DNA from: Amycolatopsis sp. EV170708-02-1
Lineage (GTDB): Bacteria; Actinomycetota; Actinomycetes; Mycobacteriales; Pseudonocardiaceae
Direction of reading: 5' to 3'
Length of the DNA stretch: 64,000 nt
NCBI RefSeq assembly: GCF_022479115.1
Contig: NZ_CP092497.1
Coordinates: forward strand, 4,154,001 to 4,218,000
Made by a program: the position numbers and the translations under genes
The notes under the pieces: generated by a model
Told to the model about the DNA's origin: nothing
The model's input: the letters and a program-made list of their open reading frames with translations, nothing else
Databases searched by the model: none
Shown here: piece by piece, positions 1-64,000 of the stretch
Position numbering within the stretch: the first letter of the stretch is position 1
Layout: the number at the start of each line of letters is the position of its first letter

Positions 1-876
1 TGCGGCACAACCCGGCTGGGAGGCGGGTAAACGTGCGGATCAGGGTGTCGCCGACCGTCTGGGCGCTGTGGTCCGTCGCGAGTGGACGCAGGATCGTGAA
101 CCGGGTTTTGCGTTCCACCAGCGTGATAATCGCGGACCGCTGCCCGGCCCCGACGAGGAGATCGCCTTCCCAGTGGCCGATCTGGCGTCGTGACTCGACC
201 GAGGCGGGTCGTTGCCGGATCGAGCGCATCGCGGTCGGCTGTTTCAAGGCGCCATCTCGAGTTCGGCCCCGGCCGCGGCGATGCCGGTAGGTCCGCCGTG
301 TCCGCAAGGTCGCTTGCGCAGCCGGGCGATCAGGCCACGGTAAATCGCATCGTAGAGCGTCTCGTGGCACACATGCGAACCTGGGCGACGCGGGTAACGG
401 CGGCGCAGCCACCGGCTGATCTGAGCCGGAGACAAATGCTTGCTTAGCTTGCCGGCCACCGCCTCGCGCAACCCGGTGTTGACCGCACACGTGCGCGGTT
501 TGGGGCGTCGGCGGCGCAGGTGAGCCTGATTGTGCGCATACCAGGGCTGATAACGACCGTCGGGCTTGCGGTTTCGGTTGATCTCCCGGTACACGGTTTG
601 AGAGCTCTTGCCGATCCGGGCGGCGATCGCCTTGACCGCGTCGCCGCGATGAAGCCCGTCGGCGATCTCGATCCGGTCGTCCTGGCTCAGAAGCCGCGGG
701 CTGATGGGCTTGTCCACGAAGTTCACCTGGCCAGCGTCGATGAACCACAACGACCCGCAGCTGAGCGACACGCCCACCCGCTCGGCGGCCGCCGAGCCCG
801 ACATCCCGGTCCTGATCAGCTGAAAATACCGGCGTTTGACCACCACCGGCCTCTTGTCCCACGCGTACCTCGGCAT
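1..876 (-). pseudogene. IS30-family transposase, frameshifted and cut by window start
   Basis: Transposase of a cut-and-paste insertion sequence. The reading frame from ATG 876 starts MPRYAWDKRP, followed by a helix-turn-helix stretch and a second DNA-binding block (QDDRIEIADGL, SSQTVYREINRN) typical of IS30 transposases. Near position 308-310 the frame is lost, and the remainder continues in another minus-strand frame. That part contains IGHWEGDLLVG, the IS30 motif carrying the first catalytic acidic residue of the DDE triad. The change looks like a one-base deletion (GCC-TTG to CC-TTG). The C-terminal catalytic part lies outside the window. I saw no convincing terminal inverted repeat. Programmed frameshifting is possible but not usual for this family. 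Confidence 0.8.
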
Positions 877-1683
877 GCGAATCCCATCCTGTCGAGATTC
901 GCAACGACCGATAGAACTCAAGCGGTCTATCCGGTGATCTTCATCGACGCGATCGTGCGCCACGAGGCGCCATGTAACCGAGTGGAGGTGAGAGACCTCC
1001 ACCGTCTGGCCGTCGCAGCGGCTGGGCTGGAGCTGAGGGCAGCCTGATCCGGGGAACGCCGGGGAGGGTGGGAGCAGCCCTGACAACGCCGGGACGGCTT
1101 GGTACTGCCAGACGGGTCGGGTTCGGCAAGCGAGACGAGAGGGCATACGAGAGGAACCAGCGAAGACGTCCCGTAAGCGATGAACCGGCTCGAATCTGGT
1201 GGATGTGGGCCGGGATGCAGTGCACGGCCGCCGCGATAAACGGGGGCCGACTTCGTGCAGGGTCGATAGTGCTCTGCGCGGAGGCCATGGTGAAGGTCTG
1301 CGGCGTAGCCATGGCGATGCTGCCAGGACAGCAGCTGGTGCAGGACTCGTCGACCCGGACTCGGATGCGCCCAGGGTGCTCGGCGTCGACGACTTCGCGC
1401 TCCGCCGTGGCCACCACTACGGCACGATTCGGCTGCCTCGAGTTCAGCGAGAGTGAGGGTTCCTCGCCGTGAGCCCCAAGGGGCCAATCCACCGAGGACC
1501 GGTGCTCGATCCGTGGGTTCGGGGTCGCCGTAGTATCCGCCGAAAATCGGGCGGATATGCCTGAGCTGCGCGTTTGACCTGCAGGATGTGCCGGTGGTCG
1601 GTGGGTCACGGCGGGCCTGTTATCACGGGTATCCCGGCTATCGTTGAGGGCGCGGCTGGAACGCGTACCGCCGATCGCCGCCG
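877..1683. other. gene-free stretch between IS30 remnant and hypothetical gene
   Basis: About 800 bases without a convincing gene. Several open frames cross it on both strands, but they overlap each other, have arginine/proline-rich shadow compositions and lack recognisable domains. The right-hand IS30 end should lie here, but I could not find a matching inverted repeat because the partner end is outside the window. Confidence 0.5.
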
Positions 1684-2964
1684 TCATTGGGTGCCCCCGC
1701 CACCTGGCCCTAGCCTTGCCCCGTGAGCACGCAGTTCCTGCAAGGCCGCTTCGAAGTCGGCCAGCATCTCAGGTGTAGGATTGTGTAATCTTTTGGCGAC
1801 CACGTAAGCGTGCGTGGCCGCGTCCGCGATCTGATCCTGTGCCCTGGCCATCTCGGTGTAGGTCGGGTATTTCCTGTCCCCGTGGGCCCGTACTTCCTTC
1901 ACCACCAACGGCATGTCGTCGACCACGTCGAAATCGTCCAGCACAGTCATCCGATCGAAGCAATACTTCATCACGTCCCGGTGATCGTGCTGGTCGGTTA
2001 GTGTTGCCTCCCAATACAAGCGCGTCTTGTCGTCACTGTCTCGCAGCGTCTCCTCCGTGGTCGTGACGGACTGGGACTCCGCATGAGCGACACGGTCCGG
2101 CAGCCGCTCGGTGACCCTGGTTATCGCCAGGCGACAGATCTTCTCTGAGAACAGCCGCAGGAACTCCTGGGACTGGTCAGGCAGAGCTCGACGCAGTTTC
2201 TTGGGCTCGAGTCGGGTCAGCTCGGCTGCGTGGTACTTCACCGGATCCCAGCTGGTGGGGTATGTGAAGAGTGCTGCAGCATGAATGTACGCCGAGAACA
2301 CGTGGGAGCGCACGGCCTGCACCGACAGCTCCGCCACCTCGACCAAGCTCATGGCACGGTCCATGATTTGGTCCGAGATGTGTTTCAGGGCACGCCAGCT
2401 CAGATACATGGCTGTGACCTCATCGGCGAATGCTAGCCCGTCACGGCGGTGGGCCAGTGTGTGCACGCCAAAAGCAGTGAATGTGTGCGCCTGCAGATAC
2501 TGCCCGAACAGGTAACCCGTCTCTGCGGGGACGCCCACATTGAATTGGACCCAAGGCCCCCTATCAGACCCCAATGCCAAAGGTCCGATCCGGGCGGCAC
2601 GACCCAACGCGGTCATTTCCCAGCCATCCTGCGGGCGCAGCACCTCCGCCAGCGCCGTGTTCGGCCCATCACCCCCAGCTCCGGGGACCTCGGCCATCGC
2701 CTGGCTCACCATCCGGTAGATAGCCCTGCCCTCTTCCAGCGAAATATCGCGCACCTCGCCGGGCAGGTGCGGCATGACCCACAGAACCAGTTCCGGGTAC
2801 CCGAATGTCACCGGCTGTACCATGCTCGCGGAGGCGCCCTCCTCGGTGGTGTGGAGCCGCCCCTGGTCGTCCTTGAAGAAGGTATCCACGTCCAGTGTCA
2901 CCTCCGCGCCCCGGCAGCGTGCCAGTACCGCCGTCCCGTGACGCTCCAGCACCTCCTCAAGCAC
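1684..2964 (-). CDS. hypothetical protein, 426 aa
   Basis: I do not recognise this protein. It is soluble-looking, with no signal peptide or membrane segment. It has a charged N-terminal third (MLEEVLERHGTAVLA), a central block that looks alpha-helical (YLSWRALKHISDQIMDRA) and an acidic C-terminal part ending in a glycine-rich tail. The start is the first in-frame start after the divergent promoter gap. It is transcribed away from the ketosynthase genes at 3341, so it need not belong to that set. GC looks lower by eye than in the flanking biosynthetic genes, which fits recent arrival together with the neighbouring IS30. It may be accessory or phage-derived, but nothing in the sequence shows a function. 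Confidence 0.6.
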   Translation of the reverse strand: MLEEVLERHGTAVLARCRGAEVTLDVDTFFKDDQGRLHTTEEGASASMVQPVTFGYPELVLWVMPHLPGEVRDISLEEGRAIYRMVSQAMAEVPGAGGDGPNTALAEVLRPQDGWEMTALGRAARIGPLALGSDRGPWVQFNVGVPAETGYLFGQYLQAHTFTAFGVHTLAHRRDGLAFADEVTAMYLSWRALKHISDQIMDRAMSLVEVAELSVQAVRSHVFSAYIHAAALFTYPTSWDPVKYHAAELTRLEPKKLRRALPDQSQEFLRLFSEKICRLAITRVTERLPDRVAHAESQSVTTTEETLRDSDDKTRLYWEATLTDQHDHRDVMKYCFDRMTVLDDFDVVDDMPLVVKEVRAHGDRKYPTYTEMARAQDQIADAATHAYVVAKRLHNPTPEMLADFEAALQELRAHGARLGPGGGGTQ

Positions 2965-3340
2965 CTCCTCGATGTCAATCGAGTCGTCATCGTCGAGGTC
3001 GGCCCCGAAGCGGTCGATGTGGCCGCTGCGCCCTCAGGCATCCGATTTTGACAGTCTCTTCGGCCCCGGCAAGAAATATGATCTTGAAGTGTGTCCCAAA
3101 GTGCGGCAGCCCTCGAAGCGGTGCGGATTTTATGGTGCGGTGCAGCGCATGTCAACGTGTGAGGCGCGTTTAATGCCTGTCTATGTCTCAATGGGACATG
3201 TGCTGTGTGGCCGCTGGACCACACTCAACCCCGGTAAGTAGCTTCTTGGTCAACGCGAGGTCATTGCGGGGAGTATGCCTCTCCCGGCAGTTCGATGGCG
3301 CCGCGTGACAGCGGACAGTCTCGAGCTCCGGAGAAACAAT
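2965..3340. promoter_or_regulatory. divergent intergenic region upstream of aldehyde dehydrogenase
   Basis: The 376-base gap between divergent genes should hold both promoters. A consensus TTGACA lies just inside it near 3049-3054, but the AT-rich -10 candidates are too far away for a confident call. A short inverted repeat GTGTGG (3205-3210) with CCACAC (3219-3224) could be an operator or RNA hairpin. No iron box was seen here. Confidence 0.35.
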
Positions 3341-5029
3341 ATGAGCTTGGTCGCCTTCGATTCCTCTTCAGCGCCGCACTCTGCTGGTTCGCGGGAAACG
3401 CCGCCGCTCAGTTACCCACTTTACGTGTCCGGCCAGGACTCGGAAGGTGTCGGCTGGGTCTACACCGTCAGCTCACGTTCGCTCCTGCATGATGCTTTCA
3501 CCAGTATCAGCCTCAAACGAACGCTGGAACAGGATGCCGATTCGGCCGCCGCGCAGCATCCCTATGTAGTCGGTCGCTGCGCGGTCGCGGGCGACCAGGA
3601 CGTGGAACAGGCACTGAAGGCGGCGTCGAAGGCCGCGCCCGAGTGGGCGCGTGTGCCGATGGAACGCCGGATGCGGCTGGGTGCGGCCTTCCGGAAGAAA
3701 CTCCAGGAGCATGAGGACGAGTTTCTCAGGCTCCTGGTCGCCGAGGCTCACCCGATCGCCCTCGCCCGATGGGAACTGAGCTGCCTGCTCGAGGTGTACA
3801 GCGAGGAAAGCTGTTCGTGGTACCAGCGGAACATGTATGCCGAGTTCGGCCACGGCGGACGTAGGCTCCAGGTGCGGCGCCGGCCGGACGGTGTGGTTTG
3901 CCTCAACCCACCCCAGAACGCGCCCGCGCCGAGCGCCGCGCTGGCCATGCTGATGGTGATGGCGGGTAACGCGGTGGTGGTCCGTGCGCCTCGGAGCATC
4001 GCGCTGAGCACCATGTACGTGTTGCGCGAACTGGCCGTGCCGCTGCTTGATGAGCTCGGTGCGCCGCCCGGCACGCTGAACCTCCTGTGTGGCAACCCCG
4101 GCCGAATGCTGCGGCAGTGGGTGGACAGCCCGCTTGTCAACGACATCTTCTACATCGGAAGTGTCGAAGAAGGGCTGAAGCTCGAGCAGGAGTGCATCGC
4201 CAAGGGTAAGAAGCCGGTGTTGGAACTTGCCGGAAACGATGGCGTGGTCGTGTGGGCTGACGCGGACCTCGAACACGCGGCCGAGGCCATCGCCGAGTGT
4301 TTCTACGGCTCGGGCCAGATCTGCATGGTGCCCAACTACGTGGTGGCACACCCGGCGATCGCCGACGAACTGATCGACCTGGTCGCCCAGCAGGCGGCCA
4401 GGATCAAGCCTGGGGACCCGGATGACGAGGACGTGCTGCTTTCCCCGGTGCGCCGCACAGAACGCTTTTTCGCGCTCCTGGACCAGACGACGAAGCTGGG
4501 GTCCAGGCTGGTGTGTGGCGGAGCGCGGATCGAGGCGGACGGAAACCCGTCCGATACCGGGATCTTCCTGCAGCCCACCGTAGTCCGTGTCGAAGGGCTC
4601 GCCCACGCGCGGGACCATGATGTGGTGCGCGAAGAAACGTTCTTCCCGCTGCTTCCCATCGTCGTTGCCGAGCTGGATATCGGAGACGACCTGTTGGAGG
4701 AGGTCCTGAAATTCGTCAACGCGAACGAATACGGGCTACGTAACTCTTTGTGGACGCGTTCTCCGGACGTGATCGACGCGTTCATCGCAGGTGTCGGCAA
4801 TGGCGGTCTGCTCAAAGTCAATGACTCCCATATCGGCTTCCTGCCCTATGTACCCAGCCATGGCGGCACGGGGCTCACCGGCGGGGCTTTCGGTGAGGCC
4901 AACTATCCGATGTTCAGGACCTCGCACTTGCAAGGCGTGGCCGTCGCCAGCGACGTCAGCCCGCAGCGCGAGATCTTGGGCAGAAAACTGGACGGTGGTG
5001 AACGCAGCGCATGCGACAGGTCACAGTGA
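3341..5029 (+). CDS. NAD(P)-dependent aldehyde dehydrogenase / acyl reductase-like
   Basis: Aldehyde dehydrogenase superfamily protein of 562 residues, somewhat longer than the usual ~490. The ATG at 3341 is chosen because GGAG lies seven bases upstream; an in-frame start at 3275 has no such signal. The catalytic cysteine is in SGQICMV (about C328) and the general base in VLELAGND (about E295). An N-terminal extension of about 90 residues precedes the fold. It overlaps the SRPBCC gene by 19 bases and heads the set that includes KAS III, ACP and KAS II. It could therefore oxidise or reductively release an acyl/aryl aldehyde of that pathway. The similarity is to ALDH proper rather than LuxC. 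Substrate unknown. Confidence 0.85.
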   Translation: MSLVAFDSSSAPHSAGSRETPPLSYPLYVSGQDSEGVGWVYTVSSRSLLHDAFTSISLKRTLEQDADSAAAQHPYVVGRCAVAGDQDVEQALKAASKAAPEWARVPMERRMRLGAAFRKKLQEHEDEFLRLLVAEAHPIALARWELSCLLEVYSEESCSWYQRNMYAEFGHGGRRLQVRRRPDGVVCLNPPQNAPAPSAALAMLMVMAGNAVVVRAPRSIALSTMYVLRELAVPLLDELGAPPGTLNLLCGNPGRMLRQWVDSPLVNDIFYIGSVEEGLKLEQECIAKGKKPVLELAGNDGVVVWADADLEHAAEAIAECFYGSGQICMVPNYVVAHPAIADELIDLVAQQAARIKPGDPDDEDVLLSPVRRTERFFALLDQTTKLGSRLVCGGARIEADGNPSDTGIFLQPTVVRVEGLAHARDHDVVREETFFPLLPIVVAELDIGDDLLEEVLKFVNANEYGLRNSLWTRSPDVIDAFIAGVGNGGLLKVNDSHIGFLPYVPSHGGTGLTGGAFGEANYPMFRTSHLQGVAVASDVSPQREILGRKLDGGERSACDRSQ

Positions 5030-5490
5030 ACATCATCTTCGAGAAGGCACGAATCAACGAGGCCTACGACGCCGTCCTGCGATGGGAACTTCCCGCTCCC
5101 GAAACCGGCGCCAGCTGGGAATGGAACAGCGAGGCGTCGAATGCCGCTCCACTGATCACCTCGGGCGTGCGGCCGAGATGGCTCGACTTCCGCACCGGTA
5201 CGCTGCGGTGGAACGAGGAGATTCGTTCCTATCCCGAGGACAGGGAGATCCGGTTCGCGCTGACCGACGGCGACTTCGCGTCCTTTGCTGGGCGCTGGGC
5301 CTTCCGGGACGCAGGCGACGGCGTGGCAGTTCGGTTCGAGGTCGGCTTCGACTTCGGGATCCCCAGCATGGAATCGATTCTGGACCCCATCGCGGAGACG
5401 GCGATCACGGCGACCATCTCGCGCGCGGTCCTCGGAATGGCGCCGCGGGGGCACGTCGAACACCTCGAACTCGCGCGGCAGGACTCGTAA
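5011..5490 (+). CDS. SRPBCC (START/cyclase-like) family protein
   Basis: A protein of 159 residues with the hydrophobic-pocket beta-alpha-beta pattern of the SRPBCC/polyketide-cyclase/CoQ-binding superfamily. It opens with VTVNIIFEKARINEAYDAVLRWE, split here only for reading, and has regularly spaced strands (EIRFALTDGDF, VAVRFEVGFDFGIP) and a long C-terminal helix. Members bind hydrophobic ligands, and some fold polyketide chains into rings. It overlaps the end of the aldehyde dehydrogenase gene and is two bases from the KAS III start, so it is translationally coupled and very likely acts on the same intermediate. A cyclase or aromatase role for a short beta-keto chain is an inference from context. 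Confidence 0.7.
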   Translation: MRQVTVNIIFEKARINEAYDAVLRWELPAPETGASWEWNSEASNAAPLITSGVRPRWLDFRTGTLRWNEEIRSYPEDREIRFALTDGDFASFAGRWAFRDAGDGVAVRFEVGFDFGIPSMESILDPIAETAITATISRAVLGMAPRGHVEHLELARQDS

Positions 5491-5492
5491 CC

Positions 5493-6503
5493 GTGCGTGC
5501 GTGCGTGCTCGCCGGCATCGGGGCTTGGCTGCCGCCGGGTCTGGTGACCAACGCGGACCTCGCGAATCGGCTGGACACCTCGGACGACTGGATCCGCCGC
5601 CGTACGGGGATCCGGCAACGCCATGTTGCCCCGGTTGGTGTCGCAGCCTCCGACCTGGCCGTCAAAGCGGGCTCTCGGGCTTTGAGATCCGCCGAGGTGT
5701 CGAAAGTGGATGCGGTCGTGCTTACCACGTCGACCCCCGACCGGCCGTTGCCGGCGACGGCCCCCGTCGTAGCCGCCCGGCTGGGTCTCGGCACGGTCCC
5801 GGCCTTCGACGTTTCCGCGGTGTGCAGCGGATTCCTCTACGGGCTCTTCGTGGCATCCGGCCTTGTCGCAGCGGGGAATGTCGACCAAGTGCTGCTGGTC
5901 GCCACTGAGGTGTACAGCTCGATCGTCGACCCGCTCGACCGCTCCACCGCGGTCATCTTCGGTGACGGCGCCGCGGCCGTCGTTCTGCGTGCGGGCGTTG
6001 CCGGGGAATATGGAGCACTCGGACCGGTCGTGCTCGGCAGTGACGGTGAATCCGAGAGCCTGATCCAGATTCCCGCGGGTGGGTCCAGACAGCGCACGCC
6101 GAAGGTGCCCGGAGACGGGTACTTCCAGATGGCGGGCCATGAAGTGTTCCGGCAAGCCGTGCGTCGCATGTCGGAAGTGTCCCGGCAAGCCCTTGGGGCG
6201 GCCGGGTGGCAACCGGCGGACGTCGACCGGCTCGTCGCGCATCAGGCCAACGCACGCATCATCGGCGTACTCGGTGACGAGCTCGGCCTGCCGCCTGACC
6301 GCGTGCTGTCCAACATCGAGACTGTCGGCAACACCGGCTCGGCATCGATCCCGCTGCTGCTCGCACAAGCCGCCGCGGACGGTCTGCTGACACTCGGTCA
6401 GCGCGTACTGCTCACGGCTTTCGGAGGCGGGCTGGCGTGGGGTGCGACGACCCTGACCTGGCCCGGCGTGCCGGCCGTTCGCCCGTCCGAACACCATGAG
6501 TAG
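5493..6503 (+). CDS. beta-ketoacyl-ACP synthase III (FabH-like)
   Basis: Condenses an acyl-CoA starter with malonyl-ACP. The 336-residue protein starts at GTG 5493, two bases after the previous stop, and reads MRACVLAGIGAWLPPG. The Cys-His-Asn triad is visible: C111 in VSAVCSGFLYG, H in LVAHQANARI and N in ETVGNTGSAS. It also has the N-terminal DDWIRRRTGIRQRH motif of KAS III. The next genes encode an ACP and a KAS II, so this is probably the chain-initiating enzyme of a dedicated pathway rather than housekeeping FabH, which normally sits with fabD and acpP. Starter unknown. Confidence 0.92.
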   Translation: MRACVLAGIGAWLPPGLVTNADLANRLDTSDDWIRRRTGIRQRHVAPVGVAASDLAVKAGSRALRSAEVSKVDAVVLTTSTPDRPLPATAPVVAARLGLGTVPAFDVSAVCSGFLYGLFVASGLVAAGNVDQVLLVATEVYSSIVDPLDRSTAVIFGDGAAAVVLRAGVAGEYGALGPVVLGSDGESESLIQIPAGGSRQRTPKVPGDGYFQMAGHEVFRQAVRRMSEVSRQALGAAGWQPADVDRLVAHQANARIIGVLGDELGLPPDRVLSNIETVGNTGSASIPLLLAQAAADGLLTLGQRVLLTAFGGGLAWGATTLTWPGVPAVRPSEHHE

Positions 6504-6518
6504 AAAGGAATGACCGGT

Positions 6519-6749
6519 ATGTTCGAGGTACTACAGGAAATCTTGGTCGACAAGTTGAAGATCCCGGCGGCGGAGGTCAGAGCCGAGGTGACACCGGAGG
6601 ATGCCGACCTCGATTCGCTGACGATCGTCGAGCTGTCCATGGTGCTGGAGAAGGAATTCGGCATCGAGATCAGCGAGGACGAGATCAAGAGTGCCGCCAC
6701 GCTCGGCGACATCGCGCGACTCATGGAGCAGCGGAGCACGAGAGTCTGA
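6519..6749 (+). CDS. acyl carrier protein
   Basis: Small acidic carrier protein (76 residues) with the phosphopantetheine serine in DADLDSLTIVE (about S33), followed by the helix II pattern MVLEKEFGIEIS. The second ATG (6519) is preferred: AAAGGA at 6504-6509 is nine bases upstream of it but directly abuts the first ATG at 6510. The gene lies between KAS III and KAS II and overlaps the KAS II start. It should carry the growing acyl or beta-keto chain for these two ketosynthases. It is unlike the ArCP/PCP domains of the NRPS genes and so belongs to a separate line. Confidence 0.9.
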   Translation: MFEVLQEILVDKLKIPAAEVRAEVTPEDADLDSLTIVELSMVLEKEFGIEISEDEIKSAATLGDIARLMEQRSTRV

Positions 6750-7954
6750 TGGGCATCGAGGTGGCGGTCACCGGGCTGGGCCTGGTGACTCCGGTCGGTG
6801 TCGGCGTCCCGGTGAACTGGGCGGCGGTATGCGCGGGAAAGCCATCCGCCGCCTGGGACGCCACAGCGTCGCAGCTCTCCTGCCGCGTGACCGGGTTCGA
6901 CGCGGACGCTTTGCTGGGAGCACGCCGAGCTCGCCGCCTGGACCCGTTCGTCCAGTTCGCGCTCGTGGCCGCGGCGGAAGCGATCGCCGATGCCGGGCTG
7001 GATCCGGGTACCTGGGAGGGGGCCCGTGTCGGCGTGGTCCTCGGCTGTGCCGACGGCGGTCCGGCAACCGTCGAAGCGCAACATCGGGTGTTTCTCGACG
7101 AAGGAGCACGTCGAGTGTCCCCGCTGCTTTTGCCGATGCACCTGCCCAATATGCTCGCCGGCCAGGTGGCGATGCAGTTCGGCGCGCACGGGCCCAATCT
7201 CGTAGTGGCCACAGCATGTGCCTCAGGCGCCACGTCGGTCGCCATGGCCTGCGATCTCCTCGCACTCGACCGATGTGATGTCGTGTTGGCCGGCGGCAGC
7301 GAAGCCATGCTGACGCCGCTGCTCCTGGCAGGGTTCAGCAGGATGGGAGCGCTGTCGGAGCGGTTCGACGAACCGCTTACGGCATCCCGGCCCTTCGACG
7401 CGGACCGCGACGGATTCGTTGCGGGCGAAGGCGCCGGCGTGCTCGTCTTGGAACGGGTCGCGGACGCCAGGGCCCGGGGCGCCACCGCGCACGCTCGCGT
7501 TGTCGGGCACGGGCTGAGCACTGATGCCTACGACATTACCAAGCCCGAACCGCGAGGTCTCGGCAGCGAGGCCGCTCTGCTCGCCGCGTTGGACGATGCC
7601 GGTGCCTCTCCGCGCGACGTCTCCCATGTCAATGCCCACGGAACGTCCACTGTGGCCAACGATCGCGCCGAAGGAGCGATGCTTGCCCGAGTGCTGCCTC
7701 ATCGGCCCCTCGTTACCTCTACGAAAGGCGTCACCGGCCATCTCCTCGGTGCCGCGGGGGCGGTGGAGGCCATCTACACCGTTCTCGCCGCCGAACACGG
7801 AATTGTTCCCCTGACCGCGAACTTGTCACGTCTGGATCCTGGGATCGACATCGACGTGGCGATGACGACGTCCTCGGTCGCGGTCGAGTTGGCGCTGACC
7901 AACTCCTTCGGTTTCGGTGGACAAAACGCGGTCTTGGCCATCGCGTCGGCGTAA
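6749..7954 (+). CDS. beta-ketoacyl-ACP synthase II (FabF-like)
   Basis: Elongating ketosynthase of 401 residues with the Cys-His-His triad: C157 in VVATACASGATS, H in NAHGTSTVANDRAE and H in TKGVTGHLLGAAGA. All catalytic positions are kept, so it is not a chain-length factor. It starts at ATG 6749, overlapping the ACP stop by one base. No ketoreductase or dehydratase is encoded beside it, so either housekeeping enzymes reduce the chain or it stays as a poly-beta-keto/short chain that the SRPBCC protein may cyclise. Last member of the coupled set that begins at 3341. Confidence 0.92.
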   Translation: MGIEVAVTGLGLVTPVGVGVPVNWAAVCAGKPSAAWDATASQLSCRVTGFDADALLGARRARRLDPFVQFALVAAAEAIADAGLDPGTWEGARVGVVLGCADGGPATVEAQHRVFLDEGARRVSPLLLPMHLPNMLAGQVAMQFGAHGPNLVVATACASGATSVAMACDLLALDRCDVVLAGGSEAMLTPLLLAGFSRMGALSERFDEPLTASRPFDADRDGFVAGEGAGVLVLERVADARARGATAHARVVGHGLSTDAYDITKPEPRGLGSEAALLAALDDAGASPRDVSHVNAHGTSTVANDRAEGAMLARVLPHRPLVTSTKGVTGHLLGAAGAVEAIYTVLAAEHGIVPLTANLSRLDPGIDIDVAMTTSSVAVELALTNSFGFGGQNAVLAIASA

Positions 7955-8211
7955 TTGTGCCGATTGCGTCGACTTGATCGCGCAGCCCCTGAGCAGGACG
8001 CGGCCGTCAGCTGGGGGATGTGTGGCGCATCGTGAGGCCGTCTTGTCCAGTTGACCTGGTAACCGGGCGTGAAGCCAACCGGCACAGGCGAATGTTGCCC
8101 AAATTCGCGTGGGGGATGCCTGGTTGGCTTCGGTGCTCGGCCTGGTCTGTCGCGACTGCGAAGATTGACTCTCCTTTACCCGAACAGCGTCATCTTGGCC
8201 AAGAGGTGCAC

Positions 8212-8433
8212 ATGTCCGAAAAGAAATCACCTCGACCCAAAGCTGCCCCACTCAAACTCCTCCTAGACGGGAATGGGGTCGGGCTGGTGAGCCCCCTGGA
8301 CGGGACTGTCCGTGCCCGCGCCATGCGGACAGTCCGCCGGATGTCGCGGGACGAGGCCGACAGCGCCGACTTGATCGCGATGCTCGGATTGGACCTGGCC
8401 GACGCTGATGTGGAGTACGGGTGCGACAACTAG
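8212..8433 (+). CDS. small peptide, 73 aa, acidic tail ending in YGCDN
   Basis: An open frame with a good ribosome site (AGAGG at 8202-8206, spacing five) and ATG. The N-terminal ten residues are lysine/proline-rich (MSEKKSPRPK). A middle section contains LKLLLDGNGVGLVSP and RARAMRTVRRMSRDEADSAD, and the C-terminus is hydrophobic-acidic, ending DADVEYGCDN with a single cysteine. Length and the basic-then-acidic layout resemble a RiPP precursor or a small regulatory/scaffold protein, but no lanthipeptide, lasso, YcaO or radical-SAM enzyme is encoded in the window. It may simply be the last gene of the ketosynthase operon. I do not recognise a family. Confidence 0.55.
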   Translation: MSEKKSPRPKAAPLKLLLDGNGVGLVSPLDGTVRARAMRTVRRMSRDEADSADLIAMLGLDLADADVEYGCDN

Positions 8434-8838
8434 CGTTGTCTCATATGCACAAGTGCTTGAACGTGAACCGGTTTCTGATTGTGTGTCGTGCTGCCGATTG
8501 TCGCGTGTCGGAACGGTCTCGAGTGGACAGTAGAAGCTGGCCGGCCGATGCGGGGCACCGCCGGATTCGCACTGCTGGAGCCTGGCAAGCGAAGATCCGG
8601 TGATGAGGGATTCAGGTTCGCGCGGCTCCGGGCATCGTGGCACGACCATCCCGTCATCTGACGAAGCTGTTGTGGGTTTCTGTCGAAAAGTGCTAGCAAC
8701 TGGCCAAAGGGCGTCATGAGCAACCCGCTGCCGCGGGTCATTGGAGTGAAATCGGCCAGGCGATCCATGGTGAACGGCGAATACCTTCCGGCGTTGCTAT
8801 GGATAGCAGGTGGCCCGTCCGATCCCCAGTGATTTATG

Positions 8839-8886
8839 GCTACTATTGTCTGCCCGTTCGGGCCCGCCTTGGTGGTCTATAGTAGC
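8839..8886 (+). other. strong hairpin with nested stem
   Basis: Outer arms GCTACTAT (8839-8846) and ATAGTAGC (8879-8886) are perfectly complementary. They enclose an inner perfect stem GCCCG-TT-CGGGC (8852-8863). No run of T follows, so a classical terminator is not obvious. It could be a structured RNA segment or a terminator of the upstream small gene. Confidence 0.45.
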
Positions 8887-8990
8887 TGTCGCGTGGGCAC
8901 TTGGTTGTTTCGCAGAAGCGGGAATCTGGTTTCCCTGACAATGGGACTTCCTGGGTACCCGCCCTGGGGTGCCACGTGAAATGGGGAGAA

Positions 8991-9043
8991 GCAGCCCGCT
9001 CGCGTCCGGCTCTGGACCCGCGGCCACGGGGCGGGCGGGCTGC
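8991..9043 (+). other. 13-bp GC-rich inverted repeat
   Basis: GCAGCCCGCTCGC at 8991-9003 pairs with GCGGGCGGGCTGC at 9031-9043 over 13 positions, one of them a G-U pair. A smaller TCC/GGA stem lies inside the loop. It sits 19 bases upstream of the tRNA-like T arm, so the two may be parts of one structured transcript or of a degenerated tRNA region. Confidence 0.4.
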
Positions 9044-9062
9044 TGTTCCTCATCCACGGGTT

Positions 9063-9090
9063 CCGGGTTCGAGTCCCGGCATGGCGACCA
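9063..9090 (+). other. tRNA 3'-end-like fragment (T arm plus CCA)
   Basis: CCGGG-TTCGAGT-CCCGG (9063-9079) forms a perfect five-base-pair T stem with a consensus TTCRA-type loop. It is followed by seven bases CATGGCG, a discriminator A and an encoded CCA at 9088-9090, then a TCTTTTCG run as seen after real tRNA genes. I could not find the matching 5' acceptor strand, D arm or anticodon arm within normal distance. I read it as a tRNA 3' remnant, perhaps an attachment-site copy left by an integrating element, not as a functional tRNA. Confidence 0.45.
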
Positions 9091-9278
9091 TCTTTTCGTG
9101 CGTCGTGCGATTTCCGTGGCCGGTCGGTGTGTTGTGCGCGTGGATCACCATTGACTCCGCCGGCTCACTCAATCCTCTGTGTCCTCCGGCAATAGCAGTC
9201 TCTGGGATGGACGTTGCCCTGAAAGAAAATTCTCGTGGCCCGAAAGGGCTGTTTCGTCGCGCGCACTTTCAGTCCATG

Positions 9279-9297
9279 TTAGGTGAGGCTAATCTAA
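9279..9297 (+). promoter_or_regulatory. DtxR/IdeR/DmdR-type iron box
   Basis: TTAGGTGAGGCTAATCTAA matches the established 19-base actinobacterial iron box (TTAGGTTAGGCTAACCTAA) at 17 positions and keeps its dyad symmetry. It overlaps a possible -10 (TAATCT at 9290-9295) with a weak -35 seventeen bases further upstream. Fe-loaded DtxR-family repressor bound here would block transcription of the metallophore operon starting at 9508. Confidence 0.85.
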
Positions 9298-9406
9298 AGG
9301 TGACACTGGGGAACAGGTCGCGCGCGGATGGGTTCGGAAGCGCAAATCCTTGGTGTGCAAGGACATTCTGCGCGGGCTTGGGCGCCTGCCGAGTTGGAGG
9401 TGTTCA

Positions 9407-9435
9407 TTGCCACACTTAGTGAAAGTGACTATCAA
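9407..9435 (+). promoter_or_regulatory. candidate promoter proximal to metallophore operon
   Basis: TTGCCA (9407-9412) and TATCAA (9430-9435) are separated by 17 bases, giving each hexamer four of six matches to the sigma-70-type consensus. The predicted start lies about 65 bases before the ATG at 9508. The -10 overlaps the Zur-like palindrome at 9420-9434. Confidence 0.4.
9420..9434 (+). promoter_or_regulatory. Zur-box-like palindrome
   Basis: TGAAAGTGACTATCA is an imperfect seven-base-arm palindrome. It agrees at 12 of 15 positions with the TGAAAATGATTTTCA-type zinc box that Zur recognises in actinobacteria. Its position over the proximal -10 suits a repressor. The match is weaker than that of the iron box, and no zur gene lies in the window. 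Confidence 0.35.
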
Positions 9436-9507
9436 TTCCAATAAGGTGGCGATACGTTCACTCCTGAGACTCACCGCTGTGCGCGACCCGAGAGGAGGGC
9501 TTGTGTC

Positions 9508-10263
9508 ATGAGTGTGTGGACTCATTGGCTGCGTTGCCGTGTACCCCGGCCGGCGGCCGAGGCGCGTTTGGTGTTACTGCCGCACGCAGGGGGTGCGGCG
9601 AGTTTCTATGGCGCTTGGGCGGCCGCCATGTCGCCCGTCTTGGAAGTCGTGACAGTGCAATACCCCGGTCGGGAAGATCGGCTGGCCGAACCCTTCACGA
9701 CGGGAATGGGCGCTCTCGCCGAAGATGTCGCCTCGGCATTGGTCGCGCAGGACGATCGGCCGACTGTCCTTTTCGGACATAGTCTTGGTGCGCTTGTCGC
9801 CTATGAGGTCGCCCGGATCCTGGAGTTCCGTCATTGCGTGACCCCCGCACGTCTGGTGGTGTCCGGACGGCGAGCACCATCGGATTCACCGGGCGGGGTG
9901 GTGCACTTGATGCCTGACGACGCCGTGATCAAGGAATTGATCGAGCTCGGCGGAACGAACGGGGACCTCCTGGCCGACCAGGACGCGCGATCGGTCTTCC
10001 TGCCCGCGATCCGTGAGGATTTCCGACTCGCCGAGACGTACCGGCACCTGCCTGGTATGGAGCCCAGTTGCCCCATCACTTCGGTGATCGGAAGCGAAGA
10101 CACCGAGGTGAGCACCGTGCAGGCGGAGCGCTGGGCCGACCACTCCACCGGGCCGTTCGACCTGAACATCCTGCCCGGAGGGCATTTCTATCTCTTGGAG
10201 CAGGCCGAGGCCGTGTTTGACATCCTCGCCCGGCCCATTCCCGCGAAGAGGGGCGACCAGTGA
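9508..10263 (+). CDS. type II thioesterase of the NRPS line
   Basis: Alpha/beta-hydrolase of 251 residues of the external editing thioesterase family, which clears mis-primed or stalled acyl groups from carrier domains. It has the N-terminal LVLLPHAGGAASFYG oxyanion motif, the nucleophile in GHSLGAL (about S92) and the catalytic histidine in GGHFYLL. It starts at ATG 9508 with GGAGGG about eight bases upstream, and is the first gene of the metallophore operon behind the iron box. The salicylate synthase start overlaps its stop by GTGA. Equivalent genes accompany the yersiniabactin and pyochelin systems. Confidence 0.92.
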   Translation: MSVWTHWLRCRVPRPAAEARLVLLPHAGGAASFYGAWAAAMSPVLEVVTVQYPGREDRLAEPFTTGMGALAEDVASALVAQDDRPTVLFGHSLGALVAYEVARILEFRHCVTPARLVVSGRRAPSDSPGGVVHLMPDDAVIKELIELGGTNGDLLADQDARSVFLPAIREDFRLAETYRHLPGMEPSCPITSVIGSEDTEVSTVQAERWADHSTGPFDLNILPGGHFYLLEQAEAVFDILARPIPAKRGDQ

Positions 10264-11597
10264 CAGTCGAACGTCGGATTTCGTTCGAGTCGGACGGCGT
10301 GGAGGTCGCGGCCGCGCTGGCCGCCGGCTCGGTCGAGCCACACGTGGTCTACGAGGGCAAGGATTCGGTGTGCTGGGCCGAGGGGGAGTTCGCGGTCGTC
10401 AGCGTGCGTGGATCGGGCGCGACTTTGATCGAGGACGGTAAGCGGACCGATTTCCCCCTGCGGCAGCCGCAGGCTGCCCTGGCCGAGGTTCTCGGCGCCA
10501 TCGCGATGCCGGAGTGGCGGGCTTACGGTTGGATCAGTTTCGAATGGAGTCACCTGTTGCACGGCGGTGTTCCGTCCGAGAGCGGCGGGCCGCTGGTCTA
10601 TTTGGCCGTTCCGCGACGCGAGATCCGGTTCGTGGACGGTGCGGCTACGTTGCGGGCGGCGAATGAGTCCGAATTGGACGATCTGGATGCCAGGCTTTCC
10701 CGGGCGGTCGCGGCGTCGGGAACGACGACGGCACCGGATCTGGTGATGATCGACGAACGCGAAGATCTGTCCGGGTATAGGGAGGCGGTGGCGCAAGCCG
10801 TGTCCGAGATCCGGGCAGGTTCACTGGACAAGGTGATCCTGTCCCGGGTCGTGCCGGTCGAGGAGGATCTCGACTTTCCCGCGACCTACGTGGCCGGTCG
10901 CAAGGGGAACGCTCCCGCGAGGTCTTTCCTGCTCCGCCTTGGCGGTTGGGAGGCGGCCGGATTCAGCCCGGAGATCGTCGCGGCGGTCGGCGCGGAAGGT
11001 GCGGTCAGGACTCAGCCGCTGGCGGGGACGCGGGCGTTCGATGGTGACTCGGTGCTCGACGTAGCACGTCGCGAGGAGTTGTACCGCGACGCCAAGGAGG
11101 TTTTCGAGCACGCCATCTCCGTTCGGCTCGCCGCGATGGAGATGGCAGGAGTGTGCGCGCCGGGAACGGTGCACGTCGCTGATTTCATGTCGGTCAAGGA
11201 ACGGGGGAGCGTGCAGCACCTCGCTTCGGACGTGGCGGGCACGCTGATGGGTGACCGAACGGCGTGGGACGCGCTGGGCGCGCTGTTCCCGGCTGTCACC
11301 GCGTCGGGAATCCCGAAAGCGTCGGCCTGCGAGGCCATCGGACGTATCGAGCCCAGCGGTCGCGGCCTCTACAGCGGCGCCGTGCTGACCATCGACTCTG
11401 CTGGGGAGCTGGATGCCGCTCTCGTGCTCCGCAGCGTTTTCCGCCGCGACGGACGCACGTGGTTGCGCGCGGGCGCGGGGATCGTGGCCGACTCCACTCC
11501 GAACCGGGAGTTCGAAGAGACGGTGGAAAAGTTGCGTAGCGTGTCGCGGTTCCTCGTGCCGTCCGCTCCCGCGCTCACCGCGGCGGCTGCGCGATGA
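10260..11597 (+). CDS. salicylate synthase (MbtI/Irp9-type)
   Basis: Converts chorismate to salicylate through isochorismate in one enzyme. The 445-residue chorismate-binding protein shows the family blocks KVILSRVVPV, GFSPEIVAAVG, QPLAGTRAF, VKERGSVQHLAS, TASGIPKASACEAI, GLYSGAV and AGAGIVADSTPNREFEET. No separate isochorismate-pyruvate lyase is present or needed. It is GTG-started and overlaps the thioesterase by four bases. Together with the salicyl-AMP ligase at 33228 and the N-terminal ArCP of NRPS-1 it supplies the aryl cap, a phenolate iron ligand. Confidence 0.93.
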   Translation: MTVERRISFESDGVEVAAALAAGSVEPHVVYEGKDSVCWAEGEFAVVSVRGSGATLIEDGKRTDFPLRQPQAALAEVLGAIAMPEWRAYGWISFEWSHLLHGGVPSESGGPLVYLAVPRREIRFVDGAATLRAANESELDDLDARLSRAVAASGTTTAPDLVMIDEREDLSGYREAVAQAVSEIRAGSLDKVILSRVVPVEEDLDFPATYVAGRKGNAPARSFLLRLGGWEAAGFSPEIVAAVGAEGAVRTQPLAGTRAFDGDSVLDVARREELYRDAKEVFEHAISVRLAAMEMAGVCAPGTVHVADFMSVKERGSVQHLASDVAGTLMGDRTAWDALGALFPAVTASGIPKASACEAIGRIEPSGRGLYSGAVLTIDSAGELDAALVLRSVFRRDGRTWLRAGAGIVADSTPNREFEETVEKLRSVSRFLVPSAPALTAAAAR

Positions 11598-12664
11598 CCC
11601 GAGTCGTGGTGGCGGGCACGGCGTTCGGACGGATCTACCTCGACGCGGTGGCCGGGAGTCCCGACTTCACCCTCGCGGGGGTGCTGGCCAGGGGAGGCGA
11701 CTACTCGCGAGCATGTGCGGCGCGCTACGGGGTTCCGCTGTTCGAGTCCGTCGACGAGGTTCCCGACGACGTGGACGTCGCTTGCGTGGTCGTCCGGTCC
11801 GGCGCCCTCGGCGGACCCGGAACCGAGCTCGCGCAAGCGTTCCTGCGGCGGGGCGTGCACGTCCTGCAGGAACATCCGGTACACAGCGGCGAGATCTCGG
11901 ACAACATCCGGGTCGCACGGGCGGGACGCGCGGCGTATGCGGTCAACACGCTGTACCCGAACCTCCGGCCGGTACGGCGGTTCCTGGCCGCCGTCGAAGT
12001 GCTGCGGAGCCGGCAACGGCTCGGCTTCATCGACGCCGCCTGCAACAGCCAGGTCGCCTACCCCCTGCTGGACGTTCTCGGCCGGATGACCGGTGGCCTA
12101 CGCCCGTGGGCTTTCGGCGAGGTGCACCGCGGGGACCGGCACCCCTTCTCGAGCCTGCACGCCGAAATCGGCGGCGTTCCGGTCACGCTGAGGGTGCAGA
12201 ACCAGGTTCACCCCGGAGACCCGGACAACCATTCGTACCTGCTGCACCGGATCTCCGTGGGTTGTGAGGGCGGCGTGCTGACCCTGGCCGACACCCACGG
12301 CCCGGTGCTGTGGAACCCGCGCCTGCACTCACCCCGGGACGAAACCGGGCGGCTCGTGATGGCCGGACCGGGTACCGAACGCCTGGACGTGCCGAGCACT
12401 GTCGTTCTCGGCGACGAACGACCCGGTACCTACCACCAGGTGTTCGCGGAGCTGTGGCCCGATGCCGTTTCGGAGAGTCTGCGGGTGTTGCGGCGGGACG
12501 CGGCCGACCGGAACCGGCGGACGGCGGCGGGGCAGTGGGCGCTGGGCGTTTCCCGGATGTGGAGCGATCTCACCGCTCGCATCGGGATGCCCGAACTGGT
12601 GGAGCCGCCGGAGCCCGAACCGATTCCGCTCGCCGATCTGGTCGCCATGAAGGAGATCGCGTGA
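11594..12664 (+). CDS. thiazolinyl imide reductase (Irp3/PchG-like)
   Basis: NADPH-dependent reductase that converts a carrier-bound thiazoline to a thiazolidine in yersiniabactin and pyochelin assembly. The 356-residue protein begins with a compact nucleotide-binding segment (VVVAGTAFGRIYL) and has the family block GVHVLQEHPVH near residue 95 and a Gfo/Idh-like C-terminal half. It overlaps its neighbours by ATGA and GTGA. Its presence implies that at least one of the three heterocycles is reduced. In known systems this is the second thiazoline, and here the target is undetermined. Confidence 0.9.
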   Translation: MTRVVVAGTAFGRIYLDAVAGSPDFTLAGVLARGGDYSRACAARYGVPLFESVDEVPDDVDVACVVVRSGALGGPGTELAQAFLRRGVHVLQEHPVHSGEISDNIRVARAGRAAYAVNTLYPNLRPVRRFLAAVEVLRSRQRLGFIDAACNSQVAYPLLDVLGRMTGGLRPWAFGEVHRGDRHPFSSLHAEIGGVPVTLRVQNQVHPGDPDNHSYLLHRISVGCEGGVLTLADTHGPVLWNPRLHSPRDETGRLVMAGPGTERLDVPSTVVLGDERPGTYHQVFAELWPDAVSESLRVLRRDAADRNRRTAAGQWALGVSRMWSDLTARIGMPELVEPPEPEPIPLADLVAMKEIA

Positions 12665-13308
12665 AGTGCAGCCACATTCTGCTCAAGGTCGACGATCTGC
12701 ATGAGGCGGTCGGAGACTTCCGGGAGCTCGGATTCACCGTCGACTACGCCTCCGAGGAGCGCAAGGCACGGCACGCCCATATCTGGTTCCGCTCTGGACC
12801 GATCCTCGAGCTGGTCACCACGCCGCCGGGGGCGTCGCTGATGACTTTGCCACTGAACCTGATGTTCGGTCGTGGCGCCGGCCGGCGAATGACCCGCTGG
12901 GCCCGCGCCGCCGAAGGATTCTGCGACGCGGCCGTGCTCGCCGGTCGCCACGAACTCAGGCGCGTCGGACGGGTCGTGGACTGGAAGCGCACCAAACGTG
13001 ATGGCTCCACGGCCAAGTTCGCCTTCACCTACCCCCGTCATGACCGGATCCCCTTCCTGGTCACTCCCTATGACCCGCCACAACATCCGCCGGACGTGGT
13101 GCACGTCAATGGTGCCCGGGGGGTGAGCCGCGTCGTCGTGGACGTCGCTCCCGCCGACCGGGCCGAGTTCGACCGGATCGCCGGCGACGATGGGGATTTC
13201 GAACTCCGCGACGCGGAAGTGACCGCGATTCGCGCGGTAGGCCTCGCCGGAGTGGCGAGAGCGCTCGACCCCGATCTGTCGCATGGCGCCGTCTTTCTGC
13301 CTCATTGA
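12661..13308 (+). CDS. VOC/glyoxalase-fold protein
   Basis: A protein of 215 residues whose N-terminal half (KCSHILLKVDDLHEAVGDF, then GFTVDY and HAHIWFRSGPILELV) matches the vicinal-oxygen-chelate fold. The C-terminal half repeats the pattern weakly (VNGARGVSRVVVDVAP). VOC proteins include metal-dependent isomerases and dioxygenases and drug-binding resistance proteins. No obvious His/Glu metal triad is complete by eye. It is GTG-started, overlaps the imide reductase gene and precedes the importer genes by 20 bases. A role in binding or self-protection against the metallophore, or in tailoring, is only an inference. Confidence 0.7.
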   Translation: MKCSHILLKVDDLHEAVGDFRELGFTVDYASEERKARHAHIWFRSGPILELVTTPPGASLMTLPLNLMFGRGAGRRMTRWARAAEGFCDAAVLAGRHELRRVGRVVDWKRTKRDGSTAKFAFTYPRHDRIPFLVTPYDPPQHPPDVVHVNGARGVSRVVVDVAPADRAEFDRIAGDDGDFELRDAEVTAIRAVGLAGVARALDPDLSHGAVFLPH

Positions 13309-13328
13309 CCCACACGGAGGAAATCCCC

Positions 13329-14882
13329 ATGTCCATCAACCGTCGTGTCCTGTTCCGGACGGCCGGGCTCGCGGCGGGCGCGGCAGGCGCCGGGGCGCTG
13401 CTCAACGCCTGCGGTGCGCCCACACCCGCGTCCGGACCGGTGGAGAACACCGGTCCCGTCGTAGCCCGGCAAGGAGGTGCCCTGCGCGCGGTCTTCACCG
13501 GCGGCGGGGCAGCCGAAAGCCTCGACCCGTTCGGCAGCGGCTCGCCCGCGGATTTCGTCCGTGGCGACGTCGTGTTCGATTCGCTGTTCACGTTGAGAGA
13601 AGGCGAGGCGGTGCCCGCCTTGGCCGACGAGGTGAGGGTCGATCCGGGTGCTACCTCATTCGTGGTGAAGCTGCGTGAGGGGGTGCAGTGGCACGACGGT
13701 TCGTCGTTCACCGCCGCCGACGTCGTGTACAGCTTCCGCTTCATGAGCTCTCCGGAGCGTGCCTACCCCAGCCAGCTCTCGGCGTACTTCGATTTCGACA
13801 ATGTCCAAATCCGCGACTCGCTCACCCTCGTGGTGCCCACTCGGCAGCCGGTAGGCGATCCGGCTCTGTTCTTGGCCGCGTTCCCCGGCAAGATGGTGAA
13901 GAACGGGGCCAGGTTCAGCGGCTCCACCGCGGTCGGCACCGGCGCGTACCAGATCGCGGCATTCGAGGCCGGCCGCGAGTCGCGCCTCAAACGGTTCGAC
14001 GGTCACTGGGCGGGCAAGGCCCCGGCGGACGAACTTGTATTGCTGAGCCTGGCCGACCCGCAGGCCAAGGTGAACGCGGTCGTCACCGGCCAGGCCGACT
14101 ACGCGGGCGACATCCCTTTCACCACAGGCAGGGCCGGTGTTCCCGGTAACGACTTCGAAGTCCGTACCGCGGGAGAGCGGAACCGGACGGCTTACGGCTG
14201 GATCCTCAACACGACCATCAAACCGTTCGACGATCCGCGGGCCCGCAAAGCGGTGAGGTTGGCCATCGCCCGGCAAGAGCTGGTGAACGCCGTCCTGCTG
14301 GGTTACGGGACACCTGGAAACGATCTGTTATGCGCAGGGGCCAAGTACTTCCTGTCACGTGCGCCGCTGGCTCGTGATGTCGACCAGGCCAGGAGGCTGG
14401 TCAAGGAATCAGGCGCGGACGCGGCGGAGATCGTGTTCCGCACCGCGGAGTGGGAAATCGGCTACAACGCGTCCACCCAGTTGCTCGCCGAGCAGCTCAA
14501 GGAGATCGGGCTGAAGGTCCGTGCGCAAGTCGTGAGCCCGCCGGAGTTCTTCGAGCCGAACGCGGTCGCGGCGGCCAACGCGGTCACGTTTTCCACCGGC
14601 GCGGTCCCGCTGGCGGTGATGTACGGCAGGCTCGGCGCCACGCCACCGCTCGCCCTGAAGGACAGCGAGTTCGCCGCCGCGTTCGGCAAAGCCATCGGCA
14701 GCGCGGACCAAGCCGGGCGGGCCAAGGCATGGGGCGCGGTCCAAGAAGTCATGTTCGACCGGGGCAACACCGTGGTCTGGGGTCAGGCCGACGTACTGAG
14801 CCTCGCGCGCAAGACCGTGGCGGGGATCGAGGTCCGTGATCAGGCCAAGTACCCGTACCTGGGCAAGGCCGGGCTTGCGTGA
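13329..14882 (+). CDS. ABC importer substrate-binding lipoprotein (Opp/Nik family)
   Basis: Extracytoplasmic binding protein of 517 residues, SBP family 5 (peptide/nickel). The signal peptide carries paired arginines (SINRRVLF) and a lipobox LNAC near residue 33, so it should be exported and lipid-anchored. Family landmarks include SLDPFGSGS, DEVRVDPGATSFVVKLREG (quoted for position about 105) and VGTGAYQIAAFE. It is followed by two permeases and a double ATPase in coupled order, giving a complete importer. Opp/Nik-type importers take up metal-metallophore complexes in the staphylopine (Cnt) system, so uptake of the product or its metal complex is the likeliest role here. Confidence 0.88.
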   Translation: MSINRRVLFRTAGLAAGAAGAGALLNACGAPTPASGPVENTGPVVARQGGALRAVFTGGGAAESLDPFGSGSPADFVRGDVVFDSLFTLREGEAVPALADEVRVDPGATSFVVKLREGVQWHDGSSFTAADVVYSFRFMSSPERAYPSQLSAYFDFDNVQIRDSLTLVVPTRQPVGDPALFLAAFPGKMVKNGARFSGSTAVGTGAYQIAAFEAGRESRLKRFDGHWAGKAPADELVLLSLADPQAKVNAVVTGQADYAGDIPFTTGRAGVPGNDFEVRTAGERNRTAYGWILNTTIKPFDDPRARKAVRLAIARQELVNAVLLGYGTPGNDLLCAGAKYFLSRAPLARDVDQARRLVKESGADAAEIVFRTAEWEIGYNASTQLLAEQLKEIGLKVRAQVVSPPEFFEPNAVAAANAVTFSTGAVPLAVMYGRLGATPPLALKDSEFAAAFGKAIGSADQAGRAKAWGAVQEVMFDRGNTVVWGQADVLSLARKTVAGIEVRDQAKYPYLGKAGLA

Positions 14883-15826
14883 TCCGTTCCTTGCCGCGAC
14901 GGCTCTCGTCCGGCGTCGTCCTGTTGGCGCTGCTGACTTTCGTCGTCTACGTCGGGGTCGATCTGCTGCCCGGTGATCCGGTCACCAGCAGGCTCGGCCC
15001 GAGCACTCCGCCCACGCGGATCGCCGAACTCCGGCACCATCTCGGTCTCGACCGTCCTGTGCTCACTCGCTACGGCGAGTGGGTCGCGGGCCTGTTCCGT
15101 GGTGAACTGGGCACTTCGGCGGCCGGACGTCCGGTCGTGGAAATGCTCTCCGATCGGGTCGGTAACTCGGCTCTCCTCGCCGCGATCGCGATGCTTCTGC
15201 TCGCTCCGCTGTCGCTCGCGTTCGGACTTTGGGCGGCGTGGCGACGAGGCCGGGCGGCCGACAGGCTCGTGTCGGCTGGAGCGCTCCTGGTGGTGTCGGT
15301 GCCGGAGTTCGTCGTGGCAGGCGCGCTGGTGCTGTTGTTCGCGGTGAGCCTGAGGATGTTTCCCGCGGTGTCGCTGCTGCCGATCGATGCCGGGCCGCTG
15401 GCACATCCCGAAATACTCGTGCTGCCCGTGCTCAGCCTGCTGCTGGCGGGACTTGCCTACGCGGTGCGGGTCATCCGCGCGTCGGCGTCTACCGCGCTGG
15501 AGAGCTCACATGTGGAGTTCCTGCGACTCGGCGGCGCGCCCGGCACGACGGTGTTCCGTCGTGCCGTCGTCCCGGCGGTCCTGCCTGTCGCGGTGCAGGT
15601 TTGGCTGGTGACCGGGGTCGCCTTCGTCGGAGGGGCGGTGCTGGTGGAGAAGGTGTTCGGTTACCCCGGCATCGGGGAGTTGCTGGTCACGTCCGTCCAG
15701 TCCGGGGATCTTCCGGTGGTTCAGGCCCTCGTGCTGATCCTCGGCGCGGCGATGCTGGCGGCCCTCATACTCGCTGACCTCTCCGTGGTACTGCTGACGC
15801 CGAGGCTGCGGACGGGCGCCCTGTGA
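14879..15826 (+). CDS. ABC importer permease (DppB/NikB-type)
   Basis: Inner-membrane permease of 315 residues with the expected N-terminal membrane segment, a large loop containing LGPSTPPTRIAELRHHLGLDRP, five further hydrophobic segments and a cytoplasmic EAA-like loop (ASTALESSHVEFLRLGGAPG) that contacts the ATPase. It starts at GTG and overlaps both neighbours by four bases. With the permease at 15823 it forms the channel of the Opp/Nik-type importer whose binding protein precedes it. Confidence 0.9.
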   Translation: MIRSLPRRLSSGVVLLALLTFVVYVGVDLLPGDPVTSRLGPSTPPTRIAELRHHLGLDRPVLTRYGEWVAGLFRGELGTSAAGRPVVEMLSDRVGNSALLAAIAMLLLAPLSLAFGLWAAWRRGRAADRLVSAGALLVVSVPEFVVAGALVLLFAVSLRMFPAVSLLPIDAGPLAHPEILVLPVLSLLLAGLAYAVRVIRASASTALESSHVEFLRLGGAPGTTVFRRAVVPAVLPVAVQVWLVTGVAFVGGAVLVEKVFGYPGIGELLVTSVQSGDLPVVQALVLILGAAMLAALILADLSVVLLTPRLRTGAL

Positions 15827-16611
15827 CCAGGCTCAAAGGGATCGTGTTCGGCCTCGCCGTGCTGGCCGTCCTTTTCGGACCGCTCGTGGCGCCGTACTCG
15901 CCGACAGCGCCGGTCGGTCCGCCGTTCTCTCCACCGGGCGCGGCGGGATTGCTCGGTACCGACCAGCTTGGGCGGGATGTCTTCTCCCGGCTTCTCCATG
16001 GCGGCAGGCCGATGCTGCTCACCAGCGCGCTCGCCGCGCTGATCGGTTCGGCGGCAGGGGTGGCCGTCGGACTGTTCGTCGCGCTCGCCGCGCCCGGCAG
16101 ACGCTGGGTGGAAGCGGTCGTCGCGCGCCCGCTGGACCTGCTCGCCGCCGTTCCGCCGATCCTGGTGCTGCTGCTGGTGCTCACGGCACTGCCGAACCGG
16201 GCGGGGATCGTGATGGCGGTCGCGCTTTCGAGTGTCCCGCTCTCGGCCCGGATCACCAGGGCAGCGGGGGAACAGGTGACCGGCCGCGCCCATGTCGAAG
16301 TGGCGATCGCCCGTGGCGAGAGCTGGACGTGGCTGGTGGGACGCGAGGTGCTGCCCTTGGTGGCGGGCACCGTCTTGGCCGACTTCGGCATCCGCTTCGT
16401 CACGGCCGTCCACCTGGTCGCCGCGGCGGGCTTTCTCGGACTCGGCACTTCGGCTTCGGATTGGGGACTGCTGATCGTGGAAGCGCTGCCGGGAGCGGCT
16501 TTGCAGCCGTGGGCGTTGCTGGCCCCAGTGGCAGGCATCGCGCTCGTCGCGGTGACGGCCAACCTCGCTTCCGACGGGCTGGCTCGTCGCTCGAGGGGGG
16601 TGCTCGGATGA
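15823..16611 (+). CDS. ABC importer permease (DppC/NikC-type)
   Basis: Second permease, 262 residues. It has the DppC hallmark LLGTDQLGRDVFSRLLHGGR near residue 45, five to six membrane segments and an EAA-like loop (ITRAAGEQVTGRAHVEVA). It is slightly shorter than typical DppC because the N-terminal extension is reduced. GTG start, overlapping the preceding permease and the following ATPase gene. Partner of the permease at 14879. Confidence 0.9.
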   Translation: MTRLKGIVFGLAVLAVLFGPLVAPYSPTAPVGPPFSPPGAAGLLGTDQLGRDVFSRLLHGGRPMLLTSALAALIGSAAGVAVGLFVALAAPGRRWVEAVVARPLDLLAAVPPILVLLLVLTALPNRAGIVMAVALSSVPLSARITRAAGEQVTGRAHVEVAIARGESWTWLVGREVLPLVAGTVLADFGIRFVTAVHLVAAAGFLGLGTSASDWGLLIVEALPGAALQPWALLAPVAGIALVAVTANLASDGLARRSRGVLG

Positions 16612-18128
16612 CCGCCCTCGTGGAAATCACGGACTTGCGCCTGCTGGCCGGTGACCGGCCTGTACTGGACGGCATCGATCTCGCGCTGGCCGAAGGAGAA
16701 TCGGTCGGCTTGGTCGGCGGTTCCGGCTCCGGTAAGACAACCCTCGCGCTGGCCGTGCTCGGTCATCTGCGGCCCGGTGTCCGCCACGACGGTGGGCGGG
16801 TTTCGGTGCGGGGAAAGGACATGCTCCCCACACCGGCGCCGGGTGTCCGCGGGGGCACGATCGGCTACGTCGGCCAAGACCCCGGAGCTTCGCTCAATCC
16901 CTACGCGCGGATCTCGTCGACCTTGCTCACCGCGGCCGGACCCACACCGCGTGTCGCCAGGGCTGATCGAGTCCGCGGTCTGCTGGAGCGCGTCGGGTTA
17001 CCGGGGGACAACGCGTTCGCGCGCCGTTACCCGCACCAGCTCTCCGGCGGCCAGCAGCAGCGCGTGGTCCTCGCCGCCGCGCTGGCGCGTGAACCACGGC
17101 TGCTCGTGCTGGACGAGCCGACCACGGCACTCGACCTGGTCGCGAAGGCCGAGGTGGTACGCGAGATCCGGCGGCTGCGGGACGCCGGAGTGGCCCTGCT
17201 GTGGGTCAGCCACGACCTGGGAACCGTACGCGACCTGGTGGAGCGGGTCGTGGTCCTGGACGCGGGCAAGGTCGTCGAAGACCAGACCGCGGTCGCTTCG
17301 CCGGGGGTACTGGCGCTTTCGCCCGGTCCGGCCGGGCAGCCTCCGAGCATCCGGGAAACTGTTCTGAGTGGACGGTCGCTGACCGCCGGCTTCGGTGACC
17401 GCCGGGTATTGTCCGATGTGGACTTCGACCTCCAGCGTGGCGAATGCCTCGCGATGCTCGGGGTGTCCGGCGTCGGGAAGAGCACCTTGGCGAGGTGCCT
17501 GGTCGGGTTGCATCGTCCCGAACGTGGATCCGTGCTGCTGCACGGCACCGCGTTGCCCGCCGACGTCGGCAAACGTTCCACTGCCGAACGCGCCGCGATC
17601 GCCCTGGTGGCGCAGAATCCGGCTGAGGCGTTGCATCCCCGCCAGGACGTCCGCACCGCGCTCGCCCGGCCGCTGCGGCGGCTGCGCGGCATCACTTCGC
17701 GAGATGGACAGAACGCCGAGATAGCCCGGTTGCTCGACGCCGTAAGGCTGACGCCGGAGATGGCGTCCAGGCTGCCTGGCGAGATGTCCGGCGGCCAGCG
17801 TCAGCGGGTCGCGCTGGCCAGGGCACTCGCCGCCGGACCCGAGGTGCTGATCTGCGATGAGGCCACCTCCGCACTGGACACCGAGACCCAGGCCGGAGTG
17901 CTGGACCTGCTGGCCGGGTTGCGCGCCGAACTCGGCGTCTCGGTCCTGCTGATCACCCATGACCCGTGGGTCGCCGCTTCGTCCTCGGACCGTGTCCTGG
18001 TGCTGGCCGGTGGCCGCGTCGTCACGTCCGGCCCGACCGCCGCCCTGCTCCCGGTCGGCGAGGACCCGGAGGTCCTGGTGACCCGACTGCTCGTTTCCCC
18101 CATCCCCGAAGGAGTTCTGCCGGCATGA
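16608..18128 (+). CDS. fused double ABC ATPase (DppD-DppF type)
   Basis: Both ATPases of the importer are fused in one chain of 506 residues. Domain 1 (about 1-245) has Walker A GGSGSGKTT, signature LSGGQQQRV and Walker B LLVLDEPTTALD. Domain 2 (about 255-500) has GVSGVGKSTL, MSGGQRQRV and LICDEATSALD, each followed by the switch histidine. It overlaps the permease (ATGA) and the NRPS-2 start (ATGA), so importer and assembly line are made together. Energises uptake by the proteins encoded at 13329-16611. Confidence 0.92.
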   Translation: MTALVEITDLRLLAGDRPVLDGIDLALAEGESVGLVGGSGSGKTTLALAVLGHLRPGVRHDGGRVSVRGKDMLPTPAPGVRGGTIGYVGQDPGASLNPYARISSTLLTAAGPTPRVARADRVRGLLERVGLPGDNAFARRYPHQLSGGQQQRVVLAAALAREPRLLVLDEPTTALDLVAKAEVVREIRRLRDAGVALLWVSHDLGTVRDLVERVVVLDAGKVVEDQTAVASPGVLALSPGPAGQPPSIRETVLSGRSLTAGFGDRRVLSDVDFDLQRGECLAMLGVSGVGKSTLARCLVGLHRPERGSVLLHGTALPADVGKRSTAERAAIALVAQNPAEALHPRQDVRTALARPLRRLRGITSRDGQNAEIARLLDAVRLTPEMASRLPGEMSGGQRQRVALARALAAGPEVLICDEATSALDTETQAGVLDLLAGLRAELGVSVLLITHDPWVAASSSDRVLVLAGGRVVTSGPTAALLPVGEDPEVLVTRLLVSPIPEGVLPA

Positions 18129-21100
18129 GCGCACCCGAGATCGTTGCTGAATTGCGGACGCTGGGGGTGGACCTCTGGCAGGAATCGGGCCAGATCCGGT
18201 TCCGTGCTCCTCGCGGGGTGCTCACCGACGAGTGGCGTGCGGCGCTGCGCTCGCACAAGGCCGAGATCGTGGATCTCCTCGCTCGCGACGGCGAACTCGC
18301 CGCTGTCACGCACGACGCGGACGCCCGCCATGAGCCGTTTCCGCTGACCGACGTGCAGACGGCGTATCTGCTCGGACGGCGAGAGTCGTTCGGTTACGGC
18401 GGCGTGGCCTGCCATGGCTACCTCGAAGTGAGCTATCCCGAACTGGATCCGGTGCGAGTCGAGGACGCCTGGAACACGCTGGTGCGGAGGCACGACATGC
18501 TCCGGGCGGTCGTCGAACGAGACGGCTACCAGCACGTCCTGCCGGAGGTGCCGCGCTGCCCGGTCCCCGTGGCGGACTCGGCGGAAGCCGTTCGCGCCGA
18601 ACTAGGGCACCGTCGCTACGAAACCGACGTGTGGCCCCTGTTCGCGCTTCGCGTCACCCGCCATCCGGACCGCGACGTCCTCCACATATCGATGGATTCC
18701 CTGATCGCGGACTGGGCCAGCGCGGGAGTGCTGCTCGACGAACTGGATCTGCTGCTGGCCGACCCGGACGCGGTGCTGCCGCCCCTGGAGATCACCTTCC
18801 GCGACTACCTGCTGGCCGAACGCGGGCTGCGTGACACTGCCCGGTACCGCGCGGATCGCGAGTACTGGCAGGCCCGCGTCGACGATCTGCCTCTCGCTCC
18901 CGAACTGCCGTTGCTCACCACAGTGGAGCCCGGACCGGTCAGGTTCCGCCGCCACCACACCAGGCTGGCCGCGCCGCGGTGGGACGCGCTGCGTGAACAG
19001 GCACGGCGGCACGGGATCACCGCGTCGACGGCGGTCCTCGCCGCCTATGCCGCCGTGCTGGGCCGATGGTCCCGCCGCCCCCGGTTCAGTCTCAACCTCA
19101 CCCTGCTCAACCGGCAGCCCCTGCACCCGCAGGTGGACAAGCTGGTCGGCGATTTCACGTCGGTCAGCCTGCTGGCCGTGGACGACGCGGCCGGGGTGCC
19201 GTTCCAGGAGTGGGCCGCCCGCATGGGCGCGCGGATGTTCGAAGACCTCGATCACCGGCTGTTCTCGGGTGTCGAGGTGATGCGCGAGTTCGCCCGTCGC
19301 CGCGACCGCGACGCCGCGCTGATGCCGGTCGTGTTCACCAGCGCCATCGGTCTCGGTGGCCGGACCGGATCAGGGATCACCCAGACCCCGCAGGTCTTCC
19401 TCGACTGTCAGGTCACCGATGACGTCGACGGCCTCCAGCTCACTTGGGACGTCCGGGAGGGTATCTTCCCGGAGGGCCTGATCGAGGACATGTTCGCCGC
19501 ACTGGAATCCGCTCTTCTTCGGCTCGCGGAGTCATCCGAAGCGTGGCTCAGTACCGACCTGGTGCCGCTGCCCGTATGGCAGGCCGAGGAACGCGCCCGC
19601 GTCAACGACACCGCCGCGCCACTGCCGTCTGCGCTGCTGCACGCCGAGGTGTTCACCCAGGCCGCCCGGACGCCGGACGCGGTCGCGGTCACCGGCCCGG
19701 GCGGAGCGCTTACCTACGGCGAACTGGCGCGCCAGGCGGGCGGGGTCGCGGAACTGTTGCGAGGGCAGGGAATTGCTCCCGGCGACCTGGTCGCGATCAA
19801 TCTGGACAAGGGAGCCGACCAGATCTCGACGGTGCTCGGGATCCTGCTCGCGGGCGGTGTCTACCTGCCGGTGGACACCACTCAGCCCCCGTTGCGACGG
19901 GAGAAGCTCATCGCGGGAGCCACCCACGTGGTGACGCGGACGTGGCTCGGCGGTGTCGTGCCGGCGGAGGACATCCCCGTAGTGACCGCCGGCGATCCGG
20001 ATTCGCTCGCCTACGTCATCTACACATCCGGCTCGACCGGCGACCCCAAGGGCGTCATGATCACCCACCGGGCCGCGCTGAACACCGTCGAGGACGTCAA
20101 CCGCCGCTTCGGCGTCACCGCGTCCGATCGCGTGCTCGGCTTGGCGCAGCTGGGATTCGACCTCTCGGTGTACGACATCTTCGGCCTGCTGGCTGTGGGC
20201 GGCACGCTCGTCCTGCCCGATCCGGCCCGGCCGGCCGACCCGTCGCACTGGGCCCGGCTCGTGGCCGAGTACGGCGTGACGATCTGGAACTCGGTGCCCG
20301 CCCAACTGCAGATGCTGGCGCACTACCTGCCTTCGGGGCCCATCCCGATTCCGTCCCTCCGGCTGGCGTTGCTGTCCGGTGACTGGATCCCGGTCACGCT
20401 GCCGGGCGAGATCCGCGCGTTCGCCCCGGACCTGGAGATGATCGGCCTCGGTGGCGCGACAGAGGCCGCGATCTGGTCCATTCACCACCCGATAGACCTG
20501 GTGCCGGAGCATTGGACCTCGATTCCCTACGGCGTCCCGTTGGCCAATCAGAACTTCCGGGTGCTCGACGGATCCCATCGCGACTGTCCGGTGTGGACAG
20601 CCGGTGAGCTGTACATCGGCGGTGCCGGACTGGCGACGGGCTACCTCGGTGACGAGGAGCTGACCGCGGCCCGGTTCGTCTCGGTCGCGGGGGAGCGGCT
20701 CTACCGCACCGGCGACCTCGGCCGGTACCTGCCCGGTGGAGAGATCGAATTCCTCGGCCGAGAGGACGATCAAGTGAAGATCCGGGGGCATCGGGTCGAG
20801 CTCGGTGAGGTCGAGGCCGCCCTGCTGGCTCACGACAACGTGGGTGCGGCCGCTGCCGTGGTGGCAGGCGAGCGCCACGGCGAACGGGTGCTGCTCGGTT
20901 TCGTCGAACCCGCCCGCGTCCCGGAACCGCCCGCCTCGCCGGATTTCCGCATGGTCGGCCATTTCGCGGACCGGCAGGTCGAGGACTTCGACGCCGCCCA
21001 GGTGGCCAGGCACGTCCGGTTACTTCACCAGGCCGCACTCGCCTCGATGCGGGAGGCTCTCGCGTGCCATCCCGTGGTGCACGAACGGCACCGCTGGCTG

Positions 21101-23323
21101 GCCCGCCACTGGCGCGATCTGGTCGCCGATGCCCCGGAGATCAATGCCTTCGGAATCACAGCCGAGGAGGCGTGGGGGCTGCTCGACGAGGATCCGCTGT
21201 GTACACAGGAGTTCCTGGACTACCACCGGGCACACGTGGAGCGGGTCCACGAACTGCTCGACGGTGAGCAGAACCCGTTCGACCTGCTGTTCCCCCAGGG
21301 CGGTATGGCTCCGGCAAGGGCGGTCTATCGCGACAATCCGATCTTCCGCTACCTCAACGCCGCCGCCGCCGCGCTGCTCAACCGGATCGCCGCCGCGCAT
21401 ACGGGCCGGCCGCTTCGCGTTCTGGAAGTCGGCGCTGGTACCGGATCGACCACCGACGCGGTGCTGCCGATGCTCGCGGGCCATGAGATCGACTATCTGT
21501 TCACCGATGTATCACCGTTCTTCCTCGACGAGGCGCGGGAACGCTTCGGTGAGCAGCCCGGCGTGAGATTCGGACTGTTCGACCTCGATCAGGACCACCG
21601 GTCCCAAGGCTTCGCGCCGAACTCGTTCGACGTCGTGCTGTGCGCCGGCGTGCTCAACAGTGTCCGGCGGCCGGAGGCGGTGCTGGACCTGGTGGGCCCC
21701 GGCGGCTGGCTGGTCTTCATCGAGCCGACTGTCGAGCATCCGCACATCATGCTGACGCAGGGCTTCATGATGGACGGTCCGGCCCTGCGGTCCCGTCAGG
21801 AGTGGCTCGACCTGTTCGGCGGAGCGGACCTGCGCCTGCCCGGTGACGGCCATCCCCAAGCGGCACAGGGGATCGAGATCTTCGCCAAGCGGGTGAAGAG
21901 TGATCGCGCGCCTGTCGCGGCCGACGAACTGATCCCGTTTCTCGCCCAGCGATTGCCAGCGCACATGGTGCCTTCGCACCTTCAGGTAGTGGACGAGTTA
22001 CCGCTCACCGGCAACGGCAAGGTCGACCGCAAGACCCTGGTCGGCTGGCGGCTCGCAGCCGCGGATGACGCGGCTGATCGCGACGGTGTCATCGCGGACG
22101 AATTGGAGGGGAAGCTGGCCGCACTGTGGGCCAAAGCGCTCGGGTTGGCCAGGATCGGGCGGCACGACAGCTTCTACGATCGGGGCGCCGACTCGTTGAT
22201 CCTCGCGCGGGTCGCCGGGCAGTTGCCCGAGGAGGTGCCGGAGGCGGCGGACGTCGCCTACGACACCCTGCTGCGGCAGATGCTCAATGAGCCGACGGTG
22301 GCGGCGCTGGCCGCGTCGCTGCGTGCCCGGGAGCGGCCCGCGACGGCTGCGAGACGCGATGAGACCGGCAACTCGCTGCTGGTGCCGTTCGGCGGCGGTG
22401 GCGACAGCCCGGTCCGAGTGCTGTTCCACGCCGCGCTCGGCACGATGGACTACTTCCACTCACTGGCGAACGCGCTGGTGGCGCAGGACCTCGGGCCCGT
22501 GGTGGGTCTCGCTGTCGCCGACACCGACGCCTACCTGTCCATCGACGCGAAGGACCTCATCGAGCGGGTCGCAGACGACTACACGGACCGGTTGCTGGCA
22601 GAAGGTCACACCAGGTTCCAGCTCATCGGCTACTGCCTGGGCGGCCTGCTGGCCACCGAGGTCGCCCGGCGGTTGCTCGAGCGCGGCTTCGAGGTGGCGG
22701 ATCTGAGCCTCGTCGACAGCATCCCGATGTTCCTCGAAACCGACGAGGAACTGGCGTTCGAGGCCATTTTCGTGCCCAACCTCAATCTCGACCCGGTCAC
22801 GACGGTCTTCGGGGCCGATGTGGACGGATCGGATGTCTATCGCGCCATCGACAAGCTGATGATCGAGCACGACCGCAAGGTGCCCGCCGGGGCCATGGCC
22901 GCGCTCACCGGCGATCCGGGCTTGGAGGCGGTCGCCGCCGCCGTACGCGGACGACACGAGCGGACCCAGGCCGAGCGGCTCGCTTCGTACGCGGAGGCCG
23001 CCGCGAGCCAGGCCGGGATCCCGATCGGCCCGGAACTGGTGCCCGCCCTGTTCGAGGTCTGCCGCCACAGCATGAGGGCCGCCCGGTTCGACCCGGAGCC
23101 CTACGCCGGTGACATGACCTTCCTGCGTGCTTCCGAACAGCAGTCGTTCGGTGTCACCGCCGGCGTCGGGCACCTCGCCGTTCCGTTCTGGCAGGACACC
23201 TGCCTCGGCGAGTTCAAGGTGGTCGATGTGCCCGGCAATCACTTCAGCCTCATCGAGCCACCGCATCTGGAGGTGGTGGCCCGCCACCTCGGCGCGGCGA
23301 TCACCGAGGGAGCCCGCTCGTGA
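18125..23323 (+). CDS. NRPS-2: TubC-Cy-A(MT)-PCP-TE, terminal module
   Basis: Terminal assembly protein of 1732 residues. Domains in order are an N-terminal TubC-like docking segment (1-55), Cy (about 70-480, with the DxxxxDxxS motif DSLIADWAS near 190), A (about 500-920, YVIYTSGSTGDPKG) and a methyltransferase inserted after the A8 region (LEVGAGTG near 1097). The A-domain C-terminus (NGKVDR near 1293), PCP (GADSLIL near 1354) and TE (about 1418-1732) follow. Residues at the specificity positions read D-L-Y-N-L-S-L-I-W-K, the known cysteine code. Overall it resembles PchF of pyochelin. The TE nucleophile motif is GYCLGG, cysteine instead of serine, with D in LVDSIP and H in VPGNHFSL. It should cyclise the third residue, methylate it and release the product. 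Confidence 0.92.
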   Translation: MSAPEIVAELRTLGVDLWQESGQIRFRAPRGVLTDEWRAALRSHKAEIVDLLARDGELAAVTHDADARHEPFPLTDVQTAYLLGRRESFGYGGVACHGYLEVSYPELDPVRVEDAWNTLVRRHDMLRAVVERDGYQHVLPEVPRCPVPVADSAEAVRAELGHRRYETDVWPLFALRVTRHPDRDVLHISMDSLIADWASAGVLLDELDLLLADPDAVLPPLEITFRDYLLAERGLRDTARYRADREYWQARVDDLPLAPELPLLTTVEPGPVRFRRHHTRLAAPRWDALREQARRHGITASTAVLAAYAAVLGRWSRRPRFSLNLTLLNRQPLHPQVDKLVGDFTSVSLLAVDDAAGVPFQEWAARMGARMFEDLDHRLFSGVEVMREFARRRDRDAALMPVVFTSAIGLGGRTGSGITQTPQVFLDCQVTDDVDGLQLTWDVREGIFPEGLIEDMFAALESALLRLAESSEAWLSTDLVPLPVWQAEERARVNDTAAPLPSALLHAEVFTQAARTPDAVAVTGPGGALTYGELARQAGGVAELLRGQGIAPGDLVAINLDKGADQISTVLGILLAGGVYLPVDTTQPPLRREKLIAGATHVVTRTWLGGVVPAEDIPVVTAGDPDSLAYVIYTSGSTGDPKGVMITHRAALNTVEDVNRRFGVTASDRVLGLAQLGFDLSVYDIFGLLAVGGTLVLPDPARPADPSHWARLVAEYGVTIWNSVPAQLQMLAHYLPSGPIPIPSLRLALLSGDWIPVTLPGEIRAFAPDLEMIGLGGATEAAIWSIHHPIDLVPEHWTSIPYGVPLANQNFRVLDGSHRDCPVWTAGELYIGGAGLATGYLGDEELTAARFVSVAGERLYRTGDLGRYLPGGEIEFLGREDDQVKIRGHRVELGEVEAALLAHDNVGAAAAVVAGERHGERVLLGFVEPARVPEPPASPDFRMVGHFADRQVEDFDAAQVARHVRLLHQAALASMREALACHPVVHERHRWLARHWRDLVADAPEINAFGITAEEAWGLLDEDPLCTQEFLDYHRAHVERVHELLDGEQNPFDLLFPQGGMAPARAVYRDNPIFRYLNAAAAALLNRIAAAHTGRPLRVLEVGAGTGSTTDAVLPMLAGHEIDYLFTDVSPFFLDEARERFGEQPGVRFGLFDLDQDHRSQGFAPNSFDVVLCAGVLNSVRRPEAVLDLVGPGGWLVFIEPTVEHPHIMLTQGFMMDGPALRSRQEWLDLFGGADLRLPGDGHPQAAQGIEIFAKRVKSDRAPVAADELIPFLAQRLPAHMVPSHLQVVDELPLTGNGKVDRKTLVGWRLAAADDAADRDGVIADELEGKLAALWAKALGLARIGRHDSFYDRGADSLILARVAGQLPEEVPEAADVAYDTLLRQMLNEPTVAALAASLRARERPATAARRDETGNSLLVPFGGGGDSPVRVLFHAALGTMDYFHSLANALVAQDLGPVVGLAVADTDAYLSIDAKDLIERVADDYTDRLLAEGHTRFQLIGYCLGGLLATEVARRLLERGFEVADLSLVDSIPMFLETDEELAFEAIFVPNLNLDPVTTVFGADVDGSDVYRAIDKLMIEHDRKVPAGAMAALTGDPGLEAVAAAVRGRHERTQAERLASYAEAAASQAGIPIGPELVPALFEVCRHSMRAARFDPEPYAGDMTFLRASEQQSFGVTAGVGHLAVPFWQDTCLGEFKVVDVPGNHFSLIEPPHLEVVARHLGAAITEGARS

Positions 23324-25119
23324 CCACGGCGACCGAAGACACCACACGAACCGAGCCGAAGATCGACAAACCGTCCACAGCAGACACCAAGGAGGCGGCA
23401 GCCGCGCTGCGGGACCTGCGCAGGCCGGTGGCCGGACTGACCCGGGTCGGCGTCGTGCTGGCCGCGCTGGGTGCGCTCACCACTCTGGTCCCGTTCGTCG
23501 GCATCGCCGAACTGGGCCGGGCGCTACTCACTCCCGGTCCGGTCGAGGGCGGCGAGGTCTGGCCGATCGCCGGGATCGTCGCACTGGCGCTGGTGATCGG
23601 CTGGGCCTCCAACGGTGCCGGGCTGTCTCTGACGCATATCGCCGACCACCGGCTCCAGGCCATGCTGCGCCGCCGGATCGTGGACCGCCTTGGCCGGGTG
23701 CCGCTCGGGTGGTACTCCGACACCAACTCCGGCCTGGTGCGCAAGGCCGCTCAGGACGACATCGACGACCTGCACCACCTGGTGGCGCATCACGACGTCG
23801 AGATGACCGGAGCGATCATGCTTCCCCTCGGCGGCATCGCCTACCTGTGCTGGCTTGACTGGCGGCTCGCGTTGCTTGCCATCGCCACCCTGCCGGTCTA
23901 CGTCGTCGCCTACGGCTCGATGATGCGCGGATTCGTGCGGAAGATGGCCGAGATGGACGCCGGGGTGGCCAGGGTCAGCGCGGCGATCGCCGAGTTCGTG
24001 CACGGCATCACCGTGGTCAAGGTGTTCGGGCAGGCCAACCGCGCGCACCGCGCGTACGACGACGCCGTCGGCGAGTTCGGCGAGAAGTACGCGGGCTGGG
24101 TGCGGCCGATGCTCAGGCTCGAGGCCCTCACGTCCATGGCGCTGTCCGCCCCGGTGGTCGCGCTGGTCAGTCTAGCGGGCGGGATGTGGTTCGTCGCCGA
24201 GGGCTGGGTGACACCGATCGAGGCGTTGGCCGAGGTCCTGGTCGCCATGATCATCCCGTCCACCCTGCTCGTGCTGAACCAGGGAATCACCGCGCTGCGC
24301 AAGGCGACCGCCGCGGCGGCCCGGATCACGGCCTTGCTCGGCACCCGGCCGCTGGCCGTACCCGATGAGCCGCTGGAGCCCTCGGGACACGACGTCGAAT
24401 TCGACGACGTGTCGTTCGCCTACGAGGGGAACGACACCGTCGTGTCCGGTGTCAGCCTGCACTGCCTGCCCGGCACGGTCACCGCGCTGGTGGGCAGCTC
24501 GGGTGCGGGCAAGTCCACCTTGGCGAAACTGGTGCCCAGGTTCTACGACGTCACTTCCGGCGCTGTCCGGGTCGGCGGTGTCGACGTGCGTCACATCGCA
24601 CCCGAGGTGCTGTACCGCAAGGTCGGCTTCGTGCTCCAGGACGTCCAGCTGCTCCATGGCCCCGTCATGCGGAACCTCTGCCTCGGACGGCTGGAGGCGA
24701 CGTACGACGAGGTGGTCGCCGCGGCCAAGGCCGCTCGAATCCACGACCGGATCCTGGCGCTGCCACGAGGGTATGCCTCGGTCATCGGCGAGGACGCGAT
24801 CTTCTCCGGTGGCGAGGCTCAGCGGGTCTCGATAGCGCGTGCCTTGCTCGCCGACACCCCGATCCTGGTGCTCGACGAGGCCACGGCCTACGCCGATCCG
24901 GAATCCGAGGCGGAGATCCAGGACGCGTTGTCCGTGCTCGCTCAGGGGCGGACGGTCCTCGTGATCGCGCACCGGCTCACCACCATCGCGGGCGTCGACC
25001 GGATCGTCGTTCTGGACGGCGGTGCCGTCGTGGAGCAAGGCACGCAGGACGAACTGCTCGCCACGAAAGGCCGCTATGCCCGGATGTGGGAGGCCTACAC
25101 CGGAGGGAGTACCCGATGA
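23320..25119 (+). CDS. ABC transporter, membrane-ATPase fusion (YbtP/IrtA-like)
   Basis: Half-transporter of 599 residues: a leader of about 40 residues, six membrane helices (about 45-330), then an ATPase with Walker A GSSGAGKSTL, signature FSGGEAQRVSIARALL and LVLDEATAYADPESE. The DEAT-A-ADPE variant is typical of the YbtP/YbtQ and IrtA/IrtB family. That family has an exporter fold but imports ferric siderophores. GTG start overlapping the NRPS-2 stop. It forms a heterodimer with the product of the next gene. The N-terminal siderophore-interacting (FAD) domain of mycobacterial IrtA is absent. Confidence 0.9.
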   Translation: MTTATEDTTRTEPKIDKPSTADTKEAAAALRDLRRPVAGLTRVGVVLAALGALTTLVPFVGIAELGRALLTPGPVEGGEVWPIAGIVALALVIGWASNGAGLSLTHIADHRLQAMLRRRIVDRLGRVPLGWYSDTNSGLVRKAAQDDIDDLHHLVAHHDVEMTGAIMLPLGGIAYLCWLDWRLALLAIATLPVYVVAYGSMMRGFVRKMAEMDAGVARVSAAIAEFVHGITVVKVFGQANRAHRAYDDAVGEFGEKYAGWVRPMLRLEALTSMALSAPVVALVSLAGGMWFVAEGWVTPIEALAEVLVAMIIPSTLLVLNQGITALRKATAAAARITALLGTRPLAVPDEPLEPSGHDVEFDDVSFAYEGNDTVVSGVSLHCLPGTVTALVGSSGAGKSTLAKLVPRFYDVTSGAVRVGGVDVRHIAPEVLYRKVGFVLQDVQLLHGPVMRNLCLGRLEATYDEVVAAAKAARIHDRILALPRGYASVIGEDAIFSGGEAQRVSIARALLADTPILVLDEATAYADPESEAEIQDALSVLAQGRTVLVIAHRLTTIAGVDRIVVLDGGAVVEQGTQDELLATKGRYARMWEAYTGGSTR

Positions 25120-26861
25120 TCCGCGACCTGATGAAGATCCTCGGGCCGAAGCACGACGGCGCGGTGAAGGTGTACCTGGCCTGGCTGGTGGCCTACTCCC
25201 TGTTGCAGGGCTTGGCGATGGTCTCACTCGTGCCGGTCTTGCGGGCCTTGCTGACCGGTGACGCCGATATGGCGTGGCGATGGCTCGCCGTGGTGCTGTG
25301 CGCTGTCATCGCCGCCTGCGTCGCTCGTTACGAGCAAGCGATGCACGGTTTCGCGCTCTCCCTGGTCACCTTGACCAGTTTGCATCACCGGCTCGGCGAT
25401 CATGTGGCGTCCTTGCCGCTGGGCTGGTTCTCCTCCGAAAAGGTGGGCAGGCTCTCCCGCAGTGCCACCAACGGCACGCTGATGGTCACCAACGTGACCG
25501 CGCATATGCTCGCCCCGCTGGTGAGCGGCATCGTGACCCCCGCGACCGTCGTGGCGGCGATGCTCGTACTCGACTGGCGGCTCGGGCTCGCGAGCCTGCT
25601 GTGCGCGCCGGTGCTGTGGCTCACGCATCGCTGGGCGGTGAACTCCGTCGGCCGCGGCGAAGAACTCACCGACGCCGCCAGTGCCGAGGCGGGTAACCGG
25701 GTCGTGGAGTTCGCCCGCAGCCAGCAGGTGTTGCGAGCGTTCGGACGCACCACTGAGGGCTACCGGCCCCTGGAGGACGCGATCGAGGAGCAGAAGAAGG
25801 CGAGCCGGACCCTGCTGCTGATGGCGGCGCCGCGGCTGCTGGCCAACGGCCTCGGCGTTCAGCTCGCGTTCGCCGCCGTGATCGTGTTCGGCCTGATGCT
25901 TGCGGTGAACGGAGCCATCGACCCGGTGACGCTGATCGCGCTGCTGGCGTTGACGGCGCGGTTCATCGGTCCGCTGGCCGAGGTCGCCGCGCACAGCAGC
26001 ATGACGCGGATGGCCGCGAACGACCTGCGCCGCCTCGCGTCGATCTTCGACGAGAAGCCACTGGCCGAACCAGCCGTTTCCCGGGCGGTGACCAAGCCCG
26101 GTGAGGTCGAACTGGCCGACGTGCGTTTCGGTTACGAGCCTGGCGTGCCGGTGCTGAACGGGATCTCGTTCCGGGCGCCGCCGCGTGGCATGACCGCGAT
26201 CGTCGGCCCGTCCGGTTCGGGAAAGAGCACCATCACGCGCTTGATCATGCGGTTCTTCGATGTCGGCTCCGGCAGGGTATCCGTCGGCGGCACGGACGTC
26301 CGCGATCAGTCCACAAAGGATCTGATGGCGCAGCTTTCGGTCGTGATGCAGGACGTGTACCTGTTCGACGACACGCTGGAGGCCAACATCCGCGTGGGCA
26401 ACCCGTTGGCCACCGACGACGAGGTCCGTGAGGCAGCCCGGATCGCGGGTGTCGACGAGATCGTGGACCGGCTGCCCGGCGGCTGGTCCGCCAAGGTCGG
26501 CGAGGGCGGCGCGTCGCTGTCCGGCGGGGAGCGTCAGCGGGTCTCCGTGGCCAGGGCCGTGCTCAAGGACGCGCCGATCGTGCTCCTGGACGAGGCGACA
26601 GCCGCGCTCGACCCCGAGAACGAGCGGTATGTGCAGGAAGCGTTGCGCACGCTGATGGACCGCGCCACTTTGCTGGTCATCGCGCACAAGCTGTCGACCG
26701 TGGTCGCGGCCGACCAGATCCTCGTGCTCGACGACGGCCGCATCGCCGAGTCCGGCACACACGAGGAGTTGCTGGCCGCGAACGGCCGCTACACCGCGTT
26801 CTGGAACGAACGCCGCCGCACTCAGGGCTGGCGACTCGTGTCCGGTGAGGAGAAGAAATGA
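25116..26861 (+). CDS. ABC transporter, membrane-ATPase fusion (YbtQ/IrtB-like)
   Basis: Partner half-transporter of 581 residues with six membrane helices in the first ~320 residues, followed by an ATPase with GPSGSGKSTI, LSGGERQRVSVARAVL and IVLLDEATAALDPENE. It begins at the ATG that overlaps the previous stop. Pairs of this kind (YbtPQ, IrtAB) sit in salicyl-capped siderophore clusters and move the iron complex across the cytoplasmic membrane. Export of the free ligand cannot be excluded from sequence. Confidence 0.9.
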   Translation: MIRDLMKILGPKHDGAVKVYLAWLVAYSLLQGLAMVSLVPVLRALLTGDADMAWRWLAVVLCAVIAACVARYEQAMHGFALSLVTLTSLHHRLGDHVASLPLGWFSSEKVGRLSRSATNGTLMVTNVTAHMLAPLVSGIVTPATVVAAMLVLDWRLGLASLLCAPVLWLTHRWAVNSVGRGEELTDAASAEAGNRVVEFARSQQVLRAFGRTTEGYRPLEDAIEEQKKASRTLLLMAAPRLLANGLGVQLAFAAVIVFGLMLAVNGAIDPVTLIALLALTARFIGPLAEVAAHSSMTRMAANDLRRLASIFDEKPLAEPAVSRAVTKPGEVELADVRFGYEPGVPVLNGISFRAPPRGMTAIVGPSGSGKSTITRLIMRFFDVGSGRVSVGGTDVRDQSTKDLMAQLSVVMQDVYLFDDTLEANIRVGNPLATDDEVREAARIAGVDEIVDRLPGGWSAKVGEGGASLSGGERQRVSVARAVLKDAPIVLLDEATAALDPENERYVQEALRTLMDRATLLVIAHKLSTVVAADQILVLDDGRIAESGTHEELLAANGRYTAFWNERRRTQGWRLVSGEEKK

Positions 26862-27856
26862 TCGGGGTCGTGGGGGCCACCGGGGAGGTCGGCTCGCATA
26901 CCGTCCGGATTCTGCGCACGCTCGGCGTCGGGCCGCTGCGGACCGGTGGAAGCCGGGATGCGGACGTCCGGGACGAGAAGCTGCTGGACCGGTTCGCCGA
27001 AGGTTGCCAAGTGGTGGTCAACTGCGCCGGACCGGTCCGGCTGGTCGGCGACCGCGTCGCGCGGGCGGCGGCGCGGGCGGGAGCCGGCCACGTGGACGCG
27101 TCGGAGCCGGAAGGTCCCTCCGTCGGCGGCACGGCCGTCATCGGAGCGGGATTGCAGCCAGGCCTGACCGGACTGTTGCCACGCTGGCTGGCGCGGCGGG
27201 AGTTCGACGCCGTGCATGGGCTGGTCGCCTACCTGGGGGTGCACGACCGGTTCACCCGGACCGCCGCCGCCGACTACCTGGCCGGCGCCGGACACGGTGA
27301 GGCGCTGGCCGCGTGGCGGCGCGGCCGCCGTTCGGGCGTGCTGACCCGGCGCACCGACGCGACCCTGCCGTTCTTCTCCGGCGAGGTGTCGCTGTTGCCG
27401 TACCTCAACACGGAAAACATGCGGGTGGCCGAGGAACTGGGACTGGCACGAGGCGATTGGTACACGGCGGTGTCCGGCGAGCACGTTCGTGCCGCTTTCG
27501 ATCGGACTCACTCGCTGGGCCGGGCCGACGCCGTGGCGGCGCTGTGCCGTGCCAGTGAACTGGACCTCGTCGGAGGCGAGCCGTCCGTCGTGCTGATGGT
27601 GTGCATGGACGGTGTCCGCGACGGCGAACCGCTTACCAGGACGGCGGTCCTGCGCGGCCGGGGCAATGGCGAGATGACCGGCGCGCTGACCGCGTTGGCC
27701 GTCCTCGCGGTGCTCCGGCGAGAAGTGCCGCCTGGCAGGCATTTCGCGGCCGACGTCCTGGACCCTCAGGACACGATCGCCCGCCTCACCGGCTGTGGAG
27801 TGGCGGAACCCCTCGTAGGCGACGGCGCGCCGTCGCTCGAATCGGGGGCGCTGTGA
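26858..27856 (+). CDS. saccharopine-dehydrogenase-like NAD(P) oxidoreductase
   Basis: A 332-residue protein with an N-terminal Rossmann motif GVVGATGEVGSH, VVVNCAGPVRLVGD near residue 50 and GAGLQPGLTGLLPRWL, the pattern of the saccharopine dehydrogenase NADP-binding family. It lies between the transporter and the double methyltransferase, with overlaps at both ends. The related fold makes opine metallophores and also acts on cyclic imines. A second reduction step on a thiazoline or ring-opened imine is plausible, but the substrate is not shown by the sequence. It is distinct from the Irp3-like reductase at 11594. Confidence 0.75.
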   Translation: MIGVVGATGEVGSHTVRILRTLGVGPLRTGGSRDADVRDEKLLDRFAEGCQVVVNCAGPVRLVGDRVARAAARAGAGHVDASEPEGPSVGGTAVIGAGLQPGLTGLLPRWLARREFDAVHGLVAYLGVHDRFTRTAAADYLAGAGHGEALAAWRRGRRSGVLTRRTDATLPFFSGEVSLLPYLNTENMRVAEELGLARGDWYTAVSGEHVRAAFDRTHSLGRADAVAALCRASELDLVGGEPSVVLMVCMDGVRDGEPLTRTAVLRGRGNGEMTGALTALAVLAVLRREVPPGRHFAADVLDPQDTIARLTGCGVAEPLVGDGAPSLESGAL

Positions 27857-30150
27857 ATGCCCACGAGGCCGGGCTCGCGGCCCTCGGCGAGGAGGATCTC
27901 GGCCTTTTCCCCGCCGCGATGGAGGTACTGGAACGGATCAGCCTGGGGGCCATGCCGGCGGCGGTGTCCGGCGACGTCGTGCCCCGCCATCGCTGGCTGG
28001 CGGATCGGTGGCGTTTGGCGTTGCAGGAGCACTCACCCGGTGAGTACTGCGAACCTGGGGAAGAGTTCGAACGCGCCTACGCTCATCTCGGGTTCCCGCC
28101 GGAGATGGCCGCTTTCCACCGCGAGGCGCTGTCACACCTGCCGCACCTGCTCGACGACACCGTCGCGTTGCGGGATCTGGTGGTACGCGCGGGCGATGTC
28201 CTCACCGCGTACCAGGACAATGTGTTCACCGGCTACCTCAATGCCGCGTGTGCCGAGATCGTCCGGCAGGCCGGCCCGCGGGTGCTCGAACTCGGCGGCG
28301 GGGCGGGGCTCAGCACTGCGGCCGCATTGACGGCGTTGCGGGGCAAGGACTACTCGTACGCCTTCACGGACGTATCCCCGCCGGTCGTCCGTGCGGCCGA
28401 GGCGCGGTTCGGCCGGGATCCCAAGGTTTCGTTCAGGACGCTCGACATCGACGTCGACTTCGCTCGGCAGGGCCTCGCCGACGGCAGCGTGGACGTGGTA
28501 CTGGCGGGCAACGTCTTGCACAACGCGAGTGACGTCGGCCGGACGCTGCGCCGGATCCGCCGGGCCCTCGCGCCGGGCGGGAAGGTCGTGTTCACCGAGT
28601 CGACCCTTGACACCGCGGCGTCGCTCACCTCCGTGCAGTTCCTGTTGTCCCGAAACGAACCGAGGGAACGAACTCCGTTCCTTGATGCCGGAGAGTGGCG
28701 CGCGGCACTGGTGAACGCGGGTTTCGCACCAGGGATCACGCTGCCGGAACCGTCCTCTCCACTGGCCGCTGCCGGGCAGCAGCTCATCACCGCGACGGCG
28801 ATCGGTATTCCCGCTGACTGGCCCGCCTCCAAGGTACTGGCCCACTTGGAACGTTCTCGTGCCACCGAAGTGGTGCTGCCGGCCGCCATCGTGGGTGCGC
28901 TGGCCGTCGAGCCGTCGCTACCGCTCGCCGACCTGTCGGCGCTGAAGTTGATCCGCTACCAAGGCGGCGAGGTCGACGAGGCGGCACGCATCGCGCTCGG
29001 CGTCGAACTCGCACGGATCGAACCGGTCGATGTCGGAGACGACTTCCTTTCCGACATCGCCGGGGAAGCCGATCTCGAACTGGACGGCATCGACCTGGGG
29101 GCGGCCGTCGCCGCCGTACGAGAGTTCGGCCGGACCGCGTTGCTGTCGATGCTCAACGCGCTGCGCCGGCGTGGCCTTTTCACCAGTCATGGCAACACGG
29201 AGGCCGAGGTGCTGGAGGGCGTCGCGTACCCGCGGTTGCTGCGCCGCTGGCTCGATGTCCTCACCACGGAAGGACTGGTGCGACGGGAGAACGATCTGCT
29301 GATCGCGGTGCCGTCCGCCGAGGATTACTCCGATGCCGCGCTCGACCGGGCCTGGACGCGGGCCGCGCGGGCCTGGCGGGAGACGGCCGGATCCGACGGC
29401 ACCATCGAGTATGCCCGCACCAACGCGGAGCGATTGCCGGAGTTGATCGACGGCACCTGCGACGCGGTCACCCTGCTGTTCCCGGAAGGGCGCACCGACA
29501 TTGCCGAAGCGCTGTACCGGGAGAATCTGACCGGTCGCTACCAGCACCGCGCCGTCAGCGCGTTCATGAGGGGCCTGGTGGGGCGCTGGCCCGCCGACCG
29601 GCCACTGCGGGTGCTCGAGGTCGGCGCGGGCACGGGCGCGACCACCGAACGGGTTCTTCCTGTGCTCGCCTCGGCCGGCATCGAGGTCGACTACCACTAC
29701 ACGGACGTGTCGAAGCTTTTTCTCGACCAAGCGGCGGTCCGGCTCCGGGACTACCCGTGGGTGCGGTTCGGCCGGTTCGACATCGACGTCGACCCCGATT
29801 CGCCGCCCTGTTCGTTCGACGTGGTGATCGGCGGCGGCGTGCTCAACGCGGCCGCCGACACGGACGCGTCGGTGCGACGGCTGGTTGGCCTGCTGGATGA
29901 CGGTGGCTGGCTGGTGCTCACCGAACCGACCGTCGAGGAGTTCTGGATCCTGACCTCGCAGGCGTTCCTGATGGCCGAGGCCGGCGACGGCCGCTCGGCC
30001 ACCGGGGCGACTTTTCTGACCTTGCCGCAATGGAACGCAGTACTCGACAACGCCGGGCTGGATCGGGTACTAGGTCTGCCCGGTGACGGCCATCCGCTGA
30101 CACCTCTCGGCCATCGCGTGTTCGTCGCGCGCGTGCCGAACCGAATTTGA
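27853..30150 (+). CDS. free-standing tandem SAM methyltransferase, two NRPS-type MT domains
   Basis: A 765-residue protein without A or carrier domains. Two SAM-binding cores are visible: VLELGGGAGLSTAAAL (about residue 140) and VLEVGAGTGATTERVL (about 590). Each is preceded by the helical lobe seen in MT domains embedded in PchF/HMWP1-like synthetases (VPRHRWLADRWR; LLRRWLDVLTTEGL). The second core is the closer match to the MT inside NRPS-2, including TEPTVEEFWIL and GLPGDGHPLTP near its end. GTG start overlapping the previous gene. It probably methylates carrier-bound intermediates in trans. The first core (GGGAG, NVLHNAS) is more diverged and may have another target or be weakened. Confidence 0.85.
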   Translation: MNAHEAGLAALGEEDLGLFPAAMEVLERISLGAMPAAVSGDVVPRHRWLADRWRLALQEHSPGEYCEPGEEFERAYAHLGFPPEMAAFHREALSHLPHLLDDTVALRDLVVRAGDVLTAYQDNVFTGYLNAACAEIVRQAGPRVLELGGGAGLSTAAALTALRGKDYSYAFTDVSPPVVRAAEARFGRDPKVSFRTLDIDVDFARQGLADGSVDVVLAGNVLHNASDVGRTLRRIRRALAPGGKVVFTESTLDTAASLTSVQFLLSRNEPRERTPFLDAGEWRAALVNAGFAPGITLPEPSSPLAAAGQQLITATAIGIPADWPASKVLAHLERSRATEVVLPAAIVGALAVEPSLPLADLSALKLIRYQGGEVDEAARIALGVELARIEPVDVGDDFLSDIAGEADLELDGIDLGAAVAAVREFGRTALLSMLNALRRRGLFTSHGNTEAEVLEGVAYPRLLRRWLDVLTTEGLVRRENDLLIAVPSAEDYSDAALDRAWTRAARAWRETAGSDGTIEYARTNAERLPELIDGTCDAVTLLFPEGRTDIAEALYRENLTGRYQHRAVSAFMRGLVGRWPADRPLRVLEVGAGTGATTERVLPVLASAGIEVDYHYTDVSKLFLDQAAVRLRDYPWVRFGRFDIDVDPDSPPCSFDVVIGGGVLNAAADTDASVRRLVGLLDDGGWLVLTEPTVEEFWILTSQAFLMAEAGDGRSATGATFLTLPQWNAVLDNAGLDRVLGLPGDGHPLTPLGHRVFVARVPNRI

Positions 30151-30161
30151 GGACAACGATC

Positions 30162-32003
30162 ATGTGTGGAATCACCGGCTGGGTAGCGTTCGACAGCGAC
30201 CTCACCGAGAACATCTCCGTCGTCGAGGACATGACTGAGACCCTGGGCAGCCGTGGTCCCGACGCGAGCGGGACCTGGATCCGCACCCATGTCGCGCTCG
30301 GCCACCGGCGGCTGGCCGTCATCGACCTGCCAGGAGGCACCCAGCCGATGGAGTTCCGGACCTCGTCCGGAACCGTCGCCCTGACGTTTTCCGGCGAGAT
30401 CTACAACTTCCGGGATCTGCGCGCCGAACTGGAGGGGCGCGGCCATCGCTTCACCACACGGAGCGACACCGAGGTGGTGCTGCGCGGCTACCTGGAATGG
30501 GGCGAGGCGGTCGCTGAACGGCTCAACGGGATGTACGCCTTCGGCTTGTGGGACGAGCGCAGCAGCAAGCTGGTGCTGGTCCGTGACCGGGTCGGTGTGA
30601 AGCCGCTCTACTACCACCGCACGAGCGACGGGCTGCTGTTCGGCTCCGAACCCAAGGCGATTCTGGCCAATCCTCGTTTCGAGCGGGTCGTGGACACCGG
30701 CTGTCTGCGTGAACTCACCGGCTTCACCAAGGCTCCCGGCTGGTCGCTGTGGAAGGACATGCATGAGGTCGAGCCAGGCACTGTCGTGACGGTCTCCAGG
30801 ACGGGCATCCGGCACCACACCTACTGGCGGCTTGAGACCGCTCCGCACACCGACGACCTCACGACCACCGTCGAGAAGGTCGGAGAGCTGTTCGGGGATG
30901 CCGTACGGCGCCAGACGGTGTCCGACGTGCCGCAATGTGTGCTGCTGTCCGGCGGGCTGGATTCCAGTGCCGTCACCGCGGTCGCCGCCACGGAACTGCG
31001 CGAACGTGGTGAAAAGACCCGTACGTTCTCGGTGGATTTCGCGGGTTACGAAGAGAACTTCCGCCCGGACGAACTGCGGGAGACGCCGGACTCGCCGTTC
31101 GTGCGCGAGGTCGCCGCGCACGTCGGTTCGCTGCACCGGGACATCGTGCTCGACTCTCGTGCGCTGGCGGATCCAGCCCTGCGCCGTGCCGTTGTCGCCG
31201 CACGGGACATGCCGATCGGGCTCGGCGACATCGATTCTTCGATGTATCTGCTGTTCCAGGCGATCCGCGCCGAGTGCACGGTGGCGCTGTCGGGAGAGTT
31301 CGCCGACGAGCTTTTCGGCGGCTACGCCTGGTTCCACCATCCTGCGGCTCGTGACGCCGACACCTTTCCGTGGCTGGCGTTCAGCAACGCCTACACCGGC
31401 GACCGCACCGAGATGCTGCGTCCTGAGCTTCGCCGGGACCTGGACATCGGCGCCTACGTCGCCGACGAGTACAGCACCGCAGTCGCGGTCATCGACCACC
31501 TGGACACCGAGGACGAGCTGGAGCGCCGGATGCGCCGCAGCAGCCACCTGCACGTGACCAGGCTCGTACGCGCCATGCTCGACCGTAAGGACCGGATGTC
31601 GATGGCTGTCGGCCTTGAGGTGCGGGTTCCCTTCGCCGATCACCGGCTCATCGAGTACGTCTACAACACGCCGTGGTCGATGAAGGCCCATGGCGGCCGG
31701 GAAAAGAGCCTGTTGCGCGAGGCCGTCGCCGGCCTGCTTCCCCGGTCGGTGGTCGAGCGGGTCAAGAGCCCGTATCCGTCCACACAGGACACCGGATACG
31801 CGGAAGCCTTGCAGCGGCAGGCCGGTGACGTGCTCGCCGACGCCGGGCACCCCCTGTTCGAGATCTTCGACGCCACCTGGGTGCGGGACGCGATCGGACG
31901 GGATCCCGCCGCGGTCACCGGCAGGCTGCGCACCGGCCTGGAACGCGTGCTGGACATGGATCACTGGTTCGACCTGTACCGGCCCGAGCTCCGGCTCGGC
32001 TGA
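30162..32003 (+). CDS. asnB: asparagine synthetase (glutamine-hydrolysing)-type amidotransferase
   Basis: Transfers ammonia from glutamine to an AMP-activated carboxylate. The 613-residue protein begins MCGITGW, so the class II glutaminase nucleophile Cys2 is present, and has FSGEIYNFRDLR and RDRVGVKPLYY. The synthetase half has the PP-loop LLSGGLDSSAVTA near residue 270 and SGEFADELFGGY. It sits inside the metallophore operon, so a carboxylate of the product, or the acid released by the TE, may be amidated as AsnB homologues do in other natural-product pathways. A housekeeping asparagine synthetase copied into the operon is less likely but cannot be excluded. Confidence 0.88.
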   Translation: MCGITGWVAFDSDLTENISVVEDMTETLGSRGPDASGTWIRTHVALGHRRLAVIDLPGGTQPMEFRTSSGTVALTFSGEIYNFRDLRAELEGRGHRFTTRSDTEVVLRGYLEWGEAVAERLNGMYAFGLWDERSSKLVLVRDRVGVKPLYYHRTSDGLLFGSEPKAILANPRFERVVDTGCLRELTGFTKAPGWSLWKDMHEVEPGTVVTVSRTGIRHHTYWRLETAPHTDDLTTTVEKVGELFGDAVRRQTVSDVPQCVLLSGGLDSSAVTAVAATELRERGEKTRTFSVDFAGYEENFRPDELRETPDSPFVREVAAHVGSLHRDIVLDSRALADPALRRAVVAARDMPIGLGDIDSSMYLLFQAIRAECTVALSGEFADELFGGYAWFHHPAARDADTFPWLAFSNAYTGDRTEMLRPELRRDLDIGAYVADEYSTAVAVIDHLDTEDELERRMRRSSHLHVTRLVRAMLDRKDRMSMAVGLEVRVPFADHRLIEYVYNTPWSMKAHGGREKSLLREAVAGLLPRSVVERVKSPYPSTQDTGYAEALQRQAGDVLADAGHPLFEIFDATWVRDAIGRDPAAVTGRLRTGLERVLDMDHWFDLYRPELRLG

Positions 32004-32028
32004 ACCGTTGCACTACAAGGAGAACACC

Positions 32029-33231
32029 ATGACCACCACAGGACCGCTCGCACTCGGCGAGGACTTCGTGCAGAACGCGCACGGTGTCGGAGCGACGCTG
32101 CGCGAGAGCGCACCGATCCGCCATGTCGTACTGCCCAGCGGCCTGCCCGTCTGGCTTGTCACCGGGTACGAGGAAGCCAGAGCCGTCGCGACCGACCCCA
32201 GATTCAGCAGCCAGCGCGTCTACGACCGGATGCACCGGATGGCGCTGGGCGAGGACGACGAGAGTCCTTTTTCCGACGACTTCGCGATGAACCTGCTCAA
32301 CCTGGACCCGCCGGATCACACCCGGCTGCGCAAACTGGTCGCGAAGACCTTCACCGGCCGGGCCATCGCGCCGCTGCGGCCGCGGATCGAGCAGATCGCG
32401 GACGAGCTGCTCGACGCGATGACCGGTCGCGAGTCGGTGGAGTTGCTGGAGGCCTACGCCTACCCGCTGCCGATCCGGGTCATCACCGAACTGCTGGGTG
32501 TGCCGTTCGAGGACCGCGACGAGTTCACGTCGTGGTCCAAGACGATGGTCGACGGCGGCGCGACCGAGGCTGCGGGCGCGGCGACCATGCGGATGGCGGG
32601 CTACCTGCACGGACTGATCGCGGCCAAACGGGAGACTCCCGCCGACGATCTGCTCTCGCGGTTGGTGCACGCCAGTGAAGACGGCGACCGGCTGTCGCCG
32701 TCGGAGCTGATCGCGGTTTCGGTCGTGCTGCTCATCGGCGGTTTCGAAACCACGGTGAATCTGATCAGCGGCGGCGTCCTCAGCCTGTCCCGGTACCCCG
32801 ACCAGCTCGCGCTGCTGCGGGCCGACCGGAGCTTGATGCCGAACGCGATCGAGGAGTTCCTGCGGCACGAGACGCCGAACATCCTGTCTTCGCCGCGGTA
32901 CACCATCGAAGAGGTCGAGATCGCGGGAGTGGTGATCCCGGCCGGGGACTTCGCCATGGTGTCGTGGCTGGCGGCGAATCGCGACCCGGCCCGCTTCGCC
33001 GACCCCGACCGGCTCGACATCACCCGGCCGATGGGCGGGCACCTCGCTTTCGGCCACGGCCTGCACTTCTGCCTCGGCGCGCCCTTGGCCCGGCTGGAGG
33101 GCGAGATCGCCTTCGGACGCCTGCTGGACCGGTTCGCCGAGATCGAGGTGTTGTCCGCGGTGGACGATCTCCGCTGGCGCGACAGCACGGCCATGCACGG
33201 CCTCGAATCGTTGGTGCTGAGGCTACGATGA
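32029..33231 (+). CDS. cytochrome P450
   Basis: Soluble bacterial P450 of 400 residues. It has the I-helix LIGGFETTVN, K-helix EFLRHE (ExxR) and heme-binding FGHGLHFCLGAPLAR with the axial cysteine. ATG 32029 has AAGGAG about six bases upstream, and the stop overlaps the ligase start. The P450 needs a ferredoxin and reductase that are not in the window. Possible roles are hydroxylation of the aryl cap or oxidation of a thiazoline to a thiazole. The coelibactin cluster of Streptomyces also contains a P450. Substrate not deducible. Confidence 0.93.
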   Translation: MTTTGPLALGEDFVQNAHGVGATLRESAPIRHVVLPSGLPVWLVTGYEEARAVATDPRFSSQRVYDRMHRMALGEDDESPFSDDFAMNLLNLDPPDHTRLRKLVAKTFTGRAIAPLRPRIEQIADELLDAMTGRESVELLEAYAYPLPIRVITELLGVPFEDRDEFTSWSKTMVDGGATEAAGAATMRMAGYLHGLIAAKRETPADDLLSRLVHASEDGDRLSPSELIAVSVVLLIGGFETTVNLISGGVLSLSRYPDQLALLRADRSLMPNAIEEFLRHETPNILSSPRYTIEEVEIAGVVIPAGDFAMVSWLAANRDPARFADPDRLDITRPMGGHLAFGHGLHFCLGAPLARLEGEIAFGRLLDRFAEIEVLSAVDDLRWRDSTAMHGLESLVLRLR

Positions 33232-34799
33232 CCACCGACTTCACCCCGTGGCCGGATGAGTTCGCCCGGCACTACCGTGCACGCGGATACTGGCGTGACC
33301 GTACGCTCGGCGCGTTGCTCGACGACGGCGCACGGAGGTGGCCGGCGCGGACGGCGGTCGTCGACGGCGACCGGCGCTGGTCTTATGCCGAGCTGAACGA
33401 AAAGGCGAACCGGCTGGCCTGTGGGCTCCGAACGCGGGGGATCGGACACGGCGACCGCGTGCTTGTGCATCTGCCCAACGTGGCCGAGTTCCTGTCGCTC
33501 GCGTTCGCGCTGTTTCGGATCGGAGCCGTTCCGGTGCTCGCCCTGCCATCGCATCGCCGGACCGAGATCATCCACCTCGCCAGGCTTTCGGCCCCTGCGG
33601 CGTACGTCGTTGCCTCCGAATCGCGGGATTTGGCGTATGCCGTCCCGGAGATCGAGCATGTGTTCGTCGTCGGAGACCCCGGCGAGTTCACCGCGCTGGA
33701 CGACGTGGCGGCCGATGGTGATCCGGGCGACGGCCCGGGGCCGGGCTACATCGCGGTGTTGTTGCTGTCCGGCGGTACGACCGGGTTACCCAAGCTGATC
33801 CCGCGAACCCACAACGACTACGACTACAACCTGCGGGCGAGTGCCAAGCTGTGCGGTTTCAATGCGGACACCCGATACTTGGCCGCGCTGCCGATGGCGC
33901 ACAACTTCCCGCTCGCCTGCCCCGGCGTCCTGGGGACGTTGTGGGCGGGCGGAACGGTCGTGCTGAGTGTGGACGCCGCCCCCGAATCGGTGTTTTCGCT
34001 GATCCAGGCCGAGCGTGTCACCACGACGGCGCTCGTGCCGCCGCTGGCGCTCGTGTGGCTGGACGCCGCGGAGGAGTCCGCAGAGGACCTGTCGAGCCTG
34101 GCGCTGCTCCAGGTCGGTGGGGCCCGGCTCAAGGCCGAAACCGCCCGGCGGGTCATTCCGGTGCTGGGCTGCGCGCTCCAGCAGGTCTACGGCATGGCTG
34201 AAGGCCTGCTGAACTACACGCGCTTCGGCGATCCGGACGCCATCGTCACCGACACCCAGGGCCGTCCGCTCAGCGCCGATGACGAGGTGCGGATCGTAAC
34301 CGCCGACGGCGATCCGGTGCCTGCGGGCGAGGTGGGCGAGCTCCACGTCCGGGGCCCCTACACCATTCGCGGCTATTACCGTGCCGCCGAACACAATGCG
34401 GGCGCCTTCACCTCCGACGGCTACTACCGCAGTGGTGACCTCGTCCGCCGTCTGCCGACTGGGGAACTCGTCGTCGAGGGCCGGGTCAAGGACGTGATCA
34501 ACCGCGGTGGAGACAAGATCCCCGTCGAAGAGGTGGAGAACCTGCTCCTGAGTCACCCCGCCGTGCACGACGTCGCGGTCGTCGGCCTTCCCGACGACGT
34601 GATGGGTGAACGAAGCTGTGCCTATGTCATCGCGCGTGGCACACCTCCCAGCCGCAAGGACCTCGTAGTGCACCTGACCCGACTCGGCGTCGCCGCCTTC
34701 AAGCTGCCGGACCGGGTCCGGTTCGTGGACGCTTTCCCCCGCACCGGCCTCGGCAAGATCGACCGCAACGCTCTGTCCACTTTGGAGACCAAGTCGTGA
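33228..34799 (+). CDS. salicyl-AMP ligase (YbtE/MbtA/DhbE-type)
   Basis: Stand-alone aryl adenylating enzyme of 523 residues that activates salicylate and loads it onto the ArCP of NRPS-1. Motifs: LLSGGTTGLPKLIPRTHNDY near residue 180 with the TTG-P-K phosphate loop, VYGMAEGLLNYTR, GYYRSGDLVRRLPTGE, GRVKDVINRGGDKIPVEEVE and the C-terminal lysine in GLGKIDRNAL. The HNDYDYN segment is characteristic of the aryl-acid subfamily. It overlaps both neighbours (ATGA, GTGA), directly upstream of its carrier partner. Confidence 0.93.
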   Translation: MTTDFTPWPDEFARHYRARGYWRDRTLGALLDDGARRWPARTAVVDGDRRWSYAELNEKANRLACGLRTRGIGHGDRVLVHLPNVAEFLSLAFALFRIGAVPVLALPSHRRTEIIHLARLSAPAAYVVASESRDLAYAVPEIEHVFVVGDPGEFTALDDVAADGDPGDGPGPGYIAVLLLSGGTTGLPKLIPRTHNDYDYNLRASAKLCGFNADTRYLAALPMAHNFPLACPGVLGTLWAGGTVVLSVDAAPESVFSLIQAERVTTTALVPPLALVWLDAAEESAEDLSSLALLQVGGARLKAETARRVIPVLGCALQQVYGMAEGLLNYTRFGDPDAIVTDTQGRPLSADDEVRIVTADGDPVPAGEVGELHVRGPYTIRGYYRAAEHNAGAFTSDGYYRSGDLVRRLPTGELVVEGRVKDVINRGGDKIPVEEVENLLLSHPAVHDVAVVGLPDDVMGERSCAYVIARGTPPSRKDLVVHLTRLGVAAFKLPDRVRFVDAFPRTGLGKIDRNALSTLETKS

Positions 34800-37700
34800 C
34801 CAAGCAACAACTGCCTGCGCTGATCGCCGATCTCGTCGACATCCCCGCCGAGGCGATCGACGAGCACGAGAACCTGATCGAGCTCGGCCTGGACTCGATC
34901 ACCATGATGCGGTTGGCAGGCAACTGGCGCAAAGCCGGGGTGAACGTCACGTTCGCCGATCTGGTCGCCACGCCCACGCTCGCCGCGTGGCGCGCCCTGC
35001 TGGCTGTCGAATCCGGACAGATCACCCGGCATACCAAGGAAATCGACGACTCCGCGACGTTCCCGCTGGCCCTTATGCAGCACGCCTACTGGGTCGGCCG
35101 CGCGCCGGGACAACGGCTGGGCGGTGTCGACGCGCACTTCTACCACGAGTTCGACGGCGCGGACGTCGATCCGGAACGGCTTGAGATCGCTGTCCGGGCA
35201 CTGTTCGCCCGGCACGGGATGCTGCGCGTGGCGGTACTGGACGACGGAACCCAGCGGGTCCTCGCCGAGGCTCCGTGGCCGGGTCTCAAGGTCCACCCTT
35301 GGGTGGATCAGTCCACATTGGACGAACGACGGGCCGCGCTTTCGCACCGAAGGATGGACATCGCCTCCGGTGAGGTCTTCGATGTCCAGCTGTCCCTGCT
35401 GCCGGAAGGCCGTACGCGGGTACACGTCAGCCTGGACATGATCGCCGCGGACGCGTTGAGCCTGCGTGTGCTGCTCGCTGATCTGGCCCGCGCCTACGAA
35501 GGTGAGGCGCTGCCCCCGCTGGGCTACAGCTACCCGCGGTATCTGGCCGAGCGCGGGAGCGATGACCAGGGCGACGCGCGCGAGTATTGGGCCGAAAGGT
35601 TGCCCACGCTTCCCGGAGCGCCTCAGCTTCCGGCCTCCGACGTCGGCGGCGAGCCCACCGTGGTACGGCATCACCGATGGCTGGGACCCGAATCCGTGAG
35701 AGCGCTCGAGCGCTCGGCCCGTCGTCACGGGCTCACCACCGCGATGGCGTTGGCGGCGGCCTTCGCCGAGACACTGACGGCCTGGAGCGCCGAACCGCGT
35801 TTCCTGCTCAATCTCCCCCTGTTCGACCGCCAGCCGCTGCACGACGAGGTGGACTGTCTGGTCGGCGACTTCACCTCGTCGGTGCTCCTTGAGTGGGATG
35901 GAGCCGCGCCCGGCTCGTTCGCCGACCGGGCGTCGTTGTTGCAGCAGCGGTTCCACGCCGACGTGGCCCACACCGGCTACTCCGGTGTCGAGGTGCTGCG
36001 CGACCTATCCCGTCTGCACGGCGAACAAGTGCTCGCGCCGGTCGTCTACACCAGCGCACTCGGCCTTGACGAACTGTTCGCCCCCGAGGTTACCGACACC
36101 TTCGGCGAGGCGGCCTGGATCATCTCCCAGGGGCCGCAGGTGTGGCTCGACGCGCAGGTGACCGAACTCGGCGGCGGTCTGCTGATCAACTGGGACATCC
36201 GTGAAGACGCCTTCATTCCCGGCGTACCGGACGCGATGTTCGCCGCCTACAGCGCACTGCTCGACCGGCTCATCGAGAACGAAGACGCCTGGACGGGTAC
36301 CACGGACCTGATCCCGCGAGCACAACTGCGCGTACGCGCCGAGGTCAACGACACGTCGGTCGTCAGACACCCACGGTGTTTGCACGACAGGTTCTTCTCC
36401 AACGCCGCCGCATATCCCGACGCGCCGGCCGTGCTCTCCGACGGAGGGAGCATCACCTATGGCGACCTCGCCGCGCGTGCTCTCCGGCTCGCTGGCCACC
36501 TGACCGCGAAGGGGATAGGTCCAGGAGACCTGGTCGCGGTGTCGCTGCCCAAGGGGCCGGATCAGGTGATCGCGGTGCTCGGTGTGCTCGCCACGGGCGC
36601 CGCGTACTTGCCGATAGGCGTGGATCAACCGGCCGCGCGCCGCGAACGAATCCTGGCGAACGCCGACGTGAGCCTGCTTCTGGACGACCTCACCCCGTCG
36701 GACGGGGCACAACCGCTCGCTGAACCTGTGAGCGCTGACGCTTCCTCTCTCGCCTACGTCATCTACACGTCGGGATCGACCGGCGAGCCGAAGGGTGTGG
36801 AGATCACCCACACCGCCGCAGTCAACACTGTCGACGACCTCAACCATCGCTTCGGTATCGGGCCACAGGACCGGACACTGGCGCTGTCGGCGCTGGAGTT
36901 CGATTTGTCGGTATATGACCTCTTCGGTCCGCTGTCGGCAGGCGGTGCGGTGGTGTGTGTTCGCGATTCCGGGCGCCGTGACGCCTCCGGGTGGGTCGAC
37001 CTGCTGGTGCGGCACCGGGCCACTGTGCTCAATTGCGTCCCCGCGCTCCTCGACATGGTGCTGACTGTCGCGCAAGAGCCCATGCCACTGCGCGTGGTGC
37101 TGCTCGGTGGTGACCGGGTCACCACCGACCTGCCCGCTCGGCTCGCCGAACACGCGCCCGACTGCCGTTTCATCGGGCTGGGTGGGACCACCGAGACGGC
37201 GATCCATTCCACGGTGTGCGAGGTCGGCACCGTCGATCCACAATGGACCTGCGTGCCGTACGGCACACCGCTGGGCAACGTCCGGTGCCGAGTGGTCGAT
37301 ACTCTCGGCCGCGACCGCCCGGACTGGGTGCCAGGAGAGTTGTGGATAGGCGGGGCGGGCGTGGCGCGCGGCTACCGGGGCGATCCCGTGCGCACACAGG
37401 AGAAGTTCGTCGAGTTCTCCGGCGTGCGCTGGTATCGGACCGGTGACCGCGCGAGGTACACGCCCGACGGAGGACTGGACTTTCTCGGCCGCGACGACCA
37501 CCAAGTGAAGATCCGCGGCCACCGGGTCGAACTCGGCGAGGTCGAGGCGGCACTGACCGCGCATCCCGGCGTCACCGCCGCCGTGGCGGTCGTGACAGCG
37601 GGTCGCAGGCTGGCCGTCGCCGTGACCGGGGCCGTGGACACGCTGGTGCTGAAGGACTTCGTGACAGACCTGTTGCCGGCGCCGATGCGGCCTGACGTCA

Positions 37701-40700
37701 TCTCGGCGTTTGCGTCCCTGCCGCTGACCGCGAACGGCAAGATCGATCGAGCACTGTTGTCGCGCACCCTGGACGACCGGCGCGATGAAGCCGTGGTGGT
37801 CGCGGCACCCGCCGGTGAGGTCGAACGGCTGGTCGCGGCAGCGTGGTCGGACGTGTTGCGGTGCGGGGAAGTCGGTCGTGAGCAAGACTTCTTCACGCTC
37901 GGTGGTGACTCTCTGCTGGCGACCAAGGTGATCGGCAGACTGCGGGCCGCCGGAGTGTCCGGCGTGTCGCTGAGCGACCTTTTCGCCCGTCCGGTGCTGT
38001 CCGATTTAGCCGTCGGACTCACGCTGTCCGACAGCGAAGGTATGCCTGCGGCTCTTGCCACCGACCCGGCGAACCGGTATGAACCGTTCCCGCCGACCGA
38101 AGTCCAGCGCGCGTATTGGCTCGGCCGGGACGAGGGCTTCACCCTCGGAGGCGTCGGTTGCCACTTCTATCGCGAGTACGACGTGGACGATCTCGACCTG
38201 CCTCGGTTGGAGGCGGCGATCAACCGGCTCGTCCGGCGGCACGAGATGTTGCGTGCCGTTTTCGATGAGCGCGGCGATCAGCGGGTGCTACCCGAGGTGC
38301 CGTGGTTCCAGGTGGAACTGATCGGCGGTGGGTTCGATGAACTTCGCGCCACCACCTCGCACACCGTGTTCGACCCGGCGGTGTGGCCGCTGTTCACCGT
38401 GCGCGCCGCCCGGGCCGGCCGCCGGACCAGGCTGGCGGTCGGGATGGACAACCTGGTGCTCGACGCCCTGAGCATCCTGGTCTTCTACGCGGAACTGGCG
38501 TCGCTGTACCAGGATCCGGACATCGAACTCCCGCCGATCGGGGTGTCGTTTCGTGACTACGTGCTCGGCGTCGAGCGCGCGGGGCTGGACCGGGCTGAGG
38601 CCTACTGGACCGGGCTGCTGCCGGACCTGCCGCCCGCACCGCGGCTGCCGCTGGCGAAGGACCCCGCGGACGTGGCGGTTCCCCGGTTCGAGCGGCGTTC
38701 GGCGACGATCGAAGCGGCGCGGTGGCGCGTGATCGTGGACCGGGCCAGAGAACAGGGGCTGACGCCGTCCGCCGTACTGCTGACCGCGTTCGCCGAGGTG
38801 CTCGGTCTCTGGAGTGCGCGGGCGGACCTGACACTGAACGTCACCCTTTTCGATCGCAAGGAAGTCCACCCTGACATCGACCGAGTACTCGGTGACTTCA
38901 CCTCGTTGCTGTTGGTGGCCTGTCGGCCCACCCCGGACGGCGGGTGGCTCGACCGGGTGCGCCAGGTCCAGGAGGAGTTGTGGGGTGCGCTCGACCACCG
39001 TGACGTCTCGGCCGTATGGGTGATGCGCGAGCTGGCTCGGACCAATGGAGACCCGAACACGACCATGCCGGTCGTGTTCACCAGCGCGCTGGGTGTCTCG
39101 GCGGACCCACCCGAGGGCAGCACCCTGTTCGCCGACAACGTCTGGGGTGTCTCCCAAACACCACAGGTGTGGCTCGATCACCAGGTCACCGAGGTCGAGG
39201 GCGGTGTCCGGCTGAATTGGGACGCGGTGGAGGAGCTGTTCCCGCTCGGCCTGCTGGATGACATGTTCGAGGCATACCTGTCCCTGGTGGACTGGCTCGC
39301 TACGGCTTCGTGGCGAGCACACGTCCCTGATCTGCTGCCCGCCCGGCAGTACGACGTCCGCGCCGTGGTGAACGAGACCGGCGGCGTCGTCCCCGAAGGT
39401 GCGTTGCACAGCGACTTCTTCCGGCTGGCCGCCGAGCGGCCGGACCGGGTGGCGGTCGTCGGCGCGCTGACCTACGGCGAGCTTGCCGACCGTGCGCTCC
39501 GGCTGGCGGCTGTGCTCGGCGAGCGAGGTGCGGCACCCGGTGACACCGTTGCCATTTCGCTGCCGAAGGGGCCTGGCCAGCTCGTGGCGGTGCTCGGAGT
39601 ACTGGCCGCCGGGTGCACTTATGTGCCTATCGGTGTCGACCAGCCTCCAGCTCGTCAGGCCCGGATGCGCGGTCTCGCGGGAGCCGATCTGGTCGTCACA
39701 GAGGATTTGCTCGCCGTGGCGGCCGACCCGCTGCCCACGTGTCTTCCACCCGCGGACCTGGCTTATGTGATCTTCACGTCGGGCTCGACCGGTGAGCCCA
39801 AGGGAGTCGAGACGACCCATCGCGCTGCACTGAACACGGTCGCCGATATCAATGAGCGCTTCGCAATCGGCCCCGGCGACCGGCTGCTGGCGGTGTCCGC
39901 ACTCGACTTCGACCTGTCCGTGTATGACATCTTCGGCCCGCTGTCGGTCGGCGGAGCCGTTGTCACGATCGGCGAAGACGATCGCCGCGATGCACACCGC
40001 TGGCACGACCTGGTCACCACACACGGCGTCACGGTCTGGAATACCGTCCCGGCACTACTCGACATGCTCCTTGTCGCCACCACAGGGCGGCTGCCGTTAC
40101 GAGTCGTGCTGGTGTCCGGCGACTGGGTCGGCCTCAACCTGCCGGGCAGCCTGGCCACGGCCGCCCCGACCTGCCGGTTCATCGCGCTGGGCGGAGCGAC
40201 GGAGGCGGCGATCTGGTCCAACTTCACCGAGGTCGACCATGTCGACCCCGCGTGGATCTCCATCCCTTATGGCACCCCTCTGCGTAACCAGCGGTTCCGC
40301 GTCGTGGACGATCTCGGCCGCGATTGCCCAGATTGGAGCACTGGCGAACTCTGGATCGGCGGTGAAGGTGTTGCGCGCGGCTATCGGAGCGCGCCTGAGC
40401 AAACAGCCGCTCAATTCGTCGAAGGCCCGTCGAGTGACCGCTGGTACCGCACTGGAGACCTCGGCCGCTACTGGCCGGATGGCACTCTGGAGTTTCTCGG
40501 ACGGGCCGACCAGCAGGTGAAGATCCGCGGCCACCGCATCGAGCTCGGCGAGATCGAAGCGGCGCTCGAGGCCGCGCCGGGCGTCGTCCGCGCGGCGGTC
40601 GCCGTGACCGCGGATCGCCGCCTGATCGCGGCTGCGGTGGCCGAGACTTCCAGTGAGCTGATCCGGTCTCACACGGCGACACTGCTTCCCGCTCACATGC

Positions 40701-41077
40701 TCCCGGAGCAGGTCGCCGTGGTGGAAACCTTGCCACTCACCGGCAACGGCAAAGTCGACCGCGCCGCGATCGCGGCCCTTGCCCGACCGGCAGACCATGC
40801 CGGCTCAACCGCGCCAACGGGAGCGGCGGAGACGGCGGTCGCGGGCATATGGGCCGATCTGCTCGGACTCGACCACATCGGCCGCGAACAGAACTTCTTC
40901 ACCCTCGGTGGGGACAGTCTGCGTGCCACCAAACTCATCTCGATGCTGCGCGGCAGGTTCGGCGTCACTCTGTCACTTTCCGCCCTGTACGCGGCGCCGA
41001 CGATCGAAGCCGTCGCGCGCACCGTGTCAGCTCGGATCGCGATCGACGAGGAGATGGAAGAAGGAATCGTCTATTGA
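34796..41077 (+). CDS. NRPS-1: ArCP-Cy-A-PCP-Cy-A-PCP
   Basis: Loading and first two extension modules, 2093 residues. ArCP has its serine in LGLDSITMM near residue 34. Cy1 is about 85-500 (DMIAADALS) and A1 about 525-985 (YVIYTSGSTGEPKG). PCP1 is GGDSLLATK near 1035, Cy2 about 1095-1515 (DNLVLDALS), A2 about 1530-1995 and PCP2 GGDSLRATK near 2037. Both condensation-type domains are cyclising (DxxxxDxxS). A2 reads D-L-Y-N-L-S-L-I-W-K, the cysteine code. A1 reads D-L-Y-N-L-G-L-I-H-K, with two changes that make it closer to threonine pockets. No epimerase or embedded MT. GTG start overlapping the ligase stop. The chain passes to the Cy domain of NRPS-2. Confidence 0.92.
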   Translation: MTKQQLPALIADLVDIPAEAIDEHENLIELGLDSITMMRLAGNWRKAGVNVTFADLVATPTLAAWRALLAVESGQITRHTKEIDDSATFPLALMQHAYWVGRAPGQRLGGVDAHFYHEFDGADVDPERLEIAVRALFARHGMLRVAVLDDGTQRVLAEAPWPGLKVHPWVDQSTLDERRAALSHRRMDIASGEVFDVQLSLLPEGRTRVHVSLDMIAADALSLRVLLADLARAYEGEALPPLGYSYPRYLAERGSDDQGDAREYWAERLPTLPGAPQLPASDVGGEPTVVRHHRWLGPESVRALERSARRHGLTTAMALAAAFAETLTAWSAEPRFLLNLPLFDRQPLHDEVDCLVGDFTSSVLLEWDGAAPGSFADRASLLQQRFHADVAHTGYSGVEVLRDLSRLHGEQVLAPVVYTSALGLDELFAPEVTDTFGEAAWIISQGPQVWLDAQVTELGGGLLINWDIREDAFIPGVPDAMFAAYSALLDRLIENEDAWTGTTDLIPRAQLRVRAEVNDTSVVRHPRCLHDRFFSNAAAYPDAPAVLSDGGSITYGDLAARALRLAGHLTAKGIGPGDLVAVSLPKGPDQVIAVLGVLATGAAYLPIGVDQPAARRERILANADVSLLLDDLTPSDGAQPLAEPVSADASSLAYVIYTSGSTGEPKGVEITHTAAVNTVDDLNHRFGIGPQDRTLALSALEFDLSVYDLFGPLSAGGAVVCVRDSGRRDASGWVDLLVRHRATVLNCVPALLDMVLTVAQEPMPLRVVLLGGDRVTTDLPARLAEHAPDCRFIGLGGTTETAIHSTVCEVGTVDPQWTCVPYGTPLGNVRCRVVDTLGRDRPDWVPGELWIGGAGVARGYRGDPVRTQEKFVEFSGVRWYRTGDRARYTPDGGLDFLGRDDHQVKIRGHRVELGEVEAALTAHPGVTAAVAVVTAGRRLAVAVTGAVDTLVLKDFVTDLLPAPMRPDVISAFASLPLTANGKIDRALLSRTLDDRRDEAVVVAAPAGEVERLVAAAWSDVLRCGEVGREQDFFTLGGDSLLATKVIGRLRAAGVSGVSLSDLFARPVLSDLAVGLTLSDSEGMPAALATDPANRYEPFPPTEVQRAYWLGRDEGFTLGGVGCHFYREYDVDDLDLPRLEAAINRLVRRHEMLRAVFDERGDQRVLPEVPWFQVELIGGGFDELRATTSHTVFDPAVWPLFTVRAARAGRRTRLAVGMDNLVLDALSILVFYAELASLYQDPDIELPPIGVSFRDYVLGVERAGLDRAEAYWTGLLPDLPPAPRLPLAKDPADVAVPRFERRSATIEAARWRVIVDRAREQGLTPSAVLLTAFAEVLGLWSARADLTLNVTLFDRKEVHPDIDRVLGDFTSLLLVACRPTPDGGWLDRVRQVQEELWGALDHRDVSAVWVMRELARTNGDPNTTMPVVFTSALGVSADPPEGSTLFADNVWGVSQTPQVWLDHQVTEVEGGVRLNWDAVEELFPLGLLDDMFEAYLSLVDWLATASWRAHVPDLLPARQYDVRAVVNETGGVVPEGALHSDFFRLAAERPDRVAVVGALTYGELADRALRLAAVLGERGAAPGDTVAISLPKGPGQLVAVLGVLAAGCTYVPIGVDQPPARQARMRGLAGADLVVTEDLLAVAADPLPTCLPPADLAYVIFTSGSTGEPKGVETTHRAALNTVADINERFAIGPGDRLLAVSALDFDLSVYDIFGPLSVGGAVVTIGEDDRRDAHRWHDLVTTHGVTVWNTVPALLDMLLVATTGRLPLRVVLVSGDWVGLNLPGSLATAAPTCRFIALGGATEAAIWSNFTEVDHVDPAWISIPYGTPLRNQRFRVVDDLGRDCPDWSTGELWIGGEGVARGYRSAPEQTAAQFVEGPSSDRWYRTGDLGRYWPDGTLEFLGRADQQVKIRGHRIELGEIEAALEAAPGVVRAAVAVTADRRLIAAAVAETSSELIRSHTATLLPAHMLPEQVAVVETLPLTGNGKVDRAAIAALARPADHAGSTAPTGAAETAVAGIWADLLGLDHIGREQNFFTLGGDSLRATKLISMLRGRFGVTLSLSALYAAPTIEAVARTVSARIAIDEEMEEGIVY

Positions 41078-41127
41078 GGGGTAAGGCAGGCCTGATACGT
41101 TTTTGACCGTCCACAAGGGACAACATG

Positions 41128-41144
41128 TGGGAGAATGGCTCCCA
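41128..41144 (+). terminator. small hairpin downstream of NRPS-1
   Basis: TGGGAG (41128-41133) pairs with CTCCCA (41139-41144) across a five-base loop, about 50 bases after the stop of the long operon. It is a short stem without a T run, so only a weak terminator candidate. Confidence 0.25.
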
Positions 41145-41306
41145 TATCGGGTGGCTTGCACGATTCCGCAAGAGCCGGGGGCGTGTCCTCCTCCCATAGG
41201 CGGACCGTCGTCGACGGGCCTGTTTGAGAATGGTTTCCGAGAAGAAACCCGTTCCCGTAAATCCCCGTCCGACTGCTGTTGAGCTTGCTTGGCAACCGAG
41301 CGTTCC

Positions 41307-41445
41307 TGAGAGGTAAGGCAAAAGCGTCGGTTCCGTGGGCGGAGTCGCGGTGGGCTGATGGATCCCTTCGTCGAGTCTGATGCGACAACGGGGGCCCTGG
41401 TCGGCACCCACCCTGACCCGCACGCCACGTTTGCCTTACCCCTCA
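41307..41445. repeat. inner copy of the repeat: nested 139-bp element
   Basis: TGAGAGGTAAGGCAAA at 41307-41322 is a third copy of the terminal motif. It is inverse-complementary to the right end (TTTGCCTTACCCCTCA, 41430-41445) at 15 of 16 positions, a longer match than the outer left copy. It defines a second, nested element of 139 bases sharing the right terminus. Confidence 0.5.
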
Positions 41446-41472
41446 AAATAAGAGCAGGCGTGGCCCTTGCGG

Positions 41473-41507
41473 AGGGCATGGCTCCGCGACGCATGGCGCC
41501 ATGCCCT
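41473..41507 (+). terminator. 10-bp hairpin with trailing T residues
   Basis: AGGGCATGGC (41473-41482) pairs perfectly with GCCATGCCCT (41498-41507), followed by TTC. A 14-base palindrome GCATGGCGCCATGC (41491-41504) overlaps the right arm and could form an alternative structure. It may terminate readthrough from the metallophore operon or act as an operator for the gene at 41659. Confidence 0.35.
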
Positions 41508-41658
41508 TTCGGTCATCCTCCTCGGGTCATCAAGGACATTTGCTCGGCGGGCAGGGCGAGACCGGAGGGAAACATGTCTACAATCGCTTCATCAGGTGTC
41601 GTCGAGGCTTCCGCTGCCGCACCAATGGTCAATGAAGAAGATCATCGAAGGAGTACTT
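41508..41658. other. remainder of intergenic gap before DUF4241 gene
   Basis: Together with the repeat element and hairpins above, this completes a gene-free gap of about 580 bases after NRPS-1. It should contain the promoter of the gene at 41659, but I see no hexamer pair good enough to call. Confidence 0.35.
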
Positions 41659-42399
41659 GTGCCGTTACCCGCTCCCGACTTCGAACGGCTTTTCGCCCCG
41701 GGAACACGTCACACGCTGCCCCACGGCGACGTCGCCACCGTACGGCTGCTGCAGGACGCCTCGCTATGGCTGCCATCCGGGCGGGTCGTCGCCGGTGAGC
41801 CGTGCGGGTTTGACGATGCCGATGACGGATTCTTCGTCCAGCAAGTGTCGCCGGGCGAGTACCCGCTGCTACTGGTGATCGCCATGTTCGCCAAACGGAA
41901 CCAGTCGACCGCGCACGAGATGATCGCGGCGGCCCGGCTGGTGATCCGGGACGAGCCCGTCGCATCCTGGGAGATGGCCGCGTGCGAAGGGGACGACGTC
42001 TTCGATCTGGGCGACGACGAGTACTTCGGTTACCCGGTCGACGGCGGCGTCGGCGGCTTCGTGGACGCGGCGAACATCGCGACGCTGCGCGCGAGCGACG
42101 ATTACAGCGACCAGCTGCTATCCAACCTGGACATCCATGTCATCCACGAGACCGATCGCACCGCGCCTGCCACGCTAGCCGACGACGAGGGCCGGCCCCT
42201 TGTGGTGGCGTTCTCCTCGGGTAACGGGGACGGGCACTACCCAACCTGGGTCGGGCGCACCGCCGACGGTGAGGTGGCTTGTTTCCTGACCGACTTCCTC
42301 ATCCTGACCGACAACGGAGACGACGAGCTGCCCTCAGGTGACACTGATGGTTCCCCGCTTAGCGACCTCGCGCAGGAACATGAGGTGCGGGCCAGGTAG
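41659..42399 (+). CDS. DUF4241 domain protein
   Basis: A protein of 246 residues with the DUF4241 landmarks PCGFDDADDGFFV, FGYPVDGGVGGFVD and GNGDGHYPTWVG. It is a widespread soluble family without established function, sometimes found in immunity-type loci. The GTG at 41659 is chosen because GAAGGAG ends five bases upstream; an upstream ATG (41632) lacks such a signal. Monocistronic by appearance, after the repeat element and convergent with the LysE gene. Strongly acidic composition. No functional link to the metallophore operon is evident. Confidence 0.75.
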   Translation: MPLPAPDFERLFAPGTRHTLPHGDVATVRLLQDASLWLPSGRVVAGEPCGFDDADDGFFVQQVSPGEYPLLLVIAMFAKRNQSTAHEMIAAARLVIRDEPVASWEMAACEGDDVFDLGDDEYFGYPVDGGVGGFVDAANIATLRASDDYSDQLLSNLDIHVIHETDRTAPATLADDEGRPLVVAFSSGNGDGHYPTWVGRTADGEVACFLTDFLILTDNGDDELPSGDTDGSPLSDLAQEHEVRAR

Positions 42400-42703
42400 A
42401 CGCAGTGCCGGCTGGCTCTCACCTCTCCGTCCGGGCGGCACCACGCTCGTCCACCAAAACGATGGACACTCGTGCTCTGCGACAACGAGGGCCGAAGTGC
42501 CGTGTGGTCCGGCACTCAAGGGCGCAGCGCCACCCATTGCGAGCTGCGGACGTGCTCTGGAGTCGATAGACCGCTCTCGGGGCGTCGGCCACGCTGCAGC
42601 CCGGCCGCTGTCTTCGGCAGCCCCTGGGCCCGGCTCACACTACGGCACGCGCCGGGCCGTCCGCAGGTGGAGATCGTGAGGTACGGAGAGACCGCCATCG
42701 GGT
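42400..42703. other. convergent intergenic gap
   Basis: About 300 bases between two converging genes. Open frames here are short shadows. I see no strong terminator stem, RNA gene or repeat. Confidence 0.4.
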
Positions 42704-43318
42704 TCACCAGATGATCACGCTCGCCCCAAGTGCCAGGAAAATCACTCCCGAAAGCAGATCGAACGGCCGTTTCATCCGGTCGTAGACACGGCGGACCGGG
42801 CCGAAGGAGAAGGTCAGCGCCAGAACGGAATGCCAGCACAGCGATGCCGCGGCGATCGCGACCACCACGGCTACCCGAATTCCCGGCGCGGTCGTCGAAG
42901 GGAGCAAAGCCGTGAGAACGCTCCCGAAGAAGATCATCGCCTTGGGGTTCGTCGTGATCGTCAACAGGCCACGAGTGTACGACTGCTTCCACGTGCTCAC
43001 CGCCAAACCAGGTTGCGCCTCAGTCGTCTTCCGGAGACTCCACAGGATCTTCGCACCGAGATACGCGAGGTAGAGAGCGCACACCAGACGCAGCGCGTGA
43101 TCGAACCGATCCCATCTGCCGAGCAGGACGGTCGCGCCGAGCACTCCGGCACCCGCCAACAGTGCACTGCCGGTCGCGACGCCGAGGGCGGCGAACAAGG
43201 CAGCGCGCCGAGAATGCGTAGAGGCGGTGTGAGCAACATAGAAAAAGTTCGGTCCCGGGGTGACCGCGGCCGCGAGATAGACCCCGACAATGGTGAACAG
43301 CGTACCAAGAGACGACAA
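42704..43318 (-). CDS. LysE/RhtB-family amino-acid exporter
   Basis: Membrane exporter of 204 residues with about six hydrophobic segments and the family signature VTPGPNFFYVAHTA near residue 20, then GVATGSALLAG and YLAYLGAKILW. It starts at TTG 43318 with AAAGG six bases upstream; that ribosome site lies inside the end of the aminotransferase gene, so the two are coupled (14-base gap). Probably exports an amino acid or a related metabolite produced or controlled by its partner gene. Confidence 0.85.
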   Translation of the reverse strand: MSSLGTLFTIVGVYLAAAVTPGPNFFYVAHTASTHSRRAALFAALGVATGSALLAGAGVLGATVLLGRWDRFDHALRLVCALYLAYLGAKILWSLRKTTEAQPGLAVSTWKQSYTRGLLTITTNPKAMIFFGSVLTALLPSTTAPGIRVAVVVAIAAASLCWHSVLALTFSFGPVRRVYDRMKRPFDLLSGVIFLALGASVIIW

Positions 43319-43332
43319 GATTTGCCTTTCGA

Positions 43333-44484
43333 TCAGTTGGCCACGGCTCTGGTCTGAAGATCACCGGCCGGCAGGTCACGAATGGCTGCCGCCAGCCGCG
43401 TCACGCCTTCGGACAACCGCCCGCAATCGAGAGGGGCATAGGAGAGCCGAAGGGCGGTTTCTCCGCCTTCGAGCATGAACTCGGGCCCGGCCATGACCGC
43501 GACACCGTGTGTCGTCGCACTTCGCGCCAATGCTCGGACATTCACCCCCGGGATCTCCACCCAGACGTAGAAGCCTCCGCCAGGCCTGGTGCACCGCGCG
43601 CCCGGCAACTCCTTGGTGATCGCATCGACGAGAGTGTCGCGGCGACAGCGCAATGACCCACGTACTTTCGTCAACCATTCCTCCGACCGCCCCGAGACGC
43701 AGTAATGATAAATGATCGCCTGGCTGAACACGCCAGGTGAAACGTAGGAAAGATTCGCAATGCGGCTGATTCCCTCGATCACGCTCTCCGGAGCGATGAT
43801 GTATCCACATCGAAGACCTGGCGCGATCGTCTTGGAGAAAGACGACAGATAGATCACTTTGCTCGCGAAGTTGAACTCGCGAATCGCAGGTGGCACGTTT
43901 CCTGCGAAGACGAGGTCACGGTAGGGGTCGTCCTCGACGAGGAAGAAGTCATGCTTCGCGGCCATCTCCGCGAACTTCATGCGATCCGTCGCGGACATCA
44001 GGCACCCGGTGGGATTCTGGAAGTTCGGAGTCACTACCGCGAGCGCGGGCCGCCAATCGAGGCCCAATCGAGCCTGCACGGCTGCTGGATCCATCCCAGC
44101 GGCACTCACCGGAATTCCGCGTAAGTGGACGTCACGCGAGCGGAGCGAGGCCAACGTATAATGAAAAGTCGGCACTTCGATCAAAGCCTCCGCGCCGGGG
44201 CGGAGAAGCAGATCGAAAATGAGGTCGAGCGCTTGCATCGATCCGTTGGTGATCAGTACCTGCTCGGCCGGCACGCCATGGCGCTTGGCCAGCCACTCGC
44301 GCAGCGGCGTATATCCACAAGGTGAGCTATAGCCCAGTGCTCGTTCAGGATCGTTCGCGAGTACGGCTCGAGATGCTTCGGTGATACCTTCTACATCGAC
44401 AAGATCGAGAGACGGATTTCCTCGCTCGAATGAGATTACGCCTGACACGGTCGCGAGTAGAGCATGGAGAAAAGTGTGAAACAA
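43333..44484 (-). CDS. PLP-dependent aminotransferase, class I (MocR-like catalytic domain without HTH)
   Basis: Fold-type I aminotransferase of about 383 residues. Visible landmarks are EQVLITNGSMQALDL, FQNPTGCLMS, DDPYRDLVF and the PLP lysine in SFSKTIAPGLRCGY. It resembles 2-aminoadipate/aromatic aminotransferases and the C-terminal half of MocR regulators, but the GntR DNA-binding domain is absent. The start is uncertain: TTG 44484 gives a full N-terminus but has a weak ribosome site, and GTG 44448 is an alternative. First gene of the pair with the LysE exporter, suggesting handling of one amino acid. GC looks somewhat lower than in the NRPS genes. Confidence 0.82.
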   Translation of the reverse strand: MFHTFLHALLATVSGVISFERGNPSLDLVDVEGITEASRAVLANDPERALGYSSPCGYTPLREWLAKRHGVPAEQVLITNGSMQALDLIFDLLLRPGAEALIEVPTFHYTLASLRSRDVHLRGIPVSAAGMDPAAVQARLGLDWRPALAVVTPNFQNPTGCLMSATDRMKFAEMAAKHDFFLVEDDPYRDLVFAGNVPPAIREFNFASKVIYLSSFSKTIAPGLRCGYIIAPESVIEGISRIANLSYVSPGVFSQAIIYHYCVSGRSEEWLTKVRGSLRCRRDTLVDAITKELPGARCTRPGGGFYVWVEIPGVNVRALARSATTHGVAVMAGPEFMLEGGETALRLSYAPLDCGRLSEGVTRLAAAIRDLPAGDLQTRAVAN

Positions 44485-44582
44485 GGCGCTCGGCCTGTAT
44501 CTGGCGCGTTCGTCCCGGCGCGCTTGGCCAAAAGACCCGACGCGGTCTCGCTCGCCGCCGGCCCGACTCCTCGGTGACGCGC

Positions 44583-45089
44583 CTACGCTCGGCGGTTCTC
44601 ACCGACCCACCGCGCTAGGGACACCAAGGTCGTCTCGACACTGATGACCATGTAGTCGCGCAGCTCCTCGACGTCGCCGCGGGTTTCGCCCAGTACAGGA
44701 TCCGTACGCAGGAGCCGCCATTCCTGGGACACTTCGGTCCCATCGCCGTAGGGACGCATCGTCCACGTCCAGCGGACGATCCCGTCGTCGACCCCGCCGA
44801 CGACGAAGGCGAAGCCGGCACCTGGCCGCGCCTCCAAGACCTGTGAGCGGGCTGTCCACTCTCGGTCACCCTTTCGGTTACGGCCACTGAACCACGCTCC
44901 GGGATGCGGGCCCGCTCCATCGTCATAGGTGACGTCGCTCGCGTTCGGGCTCCACGTGGCGATCATCGACACATCGCTGATCAACTCGTAGACAACGGAC
45001 GGCGAGGCGTGGACCCAGGTCCGGCGAGCAAAGGTGAAATCCGAGAGGTCGCCCAAATCCGGACCGTTCTGTACGACTCGAGTGCTCAT
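44583..45089 (-). CDS. SRPBCC family protein (polyketide cyclase/dehydrase-like)
   Basis: A protein of 168 residues starting at ATG 45089 (AGGA six bases upstream; longer in-frame starts lack this). The sequence TFARRTWVHASPSVVYELISDVSMIATWSPN is the usual opening of SRPBCC proteins (positions about 17-47), followed by the WTWTMRPYGDGTEVSQEW strand pair. Such proteins bind small hydrophobic ligands. It is divergent from the XRE regulator at 45222, a common arrangement in which the regulator controls the neighbour. Substrate unknown. It is not closely similar to the SRPBCC protein at 5011. Confidence 0.75.
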   Translation of the reverse strand: MSTRVVQNGPDLGDLSDFTFARRTWVHASPSVVYELISDVSMIATWSPNASDVTYDDGAGPHPGAWFSGRNRKGDREWTARSQVLEARPGAGFAFVVGGVDDGIVRWTWTMRPYGDGTEVSQEWRLLRTDPVLGETRGDVEELRDYMVISVETTLVSLARWVGENRRA

Positions 45090-45221
45090 CCGTATTCCTG
45101 CCATGAGTGCTTTCGGGGACATCACCCAGCATCGCTGGTTCTCCGCCACCTCGCCGCCCCCGGCGCTGCCTATCCACAGCAAGGTGTGGCTAAAGTCCAG
45201 GCCGCCTCTCAGACTGGGGTC

Positions 45222-46115
45222 ATGGACGAGAGACGACAGCTGGGCGAGTTCCTCAAAGCCCGTCGTGCCGGGCTACGGCCGGAGGACATCGGTCTGGCCC
45301 AGCATGGCGAGCGGCGGCGTGTTCCTGGCCTGCGGCGTGAGGAGCTGGCTCTGCTGGCAGGCGTGAGCCCGTCGTACTACTCCAGGCTCGAGCAGGGGCA
45401 GTCGCTCAACGCCTCGCCCGAGGTGCTGGACGCGATCGCCGGCGCGCTGGGTCTGGATGAAGCCGAGCGTCGTCACCTGCACAACCTCGCCAGCGCACCG
45501 CGCAGATCACGAGAGGGTCGCCGTCCCGCGCCGGAACGGGTCACCCCGGCGGTACGGCGGCTGGTGGACGTGCTCGCGGAGGTCCCCGTCGTCGTCCTCG
45601 GCCGCCGCAGCGACGTCCTGGCCTGGAATCGCACCGGGCATGCCTTGTTCGCCGGTCATCTGGATCCGGACAGCCCGGATCACCCGGCCAGGCGGCCGAA
45701 CATGACCCGGCTGGTGTTCTCCGATGCCCACACCCGGGACCTGTACGCGGATTGGCAAGCCAAGGCGAAGGACGTGGTCGGCAACCTGCGCCTCGCGGCA
45801 GGCAACCATCCCGACGACCCGCTGCTGGCGTCGCTGATCGGCGAACTGACGCTCAAGAGCCCGGATTTCGGCGCGATATGGGCCGACCATCGGGTCCGGG
45901 CCTGCGATGTCGGAGTCTACGAAATGCGGCACCCGCTCGTGGGCACCATGCGAGTCACCCAGCAGACCCTGCACACCGAGCAGGGGCAGAAAGTCGTCGT
46001 GGCGACCACGGAACCCGGTTCGGCCTCCGAACACGCACTCGCCCTCCTGACCCGGACCGTCTTGTCCGCTGAGGATAATTCGGCCATCGATTACGAAACT
46101 CCGACAACTCGGTAA
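45222..46115 (+). CDS. XRE-family transcriptional regulator with MmyB-like ligand domain
   Basis: DNA-binding regulator of 297 residues. An N-terminal helix-turn-helix (about 10-80) contains PGLRREELALLAGVSPSYYS and RLEQGQSLNASPEVLDAIA. The C-terminal MmyB-type ligand-binding domain (about 105-275) contains VVVLGRRSDVLAWNRTGHAL and LVGTMRVTQQTL. This architecture is very common in actinomycetes and usually regulates an adjacent oxidoreductase or hydrolase. The ATG is 132 bases from the divergent SRPBCC start, so the shared gap is the likely operator. The genes downstream on the same strand may also belong to its regulon. Confidence 0.9.
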   Translation: MDERRQLGEFLKARRAGLRPEDIGLAQHGERRRVPGLRREELALLAGVSPSYYSRLEQGQSLNASPEVLDAIAGALGLDEAERRHLHNLASAPRRSREGRRPAPERVTPAVRRLVDVLAEVPVVVLGRRSDVLAWNRTGHALFAGHLDPDSPDHPARRPNMTRLVFSDAHTRDLYADWQAKAKDVVGNLRLAAGNHPDDPLLASLIGELTLKSPDFGAIWADHRVRACDVGVYEMRHPLVGTMRVTQQTLHTEQGQKVVVATTEPGSASEHALALLTRTVLSAEDNSAIDYETPTTR

Positions 46116-46192
46116 CCGAGTTCAAAAACATTCGCGACCGAATAATTCGTTTTGCGAACGGTCATTCGTGCGCCCAAAATAAGGAACCAGGA

Positions 46193-47166
46193 ATGTTGCG
46201 CAGCAAGGCAACCAAAGCCGCGATCGCGGTGCTGATCACCGCTCTGACGACTGTCATGACCCTGACCACGACCTCCGCGTCGGCGGCGACACCCCCGCGG
46301 ACGCATGCCCGTATCGCCGTGCATTTCGATCTGGCCAAGGGGCAGACACCGGAGAACATCGCACTGGAACCCGGTGGCACCGCCGTGGTCACGCTTGCCG
46401 CCGCCAGGCAGGTCGCACGCGTCGACCGTAACGGCGTCACCCGGATCCTGGCCACCTTGCCGGCCCGGCCGACGGCGGTGTCAAGACACCGGTTCTGGGT
46501 TTTCCACTGACCACCGGCATTGTCCGGACGAGTGATGGTGTCCTCTTCGTGTTGTACGCGACCGGCACCTCCGACCTGACAGGTCTGTGGCGGCTTGCTC
46601 CCGGTCAGGCACCGCAACGCATCGCCGCACTGCCCTCAACCGGCCTGCCGAATGGCCTGGCGCTGGACGAACGCGACGATCGGCTGTACATCACCGACTC
46701 GGTACTCGGCACGGTCTGGACCGTCGCGCTCGCCGGCGGTACCCCGAAGGCATGGTCAACCGCCGCCGAACTCGCTTCGACCGGCTTCCTCGGCGTCAAC
46801 GGGGCAAAGGTGCACAACGGTGCGCTGTGGGTGACCAATCTCGACATGGGCACCGTCCTGCGCATCCCGTTCCTCGCGGGTGGCCGAGCCGGAGAACCGC
46901 TGGTCACAGCCAGGGGCTTGGTCGGCCTCGACGACTTCGCCTTCACCGGCCACGGCGACGAGATCCTGGCCGCGGTCAACGGCCCGAACAAAGTCGTCCG
47001 CATCGGATCCGGCGGCCGGTCCTCCACCATCCTCGACGCCTCCGATGGACTGCAGAACCCCACCGCCGTGGCAGTCCGCGGTGCCGACGTCCACGTGATC
47101 AACGCCGCTTACGTCACGGCCACCGACCCCAACCTCCTGTCGGCCCGCTGGCACAACTGTTTTTAA
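46193..47166 (+). pseudogene. secreted beta-propeller (ScyD/ScyE-like), single-base frameshift
   Basis: The N-terminal part (46193-46510) has a clear signal peptide (AAIAVLITALTTVMTLTTT, then ASA-AT cleavage region) and ENIALEPGGTAVVTLAAA. It stops at VFH after the frame is lost. The other frame, which continues in register from about 46471 (DGGVKTPVLGFPL) to 47166, contains the remaining propeller repeats (PNGLALDERDDRLYITDS, NGALWVTNLDMGTV, VVRIGSGG). One missing C near 46466 (GCC-CCG read as GCC-CGG) would restore a single protein of about 324 residues of the SMP-30/NHL-like ScyD/ScyE group. It is either a recent inactivation or a base-calling error. Confidence 0.75.
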
Positions 47167-47219
47167 GCGAACCTCGTAAAGCATCGCTAGCAAGAAATCT
47201 GAGCGAAAGGACGAAGAAA

Positions 47220-48119
47220 ATGGCTGACATGACCTTCGGTGACGTGGACCTGACCCGGGTCGAGGAAATGCACGGACCGGTCGGGATGTCCCCGGACGTG
47301 TTCTTCCCCGGGTCACCGAAAGAGGAATGGGACGAGCAGCAGTCCATGCTCGTGCCGGATTTCCTCGACGCGGACACCAACATCTGCGAAGTCGCCGTAC
47401 AGACCTGGGTGCTGCGCAGCGAGGGCAAGACGATTCTGATCGATACCGGGGTCGGCAATCACAAGGAACGACCCTACGCACCGTTCTGGGGACACCTGGA
47501 CCTCGACTTCCTCGGCAATCTCGAACGGGCGGGAATCCGACCGGACGAAGTCGACATCGTGGTGAACACCCACCTGCATGTCGACCATGTCGGCTGGAAC
47601 ACCCGCCTTGACGGTCAGTACTGGGTGCCGACGTTCCCCAACGCGACCTACCTGATGCATCGCGCCGACTTCGAATTCTGGAACCCTGCCAACAACCCGA
47701 AGATCGCCGGTGGCGTCAACCAGAATGTCTACGAGGACAGCGTCGCGCCGGTGCACGCCGCCGGCCAGGTCGAGCTCTGGGAGGGCAGCCACACCATCGA
47801 CTCGAACCTCCGGCTGGAAGCGACGCCGGGGCACACCCCCGGGTCCAGCGTCGTCATGCTCGCCTCCGGCGATGATCGCGCCGTCTTCGCAGGCGACTTG
47901 CTGCACTCCCCGTTCCAGATCATGCGACCGGACCACAACAGCTGCTTCTGCGAGGATGCCGAGGGCGCACGCGCGACCCGGCGAAACATCCTCGGCTGGG
48001 CGGCCGACAACAACGCCCTGGTCCTGCCCGCCCACTTCGCGGGCCGCGGAGCGATGGAGATCGACCGGTCCGCCGGGTCGTTCACCATCAAGCGGTGGGC
48101 CCCGCTCGACCGGCTCTGA
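47220..48119 (+). CDS. metallo-beta-lactamase-fold hydrolase (AHL-lactonase-like)
   Basis: Cytoplasmic zinc hydrolase of 299 residues. The metal motif HLHVDHVGW (HxHxDH) is near residue 121. A second ligand region is GHTPGSSVVML, with FAGDLLHSPFQ supplying the bridging aspartate and PAHFAGRG the last histidine. Layout fits the lactonase/esterase branch rather than antibiotic-resistance enzymes, and no signal peptide is present. ATG 47220 is preceded by AAAGGA. It lies between the beta-propeller pseudogene and the esterase on the same strand, suggesting a small hydrolytic operon acting on lactones or esters. Confidence 0.88.
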   Translation: MADMTFGDVDLTRVEEMHGPVGMSPDVFFPGSPKEEWDEQQSMLVPDFLDADTNICEVAVQTWVLRSEGKTILIDTGVGNHKERPYAPFWGHLDLDFLGNLERAGIRPDEVDIVVNTHLHVDHVGWNTRLDGQYWVPTFPNATYLMHRADFEFWNPANNPKIAGGVNQNVYEDSVAPVHAAGQVELWEGSHTIDSNLRLEATPGHTPGSSVVMLASGDDRAVFAGDLLHSPFQIMRPDHNSCFCEDAEGARATRRNILGWAADNNALVLPAHFAGRGAMEIDRSAGSFTIKRWAPLDRL

Positions 48120-48172
48120 ACCGGTGAGAGCCGCCGATCAGCACGGTGGCGACCGCGGAAGGGAACAACTCC

Positions 48173-49681
48173 ATGAAATCGCCCCTCGAAATCACCACCA
48201 CCTCCGGCCCGGTCCTCGGTCTGCGCCGTGAGGACGGCGCCGTCTTCTTCGACATCCCCTATGCGGCCGCGCCCACCGGAGCACACCGTTTCGCGCCGCC
48301 TCGCCCGCACGCACCCTGGACAGACGTTCGATATTCGGGGATGCCGGGCCCCACCGCCCCCCAACCCCGGCGGGAAACTTTCGGCGTTCTCGACATGACA
48401 CCGTATTTCGGACCCGGATGGATCCACGGCGCCGATTACTTGACGCTCACCATCTGGACTCCAGCCGTACGGGACCGTCGTGCTCCGGTCATGGTCTTCG
48501 TCCATGGCGGCGGCTTCCTAGGCGGCTCGACCCGCTCTGCGCTCTACGATGGGCAAGCCTTCGCGCGTGACGGCGTCGTCCTGATCACGGTGAACTACCG
48601 GCTGGGCATCCCCGGCTTCCTGCACCTGGACGATGCCCCCGACAACCGGGGCCTGCTCGATGTCCTCGCCGCGCTGCGCTGGATCCAGTCCAATGCTGCG
48701 GCCTTCGGCGGTGACCCGGCCAACGTGACACTTTTCGGCCAGTCAGCGGGAGCCATCCTCGCCGGGGGCGTCGTGACAGACCCGGCTTCTCGCGGACTCC
48801 TCCACAGAGCGATCCTCCAGAGCGGCACCGGGACCGGAGCGTTGACAGCCGAACAGGCGGAGTTGGTCACCGAAGCAGCCGGCCTCGAACTCGGGCTCAC
48901 TCCCACCGCTGCGACGCTGGCCGAAGTACCGGACGGGCGGTTTGTCGAGATCACCCCACGTCTGGCCACAGTGGATCTGCGCGTCCGCGACACATTCCAC
49001 CCTCTCGGCGGCCTCACCCCGTTCAGCCTTGTCCTCGACCGGCAGCCCGCCGCCTATCTCGCCGCGGGCCACGGTGTCGACGTGGACCTGCTCATCGGAT
49101 CGAACACCGAAGAAGGCAACCTCTACCTGGCCCCGCAGGGCGGCCTGGCCGACGTCGGTGAAACGGATCTTTTGGCCGCCGCGGCGCGGTCACAGCGAAA
49201 CCCAGCCGAACTCGTCGAGGCATATCGGCTGCGGCGCCCTGATGCCGCCGGCCCGGAACTGCTGTCCGCCATCGTCAGCGACGCCCTGTTCGGGAACGGA
49301 ACGAGGCGGATGGCCGCCGCTCACGCGACCGCGTCCGCGGCGAGGACGTTCCTGTACGAGTTCACCTGGCGATCGAGTGCCCTCGACGGCACACTAGGGG
49401 CCGCTCACACCATGGAGCTTCCCTTTGTCTTCGACCGCGTCGGACTGCCGGAGCTGCACGGACAGCGTGCGCTGCTCGGCACCGACGAACCCCCGGCCGA
49501 TCTCGCGCGTCGTATGCGTCAAGCATGGGTCCGGTTCGCCACCACCGGAGATCCCGGATGGGCCCGTCACACCGTCGACCACCGGGCCACCATGCATATC
49601 GGCGGTCGCTGGCAGCTTCGCGACGCCGCCGGTGATCGCTTGGACGCCGTCAAGTTTCCAGCCGCCTTGCGGAAACCATGA
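48173..49681 (+). CDS. type-B carboxylesterase
   Basis: Alpha/beta-hydrolase of 502 residues of the carboxylesterase/lipase B family. Visible motifs: the early FFDIPYAAAPTGAHRF, the oxyanion loop VFVHGGGFLGG, the nucleophile serine in LFGQSAGA, the acidic residue in GSNTEEGN and the histidine in GAAHTMELPFVFD. ATG 48173 has GAAGGG about nine bases upstream. No signal peptide, so intracellular. It is the last plus-strand gene of the hydrolase group, and its 3' end overlaps the 3' end of the convergent methyltransferase gene by 32 bases. Substrate unknown. Confidence 0.9.
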   Translation: MKSPLEITTTSGPVLGLRREDGAVFFDIPYAAAPTGAHRFAPPRPHAPWTDVRYSGMPGPTAPQPRRETFGVLDMTPYFGPGWIHGADYLTLTIWTPAVRDRRAPVMVFVHGGGFLGGSTRSALYDGQAFARDGVVLITVNYRLGIPGFLHLDDAPDNRGLLDVLAALRWIQSNAAAFGGDPANVTLFGQSAGAILAGGVVTDPASRGLLHRAILQSGTGTGALTAEQAELVTEAAGLELGLTPTAATLAEVPDGRFVEITPRLATVDLRVRDTFHPLGGLTPFSLVLDRQPAAYLAAGHGVDVDLLIGSNTEEGNLYLAPQGGLADVGETDLLAAAARSQRNPAELVEAYRLRRPDAAGPELLSAIVSDALFGNGTRRMAAAHATASAARTFLYEFTWRSSALDGTLGAAHTMELPFVFDRVGLPELHGQRALLGTDEPPADLARRMRQAWVRFATTGDPGWARHTVDHRATMHIGGRWQLRDAAGDRLDAVKFPAALRKP

Positions 49682-50453
49682 TTATCGCTTCATAACCGTG
49701 CTCTTTCATGTCGGTATTACGCGCTACCTCGACGAGCGTATCGGAACGATCGAATCCGACTTCGTCCAGCACTCTGCGCACATCGACATCCGTCAGCCGG
49801 ACCTGACGCAGCTCCTCGTCGGAATTTCCGTCATCGCTGATGACGTAGTGACCGGTATCATAGAGAAAGGAGGCGAACAGTCTCCCGCCAGGCGAAATCA
49901 GGTTCGAAGCGCGCGCCATGACCTTCTCCCAGGTCGCCATGGTGTCGGACGCGGAATCCAAGCAGAAGAACGCCCCGACCAGGCCATATCCATGTTCGTC
50001 AGGCTGTGGTGCGGCCAGCAGGTCCAGCTGCTTCACCGAGTGGATCTTGTCCCGAAGCGTGTCCTCGCGGGCAGCCACTGACTCGTCGGAGGAACTCGCA
50101 CCCTCCACTTGAAGGGCAAGGCGTGCGAATTCTTTCCAGTCATGAGCATCGGGACGCTTCTGCTGCCACGCCCGGATGGCTTCGAGATTGTCGAGCAAAT
50201 AGTCGGACATGGTTATGTTCGAGACATAGGGCGCCGCTTGTAGTGCTCGTGCCACACAGGGTCCGCAGCCGATCTCGAGCATCTCGGGCATGTCTTCGAT
50301 TTTTCGGTACTCTTGCGCCAAGAACTCCGCAAGCTGAATTTCGTCCTGGACGATGTGGCTGTAGAAGGTATTGAGATACCTGTCGGCGAATCCTGCCGTT
50401 TCGAACTTCGCGTAGTCCGTTCCGGCGACGAAGGTCTCACTGTCGTTACTCAT
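49650..50453 (-). CDS. NNMT/PNMT/TEMT-family SAM methyltransferase
   Basis: A methyltransferase of 267 residues. Its N-terminus (YAKFETAGFADRYLNTFYSH) and SAM motif MLEIGCGPC, followed by NITMSDYLLDNLEAIRAW, match the NNMT/PNMT/TEMT family, which methylates amines such as nicotinamide, phenylethanolamine and tryptamine. Later features are AFFCLDSASDTMATWEKV and LISPGGRLFASFLYDTGHY. ATG 50453 lies just after the stop of the decarboxylase gene, so it is the third gene of a minus-strand operon with a decarboxylase and an amine oxidase. N-methylation of the decarboxylase product is the natural inference. GC lower than the flanks by eye. Confidence 0.82.
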   Translation of the reverse strand: MSNDSETFVAGTDYAKFETAGFADRYLNTFYSHIVQDEIQLAEFLAQEYRKIEDMPEMLEIGCGPCVARALQAAPYVSNITMSDYLLDNLEAIRAWQQKRPDAHDWKEFARLALQVEGASSSDESVAAREDTLRDKIHSVKQLDLLAAPQPDEHGYGLVGAFFCLDSASDTMATWEKVMARASNLISPGGRLFASFLYDTGHYVISDDGNSDEELRQVRLTDVDVRRVLDEVGFDRSDTLVEVARNTDMKEHGYEAIIMVSARRLET

Positions 50454-50454
50454 C

Positions 50455-51996
50455 TCAGATCCCAACGGGGTGTTCTGTGGTCAGTGTCGCTTCCAGCCGG
50501 CGTCCGGTGTCCACGATCTCGTGGACCAATGACTGTAGGTCCTCCTCTCGAACCGTCGGGCTGAGGAGTGTGAGCTTCAGGCACAGCTTCTCCTGAATGC
50601 GCGTCGTCGCGATCATCGCCCTGCCGGCGGACATCAATGTCTGCTGTATCTGACGATTGACAGAATCGCTGAATCGGTCGGCGGCCGGCTCGTATCGGAA
50701 GACAAGGCAGCCTAACTCGGGCTTGTGGAGCATTTTCAGGCGACCTGTCGATTCGATCATTTCCCGGGTTCGCTGCGCGAGATCGAGAACATGTCCGATC
50801 ATGTCGCCAATCCGGCGCTTGCCCAATGTTCGCAATGAGACCCAGACCTTCAAAGCATCGAATCGTCTCGTGGTCAAGAGTGACTTGTCCACAAGATTCG
50901 GGATGCCCGCGACCTTGTCCTCCAGGGGGTTCAGATAAGCTGCCCGGTGGGTCATCAGGGAGAAGTTCGACGAAGCCCCGACCAGCAACAGGCCACAGCT
51001 TGCCGGTTGCCACAGCATCTTGTGGAAGTCGACGCTGATCGAGTCCGCCAGCTCGATCCCGGCGAGACGATCGCGGTGTCGCTCCGAGAACATCAATCCG
51101 CCACCGTATGCCGCGTCGGCGTGTAGCCACATTCCCGCTTCGGTCGCGACTTCCGCGCACGCTGTCAGGTCATCGATGGCGCCGAAATCCGTTGTCCCGG
51201 CCGTGGCCACCAAAGCGATGGGGATCTTCCCCCGGCGCTTCATGTTCTGGACAGTCCTCAAAAGACTGCCTGTCTTCATTCGATGACCATCGTCCACGGG
51301 GATCCGGACCACGGCATCCGTCCCCAGGCCCAGCTGGGCAGCAGCCTTCTCGATCGAGAAGTGTGCGGATTCCGAACAGATTATGCGAAAGTCCTGACTT
51401 CGTGTCGGCAATCCGGATCGTTTCGCCGACCAGTTCATGTTTTTCTGCAGCCAATGGTCGCGGGCCATGAGTAGTGCGGCGTAGTTCGAGTGCGTCCCGC
51501 CGGGTGTGAAGGTTCCGTCGGAAGAGGCTGGCATTCCGAACTCTTCGCAGATCCGTGCAATGAGCGTCTTTTCGATCATGGTCGCGGCAGGCGACGTTTC
51601 GAACACGTCAAGAGATTGATTCAGTGCGCTGATCAGCACCTCTGCCTGCAGGGCGGGGATCACTGGCGGGCAGAGGAGATGGCCGATGGTCGCCGGATGC
51701 GTGAGTGATATCGAATTCCGAACCAAGAACTCGAGATCGTTTGCCATTGCATCTTGGCCGATACCCGCCTCGGGAAAGGGGTCGGCGCCGGTAAGGCTTG
51801 TCGACAGTTCGGCAGGGGAGCGGCCGCTATAGGATTCTTTTTCCGCATACTGGGTCAGCATGCCCAGAATGGTCGATATCGTTGCCAGATGCTCGGCCAG
51901 GTTCGACCTGTCCAGGAAGAGCTCATCGTAGGGCCGGCTATCCGTATCGCAGGCCGCATCGCTGGTATCGCAGTTGTTCGCCATGGACTGTGTCAT
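50455..51996 (-). CDS. PLP-dependent group II amino-acid decarboxylase
   Basis: Pyridoxal-phosphate decarboxylase of 513 residues. The PLP lysine is in SVDFHKMLWQP (K326), the cofactor-stacking histidine in CSESAHFSIEKAA (H212) and the ring-nitrogen aspartate in LHADAAYGG (D294). TFTPGGTHSNYAALLMAR is also typical. Related enzymes decarboxylate 2,4-diaminobutyrate, glutamate or aromatic amino acids; length and context (amine oxidase before, amine methyltransferase after) favour production of a primary amine. The substrate class cannot be fixed from sequence. The start could also be the ATG at 51984. Gap to the upstream gene is 28 bases. Confidence 0.88.
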   Translation of the reverse strand: MTQSMANNCDTSDAACDTDSRPYDELFLDRSNLAEHLATISTILGMLTQYAEKESYSGRSPAELSTSLTGADPFPEAGIGQDAMANDLEFLVRNSISLTHPATIGHLLCPPVIPALQAEVLISALNQSLDVFETSPAATMIEKTLIARICEEFGMPASSDGTFTPGGTHSNYAALLMARDHWLQKNMNWSAKRSGLPTRSQDFRIICSESAHFSIEKAAAQLGLGTDAVVRIPVDDGHRMKTGSLLRTVQNMKRRGKIPIALVATAGTTDFGAIDDLTACAEVATEAGMWLHADAAYGGGLMFSERHRDRLAGIELADSISVDFHKMLWQPASCGLLLVGASSNFSLMTHRAAYLNPLEDKVAGIPNLVDKSLLTTRRFDALKVWVSLRTLGKRRIGDMIGHVLDLAQRTREMIESTGRLKMLHKPELGCLVFRYEPAADRFSDSVNRQIQQTLMSAGRAMIATTRIQEKLCLKLTLLSPTVREEDLQSLVHEIVDTGRRLEATLTTEHPVGI

Positions 51997-52024
51997 GGGG
52001 CGGAATCCATTTCGTCAGATCCGA

Positions 52025-53392
52025 CTATCTCTTGCCGAGAACCTTGCGAGCCACGGAAAGGCCACTCTCGATCGCTCCGTCGATGAACCCGTTCCAGCCA
52101 TTCGCGACATCCGAACCGGCAAGGAACAGGCCGTCCTCCGCCTGCTGCATTTCGGTCAGATACCTGGACATCTGCCCTGGTCCGGGCATCGACCAGGTGC
52201 CCATAGAATGGGGGTCGCCGACCCAGTCGTGAGCGTGATAGTCGAGCACCTCCGCGTCGGGCATGAGCCGCCGGATCCCCTCGGTGACACTGTCCATGCT
52301 GGCCAAGTCGACCGCTTTGGAGTCCGAGCCGAACGCGAAGAAGATCGTGTCGTCGCCGACGTGGTATTCCGACTGCAGCCAGGTGAAGGGCAATGATGTC
52401 GGGCCTGCTCCGAAATACTCGTGGGTACCTCTGATCGTCGCCCAGAGTTTCACTCCATGCGACGGCTGCCTCGCCCTTATCGCCGCCGACTTCACGGTGG
52501 ACAGTTCGGGTGTGAACTTGATGTTCGACAGGGTGTTCAGTGGAACTGCGCACACGACATTTCGTGCCTCGAGCAAATCATTGTTCAGGGTTGCCACTTC
52601 GAGCATTTCTCCGGCTCGCGCGACCGACTGAACAGTGTTCTCGAATCGAAAATCGACTCCGGCGTTCCTGGCATCCATGGCCAGTGCGTCGACAAGGCTC
52701 TTGGTCCCTGACTTGATCTTGTAACGATCAACGCAGTCCCATAGCAACTCCGGAGTACCGCCGGACAACGCATACCAGCGCAGGGCGGCCAGTAGTCCGA
52801 TCTCCTCGAGATGAGCGCTACAACAAGTGGCCAGTGCGGCCTCGGTGAGCACCGCGGTGTCCGGGTCGAACCGCAGGCTGTCCAAGCGATCTCGAACCGT
52901 CATCGACTCGGTTTCGTCCAGGTCGGATCGAAGCGGGTCGTGGGGCCGGGTCAGAAGACCGTACGCGTCGTGACATACCCCGTGTACCCCGGCATTGATC
53001 CGATCGACCGCGTCTTCCACGCTGCCGACCTTGAATTCGTCACCGACGACCCATCCCACGCGAGGCGTCACCTCCGGGGCGCTGTCCGCGCGATGAGGCA
53101 GCTCGATACCCGCGAACACTCGCGAACGAGGTCCCCTGTCAGCGGCGACACCGCTTTCCGTCAGTGACAAGCCGTATCGGGTCAGCTCCGCCCATACATG
53201 GGGTTGGTGCCAGTGGACCCACGCGCCGCCGACTTCGATCTGCTTCCCGGCGAATTCGGTTGTCCAGGTACGGCCACCCAGCCTGTCGCGCGCTTCCAAG
53301 AGCACGACCTGCTGACCGGCGTACTGCAGTTCACGAGCAGCGGTCAACCCCGCGAATCCGCCGCCGATCACGATGACGTCAATTGCAGGCAA
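52025..53392 (-). CDS. flavin monoamine oxidase
   Basis: FAD-dependent amine oxidase of 455 residues. The TTG start at 53392 is supported by GGGAG five bases upstream, and longer frames lack a site. The N-terminus PAIDVIVIGGGFAGLTAAREL carries the dinucleotide motif (cited for its position). It is followed by EARDRLGGRTWT, GGAWVHWHQPH and the C-terminal FAD contact GLFLAGSDVANGWNGFIDGA typical of MAO/tryptophan-oxidase-like enzymes. First gene of the three-gene amine operon. It may deaminate the primary amine made by the decarboxylase, or oxidise the amino acid itself. No signal peptide. Confidence 0.88.
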   Translation of the reverse strand: MPAIDVIVIGGGFAGLTAARELQYAGQQVVLLEARDRLGGRTWTTEFAGKQIEVGGAWVHWHQPHVWAELTRYGLSLTESGVAADRGPRSRVFAGIELPHRADSAPEVTPRVGWVVGDEFKVGSVEDAVDRINAGVHGVCHDAYGLLTRPHDPLRSDLDETESMTVRDRLDSLRFDPDTAVLTEAALATCCSAHLEEIGLLAALRWYALSGGTPELLWDCVDRYKIKSGTKSLVDALAMDARNAGVDFRFENTVQSVARAGEMLEVATLNNDLLEARNVVCAVPLNTLSNIKFTPELSTVKSAAIRARQPSHGVKLWATIRGTHEYFGAGPTSLPFTWLQSEYHVGDDTIFFAFGSDSKAVDLASMDSVTEGIRRLMPDAEVLDYHAHDWVGDPHSMGTWSMPGPGQMSRYLTEMQQAEDGLFLAGSDVANGWNGFIDGAIESGLSVARKVLGKR

Positions 53393-53836
53393 GTTCTCTC
53401 CCAGGCGTCGAATCGGAACATCCGGTATGAGTCGATGATTTCGCCTGTCAAGGCTTGTCAACTGCGACAACGACACCAAGTGAGTGTCCGTGACAATACC
53501 CGGCCCTTGTTGACAGGAAAGCCGCATTCACGTCGTCGGGAGCCGGCGGTCCCGCAGTTCGCGGACGGGGACATACGGTCGAAGCCGTTGCCATCTCAAG
53601 TCAGCACCCCACATCCGTGATGACGATCCAAGCCCGGTACGAGCCATGACGATCAAAGGATTCGGCCACAGAGTCAGCTGTAACCCTGGACGGCAGAACT
53701 TGGTGAGTCCTGCGCAGGAGTGTAGGCAGGCGTCGGCTCAGTCATGCCCGGCTCCGGCACGAGCAGGACTAAAGGGGCAAACTTCACGCGTTTTCGGGGC
53801 CGGATTCCCGTTGCGAATCCGACGAGGTGCTTGCCG
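53393..53836. promoter_or_regulatory. gap upstream of the amine oxidase operon
   Basis: About 440 bases between two minus-strand genes. Reading towards the amine oxidase, two TTGACA hexamers occur (complement at 53456-53461 and 53446-53451). The nearer one has CATACC (complement of 53424-53429) sixteen bases downstream as a poor -10. No gene is supported here. The right part should hold the end of the catabolic gene at 53837, but no strong terminator stem was found. Confidence 0.35.
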
Positions 53837-54610
53837 TCAGCGCAGTGTCACGGTGCCGAGGTGGGTGAATTCCGCGGTGACGGTGTGTCCGGGCCGGAAT
53901 GGGATGGCGTCCGTGAGGCCGCCGGTGAGGACGTGCCAGCCCTCCTCGAGGGCGAGACCGCGTTCCGCGAGGGCGTTGGCGGCCAGCGCGAGCGCGTTCG
54001 CGGGATGCCCCTGGACGGCGGCACCGGTGGCCGTGTCCGCGAACTCGCCGTCGACGCGCAAAACGCAGGCTTCCAGGCCGAGGTCGAGAGTGCCGGGTTC
54101 GCGGGTCACGTCGCCGAGTACGAAGCGTGCCGAGGACGCGTTGTCGGCCACGACGTCAGGGAGGGTGAAGCGGAAGTCGCGGTAGCGGCTGTCGATCACT
54201 TCGAGTCCGGCTGAGACCGTGCGTACCGCCGCCATGGCGGTCGCGGGGGTGACGCCTGGGCCCGCGAGGCGGGTGCCGAGGGTGAAGACGATTTCCGGTT
54301 CGACGCGCGGGTGGATCAGTTCGCCCGCGGGGATCGGGATGCCCGCCTCCACGGCCATGTCCTCGGTGAGCCAGCCGGTGAGCGGGGCGTCGATGCCCAT
54401 TCGTTGCTGTTTGGCGCGGGAGGTGAGGCCCAGCTTGACACCGATGACTCGTGCGCCGCGGGCGGCGACGAGGGCGGTCTGCACCTGGTAGGCGGTGGCG
54501 AGGTCCAGCTCCGGCCAGTCGTCGGTGATCGGCCGGCGGGCGGTGCGGCCGGTCTCGGCTGCCCGCAATTCTTCGACGGCCCGCTCGACTGTCCACGTGC
54601 TCACGGTCAT
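53837..54610 (-). CDS. 2-oxo-3-hexenedioate decarboxylase / 2-keto-4-pentenoate hydratase family
   Basis: Member of the FAH-related hydratase/decarboxylase family (MhpD, DmpE, DmpH), 257 residues. Landmarks: AYQVQTALVAARGARVIGVK, GVKLGLTSRAKQQRMG, RVEPEIVFTLG (metal-binding glutamates), VSAGLEVIDSRYRDF and GHPANALALAANALAERG. In the 3-hydroxyanthranilate meta pathway this step decarboxylates 2-oxo-3-hexenedioate (4-oxalocrotonate), and the family's other reaction hydrates 2-hydroxypentadienoate. Only one copy is in the window, so which step it serves is open. Divergent from the MFS gene across a gap with a palindromic operator-like site. Confidence 0.85.
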   Translation of the reverse strand: MTVSTWTVERAVEELRAAETGRTARRPITDDWPELDLATAYQVQTALVAARGARVIGVKLGLTSRAKQQRMGIDAPLTGWLTEDMAVEAGIPIPAGELIHPRVEPEIVFTLGTRLAGPGVTPATAMAAVRTVSAGLEVIDSRYRDFRFTLPDVVADNASSARFVLGDVTREPGTLDLGLEACVLRVDGEFADTATGAAVQGHPANALALAANALAERGLALEEGWHVLTGGLTDAIPFRPGHTVTAEFTHLGTVTLR

Positions 54611-54651
54611 GATTCCACTGTGGAAGTTTCGACCAGGTAACTCCAGGTGCC

Positions 54652-54670
54652 GTTTCCGGCCAGCGGAAAT
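54652..54670. promoter_or_regulatory. operator-like palindrome, copy 1
   Basis: GTTTCCGGCCAGCGGAAAT contains perfect six-base arms TTTCCG and CGGAAA separated by five bases. It lies in the divergent promoter gap between the hydratase/decarboxylase and the MFS transporter. Related copies lie at 57515 and 58351. Confidence 0.55.
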
Positions 54671-54764
54671 CGGCGCGTTGTTCTCGCCACAGGCGGACCT
54701 ACGGTCGCTCCATTCCGCCGCCCGCTACCTGGTGGACGGCCCGGCTGGCTCGAGGAGACCGTCG

Positions 54765-56435
54765 ATGAACAAACAGGAGCTCAAGGTCGTCGGTGCGTCG
54801 GCCGTCGGCACGGCGTTCGAGTGGTACGACTTCTTCCTCTACGGCGCGCTGGTCCCGGTGATCGGCAGCAAGTTCTTCAGCGGATACGGCCCGGCGGCGC
54901 AGACGGTGTTCGCGTTGCTCACGTTCGCCGCCGGGTTCGTGGTCCGGCCGATCGGCGCGGTGGTGTTCGCGCGGATCACCGACCTGGTCGGACGCAAGAT
55001 CGTGTTCCTGATGACCTTGGTGATCATGGGCGTGTCGACCGTGGCGGTCGGGGTGTTGCCGACCGCGGACCAGATCGGCATCGCGGCGCCGATCCTGTTG
55101 GTGACGTGCCGCATTCTGCAGGGGCTCGCGGTGAGCGGCGAGTTCGGGGCGGCGGTCACCTACGTTTCGGAGTACGCGCCGGCGAAGCAGCGCTCGTTCT
55201 TCGTCGGCTGGCTGACCGGCACCACCGCGCTCGCCTTCAGCCTGTCTTTGGGCGTCCAGATCGTCGTCGAGTCCATTGTGGGCGCCGCGGCCTACGACTC
55301 GTGGGGCTGGCGGGTGCCGTTCCTCATCTCGGTGGTGCCGCTGGCGCTGTCGGTATGGATCCGCACCAAGCTCAACGAGAGCCCGCTGTTCCTTAAGATG
55401 AAACAGGAGGGCACGACGACCAAGGCACCCCTGCGGGAGGCGTTCGGGTCTCGGGCCCGGGTGCGGATGATCGCGATCGTGTTCGTGATGGCCGCGGCGC
55501 AGTCGTTCATCGGTTACCTGTCCACCGTGTACATGCTCACCACGATGAAGACCTACCTGAAGGCCGACTCGTTCACGGTGAACGCCATCTACATGGTGGT
55601 CATGCTGGCCGGGTTCTTCCTGTGTGTGCTCGTGTGCTGGCTGACCGACCGGGTCGGCAGGCGGCCACTGCTCTTCGCCGGGCTGGGGCTCGCCGCACTG
55701 CTCGCCTTCCCCATCACGAACGGGATCACCTCGATCGCGAATCCGGCGCTCGCGGCGGCGCAGGACAAGGTCTCCGTGGTCATCAAGGCCGACCCTGCCG
55801 ACTGTTCGTTCCAGTTCAACCCCGCGGGCACGGCGAAGTTCACGTCGGACTGCGACCAGGCTCGCAACGTGCTGCAGGCCAACTCGGTCACCTTCGACCG
55901 GCAGGACGTCACCGGTCCCACGACCGTCGTGGTGGACGGCACCGAGATCGCGGGCGGTCCGTCGCTGCGGCAGGATCTCGTGGCCGCGATCAAGGGCGCC
56001 GGGTATCCGGTGGGCGGGTCGGGGACCACGATCAAGGCCGAAGGGATCGGCGGTTTCTTCACCGGCCCGGTGCTCGGGGTCGCGCTGTTGTTGCTGGCGT
56101 TGGTCGCTCTCGCGCAGATGGCTCAGGGGCCCGCCGCGACGGCGATGGCGGAGGTGTTCCCGACGAGGATCCGCGCGACCGCGCTGTCGGTGCCCTACCA
56201 GCTCGGCGTCGGGCTGTTCGGCGGGTTGCTGCCCGCGACGATGACGGCGATCGGCGCCGAGGTGGGCAGTTTCACCACCGCGCTGTGGTACCCGGTCGGT
56301 GCGATGGCGCTGGGGCTGGTGATCCTGCTGTTCACCTTGCCCGAGACCCAGGGCGTCGACCTGGCGGATGTCCGCCTGGCCGGTGATACCTCCGCGGATG
56401 CCACCGAAGACGTCGCGGTACGGCGGGAGGGCTGA
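54765..56435 (+). CDS. MFS metabolite:H+ symporter with extra-cytoplasmic insertion
   Basis: Major facilitator protein of 556 residues of the metabolite:H+ symporter (ShiA/ProP-like) group. It opens GASAVGTAFEWYDFFLYG, the hallmark of that group, and has the loop 2-3 motif TDLVGRKIVF, the GEFGAAVTYVSEYAP motif and TDRVGRRPLLFAG before the second half. About 100 residues (roughly 330-430) between two membrane helices form a hydrophilic insert with a pair of cysteines (DPADCSF, TSDCDQA), longer than in usual family members. ATG 54765 follows GAGGAG. It probably imports the aromatic acid degraded by this cluster. Confidence 0.88.
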   Translation: MNKQELKVVGASAVGTAFEWYDFFLYGALVPVIGSKFFSGYGPAAQTVFALLTFAAGFVVRPIGAVVFARITDLVGRKIVFLMTLVIMGVSTVAVGVLPTADQIGIAAPILLVTCRILQGLAVSGEFGAAVTYVSEYAPAKQRSFFVGWLTGTTALAFSLSLGVQIVVESIVGAAAYDSWGWRVPFLISVVPLALSVWIRTKLNESPLFLKMKQEGTTTKAPLREAFGSRARVRMIAIVFVMAAAQSFIGYLSTVYMLTTMKTYLKADSFTVNAIYMVVMLAGFFLCVLVCWLTDRVGRRPLLFAGLGLAALLAFPITNGITSIANPALAAAQDKVSVVIKADPADCSFQFNPAGTAKFTSDCDQARNVLQANSVTFDRQDVTGPTTVVVDGTEIAGGPSLRQDLVAAIKGAGYPVGGSGTTIKAEGIGGFFTGPVLGVALLLLALVALAQMAQGPAATAMAEVFPTRIRATALSVPYQLGVGLFGGLLPATMTAIGAEVGSFTTALWYPVGAMALGLVILLFTLPETQGVDLADVRLAGDTSADATEDVAVRREG

Positions 56436-56442
56436 GGGCAGG

Positions 56443-56637
56443 ATGCCGATCATCGACGTATCACTGGTGGCAGGCCGGACCGACGCGGAATTACGCGGGC
56501 TCATCACGGCGGTGCACGCCGCCGCGGTGGCGAGTTTGGGAGTGCCGGGAGAGTCGGTGCGGGTACTGGTGCGTGAGCTGCCGCCGACGCACTGGGCGGC
56601 GAACGACGAGACCATCGCGGAGCGCCGCTCCCGCTGA
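56443..56637 (+). CDS. 4-oxalocrotonate tautomerase family protein
   Basis: A tautomerase of 64 residues; after removal of Met the catalytic Pro1 heads PIIDVSLVAGR. Arg11 and Arg39 of the classical 4-OT active site are both present, and Phe50 is replaced by Trp. It begins seven bases after the MFS stop and is followed by a strong hairpin. In the aminomuconate route it would interconvert 2-hydroxymuconate (enol) and 2-oxo-3-hexenedioate, feeding the decarboxylase at 53837. Size and residues fit 4-OT well. Confidence 0.9.
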   Translation: MPIIDVSLVAGRTDAELRGLITAVHAAAVASLGVPGESVRVLVRELPPTHWAANDETIAERRSR

Positions 56638-56638
56638 G

Positions 56639-56678
56639 AACGAACGGGGCCGCGACGACCGTCGCGGCCCCGTTCGTT
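56639..56678. terminator. perfect 18-bp bidirectional terminator
   Basis: Arms 56639-56656 and 56661-56678 are perfectly complementary over 18 bases around a GACC loop, in the 46-base gap between the converging tautomerase and SDR genes. The outer parts AACGAACG/CGTTCGTT give a T-containing tail in either direction. Placement and strength fit a shared rho-independent-type terminator. Confidence 0.85.
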
Positions 56679-56683
56679 CGCGT

Positions 56684-57448
56684 TCAGTCCCGGAAGTGGG
56701 TGGTGCTCCATCCGCCACAGACCGGGATGGTGACGCCGGTGATGAAGGCCGCGTCGTCGGAGGCGAGGAACGCGAAGACGTGGGCGATGTCGATCGGGCG
56801 GCCGACCCTCGGCAGCGGGCGGGCGCGGGTCACGAGGTCGTCGAAGACGCCGGCGGCGATCTTCTCCCGGGTCGCGGGGGTCTCGATCAGACCGGGCGCC
56901 ACCGCGTTGACGCGGATACCGCGCCTGCCGTAGTCGGCGGCCATCTGCCGGGTGAGGCTGGTGACCGCGCCCTTGGCCGCGGAGTACGGCGCGGAGCCCG
57001 CGACTCCGGTCAGCGCGAACGTGGAAGAGGTGTTGACGATCGCGCCGCCACGGTCACCGAAGGCGTGCACCGCGCGCCTGCTGAGCGCGAACGCGGTACC
57101 CAGGTTCGTCTTCAGGAAGAACTCGAAGTCCGCGTCCGATGTCTCGCCCGCGGGGGCGTCTCCGGCCTTGCCCGCGATGTTGGCGAGCACGTCCGGCGTG
57201 CCGACGTCCGCCGCACAGTGTTCGAACACCTGCTCGGCCGCACCCTCGGCGGTGAGGTCCACGGCGAGTGTCCTCACCTCGGCCCCGGCCGCGCGGGCTT
57301 CCGTGCGTAACCCGGCGAGCCCGTGCTCGTCGCGGTCGACCGCGAGCACGACCGCGCCGCGTGCGGCGAACAGGGCCGCGGTCGCCCGGCCGATACCCGA
57401 CGCCGCTCCGGTCACGATCGCCGTCTTACCGCTGAGCTGCTGGGTCAC
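56684..57448 (-). CDS. short-chain dehydrogenase/reductase
   Basis: NAD(P)-dependent SDR of 254 residues with the cofactor motif TGAASGIGRA, NIAGKAG, the serine at IVNTSSTFAL and the catalytic YSAAKGAVTS. The GTG at 57448 is preferred because GGAGG lies five bases upstream; an ATG at 57484 has no such site. Divergent from the enoyl-CoA hydratase gene over a gap with an operator-like site. It probably oxidises or reduces a hydroxy intermediate of the same catabolic unit, but it is not a recognised step of the aminomuconate route. Confidence 0.88.
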   Translation of the reverse strand: MTQQLSGKTAIVTGAASGIGRATAALFAARGAVVLAVDRDEHGLAGLRTEARAAGAEVRTLAVDLTAEGAAEQVFEHCAADVGTPDVLANIAGKAGDAPAGETSDADFEFFLKTNLGTAFALSRRAVHAFGDRGGAIVNTSSTFALTGVAGSAPYSAAKGAVTSLTRQMAADYGRRGIRVNAVAPGLIETPATREKIAAGVFDDLVTRARPLPRVGRPIDIAHVFAFLASDDAAFITGVTIPVCGGWSTTHFRD

Positions 57449-57514
57449 GAGTTCCTCCACAAGGTCGACGTCGTTCGCGATCATCCGCCGGGCGCGCAAG
57501 GCTGACCACCGCGG

Positions 57515-57533
57515 ATTTCCGGTGGATGAGAAC
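57515..57533. promoter_or_regulatory. operator-like site, copy 2 (degenerate)
   Basis: ATTTCCGGTGGATGAGAAC shares 15 of 19 positions with the perfect copy at 58351, including the whole TTTCCGGTGGA left part. It lies in the SDR/enoyl-CoA hydratase divergent gap. Confidence 0.45.
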
Positions 57534-57574
57534 AGACTCTGGCGGTCCGGCCCCGGTTCGGGTCGGCTCGCCGG

Positions 57575-58345
57575 ATGGACATACAGGGACTGCGGGTGAC
57601 GTTTCCGGCCGACGGGATCGCCCTGCTGGAGCTGGACCGGCCGCATCGTCGCAACGCGCTGGACCGTGCGCTGCTCGACGGGCTCCCCGGGGTGCTGACC
57701 GGGTTGGCCGCCGACGATCGGGTGCGGGCGCTGGTGGTGTCCGGCCGGGGTGGGGCGTTCTGCGCGGGCGGGGACCTGGACGCGATCGCCGCCTCGGATG
57801 GGGAAAGCCCGGAGGAAGGCCGGGCGCGCATGGAGCGCGAGTTCGCCACGGCCCGGCTGCTGCTGGAGTTCCGGGCTCCGACGGTGGCCGCCGTCGACGG
57901 CGCGGCGGTCGGCGCGGGGATGGCCTTGGCGCTCGCTTGCGACCTGCGGATCGGCTCGCCGGAGGCGGTGTTCGCGAGCCCGTTCATCCGGATGGCGCTC
58001 GTTCCCGACTGGGGTGTCTCCTGGTTGCTCGCCAGAGCCGTCGGGCAGGCACGGGCGACCGAGATCGCCTTGTCCGCGCGCAAGGTCGCCGCGGAGGAGG
58101 CGCTGCGAATCGGGTTGCTCGACGCTGTGGTCCCGGGTCCGCTCGACGAGGCGCTGGCACGGGCCGTACCGCTGGCCGACGCCGAGCCCGCGGCCGCGGC
58201 AGCCACGAAACGCCTTATCGCCGGTTCGGCCGGCGGATTCCAGGACGCGATCGACGCCGAGATCGAAGCACAGTTGTGCGCGGTGCGCTCGCCCGAATTC
58301 ACCCGGCGGATGGGGGAGTGGTCCCGGTCGGTGCGCGGCCGGTGA
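57575..58345 (+). CDS. enoyl-CoA hydratase/isomerase family protein
   Basis: Crotonase-fold protein of 256 residues with RRNALDRALLDGL, the oxyanion/CoA loop GRGGAFCAGGDLDAI and the second oxyanion block VDGAAVGAGMALALACDLRIG. The first catalytic glutamate position of classical hydratases appears replaced (APFIRMALVPDWG region: PFIRMALVPD), so isomerase or lyase activity is as likely as hydration. It implies a CoA-thioester branch in this cluster, matching the AMP-forming ligase at 62412. Ends 91 bases before the aldehyde dehydrogenase, with an operator-like palindrome between. Confidence 0.85.
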   Translation: MDIQGLRVTFPADGIALLELDRPHRRNALDRALLDGLPGVLTGLAADDRVRALVVSGRGGAFCAGGDLDAIAASDGESPEEGRARMEREFATARLLLEFRAPTVAAVDGAAVGAGMALALACDLRIGSPEAVFASPFIRMALVPDWGVSWLLARAVGQARATEIALSARKVAAEEALRIGLLDAVVPGPLDEALARAVPLADAEPAAAAATKRLIAGSAGGFQDAIDAEIEAQLCAVRSPEFTRRMGEWSRSVRGR

Positions 58346-58350
58346 TCCGC

Positions 58351-58369
58351 GTTTCCGGTGGACGGAAAC
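58351..58369. promoter_or_regulatory. operator-like palindrome, copy 3 (perfect)
   Basis: GTTTCCGGTGGACGGAAAC has perfect seven-base arms with a five-base spacer. It lies between the enoyl-CoA hydratase stop and the aldehyde dehydrogenase start, the head of the dioxygenase operon. Confidence 0.6.
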
Positions 58370-58436
58370 GGTCCATTGTGCACATCCGGCCGGTCGGCGG
58401 AAGCTGGTGACACACCGAGGAAGAGGAGGACGTGCG

Positions 58437-59873
58437 GTGGAATCCTTCGGGCACATCATCGCGGGCGAGGAGGTCGCCTCGGCGGACGGGACGACCTTCG
58501 AGTCCGTGGACCCGTGGACGAGGTCGCCTTGGGCGACGGTCGCGCTCGGCTCGGCGGGCGACGCGCGGCGTGCGATCCACGCCGCCCGGCAGGCTTTCGA
58601 CGACGGACCCTGGCCGCGGATGAGCTTCGCCGACCGCGGTGAGATCCTGCATCGCCTCGCGGACCTGCTCCTCGCGCACGCCGACGAGCTGGCGCTGGCC
58701 GACACCACGGACATGGGCAAGCCGATCGGCCAGACCGCGGGCCACGACGTGCCCCGGGCCGCACGGAACTTCCGGTTCTTCGCCGACCACTCGCGGATCA
58801 CACCCGCCGAGACGTTCCCCATGCCGGACGGGCACCACGCCTACACCCAGTACGACCCGGCCGGAGTGGTAGCGGCCATCGCGCCGTGGAACTTTCCGCT
58901 GATGATGGCGAGCTGGAAGGTGGCGCCGGCTCTGGCCTGGGGCAACACAGTGGTGCTCAAACCGGCCGAGCAGTCACCGGCGTCCGCGACGATACTGGCG
59001 CGGCTGGCTCTCGAAGCCGGACTCCCGCCCGGCGTGCTGAACGTGGTGCACGGATACGGGCCGGACTCGGTAGGCCAGGCGCTGACCGAGTCGCCGGACG
59101 TCGACCGGATCACCTTCACCGGGGAGTCGGCCACGGGAAGGCTGATCTCCCGCGCGGCGGCGGCGAACCTGACCCCGGTCAGTTTGGAACTGGGTGGCAA
59201 GGGCGCCAACGTCGTGTTCGCCGACGCCGACCTCGACCACGCGGTCCGCTGGGCGATCCAGGCGGTGTTCGGCAACTCGGGCCAGGTGTGCCTGGCCGGC
59301 AGCAGGCTGTACGTGCAGCGGGAGGTCTACGACGAGTTCCTGGCCAGGTTCACCGCCGCCGCCGACGCCATGGTGCTGGGCGACCCGAAGGACCCGGCGA
59401 CCGAGATCGGTCCGCTGTCCTCGCGGGAACACTTCGACAAGGTCGCCGGATACCTCGGGATCGCGACCGCGGGCGGCGCCCGCTTGCACACCGGAGGTGT
59501 CGGCGACGGCTGGGCGGTGCGGCCGACCGTCGTGGTCGGCGCGGGCCAGCGGGACCGGATAACCCAGGAGGAGATCTTCGGCCCGGTCGTCGTGGTGCTG
59601 CCGTTCGACGGTGAGGCCGACGCGGTGGCAGCGGCCAACGACACGCCCTACGGTCTGAACGCCATGGTGTTCACCCAGGACCTGTCCCGTGCCCATCGCG
59701 TCGCACGCGCGCTGCGGGTCGGCACCGTCTGGGCGAATTGCTTCTTCGTGAGGGACCTGCGTGCGCCCTTCGGAGGGGCGAAGGACTCCGGTGTCGGCCG
59801 CGAGGGTGGCGCTTACAGCCGGGAGTTCTTCACCGAGCCGAAGGCCGTCGTCATGGAGATCGCCGCATCGTGA
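58437..59873 (+). CDS. 2-aminomuconate-6-semialdehyde dehydrogenase (ALDH family)
   Basis: NAD-dependent aldehyde dehydrogenase of 478 residues. Catalytic C285 in NSGQVCLAGSRLY, E251 in LELGGKGANVV and the cofactor block APWNFPLMMASWK are present. GTG 58437 has AGGAGGA six bases upstream. It is closest by motifs to the hydroxymuconic/aminomuconic semialdehyde dehydrogenases. The gene directly downstream is a RidA-type deaminase, and the cluster contains 3-hydroxyanthranilate dioxygenase and an ACMSD. This makes oxidation of 2-aminomuconate semialdehyde to 2-aminomuconate the best-supported role. First gene of the operon 58437-64000. Confidence 0.88.
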   Translation: MESFGHIIAGEEVASADGTTFESVDPWTRSPWATVALGSAGDARRAIHAARQAFDDGPWPRMSFADRGEILHRLADLLLAHADELALADTTDMGKPIGQTAGHDVPRAARNFRFFADHSRITPAETFPMPDGHHAYTQYDPAGVVAAIAPWNFPLMMASWKVAPALAWGNTVVLKPAEQSPASATILARLALEAGLPPGVLNVVHGYGPDSVGQALTESPDVDRITFTGESATGRLISRAAAANLTPVSLELGGKGANVVFADADLDHAVRWAIQAVFGNSGQVCLAGSRLYVQREVYDEFLARFTAAADAMVLGDPKDPATEIGPLSSREHFDKVAGYLGIATAGGARLHTGGVGDGWAVRPTVVVGAGQRDRITQEEIFGPVVVVLPFDGEADAVAAANDTPYGLNAMVFTQDLSRAHRVARALRVGTVWANCFFVRDLRAPFGGAKDSGVGREGGAYSREFFTEPKAVVMEIAAS

Positions 59874-59902
59874 CCGTCGCCCGAGACCCGCAAGGAGCAG
59901 AG

Positions 59903-60319
59903 ATGACCGAGATCCGCGCAGTCAGCACTCGCAACGCGCCCACCGTGGGCTTCTCCACCGGCACCGCCGCGCCGTTGTCGCAGGCGATCGTCCACGGTGA
60001 CACCATCTACTGTTCGGGCACCGGGCCACTGGATCCGGAGACCCGCACGATCGTCTCCGACGACTTCGCCACGCAGGTGAAGCAGACACTGGCCAATCTG
60101 GTGTCGGTGGTGGAGGCGGCGGGCGGCGGCCGCGAGACGATCCTCAAGTGCACCTGTTTCGTGCGGGACGTGGAGAACTTCCCGGCGTTCAACGCGGTCT
60201 ACCGGGAGTTTTTCGAGGGCGCCCCGCATTTCCCGGCCAGGACGACGGTCGTCGCGACGCCGCACCGCACCGGTGTGCAGGTGGAGGTCGAATGTATCGC
60301 GGCCGTGATCCGGCCATGA
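59903..60319 (+). CDS. RidA/YjgF-family 2-aminomuconate deaminase
   Basis: RidA-fold protein of 138 residues with the conserved arginine in FPARTTVVA (the RidA substrate-carboxylate arginine) and glutamate in VEVECIAAV, plus GTGPLDPETR and CTCFVRDVENFPAFN. In bacterial 2-nitrobenzoate/3-hydroxyanthranilate pathways the 2-aminomuconate deaminase belongs to this family and follows the semialdehyde dehydrogenase, exactly as here. General RidA enamine hydrolysis is the alternative. ATG 59903 follows AAGGAG; its end overlaps the amidohydrolase start by ATGA. Confidence 0.85.
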   Translation: MTEIRAVSTRNAPTVGFSTGTAAPLSQAIVHGDTIYCSGTGPLDPETRTIVSDDFATQVKQTLANLVSVVEAAGGGRETILKCTCFVRDVENFPAFNAVYREFFEGAPHFPARTTVVATPHRTGVQVEVECIAAVIRP

Positions 60320-61881
60320 CCGAACTCGTGCTGCTCGGCGGCCGGGTGTACACGATGGACACGGCAGGCCCGGAGGTCGCCGAGGCCGTCGCGGTCACCG
60401 ATGGCCGGGTCTCCGCGGTCGGAGCCACCGCCGACATCGCGGCACTGGCGGGCCCGTCGACACGGGTCGTGCGGCTGTCCGGGAGCACCGTGATCCCCGG
60501 ATTGATCGACTCGCACTGTCATTTCGAACATGCGGGTATGGCGGGACACGCCGTGTCCTTCGCCGGGATCCGCACACTCGACGCCGCCCTGGACCGGGTG
60601 GCCGAGCTGGCGGCGGACCGCGCGCCGGGCGCGTGGGTGCAGGGGCAGTTGTGGAACCCGGTCTTGCAGCTCGCCGAGGGACGGGCACCGACCCGGCAGG
60701 AGCTGGACCGTGCCGCCGCCGGCAGGCCGGTCTTCCTGCCGGAGGGGCATGCGGCGTCGGTCAGCACCGCGGCGTTGCGGCTCGCGGGCATCGCCCCGGA
60801 CGGGCACGACGGCCGCCTCGTCGAAGGCGACGTGCACACGATCGCCAAGGTGGTGCCGGAGTGGACGTCCGGGGAACGGGCGAGGCAGCTGTCGGCCGCG
60901 ATGCGGGCGCTCAACGAACACGGAATCACCTCGGTGGTCGCGGGGGCGCTGCCACCGTCCGATGTGGACGTTTTGCGGGAACTGGCCGAGTCGGATGCCT
61001 CGACGGTCCGGGTGGCGGCGATGGTCACGCCGAGCGGGGAGCTGAACCCGTCGGTGACCGTGGCCGAGTGGCGCGACCTGCTCGCCGGGGGCCCGCCGAA
61101 ACCTGTCGGCGACAGATACCTGACACGGGGAATCAAGCTCCAGGTCGACGGCGGTATGACGCTCGGTACCGCGGCCACCCGGACCCCCTACCGGACCGAT
61201 GCCGGTTACCGAGGCGAACTGTTCGTCCACCGCGCCCGCCTGACCGACCTGGTCGACGCCGCGCATCGCGCCGGCTGGGCGGTCGGCACACATGTCGTGG
61301 GCGACGCCGCGATCGACCTCGCGCTCGACGTCTACGAGGCCACACGCGCCGGTCTCGCGCTGCCGGACGTGCTCATCCACGCCAGTCTCATCCAGCGCGA
61401 CCAGATCGACCGCGCGCGGGCGCTGGGAGTGCGGGTCGCCGCGCAGGTTCCGTTCCTGTGGCGCAACCGGGACGCGATCGCCGGGCATCTCGGTGACGAG
61501 CGAGCCGACGGCGCGGTGCCGCTACGGGACCTGGTCGACGGACTCGGCCCGGACGGCGTCGCGGCGGGGACCGACTACCCGGTCAACGACCTCGACCCGT
61601 GGCAGAACATCCATGCCATGGCGACACGGCACGACATCGGCGGCCGGGCCGTGGGTGCCGCGCAGGCGATCACCCGCCGCGAGGCCGTGGGCCTATACAC
61701 GACCTCAGGTGCGGCGCACACCGGTGAGTGGGCGAGCAAAGGCAGGATCGCGCCGGGCTTGCTCGCCGATCTCGCCGTCCTCGACACCGATCCGTTCGCC
61801 GCCGCCGATCCTCGCTCGACGACGACGCTGATGACCGTGATGGACGGACGGGTCGTCCACGACACCGGCCGGCTCGACTAG
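60316..61881 (+). CDS. YtcJ-like amidohydrolase (amidohydrolase family 3)
   Basis: Metal-dependent hydrolase of 521 residues. Metal motif DSHCHFEHAG near residue 65, a lysine region KLQVDGGMTLGTAATRTPY, TNVVGDA-type histidine block read here as GTHVVGDAAIDLAL, and the terminal GTDYPVNDLDPW with the metal aspartate. YtcJ-type enzymes open amide or formamide bonds of varied substrates. Coupled (ATGA) to the deaminase gene and 12 bases from the dioxygenase gene. It may supply the pathway by hydrolysing an N-acylated aromatic amine, but no reaction of the known 3-hydroxyanthranilate route requires it. Confidence 0.82.
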   Translation: MTELVLLGGRVYTMDTAGPEVAEAVAVTDGRVSAVGATADIAALAGPSTRVVRLSGSTVIPGLIDSHCHFEHAGMAGHAVSFAGIRTLDAALDRVAELAADRAPGAWVQGQLWNPVLQLAEGRAPTRQELDRAAAGRPVFLPEGHAASVSTAALRLAGIAPDGHDGRLVEGDVHTIAKVVPEWTSGERARQLSAAMRALNEHGITSVVAGALPPSDVDVLRELAESDASTVRVAAMVTPSGELNPSVTVAEWRDLLAGGPPKPVGDRYLTRGIKLQVDGGMTLGTAATRTPYRTDAGYRGELFVHRARLTDLVDAAHRAGWAVGTHVVGDAAIDLALDVYEATRAGLALPDVLIHASLIQRDQIDRARALGVRVAAQVPFLWRNRDAIAGHLGDERADGAVPLRDLVDGLGPDGVAAGTDYPVNDLDPWQNIHAMATRHDIGGRAVGAAQAITRREAVGLYTTSGAAHTGEWASKGRIAPGLLADLAVLDTDPFAAADPRSTTTLMTVMDGRVVHDTGRLD

Positions 61882-61893
61882 GAGGTAGAACCG

Positions 61894-62415
61894 ATGCACC
61901 CCAGCCAGATGCCCATCGTGGAGTTGCACAAGGCAGCCGATGGGCTGCGGGAGAGCGGCAAACGGGTCAAGGTGCTCTGGCAGGAGAGCGAGTCGCTCGC
62001 GTTCCTCGCCCGCGGCCGCGAGTACCGCAGCGAGTTCCACCTGAACCCGAGCGACGAGGTGATGTTCATGGTGCGAGGGTCGATGGATCTGCACTACCGC
62101 AAGCCTGAGGGCGGTTCGGACATCGCGGTGATTCCCGAGGGCGGCACCATCTTCACTCCTACCGGCATCGCGCACTCACCCCGGTTCGAGCCGGACGCCT
62201 TCGTGCTGGTGATCGAGCGGCTGCGCCGTCCCGGTGAGCTGGACCGGTTCCGCTGGTTCTGTCCCGGATGCGACGAGTTCCTGCACGAGGAAGCCGTGCA
62301 TGTCAGTGACTACCGCACGGATCCGGTCGCGGGCGCCTATCAGCGTTTCTACGGCGACGTGGCCGCCAGGACCTGCAAGGCGTGCGGCACGGTCATGCCG
62401 GATGAGCGCCTGTGA
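61894..62415 (+). CDS. 3-hydroxyanthranilate 3,4-dioxygenase
   Basis: Ring-opening cupin dioxygenase of 173 residues that converts 3-hydroxyanthranilate to 2-amino-3-carboxymuconate semialdehyde (ACMS). Iron ligands H49, E55 and H94, and substrate-binding R45, R97 and E108, are all in the positions known for the bacterial enzyme. The second, rubredoxin-like metal site is complete (CPGC near 123-126, CKAC near 161-164). GGAGG precedes ATG 61894. The ACMS-decarboxylase-like gene follows at 63674, so carbon flows to aminomuconate rather than to quinolinate and NAD. Confidence 0.93.
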   Translation: MHPSQMPIVELHKAADGLRESGKRVKVLWQESESLAFLARGREYRSEFHLNPSDEVMFMVRGSMDLHYRKPEGGSDIAVIPEGGTIFTPTGIAHSPRFEPDAFVLVIERLRRPGELDRFRWFCPGCDEFLHEEAVHVSDYRTDPVAGAYQRFYGDVAARTCKACGTVMPDERL

Positions 62416-63677
62416 CACCGATCGGGGAGCTGGTCCTCGACGCGCTGCGGGCACACCCGCACAGGGTGGCGTTCGTGCACGCGGGCACCGCGTTGTCCTA
62501 CCGGGACACCGAAGAGCGGGTGCTCGGGCTGGTCGAGCTGCTGGCGAAGCTGCCACCTGGCGACACCGTGGTGCAGATCCGCCGGAACGATCCGCTGCAG
62601 TGGCTCGTGAACGCCGCCTGCTACGTCGCGGGCTGCCGGTCGGCCGCGATTCCACCGGGGACGCTGTCGGAAGCCGGGATCGCCGAGCGGCTCGACCTGA
62701 TCGGCGCCGCCACCGTGCTGACCGACGTCGACATACCCGCGCCGGGCGGCCCGGTCGCGGTGGCATCCGCGGACACGGTGGTGAGGCTGGCCTTCACCTC
62801 CGGCACCACCGGACCGGTCAAGGGCGTGGAGCTCTCGAGCGGCGCGCTGGGCGCGGTCGCGATCATGCTTCGCGACACGCTGCCGTGGCCGGACCACCCG
62901 CGCGTGCTGTGCCCGGAGCCGGTGTCGGGCGGGTTCGGCAACATGGTGGCGCCGACCTTGTCGCTGGGCGGGACGTTCATCATCCCCGAGCGGTCCGATG
63001 TGGACTCGGTACTGGACGCCGTGATCGAGTACCACCCCACGGTCCTGATGATGATGCCGCCGGTGTTGCGTGCCGTGCTGAACCATCCGCGATCCGGCGG
63101 TGTCGACTGGTCGGACGTGACGCTCGTGATCTACAGCGGCGCTTCGCTCACAAGTGACGAGGTGGACCGCGCACATGTGCTCTTCGGCGAGGTGCTGTGC
63201 CAGGTGTTCGGGCAGGTGGAGGTGCCGAAGACGATCGCGTGGAGCAGCCCGGCCGACCACGGCGGCGACCGGCGCTCGTCGCTGGGGCGGCCGTTCCCCG
63301 GCACCGAGATCCGGATCAGCGGCCCGGACGGCACGCCGCTCCCGGCCGGGCACGCCGGCGAGTTGTGGGTGCGCGGGCCGAACACCGCCTCGTCCTACGC
63401 GTTTCCCCCCGGGTCGCCGGTCCACGACGGATGGCTGCGCACGGGAGACGTCTGCCGTTTCGACGACGACGGCTACCTGCATTACGTCGACCGCGTCCAG
63501 CACGTGCTGCGGGTCGGCGGCGCCTACGTGTGCCCCGCCGACATCGAGGCGGAGATCCTGGCGCGGACCGGGCGACCCATCGGGGTACTCGCCGCCGGTC
63601 CGGAGACGGTGAGGTTCGTCCCGGGCGGGCTGCCTCGCGACGTCATGGGGCGGATCGATCGCAGGAGGCCGGAATGA
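62412..63677 (+). CDS. short AMP-forming acyl-CoA ligase/synthetase-like protein
   Basis: ANL-superfamily protein of 421 residues, about 100 shorter than usual. The phosphate loop AFTSGTTGPVKGVELS, the central VFGQVEVPKTIAWSS, DGWLRTGDVCRFDDDGYLHY and VDRVQHVLRVGGAYVCPADIEAE are present. The C-terminal subdomain is abbreviated, and the usual catalytic lysine motif GKxxR reads GRIDRR, so thioesterification may be altered. GTG start overlapping the dioxygenase stop, ATG of the next gene overlapping its own stop. It may load an aromatic acid for the crotonase at 57575, or be a partially degenerate ligase. Confidence 0.8.
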   Translation: MTPIGELVLDALRAHPHRVAFVHAGTALSYRDTEERVLGLVELLAKLPPGDTVVQIRRNDPLQWLVNAACYVAGCRSAAIPPGTLSEAGIAERLDLIGAATVLTDVDIPAPGGPVAVASADTVVRLAFTSGTTGPVKGVELSSGALGAVAIMLRDTLPWPDHPRVLCPEPVSGGFGNMVAPTLSLGGTFIIPERSDVDSVLDAVIEYHPTVLMMMPPVLRAVLNHPRSGGVDWSDVTLVIYSGASLTSDEVDRAHVLFGEVLCQVFGQVEVPKTIAWSSPADHGGDRRSSLGRPFPGTEIRISGPDGTPLPAGHAGELWVRGPNTASSYAFPPGSPVHDGWLRTGDVCRFDDDGYLHYVDRVQHVLRVGGAYVCPADIEAEILARTGRPIGVLAAGPETVRFVPGGLPRDVMGRIDRRRPE

Positions 63678-64000
63678 GCCCGCGCGTCGTGGTCGACGTG
63701 CACACCCACGCCTTGCCGATGCCGCTGTTGACCTGGCTGGCGGGCCAGGGGCTCGCCGACGTCGGCGACGGGGTGGTCCGGATCGACCCAGTCGTCTCCG
63801 GAATGCCGGAGGACGCCCCGATTCCCCTGCCCGCCGCTCAGTACGACGTCGGCGAGCGGCTCGGCGACCTGGCGCGCACCGGGGTCACCCGGCAGCTCGT
63901 GTCCGTGCCGCCGTTCGTGACCTGCGCCGACGCCATGGAGGAGGACACGGTCCTTCCGGTCGTGCGGCGGGCCAACGACGAACTCGTCGCGTTGCTCGGC
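63674..64000 (+). CDS. ACMS decarboxylase-like amidohydrolase (partial, cut by window end)
   Basis: The first 109 residues are visible. They begin RVVVDVHTHALPMPLL with the HxH metal motif of the amidohydrolase-2/ACMSD family, followed by ERLGDLARTGVTRQLVSVPPF, the usual second block of aminocarboxymuconate-semialdehyde decarboxylases. ATG overlaps the stop of the ligase gene, so it is part of the operon. In context it should decarboxylate the unstable dioxygenase product ACMS to 2-aminomuconate semialdehyde, the substrate of the dehydrogenase at 58437. Most of the protein lies beyond the window. Confidence 0.82.
   Translation, partial: MSPRVVVDVHTHALPMPLLTWLAGQGLADVGDGVVRIDPVVSGMPEDAPIPLPAAQYDVGERLGDLARTGVTRQLVSVPPFVTCADAMEEDTVLPVVRRANDELVALLG

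Follow-up and report, generated by a model that had tools for sequence, protein, structure and literature searches.

A sorangibactin/coelibactin-class gene cluster in Amycolatopsis with a paired AsnB-type amidotransferase and cytochrome P450

Gene content and assembly line

We analysed a 64,000-nucleotide stretch of the Amycolatopsis sp. EV170708-02-1 genome, referred to below as the window. Reading of open reading frames against Pfam and NCBIfam profiles places one operon of 17 genes, all on the forward strand, at 9508-41077 (Table 1). Thirteen of the 16 gene junctions are 4-base overlaps. The single coupled operon and the layout proposed in a preliminary description of this DNA are confirmed; its AsnB, VOC/glyoxalase_3 protein, P450, protein with two methyltransferase domains and Rossmann reductase are likewise all found with Pfam. 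The junction between the VOC and solute-binding proteins overlaps by 4 bases provided that the TTG start is taken, and AsnB, with its start set at 30162, which places Cys as residue 2, is flanked by an 11-base gap on one side and a gap of 4 or 25 bases on the other. That description did not mention a four-gene uptake system (13305-18128), two ABC half-transporters (23320-26861), the stand-alone thioesterase or the metal-response boxes 5' of 9508. Half-transporter 2 matches YbtQ (344 bits) and IrtB (321 bits) over near full length; eukaryotic P-gp-type chains score more (up to 395 bits), over two stretches.

Table 1. Positions of genes and promoter boxes in the window
Feature	Position	Strand	Basis
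IdeR/DmdR-type iron box TTAGGTGAGGCTAATCTAA	9279..9297	+	2 mismatches to consensus
Zur-like box TGAAAGTGACTATCA	9420..9434	+	2 mismatches to TGANAANNNTTNTCA; weak in own genome
Stand-alone (type II) thioesterase, SrbA-like	9508..10263	+	Pfam Thioesterase, 167 bits
Salicylate synthase	10260..11597	+	NCBIfam TIGR03494, above cut-off
Thiazolinyl imide reductase, Irp3/SrbI type	11594..12664	+	TIGR01761, above cut-off; Irp3-like_C
VOC/glyoxalase_3 protein, SrbJ-like	12661..13308	+	Pfam PF13468, scanned from earlier in-frame start 12310
Solute-binding protein SBP_bac_5	13305..14882	+	Pfam PF00496, 190 bits; start 13305 TTG or 13329 ATG
ABC importer permease 1	14879..15826	+	Pfam BPD_transp_1
ABC importer permease 2	15823..16611	+	Pfam BPD_transp_1
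ABC importer ATPase, two fused ATPase domains	16608..18128	+	two ABC_tran stretches, scanned from 16329
NRPS-B, TubC_N docking-Cy-A(MT)-PCP-TE	18125..23323	+	Pfam, scanned from 17966; codes; TE motif
ABC half-transporter 1	23320..25119	+	Pfam ABC_membrane + ABC_tran
ABC half-transporter 2, YbtQ/IrtB-like	25116..26861	+	chain matches
Saccharopine-dehydrogenase (SDH)-like reductase, SrbE position, predicted C=N reductase	26858..27856	+	
Double methyltransferase, two SAM domains	27853..30150	+	two Methyltransf_12 stretches, scanned from 27601
AsnB-type glutamine amidotransferase, cluster-specific lineage	30162..32003	+	Pfam Asn_synthase + GATase_7
Cytochrome P450-a, AsnB partner	32008..33231	+	p450, scanned from 31690; start 32008 TTG or 32029 ATG
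Salicyl-AMP ligase	33228..34799	+	DHB_AMP_lig, 672 bits, under DHB cut-off
NRPS-A, ArCP-Cy-A1-PCP-Cy-A2-PCP	34796..41077	+	Pfam; A-domain codes

Three heterocyclisation modules are spread over the two NRPS. Pfam labels all condensation domains as Condensation only, and the Cy call comes from the DxxxxDxxS motif, which we take to mark heterocyclisation and which is present in the translations of all three; that of NRPS-B also matches solved heterocyclisation domains. Domains and motifs thus agree with the architecture first described (ArCP-Cy-A-PCP-Cy-A-PCP plus Cy-A(MT)-PCP-TE), and Pfam finds no PKS domain in either protein, unlike in the yersiniabactin type. The adenylation codes, read by hand, are DLYNLSLIW in modules 2 and 3, the Cys code, and DLYNLGLIH in module 1. 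Because module 1 is without the cysteine code, the claim of three cyclised cysteines is doubtful for the first ring; the first module of sorangibactin takes serine though software predicted cysteine, according to the available part of PMC10127202. The NRPS-B thioesterase has a Cys nucleophile (GYCLGG), as do all 17 clusters of the window's gene order; in eight more distant loci, our script did not pick up the motif.

The salicylate synthase (458 bits against TIGR03494, cut-off 325) and the thiazolinyl imide reductase (326 bits against TIGR01761, cut-off 189) are confirmed as such. The salicyl-AMP ligase stands less firmly, in that it resembles the DHB-AMP ligase model but does not reach its cut-off (672 versus 724 bits); salicylate is its predicted substrate.

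Relation to known metallophore clusters

Yersiniabactin and pyochelin share with the window a salicyl cap, Cy-A-PCP modules, a thiazolinyl imide reductase and YbtPQ-type half-transporters. Yersiniabactin has one PKS module and pyochelin two rings; each compound has one thiazolidine and one Irp3-type reductase and, to our knowledge, neither has an SDH-like or AsnB gene. By gene content and domain architecture, the cluster belongs to the sorangibactin/coelibactin class: salicylate synthase and ligase, three Cy modules without PKS, a Cys-thioesterase, and both SDH-like and Irp3-type reductases. The earlier placement as a salicyl-capped, all-NRPS, three-module metallophore cluster nearest the coelibactin type is thus upheld, and its product remains unmatched to a known compound. 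We know of no solved member of the class other than sorangibactin, and of no isolation of coelibactin, which has resisted it.

The sorangibactin cluster srb (Sorangiineae strain MSr11367), as described in the available part of PMC10127202, has in common with the window the salicylate synthase, salicyl ligase, Cys-thioesterase and transporters, a pair of NRPS with seven and five domains, an SDH-like protein (SrbE), methyltransferases (SrbF/G), a P450, an Irp3-like reductase (SrbI), a VOC protein (SrbJ) and a stand-alone hydrolase. The same source describes genes and knock-outs for sorangibactin, which has already been isolated; a product with a thiolactone end counts among the features of the class. 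The methyltransferases are two proteins in srb (SrbF and SrbG) and one fused protein in the window, which we infer to be an SrbF+SrbG-like fusion. Thus, on this partial text, the SDH-like reductase, trans methyltransferases, VOC protein and P450, most of what was earlier considered an unusual tailoring set, are the sorangibactin set. Relatives are moreover widespread (88 loci retrieved, 80 kept): one genome (G069) has the identical 17 genes in the same order at 78-92% identity, and Amycolatopsis decaplanina (G466) has 16 of the 17 with order kept, the remaining stand-alone thioesterase lying in the adjoining stretch. The coelibactin cluster (SCO7676-7692, Streptomyces coelicolor) shares metal transport genes, two NRPS, a P450 and ABC transporters, from passages of PMC3430247, a paper in which the word asparagine is absent; according to the PMC10127202 text, it also has an SDH-like gene but no VOC protein.

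Most of what had suggested an orphan type is therefore known from sorangibactin, but AsnB, paired with a P450, is the only enzyme without a counterpart among the srb genes named in the available text. A literature search, at the level of titles and abstract openings, found no AsnB in a cluster of such type. Within these sources, what is new is AsnB plus the adjoining P450-a, and the rest is of the known sorangibactin/coelibactin type.

Sorangibactin has two thiazolidines and both Irp3-type and SDH-like enzymes (PMC10127202, available part). Modelling gives the SDH-like reductase of the window the fold of C=N reductases, and this enzyme could be the second thiazoline reductase. NCBIfam gave no match for this protein, and each scattered match in its family occurs in at most two of 16 members. 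The cluster makes testable whether the SrbE-type enzyme, so far unexplained, has this role.

The AsnB/P450-a pair and a proposed pathway

The cluster-type AsnBs form a clade of 13 (support 100/98), and adjoin a P450 of the P450-a lineage in 15 of 15 loci. The survey of neighbours covered 80 of the 88 loci and reached 10 kb from the SDH gene, such that a more distant AsnB escapes, and for the AsnB family three candidates were scored per genome among the matches listed. P450-a is separate in the tree from P450-b, which lies beside NRPS-A in relatives and was not found in the window; judged solely by gene position, P450-b would be the counterpart of SrbH, the P450 that dehydrogenates the first sorangibactin ring (PMC10127202, available part). 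On that reading, the window P450 would differ from that of srb, which was compared by gene description rather than alignment and from partial text. The pair is missing from four related clusters, but in two of those genomes (an Amycolatopsis and Lentzea flava) it sits elsewhere, 84-91% identical to that of the window, and was probably re-acquired horizontally.

The window AsnB has an intact MCGI start and SGGLDS. Twenty positions distinguish cluster-type from ordinary AsnBs, including Ser to Phe at residue 380 within the GExADE motif, a hint of an acceptor other than aspartate. Since AsnB is no closer to TsnB9, the hydroxyamidotransferase of trichostatin, than ordinary AsnBs are, formation of a carboxamide is our default reading.

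We consider it reasonably probable that the cluster's product is a sorangibactin/coelibactin-class metallophore with a salicyl cap, with a P450-a/AsnB carboxamide step and repression by both iron and zinc. Salicylate would be made, activated and loaded on the assembly line; module 1 would add Ser or Cys to give an oxazoline or thiazoline, and modules 2 and 3 two Cys rings. Two thiazolines would be reduced, one by the Irp3-type and the other by the saccharopine-like enzyme, with N-methylation by the embedded and double methyltransferases. Chain release would fall to the Cys-thioesterase, possibly with homocysteine as acceptor, as proposed for sorangibactin. P450-a and AsnB would act as a coupled pair in an added step, in which AsnB converts a free carboxylate (C-terminal or made by P450-a) to a carboxamide and P450-a oxidises before or after. 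One or both ABC systems would re-import the product. Counting against the carboxamide step, a product released as thiolactone would offer AsnB no evident free carboxylate.

More tentatively, P450-a/AsnB might be a portable two-gene cassette that adds an amide-derived (possibly N-oxidised, hydroxamate-like) ligand to a thiazolidine metallophore under dual Fe/Zn control; lost in one cluster sub-clade and regained horizontally at an unlinked site, its gain or loss would switch metal preference or escape piracy.

An unlikely alternative to the carboxamide step is that the sole task of AsnB is to provide the Cys-thioesterase with an amino acid for chain release, either asparagine or an amidated nucleophile, after which P450-a oxidises the scaffold. 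Such a thioesterase is common to sorangibactin, for which release by a free amino acid, homocysteine, is proposed (PMC10127202, available part), and AsnB does not depart from ordinary AsnBs at the glutaminase Cys2, SGGLDS and FGGY. However, this leaves the constant adjacency of AsnB to P450-a, and their travel together, unexplained; the same thioesterase motif occurs in clusters without AsnB, and Ser380Phe sets cluster-type AsnBs apart from ordinary ones.

We regard as quite improbable that AsnB is a TsnB9-like hydroxyamidotransferase, making a terminal hydroxamate, a strong iron ligand, with glutamyl hydroxamate as donor. This reading came from the best PDB match (TsnB9, 7YLZ, 705 bits versus 162 for E. 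coli AsnB), and was demoted after the AsnB tree, in which TsnB9 is a long outgroup to the window AsnB (52.6% identity) and ordinary family AsnBs (52-55%) alike. A hydroxamate would suit a metallophore, and a TsnB9-type enzyme accepts benzoic acid. The genome encodes four AurF-type proteins (the TsnB7 family, from a partly available source), but all lie outside the window, which has no such partner, and in GExADE..FGGY two residues of the window AsnB, Gly and Tyr, are those of ordinary AsnBs, against Ala and His in TsnB9.

The pair should alter the end product in a manner so far undescribed. That it alters the end group can be tested by comparing strains, since some have the pair, some lack it and others have it at a different site.

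Promoter boxes and probable metal control

The iron box, scored against what we take to be the IdeR/DmdR-type consensus, has an expectation of 0 in the shuffled window and is among only six sites at ≤2 mismatches in the 9.66 Mb genome (reversed-pattern control, 0). Three of the other sites adjoin genes for an isochorismate synthase, a periplasmic-binding-type protein and a SIP protein, from one or two frames per box hand-picked among mechanical frames. An iron box (≤5 mismatches) is found in 13 of the 15 actinobacterial clusters of the window's gene order, window included, and in none of these 13 did a shuffled sequence match as well; it was not found in the G055 and Streptomyces ISL-12 clusters.

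A Zur-like box occurs in all 15 of these clusters, with 0-1 mismatches in 12 of the other 14 and two in the remaining two. In shuffles, neither the window box (P = 0.094) nor that of A. decaplanina (P = 0.082) falls below 0.05. The 21-base Zur form quoted in PMC5472717 matches three places in the genome, the window box not among them; one adjoins a divergent ABC-3/ATPase (Znu-like) pair, and the scanned frames at the other two are without Pfam match. A strict pattern, TGAAAATNATTTTCA, was discarded: it has two window matches at 3 mismatches, one (5027) far from the operon, and none in the genome at ≤1 mismatch.

From these boxes, the operon is probably under dual repression, with Zur acting alongside an iron repressor (IdeR/DmdR). 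A plain coelibactin-like zincophore under Zur only, with a chance iron box, would fit the constant Zur-like box and coelibactin itself, which is Zur-controlled in S. coelicolor with no DmdR1 sites recovered there (from partly available sources), but seems improbable given the recurrent iron box, its greater strength over the window Zur box, and the same string at iron-type genes in the genome. Both boxes occur in most actinobacterial clusters that share this gene order, and thus the split between sorangibactin (iron) and coelibactin (zinc) may reflect which box a lineage kept.

Rfam gave no match at the gathering threshold, and none of 17 stretches from viral contigs was confirmed. Integration at a tRNA was rejected: the string at 9063-9092, which is like a tRNA 3' end, does not recur in the window, or in the genome at ≤1 mismatch. 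A tie between the iron box and the AsnB/P450 pair was likewise rejected: the A. orientalis and both Lentzea clusters are without the pair, yet have the box.

Class membership and module 1

The co-directional 17-gene operon belongs to a metallophore class that has already been described; on good support, it is a new variant within this class and not a new type. Domain searches and a reading of the cyclisation motifs bore out the domain make-up given in the preliminary description, and we also found two ABC systems within the operon that it had not listed. Sorangibactin is salicyl-oxazole-bis(N-methylthiazolidine)-homocysteine thiolactone, and its cluster (srb, OQ368584), as described in PMC10127202, shares with the window the salicylate synthase, the ligase, NRPSs of seven and five domains, the Cys-thioesterase and transporters, together with the same kinds of tailoring functions: saccharopine-like SrbE, methyltransferases SrbF/G, P450 SrbH, Irp3-like SrbI and VOC protein SrbJ. 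A scan anchored on the saccharopine-dehydrogenase-like gene (SDH) returned 88 loci, 80 of which were kept; these are mostly actinobacterial, but also include Pseudomonas, Magnetospirillum and Paracoccus. Because these enzymes recur in the sorangibactin cluster and SDH loci are widespread, the suggestion that the tailoring set is unusual does not hold for most of the set. Within the order, 32 of 397 genomes have an SDH match (E≤1e-15). Further sources cited are PMC13418202, PMC5719088, PMC13122635, PMC3430247, PMC12161575, PMC5472717, PMC12971057 and PMC6103462.

A deeper branch of SDH-bearing loci (L176-L188; Actinomadura, Nocardiopsis, Saccharothrix and others) has methyltransferase or NRPS-like matches and often an importer; in 12 of these 13 loci, the stretch covered gave no match to an Irp3-type reductase, and L183 has one. 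Judging from gene content, this branch is possibly another metallophore type.

Clusters with the gene order of the window around SDH are referred to as main-type. Read by hand as motif strings, the codes of adenylation domains A2 and A3 are DLYNLSLIW, the Cys code, and that of A1 is DLYNLGLIH. The A1 type (..TTETA[IV]H) occurs in all 13 main-type clusters with module 1 in reach (a count that leaves out L111, L120, L125 and L128), three of which have F instead of Y at the third code position. In sorangibactin, labelled serine was incorporated, yet Cys is predicted for the first A domain (PMC10127202). Given this precedent and the difference between A1 and A2/A3, we would expect module 1 to use Ser or Cys, with Ser favoured, and the nature of ring 1 would follow this choice.

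Features in and around the operon (window positions)
Feature	Position	Remarks
Operon	9508-41077	17 genes
SDH	26858..27856	SrbE position
AsnB	30162..32003	
P450-a	32008..33231	
tRNA-like string	9063-9092	just before promoter
PLP-dependent decarboxylase and flavin amine oxidase	50455-53527	strand opposite to operon
tRNA-Arg call (ARAGORN)	63762-63857	96 bases; near window end

The AsnB/P450-a pair

Adjacent genes overlap by 4 bases at 13 of the 16 junctions of the operon, and AsnB is flanked by two of the three junctions that break this rule; it thus looks as if AsnB had been inserted into a tightly coupled operon. AsnB has P450-a as its neighbour at all 15 loci, of which 11 are main-type clusters, two are off-cluster pairs and two are Saccharopolyspora spinosa-type clusters with the reversed order. 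The P450 tree separates lineage a (15 rows, 94/95) from lineage b (11 rows, 99/99), found beside NRPS-A in relatives. Six clusters, that of Amycolatopsis jejuensis among them, retain both; P450-a occurs without P450-b in the window, G069, G632, A. decaplanina DSM 44594 (G466) and, as far as the 10 kb covered there show, S. alkaliphilus. The pair is conserved; its chemistry, like the mode of chain release, we infer.

In a search scoring three candidates per genome, AsnB matches (E≤1e-140) were obtained in 248 of 390 family genomes. At least 11 genomes, including the own genome, have one at 75-100% identity to that of the window; no other listed match exceeds 69%, and these lower matches include a second AsnB of the own genome (63%). 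In the AsnB tree, 13 cluster-type sequences, including two Streptomyces loci, form a clade (100/98), and 21 ordinary rows (20 different) are grouped separately (100/99); the two S. spinosa-type AsnBs branch off separately, and the trichostatin hydroxyamidotransferase TsnB9 (PDB 7YLZ) lies outside all.

The pair is missing from four actinobacterial clusters, two of Amycolatopsis and two of Lentzea. In a midpoint-rooted tree built from both ABC half-transporters of 17 clusters, these four form one group, nested in the actinobacterial clade; the support of this group (94/94) is just short of the starred level of the tool. Two of these genomes, an Amycolatopsis (G055) and Lentzea flava (G582, identical to G711), have the pair at another site, with AsnB/P450 identities to the window of 91/90% and 84/88%, respectively. 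Since this identity is high though the G055 cluster is only 54-73% identical to that of the window outside the P450, and since the AsnB tree groups both off-cluster AsnBs with that of the window, horizontal re-acquisition would be the simplest reading. In A. orientalis DSM 40040 and L. atacamensis, the source of the remaining two pairless clusters, cluster-type AsnB is absent from the genome.

In the stretches fetched around the off-cluster pairs, no other window genes were matched, with two exceptions: a 32% ligase-like match ∼12 kb from the G055 pair (L091-L092, contig C2), and a match of 52% to part of the stand-alone thioesterase (residues 152-241) ∼0.6 kb from the L. flava pair (L093, 15.6 kb contig C97), which is perhaps a cluster remnant. 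The remaining neighbours were recorded as reading frames. Neither site has an iron box, and Zur-like strings there are weak (P 0.06 and 0.078).

Candidate iron and Zur boxes

The iron box upstream of position 9508 has two mismatches and is one of six such places in the 9.66 Mb single-contig genome, while a reversed-pattern control gave none. The other five lie by an isochorismate synthase, a Peripla_BP_2 protein, a SIP protein, a DUF2470 protein and a Pfam-less frame. The best iron box of the genome precedes a second chorismate-binding enzyme (L189, G000:C1:2310744), and this placement suggests that a separate salicylate/catecholate-type siderophore locus is probably present there. A Zur-like box lies 88 bases ahead of the first gene of the operon.

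Nine of ten main-type clusters have an iron box with ≤4 mismatches in the 300 bases before the first-gene match, a fit equalled by 0 of 1000 shuffles; G055 is the miss. The closest Zur match in this stretch carries 0-2 mismatches in all ten (shuffle P 0 to 0.094, exceeding 0.05 in the window, 0.094, and A. decaplanina, 0.082). In the 1.5 kb that precede the match to salicylate synthase in five further actinobacterial main-type clusters, iron boxes with ≤5 mismatches occur in four (ISL-12 is the miss) and Zur boxes with 0-1 mismatch in all five. The Magnetospirillum cluster has neither box in the region before this match, and in Pseudomonas khavaziana the match itself, the start point of the search, was not found. 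A Zur box is absent from both S. spinosa-type regions, one of which matches the iron box poorly (6 mismatches, P 0.021).

According to the sources, coelibactin of Streptomyces coelicolor is Zur-controlled, with DmdR1 sites not recovered, sorangibactin is induced under iron limitation (PMC10127202), and EDDS of A. japonicum is Zur-controlled; with EDDS, Amycolatopsis already has a known example of a metallophore under Zur. The metal choice of the window cluster we infer.

Three further features lie outside the operon. The string before the promoter resembles a tRNA T-arm and 3′ end with CCA; ARAGORN did not call it as a tRNA, and the genome lacks a further copy at ≤1 mismatch. The tRNA-Arg call, in GC-rich, coding-looking surroundings, is probably false. 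The adjoining decarboxylase and amine oxidase genes perhaps make up a separate, small amine pathway.
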